From positions 1-25,530 of IMG/VR virus record IMGVR_UViG_3300036857_000314: a DNA stretch of 25,530 nt. One strand, 5' to 3'. The DNA comes from a virus. The translations under genes were made by a program, and so were the position numbers. The notes beneath the pieces were generated by a model. The model ran no database searches and was not told the origin of the DNA. It was given only the letters and a program-made list of their open reading frames with translations. Below are positions 1-25,530 of this stretch, in pieces (the first letter of the stretch is position 1; each line of letters starts with the position of its first letter).

Positions 1-66
1 GGCGGAGTGGTGACGCAACGGTCTGCAAAACCGTGTACCCCGGTTCAATTCCGGGCGTGGCCTCCA
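1..66 (+). tRNA. tRNA-Cys (GCA), 5' end cut off by the window
   Basis: The anticodon arm ACGGT-CTGCAAA-ACCGT places GCA as anticodon. It is followed by a T arm (CCCGG, TTCAATT, CCGGG), the 3' acceptor strand CGTGGCC, T and an encoded CCA. The matching 5' acceptor strand (GGCCACG expected) lies before base 1, so the gene is partial only because the window starts inside it. It is the chromosomal neighbour of the tRNA-Asn gene used by the element. Confidence 0.93.
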
Positions 67-239
67 TCGACCCAGCATGCCACTTCGATCTTCCTGAGCG
101 GCGCGCCCGGCGAGTCGTCCTTGGGCGGGCGGGCAACAAAAGGTACGGCTTGGGCGGTGCGGGCAGGGCGGGCGGCGCAAAAGGACTTGGCGATGCGCCT
201 CCGGCTTGGTAAGAGGCGCCGACCCTGAGGATGGGCTAT
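67..239. other. chromosomal spacer between tRNA-Cys and tRNA-Asn 5' half
   Basis: This GC-rich spacer has no ribosome binding site with a credible reading frame. It lies between tRNA-Cys and the bacterial 5' half of tRNA-Asn, so any native tRNA-Asn promoter, or read-through from tRNA-Cys, should be here. No clear promoter boxes are visible. Confidence 0.5.
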
Positions 240-279
240 TCCGCGGTAGCTCAGCGGTAGAGCAGCCGGCTGTTAACCG
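240..279 (+). repeat. attL: attL: 5' half of tRNA-Asn, left end of the element
   Basis: These 40 bases are identical to 24609-24648 and match tRNA-Asn from its first base through the anticodon loop (CTGTTAA) into the first bases of the 3' anticodon stem. After base 279 the sequence departs from tRNA (TTCGGC in place of GCTGGT). Crossover in a tRNA anticodon arm is usual for tyrosine integrases. The repeat marks the left element boundary and leaves a truncated tRNA 5' half on the chromosomal side. Confidence 0.92.
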
Positions 280-347
280 TTCGGCACTCCAAACAAACCC
301 CAGCAAATTCAAGCACTTCCAAGCCGCCCGATGTGAGCGGCGCCAAT

Positions 348-371
348 CAGGCATTGAAGCAGGCATTAAGC
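348..371 (+). repeat. putative integrase arm-type sites, left (two 12-bp repeats)
   Basis: CAGGCATTGAAG and CAGGCATTAAGC follow each other directly. Nearly the same pair occurs in the same orientation at 24475-24498, at the other end of the element, and is not explained by coding there. Paired short direct repeats inside both ends, about 70 and 110 bp from the core, are what lambda-type integrase arm-binding sites look like. Binding by this integrase is inferred. Confidence 0.65.
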
Positions 372-482
372 CCGAGTTGCGCCCACAATCGTAGATTTCG
401 CGAAGAACAGGCTGGTTTCGCGCAATCGACTTGCACTATATAGCGATCCACCCATCGTCAGAGAACGTCCGAGGTTCACGCC

Positions 483-689
483 GTGGCCTTGTCGCGTGCG
501 CGTTTGTCGCCTGAGCATTTCATCAGGCCCAAGGAGCTAGCAAGGCGCTGGCGCGTCAACCGTTCGACTATCTGGAGATGGGTGAGAGCAGGCGACCTGC
601 CTGCCCCGGTCCGCATCAACAAGCAGGTTGTTGCGTGGCCGATGCAGGTGGTCCGCGCCTTCGAAGAACGCAACTACAAACCCCGATGA
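483..689 (+). CDS. AlpA/excisionase-like HTH protein
   Basis: A 68-residue basic protein that is essentially one winged-helix/MerR-like HTH: residues 14-35 read IRPKELARRWRVN then STIWRWVRAG, followed by a basic wing and the IN(K)QVVAW stretch typical of AlpA and small excisionases. Such proteins bind at attachment sites and favour excision, or activate the integrase in satellites such as P4. I chose the GTG start at 483, which has GAGG about 8 bases upstream; a TATATA box lies at 437-442. It is the first gene inside attL, next to the putative arm sites, which supports the excision role. It could also be a simple transcription regulator. Its stop lies 8 bases before the next start. Confidence 0.72.
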   Translation: MALSRARLSPEHFIRPKELARRWRVNRSTIWRWVRAGDLPAPVRINKQVVAWPMQVVRAFEERNYKPR

Positions 690-697
690 GGAGCCAC

Positions 698-985
698 ATG
701 ACGACAACCACAGCACCATGCACCGATTGCGGACGCGTGCACGTCAACGATGCGACCGCACACCATCGGCAGCTAGTGGAGTACCTGATGGAATACCTGC
801 ACAAGCACGGTGGATCGCCGAGAGCTCAACGCGACGCGCTGGCGGGTGCGCTCGCATTCGTGACCTTGCTCAAGGTGCAGCCGCACGTGCCCACGGCGAA
901 GCGCGAGGTTGCCAAGTTGGTTGGCGGCTACATGGACGAAGTGCTCCGTGGGGCACGGCGGGCAGTCAATCAGGGGCGAGCATGA
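698..985 (+). CDS. hypothetical protein with N-terminal Cys pair
   Basis: A 95-residue protein that I do not recognise. It starts with a Thr-rich stretch and a single CxxC (C8, C11: PCTDCGR), followed by His residues at 15, 22 and 23, which might bind a metal. The rest is predicted helical (residues 24-90) and ends basic. The ATG at 698 has GAGGAG upstream and sits 8 bases behind the excisionase-like gene, so the two are probably one operon. Longer upstream reading would overlap the preceding gene and lacks this ribosome binding site. The gene is real on spacing and ribosome binding site; its function is unknown. Confidence 0.65.
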   Translation: MTTTTAPCTDCGRVHVNDATAHHRQLVEYLMEYLHKHGGSPRAQRDALAGALAFVTLLKVQPHVPTAKREVAKLVGGYMDEVLRGARRAVNQGRA

Positions 986-995
986 TCGCAGCAAC

Positions 996-1027
996 GCCAG
1001 CGCCCCACTGTCCTCCAGGGCGCTGGC
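996..1027. terminator. hairpin between convergent genes, possible terminator
   Basis: GCCAGCGCCC (996-1005) pairs perfectly with GGGCGCTGGC (1018-1027) around a 12-base loop. It lies just after the 698-985 gene and before the end of the convergent 1107-2006 gene. No T tract follows on either strand, so intrinsic termination is uncertain. Confidence 0.45.
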
Positions 1028-1106
1028 GCCCTCTGAAGCCGTCCCTACTATCGTATCACCAAACTGCGCCAAGTTGGTTGGGTGCCCTAACTAATCGACC
1101 TGACCG

Positions 1107-2006
1107 CTAGTCGCCCACGAACACCACTGCAAGAGGCGTGAGTGCTCGCCAAATCGATCTGAACCCATACTCGCCAATCAGCTCTTGCACTCGCCTGCAA
1201 CCTCGCCACGCTACCTCGCCTCGATACGTGTCTAGGTTCAACACTCGACGCCGACCCCACCCCACTCTCTGCAATTGCGGTGACTGGTCTCTCGTCTTGT
1301 CACACGCATTGCGTATCGCTCGCCCTAGCCGCTCGACATCAACCCGATACAGGGCAAGGTACTTGTCGAACCTCACACTCCAGAACGCGTCGTGATCGAA
1401 CTCGACTAGGCTTTGCAGGTCAACGATACCAAGCTTCTCGACCGGACCCCGCCTCTTGGCTCGCCACTCGAAATGCAGGCACCGCAACTCGCCCGTAATG
1501 CGCGAGTGGGTCTCCTGATAGAACGTTGTGCGGTTGCTCGCCCTGCCCGGTCCGTCATAGCGGTTGTGGTTGGTTCGCTCGAATAGGGCGATCTCATATC
1601 CACGCCGCCACCATTTCCGGACTAGCAGCGTGTCCAGGGTTTCGTGAAGGGCATCGATATCCACGCCGCACCAGTCGATTGCTATCTCGACGTAGTTTAT
1701 CATCACGGGTCGCCCGGCCATGATAGCGGCGAGGTATCGAAACGCCTCCACTGTAGGCTGGCGTAATTGCACCCGGTAGACCCATTGGCGCTGGAACCTC
1801 ATGCGCCGGCAAAGGGTGTGCACGCCTCCACCACATAGGGCGGCAAGCTTCGCAACCTCGTTATGGGTTAGGCGACGGGTGAACCAGATCTGAACCTTGT
1901 CGAAATACCGCTCGCCCTTCGGCAGGGTGATCGCGTCGCGTATCGCGTGCCAGCGGCCCGAACTTTGCGCTTGATTATCTGCGAGGGGTTCATGTAAATT
2001 CAGCAT
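1107..2006 (-). CDS. Rep-like protein (possible rolling-circle replication initiator)
   Basis: A 299-residue basic protein. Visible features are an N-terminal basic region (KVQIWFTRRLT), a strand with acidic residues (residues about 101-110, NYVEIAIDWCGVD), then TTFYQETHSR and CLHFEWRAKRRG near residues 160-190, and a C-terminal helix-rich basic part. The order 'vxxxDlAxD ... TlYxxxRxs ... RxExr' resembles replication initiation factors of the Rep_trans/phage-plasmid type; this is a pattern match by eye, not a firm family call. A candidate catalytic Tyr is within FYQE. The ATG at 2006 has only a weak CGGG upstream. The gene is transcribed against the excisionase-like pair. If it is a Rep, the element has two replication modules, this one and the DUF3631 ATPase. 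Confidence 0.45.
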   Translation of the reverse strand: MLNLHEPLADNQAQSSGRWHAIRDAITLPKGERYFDKVQIWFTRRLTHNEVAKLAALCGGGVHTLCRRMRFQRQWVYRVQLRQPTVEAFRYLAAIMAGRPVMINYVEIAIDWCGVDIDALHETLDTLLVRKWWRRGYEIALFERTNHNRYDGPGRASNRTTFYQETHSRITGELRCLHFEWRAKRRGPVEKLGIVDLQSLVEFDHDAFWSVRFDKYLALYRVDVERLGRAIRNACDKTRDQSPQLQRVGWGRRRVLNLDTYRGEVAWRGCRRVQELIGEYGFRSIWRALTPLAVVFVGD

Positions 2007-2041
2007 TGCAACACCCGACCAAGGTTTGCGCTCATTACATC

Positions 2042-2072
2042 GCCCGTGTCAGGTCTCCAGCCCGACACGGGC
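2042..2072. repeat. 9-bp perfect inverted repeat upstream of the Rep-like gene
   Basis: GCCCGTGTC (2042-2050) and GACACGGGC (2064-2072) flank a 13-base loop, followed on the plus strand by ATTTCATT. It lies between two minus-strand genes. It may end transcription of the 2134-2553 gene, be a 5' leader hairpin of the Rep-like gene, or be an origin hairpin. Confidence 0.5.
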
Positions 2073-2133
2073 ATTTCATTGCAGGGTCACTTTACGCCGG
2101 CATTAACTCCAGCGCAACTGTCCACAAATGTAG

Positions 2134-2553
2134 TCAGTAATGTGCGTAAGGAGACCACCCCTCCCTGACATTCGCCTTCGCTCGCTTAAGATGGCGGATC
2201 AGCTTCGCCTTATTGCCGACCGGAACCGGAAGCCGCACTCCCACATATGGCTGGCTCGCCTTGGGGATTCGGTTGGCGAGCACCCGACTGCCGACGATCA
2301 TGCCTCCAGCTCCGGCGACAACAGGCGCCGCTGCCAGATACTTCGCGACATTCTTCGGCTTGCACTTGATCCATTTGGCGAACTTGTCGGCAGGCGTGTA
2401 GTCCCATCCAACTCTGCCCATTGCGATCAGGTGCAGCGCGGCGGCGACCTTGCGCGTCGCCTTGGGTCCGCTCGACGCCTTGTCGATCAGGATATCCAGC
2501 TCATAATGTTTGAGCGGTGCCATAGTGGGATGGGAGGCTTTATATCGAGGCAT
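2134..2553 (-). CDS. hypothetical protein
   Basis: A 139-residue basic protein (starts MPRYKASHPT) that I do not recognise. The middle is Ala/Gly-rich and hydrophobic (VAAALHLIAMGRVGW and AAAPVVAGAGGMIVGSRVL), but is interrupted by Lys-rich stretches (WIKCKPKNVAKYL), so it is not an obvious membrane protein. The C-terminus is Lys/Arg-rich. I chose the ATG at 2553 because AAAGGA lies 7 bases before it; an in-frame start 84 bases upstream has no such signal. It may be cotranscribed with the Rep-like gene downstream. The promoter should be in the 2554-2893 gap shared with the divergent early operon. Confidence 0.6.
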   Translation of the reverse strand: MPRYKASHPTMAPLKHYELDILIDKASSGPKATRKVAAALHLIAMGRVGWDYTPADKFAKWIKCKPKNVAKYLAAAPVVAGAGGMIVGSRVLANRIPKASQPYVGVRLPVPVGNKAKLIRHLKRAKANVREGWSPYAHY

Positions 2554-2893
2554 AGGCACATCCTTTCTGTTGACAGTTACTCGCCGGGGGTGCGTGCCTT
2601 TCGTCTTGATACTGACGGTTCCCACACTAGTCGTCAATGGTCGGGATATGGAGTGCTCTTAGATTTATGCATTGGCGTTCGCTTGAAACCCGCTGAAATT
2701 GGGCGTTTATCATTCGTTAACGACTGACAATTGCGACCATTATCACTATTGAGTTTCGACGTGAAAGCTGATACCCTGCGCCCCAACAGCATTCGGGGTA
2801 TTACCCCAGGGTTATCAACCCTGCCCCGATGCTGCGCGGGCGTGGCGAAATGCCGTCCGCACCAAGGTCCAAACCAGACTGAGGAGCAATGCC
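2554..2893. promoter_or_regulatory. divergent control region with two palindromes
   Basis: This 340-bp AT-richer gap separates the minus-strand 2134-2553 gene from the plus-strand early operon and holds no credible gene. It contains two adjacent palindromes, GGGGTATTACCCC (2795-2807) and AGGGTTATCAACCCT (2808-2822), just before the early operon. A possible plus-strand promoter is CTGACA (2724-2729) and TATTGA (2747-2752) with a 17-base spacer, a weak match. Palindromes between divergent phage operons usually bind a repressor; no repressor is identified beyond the HTH protein at 4678-5274. Confidence 0.55.
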
Positions 2894-3175
2894 ATGGCAA
2901 GGCGAAAGTTCGATCTCAAGGGCCTCAACACCGACACGTGGGCAGCCGCCGCGTTGGCTGAGGAAATCATAGCCGAAAGCACCATCAGCGGTCTCATGAA
3001 GGCCAAACCCAAGGAAACCTGCGAGGCCCTGTTGTGCATCGTAGTGCAGGAGATCTTCCGGCGAGCCCGAAGCGATGACCACGTGTCCGAGTTGTGCGCA
3101 CAGGCGAGCTTGGCCATGACGGTCCTCACCGTCGCCCAGCGGGGGGAGGACTGCGCAAATGTTCAAGCAAGCTGA
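2894..3175 (+). CDS. hypothetical protein, first gene of the early operon
   Basis: A 93-residue, mostly helical protein without a domain I recognise. It starts MARRKFDLKG and has a mid-region CEALLCIVVQEIFRRAR. The ATG at 2894 has GAGGAG 7 bases upstream. Its end overlaps the start of the DUF3631 ATPase gene by 17 bases and contains that gene's ribosome binding site (GGGGGAGG), so the two are translationally linked. Placement suggests a small replication or regulatory partner of the ATPase; this is inference from position only. Confidence 0.65.
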   Translation: MARRKFDLKGLNTDTWAAAALAEEIIAESTISGLMKAKPKETCEALLCIVVQEIFRRARSDDHVSELCAQASLAMTVLTVAQRGEDCANVQAS

Positions 3176-4607
3176 CCCTCAAGATGAGGACCATGCCGAC
3201 GGCGCCAAGCCGAACGGCAGCCGCCCTCCCAACGGGAAGGCTGACACTGCTGACACTGCTGACGGTAGCAAGGCGAAGCTGACCGGTGCCCAGCGCAAGC
3301 GGGTGCTCGACAAGATCCGGAAGTTGCTCGCGCTAGGGTTCGGTCCGGGCGCCAGCGACGCCGAAGGCGAAGGGGCTTACAAGAAAGCCCGCAAGCTCAT
3401 GGAGGAGAGCGGCATACGGATCGAGGAGGTCTATGGCGTTACCCCGACAGACGGCGAGGCCGGCAGCGAACCCGAGCCGCGCCCCGAGCATTGGCCCGAC
3501 CCTGTGGAGGGCGGCGAACTTGTCAGCGAGATCACGAAGCTCCTAAAGCGGCACGTGATCGCCCAACGCGAGCACTACCTCGCTTGCGCCCTATGGGTGA
3601 TCCACGCCCATTGTCACGACGCCGCAATGCACTCGCCTATCCTCATGATCACCGCGCCTACCATGGGCTGCGGCAAGTCCACCTTGCTCGAATGCCTGGA
3701 ATATTTGGTGCCCCGTCCGCTGCGCACTAGCCACGTCACGTCGGCAGCGATCTTCCATCGAATTGAGCGGTACAAGCCAACGGTGCTCATGGACGAGGCC
3801 GACACCTTCGCCCCCGACAACAAGGACCTACTGTGCTTGTTCAACGACGGCTACAGGCGCGGCGGCAAATTCCACCGCAAGGATGGGGACTACAGCATAT
3901 GGGCACCGAAGGCGGTTGCGTTGAACGAGCACAACAAGCTCGCCGCCACCCTTCAGAGTCGGTCCATAATCATCAAGCTTCAGCGCAAGGCGCCAGACGA
4001 GGTCATCCATAGGGTCAAACCTCCCCAGGACAAGCATGACGACAAGGACCCGTTCAACGCCATCCGCATGAAGTGCGTCCGATGGGCCAAGGACAATGCC
4101 GAGCGTTTGGTAGGAGCGGAACCCGACCTACCCTCAGACAACGACCGCACCAACGACAACTGGCGACCTCTTATCGCCATCGCTGATCTGTGCAAGCGTC
4201 CGCAACGCGCGCGCGAGGCTGCTGTAGCCCTAACCGGCAAGAAGCTGCAGGAGCCCCCGATCCATGAGCAGCTATTGCGTGGCATGCAGCGCCTGTTTGA
4301 ACGCGACGGCGGACGGCTCCCCAGCACGCATATCGTGCAGGAGCTGCTAGCCATCGAGGACGGGCCTTGGAACCGCGTCAACGGCGCACCGCTCAACGTC
4401 ACGCTGCTTAGCCATCTCCTCAAGCCGTTCGACATTAAGCCGAAGGCGGCGAGGATCAAAGGCAAGCAAGCGCAGTGCTACCGCGTGGAGCAATTCGTTG
4501 ACGCCTTCAGGCGGTATTGCCCGCCCCCAAACAGTCAACACCGTCAACACCCTCAGCAGAAGCCTAAGCCCAAATCGACCGCGCTAAAGCGCCTGCAGAA
4601 ATCGTGA
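3159..4607 (+). CDS. DUF2786 + DUF3631 P-loop ATPase, probable replication helicase/primase-type protein
   Basis: A 482-residue protein. After a low-complexity start (residues 28-35 repeat ADT) comes a DUF2786-like segment (about 40-95: KIRKLLALG ... EGAYKKARKLMEESGI). The ATPase core has Walker A APTMGCGKST (166-175), Walker B TVLMDEAD (208-215) and a probable sensor/Arg finger in LQSRSIII (around 268). The following FNAIRMKCVRWA and NDNWRPLIAIADL stretches are typical of DUF3631 proteins, which occur with primase-helicases of phages, plasmids and satellites. It probably remodels the element's replication origin. The ATG at 3159 has GGAGG 8 bases upstream. Nine-base repeats lie inside its 5' part (3242-3268), its 3' part (4533-4559) and just behind it (4608-4625). 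No primase (TOPRIM or AEP) domain is visible. Confidence 0.82.
   Translation: MFKQADPQDEDHADGAKPNGSRPPNGKADTADTADGSKAKLTGAQRKRVLDKIRKLLALGFGPGASDAEGEGAYKKARKLMEESGIRIEEVYGVTPTDGEAGSEPEPRPEHWPDPVEGGELVSEITKLLKRHVIAQREHYLACALWVIHAHCHDAAMHSPILMITAPTMGCGKSTLLECLEYLVPRPLRTSHVTSAAIFHRIERYKPTVLMDEADTFAPDNKDLLCLFNDGYRRGGKFHRKDGDYSIWAPKAVALNEHNKLAATLQSRSIIIKLQRKAPDEVIHRVKPPQDKHDDKDPFNAIRMKCVRWAKDNAERLVGAEPDLPSDNDRTNDNWRPLIAIADLCKRPQRAREAAVALTGKKLQEPPIHEQLLRGMQRLFERDGGRLPSTHIVQELLAIEDGPWNRVNGAPLNVTLLSHLLKPFDIKPKAARIKGKQAQCYRVEQFVDAFRRYCPPPNSQHRQHPQQKPKPKSTALKRLQKS
3242..3268 (+). repeat. 9-bp iteron-like repeats, cluster 1
   Basis: TGACACTGC occurs twice in tandem, followed by a diverged copy TGACGGTAG. 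The repeats are in phase with the reading frame and encode ADT-ADT-ADG. The same 9-bp pattern recurs in clusters at 4533-4559, 4608-4625 and 21972-21998. Confidence 0.55.
4533..4559 (-). repeat. 9-bp iteron-like repeats, cluster 2 (inverted)
   Basis: On the minus strand this reads CTGCTGAGG, GTGTTGACG, GTGTTGACT: two good and one diverged copy of the TTGAC(A)GTG-type unit. It lies in the 3' coding end of the ATPase gene, inverted relative to the cluster 50 bases downstream. Confidence 0.5.
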
Positions 4608-4625
4608 TGACAGTGTTGACAGTGG
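4608..4625 (+). repeat. 9-bp iteron-like repeats, cluster 3
   Basis: TGACAGTGT and TGACAGTGG lie head to tail directly at the end of the ATPase gene. Facing the inverted cluster at 4533-4559, they make a symmetrical arrangement, as found in some replication origins. Confidence 0.5.
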
Positions 4626-4652
4626 TGAGGGTATTTCGGCGGCCCTCACCAC
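4622..4652. repeat. perfect 10-bp hairpin between ATPase and regulator genes
   Basis: GTGGTGAGGG (4622-4631) pairs with CCCTCACCAC (4643-4652) around an 11-base loop. There is no T tract after it, so it is more likely an attenuating or RNA-stability hairpin, or part of an origin with the neighbouring repeats, than a terminator. It precedes the ribosome binding site of the 4678 gene. Confidence 0.5.
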
Positions 4653-4677
4653 GACGCCAACCGAAAGGGTATGCCAG

Positions 4678-5274
4678 ATGATCGAACGCAAGCGACTGAA
4701 ACGACGGCACGGCCCCGATAGCCTGGATATCACTGGACGTAACTTCGGCCTCTGGAAAGTGCTGGGCTTTGCAGGTCACCACACGTGGCCTAGCGGACAG
4801 CAGCACCAGAAATGGCGTTGCAAGTGCCAGTGCGGAATAACCAAGGATGTTCTGAAGCCCCACTTAGTAAGCGGCAAGAGCCGTGGCTGCCGGCCTTGCC
4901 GCAAAGCTATGGGACGGAAGCCCGACCTGACCGGCAGGAACTTCGGCGGATGGCAGGTAGTAGCTCGCGACCCTCGCTATCCCAACAAATACACGGTTCG
5001 CCACACGTGCGGCCATGAGCGCCATTCCAATCATGCCCTACTGACCGCTCCAACCACGCCCGAGTGCGCTCACTGTAAATTCAGAGCAGCCGTCACCGGC
5101 ATCGGTGGCAAGATGAGAAAGCGCCGAATGGATCAAGGGCTCACCTTGGACAAGGTAGCCGTGCATCTGGGCGTCACTCAGCAGCGCGTCGCCCAGATGG
5201 AGAATAGCCCCGACCGCTGGTGGTCTCCCAAACGTCGCAAGCGGATCATTACCGCGTTGGAGGAATTGCGGTAG
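4678..5274 (+). CDS. DNA-binding regulator: two zinc-ribbon-like repeats plus C-terminal XRE-type HTH
   Basis: A 198-residue basic protein. Residues 16-80 hold DITGRNFGLWKVL, then WRCKCQCG and a C-terminal CRPC; residues 84-135 repeat the plan with DLTGRNFGGWQVV, HTCGH and CAHC. This 'LTGxxFGxWxVL ... CxCG ... CxxC' unit is common in phage DNA-binding and HNH-linked proteins, and here is duplicated without a visible nuclease motif. Residues about 143-198 form an XRE-type HTH (MRKRRMDQGLTLDKVAVHLG, then VTQQRVAQMEN). The ATG at 4678 has GAAAGGG 8 bases upstream; another ATG at 4671 is out of frame. It is the last gene of the early operon, before a strong terminator. It is the only HTH_XRE protein in the element and so the best candidate for repressor or Cro-like control, though the plus-strand position is unusual for a lysogeny repressor. 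Confidence 0.7.
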   Translation: MIERKRLKRRHGPDSLDITGRNFGLWKVLGFAGHHTWPSGQQHQKWRCKCQCGITKDVLKPHLVSGKSRGCRPCRKAMGRKPDLTGRNFGGWQVVARDPRYPNKYTVRHTCGHERHSNHALLTAPTTPECAHCKFRAAVTGIGGKMRKRRMDQGLTLDKVAVHLGVTQQRVAQMENSPDRWWSPKRRKRIITALEELR

Positions 5275-5416
5275 TCGAATGAGGCCCGGCCCGAATTGTA
5301 ATGCGCTTACAGAATGATTGACGCGCCCCGCTCGCCGTGCCACTATTGAAACTCGGCACGTCCTTGCCAGGGGTGGCTTTGTCGTGCTGGGCATGTATTC
5401 TCCTCAGCCTTCTCGG

Positions 5417-5460
5417 TGGCCCGCTCGCAGAATATTGAACTGCGGCGGGCCATTATATTG
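5417..5460 (+). terminator. strong intrinsic terminator after the early operon
   Basis: TGGCCCGC (5417-5424) pairs with GCGGGCCA (5445-5452), extended inward, after a 1-base bulge, by CGCAG (5426-5430) with CTGCG (5440-5444). The loop is AATATTGAA, and TTATATT follows. It lies between the early operon and the NusG-like gene, so it separates early and late transcription. Confidence 0.75.
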
Positions 5461-5476
5461 GGCATTTCAGACCGAG

Positions 5477-5507
5477 TTGACAGTATACAGACTGATGTGC
5501 CTATATT
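5477..5507 (+). promoter_or_regulatory. promoter of the NusG-like gene
   Basis: A perfect -35 box TTGACA (5477-5482) and a -10 box TATATT (5502-5507) are 19 bases apart; CTATAT one base earlier gives 18. The start codon at 5515 lies only 7 bases after the -10 box, so transcription would begin at or next to the ATG, giving a leaderless mRNA. No ribosome binding site is present. Confidence 0.6.
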
Positions 5508-5514
5508 GGCGCCC

Positions 5515-6024
5515 ATGGCCAATTGGTTCTGCGTCCAAACCCGACCGAATGCCGAGTTTCGCGCCGTTGAAGATTTGCGGCGCGAAGAGCTTATGGTCTG
5601 GTTGCCGCACACCTATACACGCGTCACGCCAAAGCGCTGGGGTTACAGGCCCCATTATCCCCGCTACTGCTTCGTCTACACGACTGACACCCGCCTATGG
5701 CTCGCGAAGCATCACAAGTGCTCAGTCGTGACGCTGGCCACCAATGAGCACGGCGACCGGTTGCCGGCGATCATCCCCAACGATGTGATGCAGGTTCTCC
5801 AGGCCGGCTTCGACGCGAGCGGGCTTGCCCTCACCAGGACCGAGGCGAAGCGCGCCCGCTTCACGGCTATGGAACGGGTGCGGTATCGCGAGGGTCACCC
5901 CTACCGCGACCTACTGGTCAGGGTCATCGAGGACGACGGCAGCGACAGGGTGCGCGTCCTGCTGAGCATCTTCGGTCACCTGCAGAAGGCAACAGTTTCG
6001 GCTGCCGACCTAGAGGCAGCCTGA
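5515..6024 (+). CDS. NusG/RfaH-like transcription antiterminator
   Basis: A 169-residue NusG paralogue. Residues 1-95 form the NGN domain: MANWFCVQTRPNAEFRA, then VWLPHTYTRV, then the hallmark RPHYPRYCFVY. Residues about 118-165 form a KOW-like domain (MERVRYREGHPY ... VLLSIFGHLQKATVSAADLE). NusG and RfaH/LoaP proteins ride on RNA polymerase and can make it pass terminators. The ATG at 5515 matches the NGN start exactly; an extension to 5416 would run through the terminator hairpin. It lies between a strong terminator and the nuclease and morphogenesis genes, so it probably promotes long read-through of the 13-kb late region. Its mRNA appears leaderless. Confidence 0.85.
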   Translation: MANWFCVQTRPNAEFRAVEDLRREELMVWLPHTYTRVTPKRWGYRPHYPRYCFVYTTDTRLWLAKHHKCSVVTLATNEHGDRLPAIIPNDVMQVLQAGFDASGLALTRTEAKRARFTAMERVRYREGHPYRDLLVRVIEDDGSDRVRVLLSIFGHLQKATVSAADLEAA

Positions 6025-6128
6025 TCGGCTCTCGACCCCGCTACGGCGGACAGTTCGAAGGCGGTCTTCCCAATCGGGCACCAAACGAGCGTCATGCGGC
6101 GCGCGGTTGCTAAGAGTGTGAAACGCCA

Positions 6129-6635
6129 ATGACGTTGACAGCCAAGAGACTGCACGAGCTCTTCAGGTACGATCCGGTCACGGGCAAATTCAAGCGCAGG
6201 CAATCGACGCGCGGCCCGAGCGGACGGGCAGGTATGCTCGCTGGCGGTTCGGATAATCGGGGCCGCGTCAAGATCAAGATCGATGGCCGTAAGTACCTCG
6301 CCCATCGCCTTGCATGGCTGTATCAGACTGGCGAGTGGCCGCCCAAGGGGTTGGAAATCGACCATCGCGATGGCAACCCTGACAACAATGCTTGGTCCAA
6401 TCTGCGCTTGGCTAGCCATGCGCAGAACATCCGAAACTCCCGAAGGCCATGCACCAACAAGACAGCCTACAAGGGTGTAAGCCGAATACGGAAATCGAAC
6501 GGCAAGTACCGCGCTCAGATCAAGATCGGTGGCGTCACCCACAACCTTGGTGCGTTCACCAATCGCTACATCGCGCATCTTGCCTACAAGCAAGCGGCCA
6601 AGCGTCTCTTCGGCGAATACGCGAGATTTGGCTGA
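6129..6635 (+). CDS. HNH-AP2 homing endonuclease
   Basis: A 168-residue protein with an HNH_3 nuclease core at residues 55-105: H59 in HRLAW, D78-H79 in EIDHRDGNPDNN, then NLRLAS and N100. An AP2-type DNA-binding domain follows at 114-160 (YKGVSRIRKSNGKYRAQIKI ... HNLGAF ... AAKRLFGEYA). Such free-standing enzymes cut specific sites in related phage genomes and spread their own gene. The start at 6129 has only a weak upstream signal (GAAACGCC). It has a diverged paralogue on the other strand at 21016-21600, which makes this a repeated invader of the element. All expected residues are present, so it looks active. Confidence 0.9.
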   Translation: MTLTAKRLHELFRYDPVTGKFKRRQSTRGPSGRAGMLAGGSDNRGRVKIKIDGRKYLAHRLAWLYQTGEWPPKGLEIDHRDGNPDNNAWSNLRLASHAQNIRNSRRPCTNKTAYKGVSRIRKSNGKYRAQIKIGGVTHNLGAFTNRYIAHLAYKQAAKRLFGEYARFG

Positions 6636-6664
6636 ACGGTACAACCTGCCGAGTGAGAGAACAT

Positions 6665-6892
6665 ATGTGGGCACTGCGCTACGCCACACGCACACCGATA
6701 GGGTGGCTCTACTTCGCGCCGATGGCAGGTCCGCCCGACCCCGAGAAGTTCGGCCGTCCCACGGACTGGACCAATGACGCCACGGTCGCCTTGCGTTTCC
6801 CAAGCCAGGGTCACGCCGACATGCTGCGCATGTGGATGGCAGCGGCCGACGTTGACCATTTCAGCAACGTGGAATCCATCGAGGTCAAGTGA
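6665..6892 (+). CDS. hypothetical protein
   Basis: A 75-residue protein (MWALRYATRTPIGWLYF...) not recognised. It is aromatic-rich with no Cys pair and no membrane segment. The ATG at 6665 has GAGAGA upstream. Its stop overlaps the GTG start of the HNH gene (GTGA at 6889-6892), so the two are translationally coupled. A longer frame beginning upstream would overlap the homing endonuclease gene and is unlikely. It may be a small packaging accessory because of its place just before the HNH and terminase genes; this is position-based inference. Confidence 0.65.
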   Translation: MWALRYATRTPIGWLYFAPMAGPPDPEKFGRPTDWTNDATVALRFPSQGHADMLRMWMAAADVDHFSNVESIEVK

Positions 6893-7239
6893 CCAAGCGA
6901 GCTAGGGACCGTCGCCACGACGCCAAGCGGCGTTTCGATAGGCCGTGGAGGAAGTGGTATGACACCCCACGTTGGCGGAAGATCAGACAAGCGCAGTTAA
7001 CGCTGCACCCGTTCTGCCAGCCCTGTCAGGCCAAGGGTAAGCTCACCAGAGCAGAGGTAGTGCACCACACCCAACCCCATCGTGGTGACCCTGTGCTCTT
7101 CTACAATGGGCCGTTCGAGTCAGCGTGCAAGCCCTGTCACGACGGTGAGCTACAGCAGCAAGAGCGACGTGGCTACTCGACTGCGATAGGTGCGGATGGT
7201 TGGCCTACAGATGCACGTCACCCCGCGAACCGGCAGTAA
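6889..7239 (+). CDS. HNH endonuclease of the packaging module
   Basis: A 116-residue HNH nuclease of the type found beside terminase genes in HK97-like phages (HK97 gp74 family). Visible are WYDTPRWRKIR (residues 23-33), the first zinc pair CQPC (43-46), catalytic HH (59-60), an Asn in YNGP (73) and the second zinc knuckle CKPCH (80-84). In that family the HNH protein assists terminase in cos cleavage. The GTG start at 6889 overlaps the preceding stop by four bases. The order HNH, TerS, TerL supports a cos-type packaging role, interrupted here by the reverse-strand gene 7249-7575. Confidence 0.88.
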   Translation: MTKRARDRRHDAKRRFDRPWRKWYDTPRWRKIRQAQLTLHPFCQPCQAKGKLTRAEVVHHTQPHRGDPVLFYNGPFESACKPCHDGELQQQERRGYSTAIGADGWPTDARHPANRQ

Positions 7240-7248
7240 CCTACCTGT

Positions 7249-7575
7249 CTATCGGTATCTAGCTGCTGACCAGATCAGACGTATCGCTTTCACAATGAGA
7301 TATGCGAGAGCACCTATGGCTGCTACAAGGATAATCTCAAAGAGCTGCGGACCTCTCAACGTATACATGGCTGATGACGCGGCCAATACCATTACCGCAA
7401 AGAAACCCCCCACTAAGAGTACATCCAAGGCCATTGACCAATAAAAGGCGATACCTTTGCCTCGCGCTGTCGAGCGACCACGCCACCACTCGGTTGCTGT
7501 ACCTCTCATGAGATCATATATCAGGGCTGAAAGAACTCCAGTCACAAGCGCGAATATCCATTCTTGAATGCCCAT
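7249..7575 (-). CDS. small membrane protein, three predicted TM segments
   Basis: A 108-residue protein with three hydrophobic stretches: about residues 5-22 (WIFALVTGVLSALIYDL), 49-70 (ALDVLLVGGFFAVMVLAASSA) and 78-100 (LFEIILVAAIGALAYLIVKAI), with a basic linker (RGRSTARGKG) after the first. The ATG at 7575 has GGGAG 9 bases upstream. It is read against the surrounding packaging genes, so it is probably an independently expressed insert ('moron'). Three TM segments and about 105 residues fit a class I holin, but no endolysin is next to it; superinfection exclusion is another option. Function unassigned. Confidence 0.65.
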   Translation of the reverse strand: MGIQEWIFALVTGVLSALIYDLMRGTATEWWRGRSTARGKGIAFYWSMALDVLLVGGFFAVMVLAASSAMYTLRGPQLFEIILVAAIGALAYLIVKAIRLIWSAARYR

Positions 7576-7753
7576 TTCGGTTCACTCCCAAAGTAGTTGC
7601 CACCGCATCAAGTGTCGCCAGGGATTGGGCCTACGGGCACGTAGCCTCAGCAAGTGCTTGTGGCCAAGATAGGGCACGAGGGGCCGGTGCAAACAATTTC
7701 GCATCCATCCCCGGGCCGGCGGCGGTCCACAAATATCCACGACAACACTTCAG
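7576..7753. other. gap before terminase genes, possible packaging (cos) region
   Basis: This 178-bp stretch has no credible gene. It has GC-rich blocks (GGGGCCGG near 7680, CCCCGGGCCGGCGGCGG near 7710). In HNH-TerS-TerL phages the cos site usually lies here, but I see no motif that proves it. Confidence 0.25.
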
Positions 7754-8134
7754 ATGCCCAATCCCCGCGCACCGCTCGCCAAGCTGAAGGCGAGCGGCAC
7801 ACTCGACGCCAACCCCGGTCGCTACAAGCACCGCACCGAGCCGCAATCGCAGCCGCTTGGACGCCCGAGTAGCACCCTCAATAAGCAGGAGTGCAAGGCG
7901 TGGCACTGCTACGTGCACGAGGCTCCATGGCTTCGTGAGGGCGACCGCAGCCTAGTGGAAATCGCCTGCCAGCTACGGGCCAAGATGTGGTCGCGCAAGG
8001 GTCTCGATCTGAACGAGGCCAACACCTTCATCCGAGTGCTTAGCAAGCTCGGCATGACCCCTACCGACCGGAGCCGGGTGTGCATTGCCGAGCCCGATAA
8101 GCCGCAAGACGACGGCGAGAGCTTCTTCAACTGA
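7754..8134 (+). CDS. terS: terminase small subunit (P27 family)
   Basis: A 126-residue protein with the typical P27-type start KLKASGTLDANPGRYKHR (about residues 9-26), a proline-containing linker and a helical region (CKAWHCYVHEAPWL ... LVEIACQLRAKMW ... NEANTFIRVLSKLGMTP), ending in an acidic tail. TerS recognises the packaging site and recruits TerL. The ATG at 7754 has a poor ribosome binding site. The stop is two bases before the TerL start, so they are coupled. Family call is by the N-terminal pattern and the neighbour TerL. Confidence 0.85.
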   Translation: MPNPRAPLAKLKASGTLDANPGRYKHRTEPQSQPLGRPSSTLNKQECKAWHCYVHEAPWLREGDRSLVEIACQLRAKMWSRKGLDLNEANTFIRVLSKLGMTPTDRSRVCIAEPDKPQDDGESFFN

Positions 8135-8136
8135 CC

Positions 8137-9972
8137 ATGATCCCACGTAAGCGTCTATCGAAGCCGGCACCCGAACCCGCTGCCGATGACCTGCATGATC
8201 CAGTCCTCGCCTATTGCGAGGCCGTGCTGCGCGGGGATGAGGTAGCTGGTCCGCATGTTCGTGCGGCGTGCGCGCGGCACAAGCAGGATCTAGCGCACGG
8301 TCACGAACGGGGCTTGCACTTTGACCTTGCCGCAGCCAAGCGCGTCATTGCCTACTTCCCGGCCGTGCTGCGACTGTCAGAGGGCCAATTCGAGGGCGTG
8401 CCCTTCAACCTGCACCCGGCCCAAGCGTTCATCTTAGGCAGTTGGGAAGGGTGGAAGCGCGCCGATGGCACACGCCGCTATCGTCGCCTGTACGTCGAGA
8501 TGGCGAAGGGCAACGGCAAGAGCCCGATGGCCGGTGGCATGGGCCTGTATGGCCTTGGCTCAGACAACGAGCCCGGCGCTGAAATCTACTCGGCAGGTGC
8601 CAACAAGGAACAGGCGAAGGTCCTCTTCAACGATGCCGTGAAGATGGCGAAGCAGTCGCCATCGCTCGCCAAGCGCATCACCTTCGCCGGCAAAGCCACC
8701 GTCCACAAGATGACGATGCTGGCCAAGCCACAGAACGGCGCCTTCTTCGCCCCGGTATCGAGGGAGACCCGCAAGCGCGGCAGCGGCCCGCGCCCGCACA
8801 TGGCGCTGGTGGACGAGGTTCATGAGCACCCCGACGGTCACACCATCTCGATCCTTGAAGCCGGCTTCAAGTTTCGCCGGCAGCCGTTGCTGGCCATGTT
8901 CACCAACAGCGGCACCGATCGGAACAGTGTCTGCTTTGCCGAGCACAGCCATGCGGTGAAGGTCGCCCACGGCGATCTCCCCGATGACAGCACCTTCGCC
9001 TACGTGTGCGCCTTGGACGAGGGCGACGACCCGATCACCGACCCCGACTGTTGGAAGAAGGCCAATCCCCTTCTCGACGTGATCGTCACCCGTGAATACC
9101 TCGCCGGCCGCGTGAAGCTGGCGCGCGACATTCCGGCGAAGCTGAATGAGATACTGCGGCTCAACTTCTGCGTCTGGACCGATGCCGAGACCGCGTGGAT
9201 CAGCCGTCAGGCGTGGGAAGCCTGCGAAGACGCCACCCTCGACCTAGCCGAGTTCGAAGGCAAGCGATGCTGTGCCGGCCTTGATCTCAGCAGCACCCTG
9301 GACCTGACGGCCAAGGCCCTAGTGTTCGAGGATGGCGTCACCGATGACGGGAAGCCCAAGTTCGCCGCATTCGTGCACGGCTACACGCCGAAGGCTACCC
9401 TCCATGCACGCGAGGAAGCCGATAAGGCGCCGTATTCGGTATGGGTCCGCCAAGGCTTCCTGACCGCTACCGAAGGCAGCAAGATCAGGCTCGACGTGGT
9501 GGCCGATGACCTTGTGAAGGACTCCCAATCCTTCGACCTGATCGAAGCCGCGTATGACCGCTACCTGATCAAGGACTTCCATCTAGCGGTCGGTGACCTT
9601 GGCGCCACGCTGCCTCTTCATGAGCACGGCCAAGGCTTCGCACAGCGTCGCGGTTGCGAGCCCGACTGTCCCAAGCGGCATGAGCACGAACCGGCCCCGC
9701 TGTGGATGCCGGGCTCAATCGATGCCCTGGAGACGCTGATCCTGGAGCGGCGCATTCGAGTGCACGTCAATCCCGCTCTCCGGAGCGCAGTGGCAGGCGC
9801 CAGGTTCGTGACTGGACCAGCCGGCAACACTCGCCGCTTCGAGAAGAACTCACCGGGCGGCCGCATCGATATGTGCATCGCCTTGACGATGGCCGTGGGC
9901 AGCGCAGTGCACGCAGTCGGCACCGATACCAGCACCGGCTTCGTCGATCCAAACGAGATGATCGCGGTATGA
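8137..9972 (+). CDS. terL: terminase large subunit (HK97/P27-type TerL)
   Basis: A 611-residue packaging motor. The ATPase has a Walker A-like VEMAKGNGKS (120-129), Walker B MALVDEVHEH (222-231) and a coupling motif FTNSGT (255-260). The nuclease domain has D383 (AGLDLSST), D474 (AAYDRY) and D578 (GRIDMCIAL). TerL cuts concatemers and pumps DNA through the portal. The length is usual for the family. Odd feature: an insert in the nuclease domain holds C507, C511, H515 and H517 (CX3CX3HXH), a possible zinc site. The stop overlaps the portal start in ATGA. Confidence 0.93.
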   Translation: MIPRKRLSKPAPEPAADDLHDPVLAYCEAVLRGDEVAGPHVRAACARHKQDLAHGHERGLHFDLAAAKRVIAYFPAVLRLSEGQFEGVPFNLHPAQAFILGSWEGWKRADGTRRYRRLYVEMAKGNGKSPMAGGMGLYGLGSDNEPGAEIYSAGANKEQAKVLFNDAVKMAKQSPSLAKRITFAGKATVHKMTMLAKPQNGAFFAPVSRETRKRGSGPRPHMALVDEVHEHPDGHTISILEAGFKFRRQPLLAMFTNSGTDRNSVCFAEHSHAVKVAHGDLPDDSTFAYVCALDEGDDPITDPDCWKKANPLLDVIVTREYLAGRVKLARDIPAKLNEILRLNFCVWTDAETAWISRQAWEACEDATLDLAEFEGKRCCAGLDLSSTLDLTAKALVFEDGVTDDGKPKFAAFVHGYTPKATLHAREEADKAPYSVWVRQGFLTATEGSKIRLDVVADDLVKDSQSFDLIEAAYDRYLIKDFHLAVGDLGATLPLHEHGQGFAQRRGCEPDCPKRHEHEPAPLWMPGSIDALETLILERRIRVHVNPALRSAVAGARFVTGPAGNTRRFEKNSPGGRIDMCIALTMAVGSAVHAVGTDTSTGFVDPNEMIAV

Positions 9973-11273
9973 GACTCTTCGGCTTTGACATCAACTGGTC
10001 TCGCAGGAGCACCAGCCTCACCGTAGATCAGCTTGCTCAGCTGTATCGGGAGGTCTACGCCGTATCGGCCGGCATCGCGGTCAATCCTGACCTTGCGATG
10101 CAGTCCCCGACTGTGCAGGCCATCGTGCAAGCGGTCAGCCGGCGCATCTCGACCTTGCCGGTGTACGTCTACCGCAAGACCATCGTAAACGGCCTCACCC
10201 GCAAAGAGCTGTTGCCCGATCATCCCGTTGCCCTGTTGCTGGCCAAGCCCAACAGGCTGATGAACCCGAGCAAGTTCTGGCTCGACGCTGCCAGTTGGCT
10301 TGTTCGCTACGGCAACGCCTACTTCTGGAAGGGTCAGACTGCTACCCGCAAGGTGCTGCGCTTGATCCCGCTGCACCCCGGCAGCGTGTCGGTCAACGAT
10401 GACCTGACCGACATAGAGTCGCTGATCTACCGCGTGACGTTTCGCAACGGCCAGCATCAGGAATACCGGCCTGACCAGATCATGCATGCGCGTGGTCCTG
10501 CCCGCGATGGCATCCGCGGTGACAGCCCCGTCATGGATGGTCGCGAAGCCATCGGCCTTGAAATCGCCGCCGAGAAGTTCGGGGCCATGTTCTTCGGCAA
10601 CGGCGCCACACCCGGCCTTGTGCTGCAGAATGCGCCCGGCAGCCAAGGCTTTAAGACCGATGAGGAGCGAGCCAAGTTCCGCCAGAACCTCGAAGACGTC
10701 TACGGCAAGCGTGGCCGTCATCGGGTGTTCGTGCTGCCCAAGGGCATCGAGATTGCGCAGCAAATCGCCATCGAGAACGAGAAGGCTCAGTTCCTACAAA
10801 CCCGGCAGTATCAGCGCACGGTCATTTGCGGCTTCTTCAACTTCCCGCCGCACTTCGCCGGCGACCTGACCAAGATGACGTTCGGCAATGTCGAGCAACA
10901 GTCGCTCGACTTCGTTCAGAACGTGTTGCAGCCGTACTGCACCATCTTCGAACAGGCGATGGAGCAAAGCCTGCTGACCGATGAGGACCGCGCCAACGGC
11001 ATCTGTATCGAGTTCGATATGGATGCCGCCCTTCGTGCCGACTTCGCGACGCGACAGACCGGCCTCGCGGTCATGCGACAGAACGGCGTGATCAGCCCCA
11101 ACGAATGGCGCGCACGCGAGGGCCTGAACCCTCGTCCAGGCGGCGACACCTATCTCGACGGCGGCACGTCGGGTCAACAGCCCACGGGCACCGATCCCGA
11201 GGACGAGCCCGAGCCCGGTCCCACCGAAGACGAGCCCGACGAAGACGAGGGTGATGACAATGCAGAAGATTGA
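9969..11273 (+). CDS. HK97-type portal protein
   Basis: A 434-residue portal. Typical stretches are SPTVQAIVQAVSRRISTLPV near residues 39-58, DHPVALLLAKPN, WLVRYGNAYFWKG, HARGPARDGIRGDSPV and the C-terminal FNFPPHFAGDLTKMTFGNVEQQ. Twelve copies would form the dodecameric gate for DNA and the base for connector proteins. The ATG at 9969 overlaps the TerL stop by four bases; an upstream frame extension is just overlap with TerL. The tail after residue 395 is very acidic (DPEDEPEPGPTEDEPDEDEG), unusual but seen in some portals. It overlaps the protease gene by 14 bases. Confidence 0.93.
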   Translation: MRLFGFDINWSRRSTSLTVDQLAQLYREVYAVSAGIAVNPDLAMQSPTVQAIVQAVSRRISTLPVYVYRKTIVNGLTRKELLPDHPVALLLAKPNRLMNPSKFWLDAASWLVRYGNAYFWKGQTATRKVLRLIPLHPGSVSVNDDLTDIESLIYRVTFRNGQHQEYRPDQIMHARGPARDGIRGDSPVMDGREAIGLEIAAEKFGAMFFGNGATPGLVLQNAPGSQGFKTDEERAKFRQNLEDVYGKRGRHRVFVLPKGIEIAQQIAIENEKAQFLQTRQYQRTVICGFFNFPPHFAGDLTKMTFGNVEQQSLDFVQNVLQPYCTIFEQAMEQSLLTDEDRANGICIEFDMDAALRADFATRQTGLAVMRQNGVISPNEWRAREGLNPRPGGDTYLDGGTSGQQPTGTDPEDEPEPGPTEDEPDEDEGDDNAED

Positions 11274-12006
11274 GCGCCGGTCAGTCGGCTTGTGCGAAGT
11301 ACGCTTTGCCGACGATGGCACGCGCGGCGAGTTCAGCGGCTATGCCAGCATCTTCGGCAACAAGGATGCATACGGCACGTCATTCGCCAAGGGCGCCTTC
11401 AAGCGCACCCTTCGCGAGTGGGAGGACCGTGGCAAGTATCCACCGATGCTGTTGCAGCACGGCGCTGGCTTCCTCGGTGGCGCTGACGATGATGTGCCCA
11501 TCGGCAAGTACACCCACATGGAGGAGAACAGCAAGGGCCTCAAGGTCGAGGGTAAACTGTTCGCCCTTGGCACCGACCGTGGGCAATACATTCTCGAAGC
11601 CATGCGGGAGGGTGCGCTCGACGGGCTCAGCGTCGCCTTCTTCCCTCGCAAGTTCGAGAATGGCAATACCGCCAAGGGCGAACCCCGCATGACCTTCACC
11701 GATGTTGACCTGCGAGAGGTCAGCGTCGTTACCTTCCCCGCCAACGACCGTGCCCGTATAGGCAACGTCAGGTCGATGACGGTCGAGGAATTGCGCGACC
11801 TGGAGACGGCTCTGCGTGACGCAGAGTTGTCGCGCGCTACTGCCGCGAAGGCAGTGGCAGTCTTCAAGACCTGGCTCCAGCGTGACGCGGGAGCGCCGAT
11901 CAACCTTCCTCGCGATGAGGACAGGCCGGCACCAACCGCAACCAACCTAGCCGACGTGATCCGCACCGCACGCAAAGTGCGGGCCGGCATGTTGGCGTCA
12001 CGATAA
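11260..12006 (+). CDS. prohead maturation protease (HK97, S78 family)
   Basis: A 248-residue protease. The catalytic triad is visible in the usual order: H67 (MLLQHG), S124 (GALDGLSVAF) and E153 (DLREVSVVTFPAN). GEFSGYASIFGNKD near residue 24 is the standard N-terminal pattern. It cleaves the scaffold (delta) domain from capsid protein and itself during procapsid maturation. Three possible starts lie together: GTG 11251, ATG 11254 and ATG 11260; I prefer 11260 because AGGG lies 8 bases upstream. The C-terminal 70 residues are helical and basic. It is 13 bases before the capsid gene. Confidence 0.93.
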   Translation: MQKIERRSVGLCEVRFADDGTRGEFSGYASIFGNKDAYGTSFAKGAFKRTLREWEDRGKYPPMLLQHGAGFLGGADDDVPIGKYTHMEENSKGLKVEGKLFALGTDRGQYILEAMREGALDGLSVAFFPRKFENGNTAKGEPRMTFTDVDLREVSVVTFPANDRARIGNVRSMTVEELRDLETALRDAELSRATAAKAVAVFKTWLQRDAGAPINLPRDEDRPAPTATNLADVIRTARKVRAGMLASR

Positions 12007-12019
12007 GGAGTAACACGCG

Positions 12020-13327
12020 ATGCCGCGTGCAACTGATGAAGTCAACCTGAGTGATCTCAACACGCTCATTCAGGACATCGGCAAGACCGTCCACGATCAG
12101 CGCCAGCTTCTCGACACGCTCGAAGAGGGCGACGCCGAGACCAAGGCCAAGATCGAGAAGATGGACGGCCACATCGCCAAGCTGCTCAAGCTCAAGAGCG
12201 ATATCGACATCTCCTACAAGGCGATGGAGGCTCGGCTTGGCGAACTGGAGTCCCGTCGCGGCCAGCCCGGCCTCACTGCCCTTGCCGACACTCAGGCACA
12301 GTACAAGACGGCCTTCCTCGGCTTCATGCGCGCCCGTGGCGACGGGCACGCTCAGAAGCGTGGCGAACTCGCTCACAAGATGAACGAGCTTGCCATCCAG
12401 GCCCGTCAGCAGGCAGCTGCGGAGCAGCGCGCTATCAACATCGGCAACCTGCAGGAGGGCGGCTATGCCGTGCCCGAGGAGATCCAGCGCGAGATCGAGC
12501 GTCTCGAACTGAAGTTCTCCCCGGTGCGCAGCCTCGTTCGGGTTCGCAAGGTCGGCACCAGCGACTACAAGGAGCTGGTGGACGAGGCCGGGCAGGAAGC
12601 GGCGTGGGCATCGGAGATGGCCGCTCGCACCGAGACGGCAGCCGGCACCCTGCGTGCCCGCACGCCGACCGGTGGCGAGCTTTACGCCTACCCGAAGACG
12701 ACCCGTTGGGCGCTGGAGGACATGTTCTTCGATGTCCAGCAGTGGCTCACCGAGGGCTGCGCCCGTGCCTTCGCAGTGAAGGAGGGCCAGTCGGTCATCG
12801 ACGGCGACGGTAGCGACAAGCCCACCGGCTTGCTGGCCACGACGCCCGTGACCACGGACGACTTTGGTTCGCCGCTCCGTGACCACAACGCCTTCGAATA
12901 CTTCCAGGGCACGGGCTCGCCGCCGACCGTCGATCCCGACAACCTGTTCGATCTGGTGTACGGGCTCAACAGCGCGTATCGGAGCAACTCCACGTGGGTG
13001 ATGAACTCGCTCACGACCGGTGTCGTCAGGAAGCTGAAGGACAGCAACGGGCAGTATCACTGGCAGCCCGGCCTCCAGCTTGGGCAGCCGCCGCTCCTGC
13101 TCGGCTACCCGACGGCGACCTGGGAGCAGTTCCCTGACGTTGGCGCCCAGACCTTCCCCATCGCGTTCGGGGACTGGTCGCGTGCCTACGTTCTCGTTGA
13201 TCGGGCCGGCATGACCGTCCTGCGCGACGAGATCACCAGCGTCGGCTTCGTCAAGTTCTACATCGCTCGCCGCGTCTACGGCACGGTGTTGAACAACGAT
13301 AGCGTCAAGTTCCTGCGCTGCCCGTAA
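12020..13327 (+). CDS. major capsid protein (HK97 fold)
   Basis: A 435-residue capsid protein. Residues about 7-110 are a coiled-coil scaffold ('delta') domain (LSDLNTLIQDIGKTVHDQRQ ... AKIEKMDGHIAKLLKLKSDI). Then NIGNLQEGGYAVPEEIQREI (about 138-157) begins the shell domain, with VRKVGTSDYKELVDEAGQEA, LYAYPKTTRWALEDMF, DGDGSDKPTGLLA, VMNSLTTGVVRKLKDSNGQY and TVLRDEITSVGFVKFYIARR near the C-terminus, all typical of HK97 capsids. The delta domain should be removed by the preceding protease. AAGGAG lies 9 bases before the ATG. Its stop codon is inside a long structured region, 13320-13424. Confidence 0.94.
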   Translation: MPRATDEVNLSDLNTLIQDIGKTVHDQRQLLDTLEEGDAETKAKIEKMDGHIAKLLKLKSDIDISYKAMEARLGELESRRGQPGLTALADTQAQYKTAFLGFMRARGDGHAQKRGELAHKMNELAIQARQQAAAEQRAINIGNLQEGGYAVPEEIQREIERLELKFSPVRSLVRVRKVGTSDYKELVDEAGQEAAWASEMAARTETAAGTLRARTPTGGELYAYPKTTRWALEDMFFDVQQWLTEGCARAFAVKEGQSVIDGDGSDKPTGLLATTPVTTDDFGSPLRDHNAFEYFQGTGSPPTVDPDNLFDLVYGLNSAYRSNSTWVMNSLTTGVVRKLKDSNGQYHWQPGLQLGQPPLLLGYPTATWEQFPDVGAQTFPIAFGDWSRAYVLVDRAGMTVLRDEITSVGFVKFYIARRVYGTVLNNDSVKFLRCP

Positions 13328-13424
13328 CGGGCTGACGGGGACGGGAAGGCGAGGCGTTACGGGCACATCAACTCCCAACTTAGGGAGCCCCCGATTGAGT
13401 GACGCCCGGCGCTTCGCCTTCCCG
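13320..13424 (+). promoter_or_regulatory. overlapping long inverted repeats after the capsid gene (possible RNA switch)
   Basis: GCCCGTAACG (13320-13329, including the capsid stop codon) pairs perfectly with CGTTACGGGC (13355-13364). A second stem joins 13342-13356 to 13410-13424, 15 pairs with one G-U. The two stems share bases 13355-13356 and are interleaved, so they are alternatives or a pseudoknot. A small CTCCC/GGGAG hairpin (13372-13387) sits between. The second stem ends five bases before the next start codon. Confidence 0.6.
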
Positions 13425-13429
13425 ATACC

Positions 13430-14092
13430 ATGAGTAAGAGCAGCAAGCATGCCCCGGTTATCATGCCGCCCGTCGCGCCGCGCTGGGACGACGGGAGAAC
13501 GGTCATCGTCGCCGCGCCCGGCCCGAGCCTCACGCAAGAGGTTGCCGAGCGGTGCAAGGGGCACACGTGCCTTGCCATCAAGGAGGCATACCGCCTCATT
13601 CCTTGGGCTGACGTATGCTACGGCTGCGATGCCAAGTTCTGGCTACGAACACAAGGCTGCCCCGACTACCAGGGCGAGAAGTGGTCTAGCCACGATGACG
13701 GCAGCAACAACAAGCTAGCTGCCGCCCGTGACTACGGCGTCAAGCTGTGCAACGGCAAGGCCGGCAGCGCGTTCTCGCTCGACCCCGGCCACATCCACTA
13801 CGGCAGCAACAGCGGCTTCCAGGCGATCAACTTGACGATCCTGTTCGGTGCCACCCGCATCGTCCTAGTCGGCTTTGACATGAGGGTGGTGGACGGCCGG
13901 CGCTACTTCTGCAAGCCGCACCCGACACAAGCCGGTCAAAGGATCGACTACGGTAAGTTCTCCGAGATATTCGGCTACGCGGCACGCAAGCTGCCGCCGA
14001 CGATCAAGATCATCAACTGCACACCGAATAGCGCCCTTCGCGCTTTCCCACTCATGAGCCTCGAAGATGGCCTTACATCCCATCCGACTTGA
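13430..14092 (+). CDS. phage morphogenetic-cluster protein, DUF115/MptE-like
   Basis: A 220-residue protein with TVIVAAPGPSLT (residues 24-35), CLAIKEAYRLIPWADVCYGCD (about 46-66), YGSNSGFQAINLTILFGATRIVLVGFDM (about 123-150) and a KPHP motif. This pattern matches a family of phage proteins annotated as '(n)orphogenetic protein', related to DUF115/MptE-like Rossmann enzymes (nucleotide-sugar or pterin binding). Its role in the particle is unknown; it might modify a structural protein. The ATG at 13430 has no clear ribosome binding site and the upstream bases form a stem. It overlaps the connector gene by 26 bases. Confidence 0.7.
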   Translation: MSKSSKHAPVIMPPVAPRWDDGRTVIVAAPGPSLTQEVAERCKGHTCLAIKEAYRLIPWADVCYGCDAKFWLRTQGCPDYQGEKWSSHDDGSNNKLAAARDYGVKLCNGKAGSAFSLDPGHIHYGSNSGFQAINLTILFGATRIVLVGFDMRVVDGRRYFCKPHPTQAGQRIDYGKFSEIFGYAARKLPPTIKIINCTPNSALRAFPLMSLEDGLTSHPT

Positions 14093-14699
14093 TATCGACC
14101 CGGTGCCATCGTCACCGCTGCCGCTCGACCTTGATTTGGTCAAGAGCTACTGCGCCGTGGACTTCGATGACGTGGACGACCTGCTCACGACCCACATCAT
14201 GGCGGCCGTCAACGCCTTCGAGAACGCCACGCATCGCACGCTGATACTGCGCGAGCACAGATGGGTGCTGCGCGACTTCTCCAGGCCCTACGTGTGGACC
14301 AATACCTTCGGCTACATGCATCTGCCTAGGGGTAAGACGGTCGCCATCGATCAGATAGACTACATCAGCGACGGCGCGACCGTCACCCTGACCGGGCCGA
14401 CCAGCACGCCGGCCGGCGACGATTATCAAGAAGACCTTCGCGGCGATGACGGCGGCTTGCTCATGCCGCCCCAAGGCCAGCAGTGGCCTACTGTCGATTG
14501 CGACGTGCCAGCGCCGGTCACCATCACCTTCCAGGCCGGCTGGGAAATCGGCGCCCTGCCACAGGACATCGTCAACGCCTTGCTGTTCCACATTCGGACC
14601 AGCCTGGACGATCAGCGCACCGACCCGACCAAGCAGGAACAGAACCTCAAGGTCTTCGAGACCTTGGTGAGTTCGTATCGTCTTTCGAGGGCCTACTGA
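14067..14699 (+). CDS. head-tail connector (HK97 gp6-like)
   Basis: A 210-residue connector. It has LDLDLVKSYCAVDFDDVDDLLTTHIMAAVNAFENATHRTLI (about residues 22-61), the classical helical start of gp6-like adaptor proteins, then a beta-rich middle (YISDGATVTLTGP ... TFQAGWE) and the family's C-terminal LPQDIVNALLFHIRTSLDDQR. It forms the ring below the portal. The start at 14067 lies inside the preceding gene and the stop overlaps the next ATG at 14699 (TGATG), so it is translated as part of a coupled chain. Confidence 0.88.
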   Translation: MALHPIRLDIDPVPSSPLPLDLDLVKSYCAVDFDDVDDLLTTHIMAAVNAFENATHRTLILREHRWVLRDFSRPYVWTNTFGYMHLPRGKTVAIDQIDYISDGATVTLTGPTSTPAGDDYQEDLRGDDGGLLMPPQGQQWPTVDCDVPAPVTITFQAGWEIGALPQDIVNALLFHIRTSLDDQRTDPTKQEQNLKVFETLVSSYRLSRAY

Positions 14700-15061
14700 T
14701 GAAGGCCGGCACCCTAGACCGCAAGGTCACCTTGCAACGAAAGTCGGAGACGCTGAGTGCCAGCGGCGAACCGGTGGTCAGTTGGGGGACGCTGGTGCAG
14801 CGCCTTTCGGCCTCAGTGTCTCCGACCCGTGGGGATGAGAGCTTTACGCAACCGCAATTGCGCGCCAAGCAGACGACCACCTTTCGCGTTCGCTGGCACC
14901 AAGCGATTGCCGACCTAACCCCGCAGGATCGCATCATCTACCCCGCCATCGGTGCCGGCGAGGAACCCGAGCCAACAGCGATCTACGACATCCTCGCGGT
15001 GCATGAGCTTGGTCGCCGCGAGACCTTGGAAATCATCGCCTTCAGGCGGGCAGATACCTAG
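14699..15061 (+). CDS. head closure / head-tail joining protein
   Basis: A 120-residue protein typical of the SPP1 gp16-like/phage head-tail joining family: MKAGTLDRKVTLQRKSE, SGEPVVSWGTLVQRLSASVSPTRGDE, TTTFRVRWHQAIADLTPQDRI and the ending ILAVHELGRRETLEIIAFR. It closes the head after packaging and carries the tail attachment surface. The ATG at 14699 shares its first base with the previous stop. The last 20 bases overlap the end of a reverse-strand gene. Confidence 0.9.
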   Translation: MKAGTLDRKVTLQRKSETLSASGEPVVSWGTLVQRLSASVSPTRGDESFTQPQLRAKQTTTFRVRWHQAIADLTPQDRIIYPAIGAGEEPEPTAIYDILAVHELGRRETLEIIAFRRADT

Positions 15062-15284
15062 CGGCCCGCTCCATCATCTGGCGCACGTCGGCGGCGCTGA
15101 GGGTCAGCACGGTGGTTAGCACTATGTCCTCAGGGGCAACGCGGGGATCGAGTGGCCTCCTGAAGCTTACTTGCCACAGTTCGCGGTTTCGGTGCTGAAC
15201 CTCGCAAATCATGCCAGCGGGTTCCGAGCCCTTCCCCAGCAAGAACAGATCACCACCACCGGTATCGATCTTGTCATCGATCAT
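15042..15284 (-). CDS. hypothetical protein, reverse-strand insert in the head-tail cluster
   Basis: An 80-residue protein (MIDDKIDTGGGDLFLLGKGS...) not recognised. It has a GGGDLFLL stretch, a central EVQHRNRELWQVSFRRPLDP and a C-terminal helix (SAADVRQMMERAARYL). Support for a real gene: GGGAGG 7 bases before the ATG, and it fills the only sizeable gap in an otherwise tightly packed operon, read on the opposite strand. An extended -10-like TGCTATGAC (minus strand, 15308-15316) lies just upstream. It convergently overlaps the head closure gene by 20 bases. Probably a lysogeny-expressed moron. Confidence 0.6.
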   Translation of the reverse strand: MIDDKIDTGGGDLFLLGKGSEPAGMICEVQHRNRELWQVSFRRPLDPRVAPEDIVLTTVLTLSAADVRQMMERAARYLPA

Positions 15285-15315
15285 CGTCGGTCCTCCCTGT
15301 TGAGACAGTCATAGC

Positions 15316-15720
15316 ATGTCCCTAGCCGACATTCGACCCGCGCTGCGCACGTTCCTGCTGGAATTCAGCACCCTCGCCGCTGAGATAGGTGGCGAGCGCA
15401 TCCACGCTGTTGTGCTGCCGCAAGGCGTGACCGCGCCAAGCATTGTCTACAACAGGATCAGCGGCTTGGGCGATCACAGCATCCAAGCTCCCACCGGCCT
15501 TGCTCAGGTACGGATGCAAATCGACGCCTACGCACAAACCCAAGGCCAAGCCGACGAACTGTCGCGCCTGATCAAGGAACGGCTCGACGGCTACAGCGGC
15601 CCGATGGGCGACGTGACCGTGCAAGGCGTGTTCTACGACACGATGCGCGACGACTACCAAGACGATGTGAAGCTGTATCGCGTGTCGCAGGACTTCATGA
15701 TCGTCTTCGAGGAACGGTGA
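15316..15720 (+). CDS. tail completion protein (DUF3168 family)
   Basis: A 134-residue protein with the DUF3168 pattern: short N-terminal helix LADIRPALRTFLLE, IHAVVLPQGVTAPSIVYNRISG (about residues 31-52), VRMQIDAYAQTQGQADELSRLIKERLDG and a beta ending YDDVKLYRVSQDFMIVFEE-like. Members terminate the tail at its head-proximal end. The gene sits in the standard slot between head closure and gp10-like protein. The ATG at 15316 has no strong ribosome binding site nearby, but the start agrees with the family. Confidence 0.85.
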   Translation: MSLADIRPALRTFLLEFSTLAAEIGGERIHAVVLPQGVTAPSIVYNRISGLGDHSIQAPTGLAQVRMQIDAYAQTQGQADELSRLIKERLDGYSGPMGDVTVQGVFYDTMRDDYQDDVKLYRVSQDFMIVFEER

Positions 15721-16175
15721 TGAAGCTCAAGGTCGAAGGGCTCAAGGAGCTAGACCGCGCGCTTGGCGAGCTACCGAAGGCCACCGGCAAGAACGTCGTT
15801 CGCCGCGTGCTGCGCAAGTCGCTTGAACCGATCCTCACCGCTGCCAAGGCCAACGCACCTGTAGCTACCGGCCGGCTGCGAGAGTCCATGGTCATCAGTT
15901 CCCAACTGAAACGTAGCCAGCGAGGCCGTCGCGAAACGCGAACCGGAGTGACGATGTACGTGGGCTCTGGCGCTACCGGCAAGGTGCGGCACGCGCCGCA
16001 TGCGCACCTAGTCGAGTTCGGCACGGCCCACCGATCCCCCAAGCCCTACATGCGTCCTGCCTTCGACGCCAACAAGGAGAAGGTTGTCGAGATACAGCGG
16101 CAGGAGTTGGGAACCGAAATCGCGAAGGCGTGGGATCGCCTCGTGAAGAAGGCAGCCAAGCGGGCTGCAAGGTGA
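15720..16175 (+). CDS. HK97 gp10-like head-tail/tail-completion protein
   Basis: A 151-residue basic protein. MKLKVEGLKELDRALGELPK, then VVRRVLRKSLEPILTAAKANAPVATGRLRESM and the C-terminal HAHLVEFGTAHRSPKPYMRPAFD are signature stretches of the HK97 gp10 family. It is one of the proteins joining heads to tails. The ATG at 15720 shares its first base with the previous stop (TGATG); an in-frame GTG three bases earlier is possible. The Lys/Arg-rich end is common in the family. Confidence 0.9.
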   Translation: MKLKVEGLKELDRALGELPKATGKNVVRRVLRKSLEPILTAAKANAPVATGRLRESMVISSQLKRSQRGRRETRTGVTMYVGSGATGKVRHAPHAHLVEFGTAHRSPKPYMRPAFDANKEKVVEIQRQELGTEIAKAWDRLVKKAAKRAAR

Positions 16176-16203
16176 CTACAGGTAACATCGGAGTAAACTG
16201 ACA

Positions 16204-16638
16204 ATGACTACGGAAGCGAAGATTGGTTATGGCTCGCAGTTCGAACTGTGGGACGGCGCGGCATGGGTGGAGCTCAGCAGCGAGGTCAACAGCATCGCCG
16301 GCCCCAATCTGGCCAGCGAGGCAATTGACGTAACCGCCATCGGCTCGCCGAACGGCTACAGGGAGTTCATCCAGGGCCTGAAGGACGCCGGCGAGCTTAC
16401 TATCGAGATGAACCTCGTCCCCGGTGGCGTAGGCGACGCGCTGATCCGCACGCTGTTCGAAGCTGGCGAAGCGGTGCAGTGGCGCGTGACGATCCCCAGC
16501 GCCGGTTCGCCAAGCACAGAGCAGATGACCGGCAATGCGATCATCACCGGCTACAACTACACCATCCCTGCCGCTGAGAAGATGGCCGCCACCCTGACCT
16601 TGAAGGTCACCGGCCCGGTCACGTTCGCGACCTTCTAA
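16204..16638 (+). CDS. major tail tube protein
   Basis: A 144-residue protein with the tail-tube pattern: MTTEAKIGYGSQFELWDGAAWVEL, a conserved central SEAIDVTAIGSPNGYREFIQGLKDAGELTIEM-type segment, FEAGEAVQWRVTIP and an ending of beta strands (AAEKMAATLTLKVTGPV). Hexamers stack along the tape measure to form the tail tube. GGAG lies 10 bases before the ATG. This single gene, with the chaperones and tape measure after it, shows that the element encodes a siphovirus-type tail shaft. No sheath gene is present, so the tail would be non-contractile. Confidence 0.9.
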   Translation: MTTEAKIGYGSQFELWDGAAWVELSSEVNSIAGPNLASEAIDVTAIGSPNGYREFIQGLKDAGELTIEMNLVPGGVGDALIRTLFEAGEAVQWRVTIPSAGSPSTEQMTGNAIITGYNYTIPAAEKMAATLTLKVTGPVTFATF

Positions 16639-16668
16639 TCGTCCCATCGTATAAGGAGCAACTGTGTA

Positions 16669-17070
16669 ATGGGCAATCCTCACAAGGGTGAACTGTCGTT
16701 CACCCTGCACCAACCGTCGCCCGTAGCGTTCGACCACGGCGGCAAGACCTACAAGCTGGTATTCTCAGCCAACGCATTGTGCGAGATGGAGAACCTCACC
16801 GGCCAGCCTGCAATTGCCGCCTTTGCCGACATGGGCGACCCTGCCAAGGCGCGCATCACCACCTTGCGCGCCGCACTGTGGGCAGCGCTCAAGGACAATC
16901 ACCCCGACCTGCCTCTTTATCGAGCCGGCGAGATTATCACCGGCATCGGCATGGCACAGGCCAGCAAGCTGATTGGCGAGGCGTTCGCTCTCGCATTCCC
17001 TCCTCCTGGGGGTGATCGCCCTTTAGCGGACCAGTCGAGCCAACAGGATGGGACTGGCAAGCCCTCCTGA
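16669..17070 (+). CDS. tail assembly chaperone, unshifted product (lambda gpG analogue)
   Basis: A 133-residue protein: GELSFTLHQPSPVAFDHGGKTYKLVFSANALCEMENLTG, then ARITTLRAALWAALKDNHPDL and ITGIGMAQASKLIGEAFALAF, a pattern seen in alphaproteobacterial phage and GTA tail chaperones. It guides polymerisation of tube protein on the tape measure. AAGGAG lies 10 bases before the ATG. Near its end a canonical slippery heptamer (C CCT TTA, 17019-17025) in the zero frame allows a -1 shift into 17025-17420, giving a 250-residue fusion. Confidence 0.85.
   Translation: MGNPHKGELSFTLHQPSPVAFDHGGKTYKLVFSANALCEMENLTGQPAIAAFADMGDPAKARITTLRAALWAALKDNHPDLPLYRAGEIITGIGMAQASKLIGEAFALAFPPPGGDRPLADQSSQQDGTGKPS
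17019..17057 (+). promoter_or_regulatory. programmed -1 frameshift signal (slippery CCCTTTA plus stem-loop)
   Basis: The zero frame reads CGC CCT TTA, so the heptamer at 17019-17025 has the classical X XXY YYZ form. Five bases later CCAGTC (17031-17036) pairs with GACTGG (17052-17057). The -1 frame is closed by TGA at 17013-17015 and open from 17016 to 17420, so the slip can only occur between there and 17070. Confidence 0.82.
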
Positions 17071-17420
17071 AGAACTGGCTGGAGTTCGGGCTCGGCTACG
17101 ATCTGTTCTGGCGACTGACGCCGCGCCTATTGCTGCTTTCGCTTGAAGCTGCCCAGCAGGCACAAATCAATCAGCACAATGAGCGCGTTTACAGCGCCTA
17201 TCTGACTGAGGCGCTGAGCCGTACCAAGCGATTGCCCAAGGTAGAAACGTTGTTCGCGAGGCCGCAGCATCGGCAGGGTCAGCGGCAAACTCTCGATCAG
17301 CAACGCGGCATGTTGCGCGCCATCGCAGCGGCGTTCGGCACTACGAAGCATCTAGCCCCGCCCCGCAGCAAGGCGGTTCGTATGACGCCAGACGAGTTCG
17401 CCCAGACGTTCAAGAGGTAA
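17025..17420 (+). CDS. tail assembly chaperone C-terminal part, made by -1 frameshift (lambda gpT analogue)
   Basis: This frame encodes 131 residues after the slip: SGPVEPTGWDWQALLKNWLEF, GLGYDLFWRLTPRLLLLSLEA, then a basic helical region and a C-terminal MTPDEFAQTFKR. It has no ATG and no ribosome binding site before residue-level conservation begins, so it must be expressed as a fusion to the preceding gene (119 + 131 residues). In lambda the fused gpGT recruits tube protein to the tape measure. FWRLTPR is typical of the T-like half in alphaproteobacterial phages. The stop lies 5 bases before the tape measure start. Confidence 0.82.
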   Translation, partial: SGPVEPTGWDWQALLKNWLEFGLGYDLFWRLTPRLLLLSLEAAQQAQINQHNERVYSAYLTEALSRTKRLPKVETLFARPQHRQGQRQTLDQQRGMLRAIAAAFGTTKHLAPPRSKAVRMTPDEFAQTFKR

Positions 17421-17425
17421 CCAAT

Positions 17426-19084
17426 ATGGCCGAAGCCGTTGGTGTAGTACGCACTGAAGCCACCTTCGAAACCGCTCAGTTCGAAGAAGGCACGAAGCGT
17501 GCCCGTCAAGCTCTTGGTCAGTTCGATAGGGCGACCAAGGATACAGGTGGCGCCCTTGCCGGCATTCAACGCCAGTTCGCGGCGGTAGCCAACGCCGTGC
17601 GCGGCTTGGCGGCTGCCTTCGCCGTTCAGCAGACAGTCCAGTTCGCTGCCTCAATGATCCAAGGCGCCGCTGCACTAAGTCGTCTCAGTGAGCAGGCTGG
17701 CGTTACAGTCACTCAGTTCCAGCAGCTACGCTTCGCGTTCCGTGACGCGAACCTTGGTGAGCAGGAGTTCGCGCAGAGCCTCGCCATCTTCGCTCGCAAT
17801 ATGAGCGACCTGCAGAGGAACACCGGCCCATTTCTACAGTTCTTGCGTGAGAGCGCGCCTCAATTCATCGCCAATTTCCAGGCCGCCGATACCCTGAGCG
17901 ATCAGTTGCTTGTGTTGGGCGATGTTGTCGCCAGACTTGGCGACCGACAGGACCGGGTGCGTGTGCTGACCGCAGCCGGTGGCGATGCGTTCGGCCGCTT
18001 GGCTGCCGACATGCCCAATCTACGCCAGCGATTGGCAGAAGCCGAGCGAGGCTTTACCGGGGTCAGCGAGGAAGCCGCCAAGTCGGCCCGAGAGATAGAG
18101 CGGGAATACCGCGCCATCGTGACCAACATCACGTCGTTTCTGCAGGGTCTTGTCGTCGGCATCGTCAACACGTTTCGTGAATTGCCTCTCGAGGCTGAAG
18201 CCGAACGGCTGCGACAGGCTATTCGAGGCACACAGGAGCGCATTGATCGCCTGACCGAAGGCACGGCAATGTATAACGTCCGTGTCCGGGAACGTATCGA
18301 GCTGGAACGCCAGCTGGCCGCTGTGTTGCTGCGGCTGAACCCCTTTCCAACGACGCCACCGGGTAACGAGAGACTGGCAGACCCCAACATCGTCAGGATG
18401 ATGCAAGCGGAACTGCAGATGTTCCTGCAGTTGGCCGAAGGGTCGCGCACACTCCAACAATCGCTCTTTGACCTGACGAACACCCAGACCATGTTCGGCA
18501 GCACCACGATGCAGGGCCTTGAAGGGCTCAACTTCGCGTGGATGACCCATGCCGACATAGTGGCAGCGGCGCAAGAGCGCATTCGCCAAAGCTACACCGA
18601 CACGGCCGAAGCCCAGCGCATGCTCGCGTCGGTCACGCAACAGTTGAACGTTCGCTATCAGCAGCAGGTAGGGCAGACTGCACAGGCAGTTGGCCAAGCT
18701 CTTGTTGCTGTATTCCCCAAGTCGAAGGCGGCTGCCGCCGCTCAGGCTTTGATCAATACCGCCGTAGGCGTCACCCAAGCTCTCACGCTGCCCTTCCCGC
18801 TGAACTGGATACAGGCTGCGGCCGTGCTCGCGAGCGGTATGGCTCAGGTCGCTGCGATCAAGTCTGCCAGCGTCGGCGGCGGCGGCGCGTTGCCGTCTCC
18901 TGGTGGCGGCGGGAGTGGCGGTGGTGGCGGTGGGGAAGGTGCTGGCGCGGCACCGACCCGCATCGTGATCGAGCAGGTTGACCCGAATGCCTTCTTCTCT
19001 GGGGTGCAACTGAACAACCTGATCGATGCGATCAACAACCAAGCCGAGAACGGCCGCGTCGTCATAGCCTCGAAGCTGGTCTAG
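17426..19084 (+). CDS. tape measure protein
   Basis: A 552-residue, Ala/Gln-rich helical protein. The N-terminus has VRTEATFETAQFEEGTKRARQALGQFDR, then Ala-rich helices, and a hydrophobic region near residues 440-480 (AQALINTAVGVTQALTLP ... AAAVLASGMAQVAAIKSAS), followed by a Gly-rich linker (about 485-510) and a conserved end (IEQVDPNAFFSGVQLNNLIDAINN). The length would set a tail near 80 nm at 1.5 angstrom per residue. It looks complete at both ends, which matters because the distal-tail genes that normally follow are missing. Confidence 0.9.
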   Translation: MAEAVGVVRTEATFETAQFEEGTKRARQALGQFDRATKDTGGALAGIQRQFAAVANAVRGLAAAFAVQQTVQFAASMIQGAAALSRLSEQAGVTVTQFQQLRFAFRDANLGEQEFAQSLAIFARNMSDLQRNTGPFLQFLRESAPQFIANFQAADTLSDQLLVLGDVVARLGDRQDRVRVLTAAGGDAFGRLAADMPNLRQRLAEAERGFTGVSEEAAKSAREIEREYRAIVTNITSFLQGLVVGIVNTFRELPLEAEAERLRQAIRGTQERIDRLTEGTAMYNVRVRERIELERQLAAVLLRLNPFPTTPPGNERLADPNIVRMMQAELQMFLQLAEGSRTLQQSLFDLTNTQTMFGSTTMQGLEGLNFAWMTHADIVAAAQERIRQSYTDTAEAQRMLASVTQQLNVRYQQQVGQTAQAVGQALVAVFPKSKAAAAAQALINTAVGVTQALTLPFPLNWIQAAAVLASGMAQVAAIKSASVGGGGALPSPGGGGSGGGGGGEGAGAAPTRIVIEQVDPNAFFSGVQLNNLIDAINNQAENGRVVIASKLV

Positions 19085-19097
19085 GAGGGTAACGCCC

Positions 19098-19334
19098 ATG
19101 CAAGGCACCATCGCCGTAGCCGCATCTGATGTTGAACCAGGCGCCGTCGGGATCACGGTCACCGCAGAAGACGGCCGCACCTTCGTCATCCCATTGCGCG
19201 GCTACGACCTAGTCCATTTCGCAGAACAGTTGGGCGCTGCCTGCACGACCGCGTTCATGGATATCGCGGCCGCAACTCTCAATGACCAGTTGCCTCCATG
19301 CGACCGATTACCCTCAGCGCACCCGAAGCCCTGA
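19098..19334 (+). CDS. hypothetical protein after tape measure
   Basis: A 78-residue protein (MQGTIAVAASDVEPGAVGIT...) with two beta-like stretches (VGITVTAEDGRTFVIPLRG) and a helix (LVHFAEQLGAACTTAFMDIAA). AGGAGGG lies 7 bases before the ATG, a strong ribosome binding site. I do not recognise it. Where lambda-like phages have the tail tip gene cluster, this element has only this gene and the next, so one of them might be a tail-end adaptor. This is inference from position. Confidence 0.68.
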   Translation: MQGTIAVAASDVEPGAVGITVTAEDGRTFVIPLRGYDLVHFAEQLGAACTTAFMDIAAATLNDQLPPCDRLPSAHPKP

Positions 19335-19630
19335 CGCTGCTGGCCTTGCGCCTGTCGGGCGTGTCGAGCGTCATTGCGCTCCGCCACATCGGTAAGCCCC
19401 TTGTCTACTCAGTGCCCGCTGGCTACTGGTGGCGCGACCTCAGATGGCGCACAACCAACGTCACGCTTCCCTACGTCAGCGTGCTGAAGTCAGAGTCAAT
19501 CGAGCCTGTCGGGTTCAACCCGAAGCCACCGATAAAGCGCAAGCGGCTGAGCCGCCGCAAGCAGTTCACGGTGGGAAGCAAGTGGCAATTCACAGTCGGG
19601 GAGAGGACCAGTAAGCAGCGTCGCACGTAG
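19298..19630 (+). CDS. hypothetical protein, last gene of the late operon
   Basis: A 110-residue basic protein starting MRPITLSAPEALTLLALRLSG. A hydrophobic/helical N-terminal half and an aromatic stretch (YWWRDLRWRTT) are followed by a Lys/Arg-rich tail in which FTVG occurs twice (QFTVGSKWQFTVGER). It is not recognised. The ATG overlaps the previous gene by 37 bases and has little ribosome binding site, so coupling is likely. It ends 50 bases before a strong terminator, closing the morphogenesis operon. Confidence 0.55.
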   Translation: MRPITLSAPEALTLLALRLSGVSSVIALRHIGKPLVYSVPAGYWWRDLRWRTTNVTLPYVSVLKSESIEPVGFNPKPPIKRKRLSRRKQFTVGSKWQFTVGERTSKQRRT

Positions 19631-19680
19631 CGACGCCCGACCCCTAGCCCACCATCATCCCCCCTCGCCACCCTGACATG

Positions 19681-19714
19681 AGAAAGGCCCCGGTTCATCG
19701 CCGGGGCCTTTTGC
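19681..19714 (+). terminator. strong intrinsic terminator closing the late operon
   Basis: AAAGGCCCCGG (19683-19693) pairs with CCGGGGCCTTT (19701-19711) around a 7-base loop, followed by TTGC. The A run before the stem makes it work on both strands, so it also ends the convergent 19731-20171 gene. Confidence 0.9.
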
Positions 19715-19730
19715 ATTGGGCAGATATTCG

Positions 19731-20171
19731 CTAACCGCTGCCTCGCATAAGGTGCAGCACCCAGAGAAATAGCTTCGCCCCCTGCTTCAGCACGATGCCG
19801 ACCCAGCCGAATGCAGCTTCGACCGCGAGCAGACACACCGCGAGCACCAGCAGGATAATGAGCGCCTGGACCCAAGCGGGAATCTCCCAATCGGTTTGCG
19901 CCTTGCGCAAGGTCCCATCGGTCCCGTAGGGCATGACGAGCTCCATGTGCTTCCGCCGCAGGAGCGCGCTGCTACCTTCGTTCGGATCAACTTCGCTCGA
20001 CGATGTTTCTGGAATACCTGTCGGCTTGCTCGGAACCGTGGCGAGAGGCTGACGCGTCGCATCTTCCTCCCTCAATATGGGCGGCAACGCCAGCTGGCGC
20101 GGTCGTTCTTGGACCGTTCCGCTAGGCAAGACTTCATCATTCGGGCTGGCGCCCGTTCGCTGGTGATTCAT
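19731..20171 (-). CDS. hypothetical membrane-anchored protein
   Basis: A 146-residue protein. The first 95 residues are polar and probably disordered (MNHQRTGASPNDEVLPSG..., rich in Pro, Ser, Glu). Then come two hydrophobic stretches close together: WVQALIILLVLAVCLLAVEA and WVGIVLKQGAKLFLWVLHLM. The start at 20171 has GGAG 7 bases upstream; an in-frame start at 20225 lacks one. It could be an element-expressed cell-envelope protein (exclusion, lysis control) but nothing identifies it. It reads toward the late terminator and away from the non-coding region to its right. Confidence 0.6.
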   Translation of the reverse strand: MNHQRTGASPNDEVLPSGTVQERPRQLALPPILREEDATRQPLATVPSKPTGIPETSSSEVDPNEGSSALLRRKHMELVMPYGTDGTLRKAQTDWEIPAWVQALIILLVLAVCLLAVEAAFGWVGIVLKQGAKLFLWVLHLMRGSG

Positions 20172-21015
20172 CACGGTCTCCGTTTCGCTCAATTGGCGCG
20201 CTGCCGAACCTTCACCATCTGCCAAGACGCCGATCCGGTACGGCAGCGCGTTCCGACGTACCCGTTGGGGGCCGCAGGAAACTCAATTGTTGTGCTGTTG
20301 CTGGGTAGGTAGTGTTCCTATTGTTGACCTCCCGTTCAGACTATCCTGGTGCTATGATGGTGACGCCAAGACGCCGGATCCGATTCATCGGTCTCGGCTC
20401 ACGTCGCCTCCCCTTCCTTCCGGTGGGGGAGGCGATTGTGTAATCGGCTCCTTTGCGATACTCTGTATTTCAGCCCGGTCCTTTCACGCATCGCCCCTGC
20501 AACGCTCCCTGGTTTGCGCGCAACCTCCACGTTGTTAACGCGCTCGGAGCCTATTGGTTCCATCACAAGAGGTTTGCTTGCGATCTCAGGCTTTGGCGTG
20601 GATGCTGTGACTCAACCCCGAATTGTGAACAGACTTGGTGAGCTGAGGCGAGCACCGCCTCTCGTCTCCTACGCACGCACGGCCTCGCGCTGTGCGCCCT
20701 CATTGAGACTCAAGGGGAAGACGTCATGATTGGGCGGCTCGGACACGGCCTCGCGGCGCAACCGACCTCGGCAGCCCGCTTCATGAACGATGTTTAATAC
20801 CCGATTCGCCAGCCGAGCCGATCAGCCCAGCCCTAGCCGACCTAGGCCGCTGGCATGCCCCTAGGGCGCTCGCCAGTGGCCCGCTATGGGCCTGTCAGGG
20901 CTCGCGGCGCGGTCGGGGGTAGGGTGACCTACCCCAGGGCTCGCGCCTGCCAGGGCCTCAATAGCGCGGGTGCGGCAGCCTGCCGCAGAGTTGCGGTACG
21001 AAAGGTGAACGGCCT
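20172..21015. other. long non-coding, hairpin-rich region
   Basis: About 840 bp without a convincing gene in an otherwise dense element. Perfect or near-perfect hairpins: 20404-20435 (10 bp), 20645-20661 (GAGGCG/CGCCTC), 20846-20880 (9 pairs, one G-U), 20916-20935 (GGGGTAGG, GTGA tetraloop, CCTACCCC) inside GGCGCG/CGCGCC (20906-20947), and 20971-20987 (TGCGGCA/TGCCGCA). Direct repeats: CACGGCCTCGCG at 20678 and 20744, CAGGGCTCGCG at 20896 and 20935. An extended -10-like TGCTATGAT lies at 20350-20358. It could encode a structured RNA or an origin. Confidence 0.5.
20365..20445 (+). ncRNA. candidate small RNA with terminator-like hairpin
   Basis: An extended -10 sequence (TGCTATGAT, 20350-20358) would start a transcript near 20365. 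About 70 bases later TCGCCTCCCC (20404-20413) pairs with GGGGAGGCGA (20426-20435), followed by TTGTGTAAT. A small CCGA/TCGG hairpin lies between. There is no good -35 box and the T tract is weak. Longer transcription through to about 20990 is equally possible. Confidence 0.25.
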
Positions 21016-21600
21016 TTAGGCTTCGATCCACACGCGGCTGCACATGAACCAGGACCAGCGACGGCGCCACGCTTCCTCGCTCATGCCGAGATTGGCGAAC
21101 CGGCCGTGAAGCTTCCTAGCCGCCTCGCGGTAGGCTTGGTGTGCCTCTTCCTCGTGGACGTAGCGACCTAGCAAGAGCTGCCTGTCACCCTTAATGCGAG
21201 CCCGATAGAGACCCCGTGCGCCGTCCCAGCCTACGCCCTTGAGCTCTACCGGGCTGATGCCGCGCCGCTTGCCTTGGTTGCACGCGTTCTGAGAACGCGT
21301 TGCCAGCCGCAAGTTGTCCCAGCGGTCATCAAGCGTGTCGCCGTTCTTGTGATCGACTTCGTAGCCGGGTGGTGGCCACTCCCCCGTGACGTAGAACCAC
21401 GCAAGTCGAGCAGCTTTGTACTGGCGACCGAGGAGCTTGATATGCCGATAGCCGCTCCCGTAGGTGGCTCCTGCTGTGCTGCCGGCTCTGATGTTGGGTC
21501 TAGGCGATATGAGCCATCGCCACGTGCCCGTGCGCGGGTTGTAGATCAGCACTCTGACTAGCTCAGCATGACTCAATGGTGGTATGGTGCGGTCACGCAT
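21016..21600 (-). CDS. second HNH-AP2 homing endonuclease
   Basis: A 194-residue protein with HNH_3 core (AARLAWFYVTGEWPPPGY, then EVDHKNGDTLDDRWDNLRLA, residues 63-100; D83-H84, N96, N105) and an AP2 domain at about 119-168 (LKGVGWDGARGLYRARIKG ... LLLGRYV ... AARKLHGRFA). It is a diverged paralogue of the 6129-6635 gene. The residue equivalent to H59 there is A64 here, so one position often conserved in HNH_3 is lost, though the main DH is kept. The ATG at 21600 has GGAGAG upstream; an N-terminal extension has none. It borders the hairpin-rich non-coding region. Confidence 0.87.
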   Translation of the reverse strand: MRDRTIPPLSHAELVRVLIYNPRTGTWRWLISPRPNIRAGSTAGATYGSGYRHIKLLGRQYKAARLAWFYVTGEWPPPGYEVDHKNGDTLDDRWDNLRLATRSQNACNQGKRRGISPVELKGVGWDGARGLYRARIKGDRQLLLGRYVHEEEAHQAYREAARKLHGRFANLGMSEEAWRRRWSWFMCSRVWIEA

Positions 21601-21632
21601 GACGGGCTCTCCGATAGCCTGTTGATGCCAGG

Positions 21633-21661
21633 GCCTTGCCGGTGTGGCGCACCGGCAAGGC
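21633..21661. repeat. 11-bp perfect hairpin upstream of the second HNH gene
   Basis: GCCTTGCCGGT (21633-21643) pairs with ACCGGCAAGGC (21651-21661) around a 7-base loop. It lies in the leader of the minus-strand HNH gene and after the 21697-21882 gene. No T tract follows on the minus strand, so it may attenuate or stabilise the transcript. Confidence 0.55.
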
Positions 21662-21696
21662 TCGCACCCATCATACTGCAATCGTCAGTGTTGAGA

Positions 21697-21882
21697 CTAG
21701 CAGTCGCCGTTGCGGTCCTTCAGGTGGCGAAGCACACCCTTGGGCGGGTCGGGTCGCTCGGCAAGCTGGGCAAGGTGGCGTAGGCGCTGGGCAAGCCGCT
21801 CGCGATCTACAGGCGATAGGGCCTCGATATCGGCCTTAGTCAGCGTCTCCAGCAGCGCCATGATTTGCGTGATCAATGCCAT
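21697..21882 (-). CDS. small hypothetical protein, helical
   Basis: A 61-residue protein (MALITQIMALLETLTKADIE...) made of helices: LTKADIEALSPVDRERLAQRLRHLAQLAE is the central piece and resembles short 'ALSPxDRERLAxxLRH' proteins often seen in alphaproteobacterial phages. A GGATGG sequence lies just before the ATG. Function unknown. It lies in the minus-strand block with the integrase, likely expressed during integration. Small size makes the call moderate. Confidence 0.55.
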   Translation of the reverse strand: MALITQIMALLETLTKADIEALSPVDRERLAQRLRHLAQLAERPDPPKGVLRHLKDRNGDC

Positions 21883-21943
21883 CCGTCCATCCCGTGACTG
21901 ATCGTCTGTTGACGGAATACCACAGTAGGGCTCTCAAAGGCAA

Positions 21944-21967
21944 AGGGCCGGCTTGGTGACCGGCCCT
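21944..21967 (-). terminator. intrinsic terminator of the 21998-22186 gene
   Basis: AGGGCCGG (21944-21951) pairs with CCGGCCCT (21960-21967) around 8 bases. On the minus strand the stem is followed by TTGCCTTTGAG, a modest T-rich tail. It lies 30 bases after the stop of the minus-strand gene. Confidence 0.65.
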
Positions 21968-21971
21968 CGCT

Positions 21972-21998
21972 ACTGTCGGCACTGTCGGCAGTGTCGGT
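21972..21998 (-). repeat. 9-bp iteron-like repeats, cluster 4
   Basis: On the plus strand ACTGTCGGC occurs twice, then AGTGTCGGT. On the minus strand the unit is GCCGACAGT, one base from the TTGACAGTG unit of the cluster at 4608-4625. The repeats lie between a terminator and the stop codon of the neighbouring gene. Confidence 0.5.
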
Positions 21999-22186
21999 TA
22001 CGAGATGCGAATGTAACCGTGCTTCGTGTCCCAGATCAGGTCACCGCGCCACACCCCTTTGGCAAGCGCGGCCTTCACGGTCATGCCGGTCTTGTAGAGC
22101 TTGAAGCGCTTCGCGCTGGCGCCGCTCTTGGGGTTCGACTTGGCCAGCACCTTGATCTTCTGAGTGTCCTGGAACTTCGGCTTCAT
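21998..22186 (-). CDS. small conserved phage-type hypothetical protein
   Basis: A 62-residue basic protein: IKVLAKSNPKSGASAKRFKLYKTGMTVKAALAKGVWRGDLIWDTKHGYIRIS. The pattern 'NPKxxGSAxxRFxxYxxGMTVxxALxxGVxxxDLxWDxxxGxI' is one I have seen in alphaproteobacterial phages without known function; it may bind DNA. The ATG at 22186 has GGAG 8 bases upstream. A perfect 11-bp inverted repeat lies just upstream (22198-22236) and a terminator behind, so it is a small independent transcription unit. Confidence 0.72.
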   Translation of the reverse strand: MKPKFQDTQKIKVLAKSNPKSGASAKRFKLYKTGMTVKAALAKGVWRGDLIWDTKHGYIRIS

Positions 22187-22197
22187 TGTCGTGTCTC

Positions 22198-22236
22198 CAT
22201 GTCAGTGTGTCGCCTGATGTTCCCTACACTGACATG
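22198..22236. promoter_or_regulatory. operator-like 11-bp inverted repeat
   Basis: CATGTCAGTGT (22198-22208) and ACACTGACATG (22226-22236) are exact inverted repeats separated by 17 bases, in the leader of the minus-strand 21998-22186 gene. The right copy overlaps the likely promoter, the left one lies just before the ribosome binding site. The arms contain CACTGACA, related to the 9-bp repeats elsewhere in the element. Confidence 0.55.
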
Positions 22237-22294
22237 ATGTGCTTAACGAAGCTTTAAGAATTGCAGTCAACGGATTAGTATAGGCATCGGCTGC

Positions 22295-22699
22295 CTATGC
22301 CCCGTCGGCCTTCGCGGTCTTCTTGATATCGCGCACTAGGGTGTCGATGTTGGCCGGTGTGCCCCAAGCTCGCCAGACAGCCTGCGCAGACCACAAACCA
22401 GTTATCAGGGTGCAAATGACGAACACAGCGTGCCAAGTCGCGGCAGGGAAGACGAACTGACGAAAGTCGGCAGTAGCCAGGACGGTGACGAATGTCGCAA
22501 AGAGACTTACTGGCGCAATCCAGCCTGCTTGTTCGGTCACCGCGCTGATGTGCTTTAGAATGCACAACTTCAGCTTGTCTTCCGTAATGATGATCATCTC
22601 CTGCTCAACGTTCCAGTTCCAGTTAGTCCTGGCGTTGCGCACGAGCTGTTCGTTGAGCTGTGTGTCAAACGTGGCGTTCTGCGTTTGCTCCTCACTCAT
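22295..22699 (-). CDS. hypothetical membrane protein, two TM segments
   Basis: A 134-residue protein. After a polar start (MSEEQTQNATFDTQLNEQL) there is a central helix, then two hydrophobic stretches: about residues 65-88 (WIAPVSLFATFVTVLATADF) and 95-117 (AVFVICTLITGLWSAQAVW), followed by a soluble tail. GAGGAGGGG lies 7 bases before the ATG at 22699, inside the end of the zinc-ribbon gene, which stops four bases earlier, so the two are one operon. Function unknown; it may be an exclusion or anti-phage protein. A longer start would run inside the zinc-ribbon gene. Confidence 0.68.
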   Translation of the reverse strand: MSEEQTQNATFDTQLNEQLVRNARTNWNWNVEQEMIIITEDKLKLCILKHISAVTEQAGWIAPVSLFATFVTVLATADFRQFVFPAATWHAVFVICTLITGLWSAQAVWRAWGTPANIDTLVRDIKKTAKADGA

Positions 22700-22703
22700 G
22701 CGC

Positions 22704-22994
22704 CTACCCCTCCTCTTTCTTCGGGGTCGGGGCTGGCGGGTTTGGGGCTTGCGGCAAGAGCCCCAGGACACCGAGCGCGTGCTGAGAGAGGAACCCGCAT
22801 CGATTGCACGCGGTAATAACGGTTGGCACCGTCGGCCCACCAATGATCAGGGCACCTGAAAGCTCACGCTGCAACGACGGGTTAAAGTAGCCATCAACGA
22901 TGCTGAACGATGTGTTGCCACACCGAGGGCACGGCCTGTTTACGCCGCGATCCACCAGCGCCTTGGCGATCTGCTTTCGCTGTTCCTCGTCCAT
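22704..22994 (-). CDS. small zinc-ribbon protein
   Basis: A 96-residue protein with CPRCG (near residue 22) and a second pair CNRCG (near 65), spaced as a zinc ribbon with beta-like residues between (FSIVDGYFNPSLQRELSGALIIGG). A helix (DEEQRKQIAKALVDRG) precedes, and a Pro-rich tail (PQAPNPPAPTPKKEEG) follows. I prefer the ATG at 22994 (AAAGG 7 bases upstream) to a GTG at 23000. It is the first gene of an operon with the two-TM protein. Zinc ribbons of this kind may bind nucleic acid or be partner-binding; no function is shown. Confidence 0.72.
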   Translation of the reverse strand: MDEEQRKQIAKALVDRGVNRPCPRCGNTSFSIVDGYFNPSLQRELSGALIIGGPTVPTVITACNRCGFLSQHALGVLGLLPQAPNPPAPTPKKEEG

Positions 22995-23085
22995 TGGCAC
23001 GCCTTTAGGTGGATAATTGCCGTATGGGTTCGCCCGCTGCGCGCGTCAACCTACAACCGATAACTTAGCTGTGGAAACAATAAGC

Positions 23086-23102
23086 CCCGGCTAACAGCCG
23101 GG
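23086..23102 (-). terminator. intrinsic terminator after the integrase gene
   Basis: CCCGGCT (23086-23092) pairs with AGCCGGG (23096-23102) around AAC. On the minus strand the stem is followed by GCTTATTGTTT. It starts within 6 bases of the integrase stop. Confidence 0.8.
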
Positions 23103-23107
23103 CGAGG

Positions 23108-24460
23108 TCACCGCAGCACCTTCACCTTGTCGTCGCGAGCCCGTGCAACTACAGCCGCAAGATAAGCGGCCCACTTGTCGAGCGCCGCGCGAATCTCAGG
23201 CAGCCGCTTGCTGTGGTCGTAGACGCGCTGGATGCCGCGCTTACCGTGCCCGATCACCATCTCGGCCACCACATCGTCAACGCCGAGCCCGGCCAAGGCC
23301 GTCCTGAGAGTATGGCGTAGGTCGTGCAGCACAAACGGCGGCAGCGTGTCGTAGGTCTCGCCACGCTTCGCGGCGCGGTCCGCCAGCGTGCCCGCTATGT
23401 GCTCGTCCAGCCATACCTTCAGCTTCGATAGCGATCCAAGCTGGTGCTCGCCGGTATGTGAGAACACGTGGTCGTCAAGGTCGCGCACCGGCACCGATGC
23501 CAACAGGTCCAGCATGGCATCTGTGATCGGCACGTCGCGGGGCTTGCCCGACTTGTTGCCGGTCCGCTCGCCCGGCACGGTCCACACGCGCTTGGCGATA
23601 GCCGGTCGCCGCGCCTTGTCCTTGTCGCGTAGCCACTGCCGCAACTCAGGGTGGAACTCGCGCCAGCGTGCTCCCAGTGCCTCACCAAGCCGAGCGCCGG
23701 ACAGCATCAGCCATTGCACGGCGACCCCTTCGGGATACTTGCGAGCGACCGCAGCAAGCCACAGGGCGACTAGTTCGTCCTCGGAGAGCATGCGGTCTCT
23801 AGGGTCGAACCTGGCGCCATTGAGGACAAGCTTCTTGTCCAGGCTGGCCAGCGGCGACGCTTCGATCAGTTCATCGTGCACGGCCTGCTTGAAGATCAGC
23901 ACCGCATGCCCCCACGCCTCGCGTGCACCGTGCGGCGTGCGCTTGGCAAGATCACCGATCACGGCCTTGACGTCTCGAGGCGTGATCGCTGACACGGGCT
24001 TGTCGCCCCACGGCGCTATCAAGTCGCGGCGTATGGCCAGCGCGTCCTTGTGAGCCCGGCGATTGGTGCGCGCCGCGATGTACGCCTCAGCTAGAGCCCT
24101 GAAGGTGTTCTTGGCCTCGCGTTCGGCCTTGGCCTTCGCCTCCTGTTCGGCTCGCTCAGCGTCAAGCCGGGCCTTCTCTACAGCTGCCGCAGCCTCAGCC
24201 GCTACGGCTGCCGGGTCTTTGCCCCGCTCGACAAGCTGCCGCCACTCGCTCGCCTTCGTGCGGGCTTCAGCCAACCCCATGCCAGGATACTTGCCCAGCG
24301 TGCGCTTCGATTGGACCTTGCACCCTGGAAACCGAAGCTGTAACACCCATAGCCGGTCACGCCGACCGGCCTTGAAGATGAGACCCTTGACGATGGCATC
24401 GAACAGCATATCGCCGGGCTTTGCCGCGTCGAGCGCCTTCACCGTCAGTTCGGTTGGCAT
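23108..24460 (-). CDS. int: P4-type tyrosine integrase
   Basis: A 450-residue tyrosine recombinase. The N-terminal DUF4102-type arm-binding domain (ELTVKALDAAKPGDMLFDA) is followed by an Ala/Glu/Lys-rich coiled coil (about residues 80-120), a core-binding domain and a catalytic domain with R257 (LSGARLGE), H379-x-x-R382 (HDLRHT), H405 (IGHGKRG) and the nucleophile Y414 (RVYDHS). It catalyses recombination between attP and the tRNA-Asn gene. I prefer the ATG at 24460, where the family domain starts; two earlier in-frame ATGs (24481, 24493) lie inside the putative arm repeats at 24475-24498 and have no ribosome binding site. The gene is intact and reads away from attR, so the control region lies between it and the tRNA. 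Confidence 0.94.
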   Translation of the reverse strand: MPTELTVKALDAAKPGDMLFDAIVKGLIFKAGRRDRLWVLQLRFPGCKVQSKRTLGKYPGMGLAEARTKASEWRQLVERGKDPAAVAAEAAAAVEKARLDAERAEQEAKAKAEREAKNTFRALAEAYIAARTNRRAHKDALAIRRDLIAPWGDKPVSAITPRDVKAVIGDLAKRTPHGAREAWGHAVLIFKQAVHDELIEASPLASLDKKLVLNGARFDPRDRMLSEDELVALWLAAVARKYPEGVAVQWLMLSGARLGEALGARWREFHPELRQWLRDKDKARRPAIAKRVWTVPGERTGNKSGKPRDVPITDAMLDLLASVPVRDLDDHVFSHTGEHQLGSLSKLKVWLDEHIAGTLADRAAKRGETYDTLPPFVLHDLRHTLRTALAGLGVDDVVAEMVIGHGKRGIQRVYDHSKRLPEIRAALDKWAAYLAAVVARARDDKVKVLR

Positions 24461-24474
24461 GGTCGAACCCCAAG

Positions 24475-24498
24475 TAGGCATTGAAACAGGCATTAGAG
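24475..24498 (+). repeat. putative integrase arm-type sites, right (two 12-bp repeats)
   Basis: TAGGCATTGAAA and CAGGCATTAGAG repeat the left pair at 348-371 in the same orientation with 19 of the first 21 bases equal. The site lies in the leader of the integrase gene, so bound integrase could repress its own synthesis. This would also explain why the more upstream start codons of the integrase gene lie here by chance. Confidence 0.65.
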
Positions 24499-24534
24499 GG
24501 CCTGCGCTTGCCTACCTACGGTTGACACCCGTTG

Positions 24535-24587
24535 CAACAAGTTTGTTGGATGAAAGCCTTGGAATTCCAATGACTAGCGTCGCTAAT
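24535..24587. promoter_or_regulatory. palindromes and possible promoter between integrase and tRNA-Asn
   Basis: CAACAAGTTTGTTG (24535-24548) and TTGGAATTCCAA (24559-24570) are perfect palindromes. On the plus strand TTGGAA (24559-24564) and GCTAAT (24582-24587) are 17 bases apart, which could supply the tRNA-Asn promoter from the element side. Both boxes match the consensus only in four of six bases. Confidence 0.4.
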
Positions 24588-24608
24588 TGGCTCGGTGACG
24601 CTAAGTGG

Positions 24609-24648
24609 TCCGCGGTAGCTCAGCGGTAGAGCAGCCGGCTGTTAACCG
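24609..24648 (+). repeat. attR: attR: 40-bp core, right end of the element
   Basis: This is the second exact copy of the left core at 240-279. Here it continues into a complete tRNA, so bases from about 24649 on are the original chromosomal 3' half of the gene. Confidence 0.92.
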
Positions 24649-24683
24649 GCTGGTCGCAGGTTCGAATCCTGCCCGCGGAGCCA
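24609..24683 (+). tRNA. tRNA-Asn (GTT), reconstituted by the integration
   Basis: A complete 75-base tRNA: acceptor TCCGCGG paired with CCGCGGA, D arm AGCTCAGCGGTAGAGCA, anticodon arm GCCGG-CTGTTAA-CCGGC with GTT, T arm GCAGG-TTCGAAT-CCTGC, and an encoded CCA. The 5' half comes from the element, the 3' half from the host. A small CACTTA/TAAGTG hairpin at 24695-24710 follows and may end transcription. Confidence 0.95.
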
Positions 24684-25530
24684 ATTTTCTCAGGCACTTA
24701 GCGATAAGTGTGATTCTGCGAACACTGGCTTTTGGCCTGGGCATACGTTAGAGTCTCTCCGGGCGCAGCAGGCTTTTGCGCGCTGGTACACGGCAACGCC
24801 GGTTCATGGCCCTTTGCCTCGCAGTCGCCCAACGGTTGTCTGGCCGGTCGTCGCAATCGGGGTCAATCCGGCGTCGGGCGCTAGGGCGCTCCCCCATGTC
24901 CGCGACGAAGTTGACGACCCCACCCCGTACCGACGCCCGCGCTTGCACCTATCAGCCATTTCCCGAAGCCATGAGCGCCAATTAAAACCACGGGCAGGGT
25001 TGAACCTTCGCGGACAGGTTTTGGTCAAGATCATGTCGGGGGTTGTAGTGCCGAACGGATCGAAGAGCCGCCAGCGGCCTTCGTGGTGGCGCTGGCGTGC
25101 GATGCCAGCCGGGCCCGGCGCAGACTGCCCTGATGCGTCCGGGTGTGGGCGCTGCTAGCGGCGGGCTCGCTCCACTCTGGCGAAGAGCATGCGTACCACC
25201 GCGGTCCGGCGCCCTGCCTGCTTCGCGGACGCGTTGGCAGCATCGCTGCCGAGGCCGAGCACCGCCATGAGGCCGGCGCAGACGCCGGCCACGGCACCGC
25301 CCACGAGCACCACGAGTGCGATCGGCACAAGCAGGCCTGTAGGCCGCATAACGCGGCGTTGGGTTGGCGCAAGCTGGTATCCTGGACATTGCACTTGGTG
25401 TGTGCAACGCCGCGGCAGGTCGCGCGGAGGTCGCGGCTCCCAGCAACCGCGCTGACAGACGATTTCGCGCCGCGGACCATCGGGTCGGCCATCGCACTGT
25501 CTCCGGCAGCCGGTCGGTTCGCAGTGCCAG
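24684..25530. other. right chromosomal flank, no confident gene
   Basis: About 850 bp of GC-rich sequence. Frames on both strands are open for some distance, but none combines a ribosome binding site with a recognisable protein. The only piece with some appeal is a small membrane-type frame at 25155-25349 (minus). Confidence 0.4.
25155..25349 (-). CDS. possible small membrane protein of the chromosome
   Basis: A 64-residue frame starting MRPTGLLVPIALVVLVGGAV, with one clear hydrophobic helix (residues 5-30), then SDAANASAKQAGRRTAVV and a basic tail. No ribosome binding site is visible before the ATG at 25349, and an upstream in-frame ATG at 25394 has none either. It may be real because the hydrophobic helix is well formed, but GC-rich DNA often yields such frames. 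Confidence 0.3.
   Translation of the reverse strand: MRPTGLLVPIALVVLVGGAVAGVCAGLMAVLGLGSDAANASAKQAGRRTAVVRMLFARVERARR

Follow-up and report, generated by a model that had tools for sequence, protein, structure and literature searches.

A 24.4-kb tRNA-Asn element with head and tail-shaft genes and without tail-tip or lysis genes: a possible satellite-like chimera

The cf-PICIs encode their own heads and take tails from a helper; their mean size is 14 kb, and Alphaproteobacteria are absent from their listed host groups (PMC10803314). Some cf-PICIs show putative tmp genes (PMC12987554, Extended Data Fig. 10), and V. cholerae PLE11 (2026) contributes its own tape measure, chaperone and hub to chimeric tails, so the idea of a satellite with its own tape measure is no longer novel (PMC12987554). 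The window analysed here, 25,530 bases long, is an entire IMG/VR record to which no host genome is linked, and it holds an element of 24.4 kb that is inserted in a bacterial asparagine-tRNA gene. We tentatively favour reading this element as a helper-dependent, satellite-like chimera over a cleanly deleted prophage, a preference held with slightly less than even confidence.

Boundaries and the integration, replication and control genes

A sequence-only reading of this DNA had proposed exact att repeats, a P4-type integrase, an AlpA-like gene, a DUF3631 ATPase and the lack of a CI repressor, and these proposals were borne out except for the last, which stood in part. The att sites are a direct 40-bp repeat without mismatch (attL, 240..279; attR, 24609..24648) that corresponds to the first 40 nt, the 5′ part, of tRNA-Asn(GTT), and the attR core lies within an intact copy of this tRNA gene at 24609-24683. 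Leftmost in the element is the AlpA or excisionase-type regulator (483..689, plus strand), which matched phrog_66 (2e-11) and scored above the Pfam AlpA cut-off (PF05930, 21.7 bits against 21). It is followed by an orphan of 299 aa (1107..2006, minus strand), possibly a replication protein, with no family match and an uninformative single-sequence fold (pLDDT 36), and then by the island-type replication helicase, an ATPase with an N-terminal DUF2786 domain in addition to DUF3631 (3159..4607, plus strand; PF12307 1.2e-37, PF10979). The next protein, zinc-ribbon/HNH-like (4678..5274, plus strand), bears a weak C-terminal XRE-type HTH and is a possible regulator, and no obvious CI was found, so that the claimed lack of a repressor holds for an obvious CI and is qualified by this HTH. 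A NusG-like antiterminator (5515..6024, plus strand; phrog_6386 3e-13; PF02357) and HNH endonucleases complete this arm. At the other end, small unassigned, HNH and Zn-finger genes occupy the leftward arm (19731..23000, minus strand), beyond which lies the tyrosine integrase with Arm-DNA-bind_3 and Phage_integrase domains (23108..24493, minus strand). PADLOC and NCBIfam searches returned nothing useful.

Neither AlpA-type control nor the absence of an obvious CI says much for a satellite, because the relative L004 likewise joins an integrase, HTH_17, a D5-type primase and NusG; both features were dropped as satellite proof, being not specific. A full-length prophage relative, G438, does carry a CI-like repressor, and an AlpA match in it was a false lead, the clearest regulator there being the CI-like one.

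Two other records overlap the window. One, L003, is 100% identical over 11,028 bp of the left half of the element and also extends the left flank by 1.5 kb, where a HisD-like gene has matches of only 58-65%, in Alphaproteobacteria and one betaproteobacterium; the host is probably alphaproteobacterial. In the other, L002, 5.77 kb agree with the window throughout, and the final 230 bp then contain 7 differences; one of these truncates the frame-0 tail chaperone downstream of the slip site. These differences may reflect a second tail allele in a related population, and a scan for the continuation of that allele matched L002 alone. Single-protein scans of IMG/VR, run with the tape measure and with the DUF3631 ATPase, revealed no additional copy apart from L003. 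The right edge of the element rests on one assembly, because L002 and L003 both stop short of it.

Outside the element, the DUF3631 ATPase matched 2 of 50,697 phage records by tblastn, and neither stretch looks phage-like: one is a 16-kb integrase/cox island with no annotated structural genes, the other a stretch among host transporter and Rhs genes. Among plasmids, matches were found in 3 of 72,556 records. Three alphaproteobacterial genome samples (289, 250 and 398 genomes) gave 22 DUF3631 loci with flanks, and an integrase was detectable within about 7 kb at 15 of them. These integrase islands (L237-L241, L313-L329) resemble the element in having an integrase near the ATPase, and in L325 the integrase, AlpA and DUF3631 genes are consecutive. 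They differ from it in that homologues of the head and tail genes of the window were found at none of the 22 loci, over about 10 kb on each side where the contig allows, in a test that used homologues of the genes of the window and that unrelated capsid genes would escape. The ATPase is of island nature and, judged from these searches, appears to be essentially absent from true phages. The element joins island-type integration and replication genes to phage morphogenesis genes and is therefore a chimera.

Head and tail-shaft genes and the right edge

The sequence-only reading had further described complete packaging and head genes, a tail tube, frameshifted chaperones and a complete tape measure, all uninterrupted, followed by only two small genes and a strong terminator, with no distal tail, fibre or endolysin. 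The present analysis agrees on each point, and the ORFs stand open across the 24 kb. On the plus strand throughout, a packaging-type HNH endonuclease (6889..7239; phrog_2323) lies 5′ of the terminase small subunit TerS (7754..8134; phrog_83), after which come the terminase large subunit TerL (8137..9972; phrog_9 3e-129), the portal protein (9969..11273; phrog_12 4.5e-97), the head maturation protease (11251..12006; phrog_80) and an HK97-type major capsid protein (12020..13327; phrog_10 2.7e-67). A sialyltransferase-like gene (13430..14092; phrog_4603), kept in the phage lineage (L004, L174, L186, L192, L088), precedes the head-tail adaptor Ad1 (14067..14699; phrog_442) and the head closure protein Hc1 (14699..15061; phrog_25). 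The tail shaft is encoded by the tail terminator (15316..15720; phrog_347), an HK97 gp10-type tail completion or neck protein (15717..16175; phrog_5), the major tail (tube) protein (16204..16638; phrog_158 2e-18), two chaperone frames and the tape measure. The chaperone is read in frame 0 (16669..17070; phrog_2115) and in the -1 frame (17016..17420), and the slippery heptamer CCCTTTA at 17019 falls just within the overlap of the two. A -1 frameshift is supported because the heptamer is conserved among relatives, at the same position in L004, L192 and L174 and as CCCTTTG in L088.

The tape measure protein (17426..19084, plus strand; 552 aa) is complete, since it could be aligned with its homologue in L192 to residue 550 of 552 and with that in L088 to the last residues. 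Its last 157 residues were matched in 19 of the 21 relatives tested and its first 245 residues in 7 of the 21; the tip-facing end is the most conserved part of the protein. In lambda, it is the C-terminal end of this protein that occupies the tail tip (PMC10721106).

The stop codon of the tape measure is native, and 13 nt downstream starts the orphan gene R1 (19098..19334, plus strand), with its own strong ribosome-binding site, AGGAGG. A second orphan, R2 (19298..19630, plus strand), follows, and a hairpin terminator (~19681..19712, plus strand; -26.2 kcal/mol, z -3.75) ends the late operon. The codon usage of R1 and R2 is suggestive only, as 8 of 107 non-genic ORFs score equally high, and a single-sequence fold of R2 was unusable (pLDDT 50). 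Neither PHROGs nor Pfam detected distal-tail, hub, fibre, endolysin or holin genes within the element, and tblastn with the proteins of L088 detected no relics of distal-tail, hub, fibre or CHAP genes. A swap of the distal tail for another module was considered and dropped, no remaining gene being long enough. The element thus presents neither the distal-tail, hub and receptor-binding genes and the endolysin/holin cassette of a complete temperate siphophage, nor the broken genes, relics and lost att site of a degraded prophage, its att site being exact.

Relatives of the tail module and competing explanations

Relatives of the head-tail module were gathered by scans with TerL, the tape measure and the tail terminator, and every relative that is readable beyond the tape measure (15 of 15) carries distal-tail genes at that spot. 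Twelve of them (L192, L255, L256, L088/L263, L264, L265, L266, L268, L271, L272, L274 and L275) have a Dit-type gene directly 3′ of the tape measure, mostly followed by one shared hub family, and the remaining three (L253, L258 and L257) have other distal-tail genes. Tail-gene proteins of the element and the relatives are about 30-62% identical, and none of these relatives shares the int/AlpA/DUF3631 module. Of the readable examples, G438 (L253) is a full-length prophage of 37.8 kb that ends at tRNA-Pro and carries an integrase-like gene, a J-like tip protein and an amidase endolysin beside its CI-like repressor, and G003 (L088), of 31.7 kb, carries a ParA-like gene, Dit, hub, fibre and a CHAP protein. 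The siphophages and prophages of this lineage (L004, L192, L088 and L253) have in common with the element the head and tail-shaft gene set, the slippery heptamer and the sialyltransferase-like gene, and L004 and G003 also the NusG-like gene; they differ in having tip genes wherever readable, lysis-type genes in G438 and G003, and no DUF3631 module. Since all 15 readable relatives have distal-tail genes, the tail module derives from ordinary siphophages that have tips. Its ancestral state includes a tip, from which the element departs, and relatives this distant reveal the origin of the module and not mere decay of this copy. Close relatives with distal-tail genes in this position had been named beforehand as the mark of simple decay: the genes are indeed there, but the relatives are distant and without int/AlpA/DUF3631. 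A search for the same right edge in other elements found no second tip-less element.

Decayed prophages are common, and the element could be a defective one, in which one clean deletion or a recombination event removed the distal-tail and lysis genes from an ordinary temperate siphophage of the lineage; we regard this as a serious but rather doubtful explanation. It would have left too little time for decay, and the locus, then an ordinary defective prophage, would make at most tail-less heads and would stay in place or excise without infective particles. Wherever the right flank of a relative can be read, distal-tail genes immediately follow the tape measure, and no sister element was found; both results speak for such a loss. 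The longer relatives, which additionally carry endolysin, measure about 32-46 kb, so the missing part would amount to some 8 kb or more. However, both breakpoints must then have hit gene borders, at the native tape measure stop and at R1 with its own ribosome-binding site, with no trace of Dit, hub, fibre or CHAP genes left behind and no other lesion in 24 kb, and the DUF3631 module is not one of phage type.

An assembly artefact, in which the end of the tape measure was misjoined to the right arm and the real element has distal-tail and lysis genes, is improbable. The junction is seen in a single record, and the divergence of L002 leaves room for a second tail allele, but the junction looks like a natural operon end, with a ribosome-binding site, two ORFs and a terminator, and the left half is reproduced in L003 without any difference. 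Finally, it is very improbable that the tip and lysis genes of a complete phage or particle machine went unrecognised here, for example as R1, R2 and the small right-arm genes. Although R1, R2 and 19731-20225 are orphans and some right-arm proteins look membrane-like by inspection, the tips known in this lineage call for a Dit of about 270 aa together with a hub of 600-880 aa, and the longest unassigned protein 3′ of the tape measure has 182 aa.

The satellite reading and its place among known systems

In its specific form, the helper-dependent chimera would be a satellite whose own genes provide the head and the entire tail shaft, with only the tip and lysis coming from a helper that sets the host range, after an island-type int/AlpA/DUF3631 module captured a siphophage morphogenetic operon through the tape measure. 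We consider this specific form plausible at somewhat less than even odds and hold it a little more loosely than the general reading. Upon infection by a related phage, or upon induction of one, the element would excise at tRNA-Asn, its DNA would be replicated by its own ATPase, the late operon would be expressed under the NusG-like antiterminator, and the element DNA would be packaged into the element's own heads. The tube and tape measure of the element would then polymerise on helper-made tip complexes (distal tail protein, hub and fibre), and the element would exit through helper lysis. A siphophage with a tip of the L088/L192 type would be the likely helper, given that these phages share the conserved tip-facing end of the tape measure.

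The sequence-only reading was correct on the anatomy and on the absence of tip and lysis genes, and its suggestion that the element is a satellite gains from the island-type DUF3631 ATPase. The exact att sites, the intact genes, including the tape measure, the chaperones and the slippery site, and the clean operon end, with R1 starting 13 nt beyond the stop of the tape measure, the terminator past R2 and no relics, all favour it, and PLE11 and the cf-PICIs with putative tmp genes provide precedent. That the tip-facing end is kept although no tip is encoded in cis is consistent with the use of a helper tip; a recent loss would look alike. Against the satellite reading stand the 15 of 15 readable relatives with tips, the lack of a second such element, the right edge seen in one assembly, the size of 24.4 kb, which is large for a satellite, and a tape measure about as long as that of the full phages of the lineage.

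Like the cf-PICIs, the element combines an integrase and AlpA at a specific att site with HNH-TerS-TerL, portal, protease, capsid and connectors and has no lysis genes. It differs from them in encoding a tail tube, a tail terminator, chaperones and a tape measure, in its size (24.4 kb versus a mean of 14 kb), in its probable alphaproteobacterial host, and in its own replication gene, which is the DUF2786-DUF3631 ATPase and not a known PICI pri-rep. Membership in the cf-PICIs is not claimed, because these are characterised by having no tail genes, which the element does have, and because the replication gene differs. The Streptomyces satellites Mulch and Flayer (PMC10690885) are similar in being helper-dependent with full packaging and head genes, but no replication primase can be recognised in them, nor were long tail-shaft genes reported. 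With PLE11, the element shares an own tape measure and tail chaperone and a partial tail pathway, which would imply chimeric tails; likened in this way by gene content, the two differ in that PLE borrows capsid and tube and supplies the hub, whereas the element owns head and tube and the hub is missing. Ownership of the tube as well, with only the tip and lysis left to the helper, would be new. If the satellite reading is true, the host range of the particle would be set entirely by the helper tip, the match between the C-terminus of the tape measure and a foreign tip would be directly testable, and the range of satellite borrowing would extend from whole particles (P4, PICI) through tails (cf-PICI) and mixed tails (PLE) down to nothing but the tip.

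Early modules and records related to the element

L004, a close relative of the element in the head-tail genes whose contig terminates within the tape measure, carries an early module (L004:1-5952) with an integrase, a Toprim-DUF5906 primase, an HTH_17 regulator and a NusG-like gene. This is a further case in which early genes of satellite-like appearance are linked to the head operon seen in the window. The two GenBank records matched by the DUF3631 ATPase of the window, L294 (PP003913.1) and L295 (PV029746.1), are both named Pseudomonas phages. Annotated structural genes are not shown in the PP003913.1 record, and host-type transporter and Rhs genes were found within the stretch read of PV029746.1; by appearance, both look like chromosomal islands, not phages.

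Head operon, tail region and candidate helpers

A sialyltransferase-like gene (phrog_4603; window 13430-14092) lies between the capsid gene and the head-tail adaptor gene Ad1, and the same position is kept in the relatives L004, L174, L186, L192 and L088. Its product is an odd enzyme for a head operon.

Metagenome 3300043331 is the source of L002, a near-identical copy of the element. Sequence comparison of the window with L002 indicated 5.77 kb without mismatch, followed by seven differences in the final 230 bp of L002 (L002:5766-5996, equal to window 16917-17147), one of which introduces a stop codon into the frame-0 chaperone shortly 3′ of the slippery heptamer. The tail region may exist in a second allelic form. 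Three or more contigs of related phages (L252, L262 and L267 among them) come from this metagenome as well; their tail terminators are 46-57% identical, and these phages are possible helpers of the element.

Orphan protein and attachment site

A 299-aa protein encoded on the minus strand (window 1107-2006) has no family match; by eye only, its YVEIAIDW ... HFEWRAK stretch recalls a replication initiator.

The att repeat copy and the tRNA-Asn gene are located at window 240-279 and 24609-24683, respectively. The repeat corresponds to the 5′ part of tRNA-Asn, and therefore integration puts 24.4 kb between the restored tRNA gene and its original upstream region. In most tRNA integrations, the repeated portion is the 3′ part.
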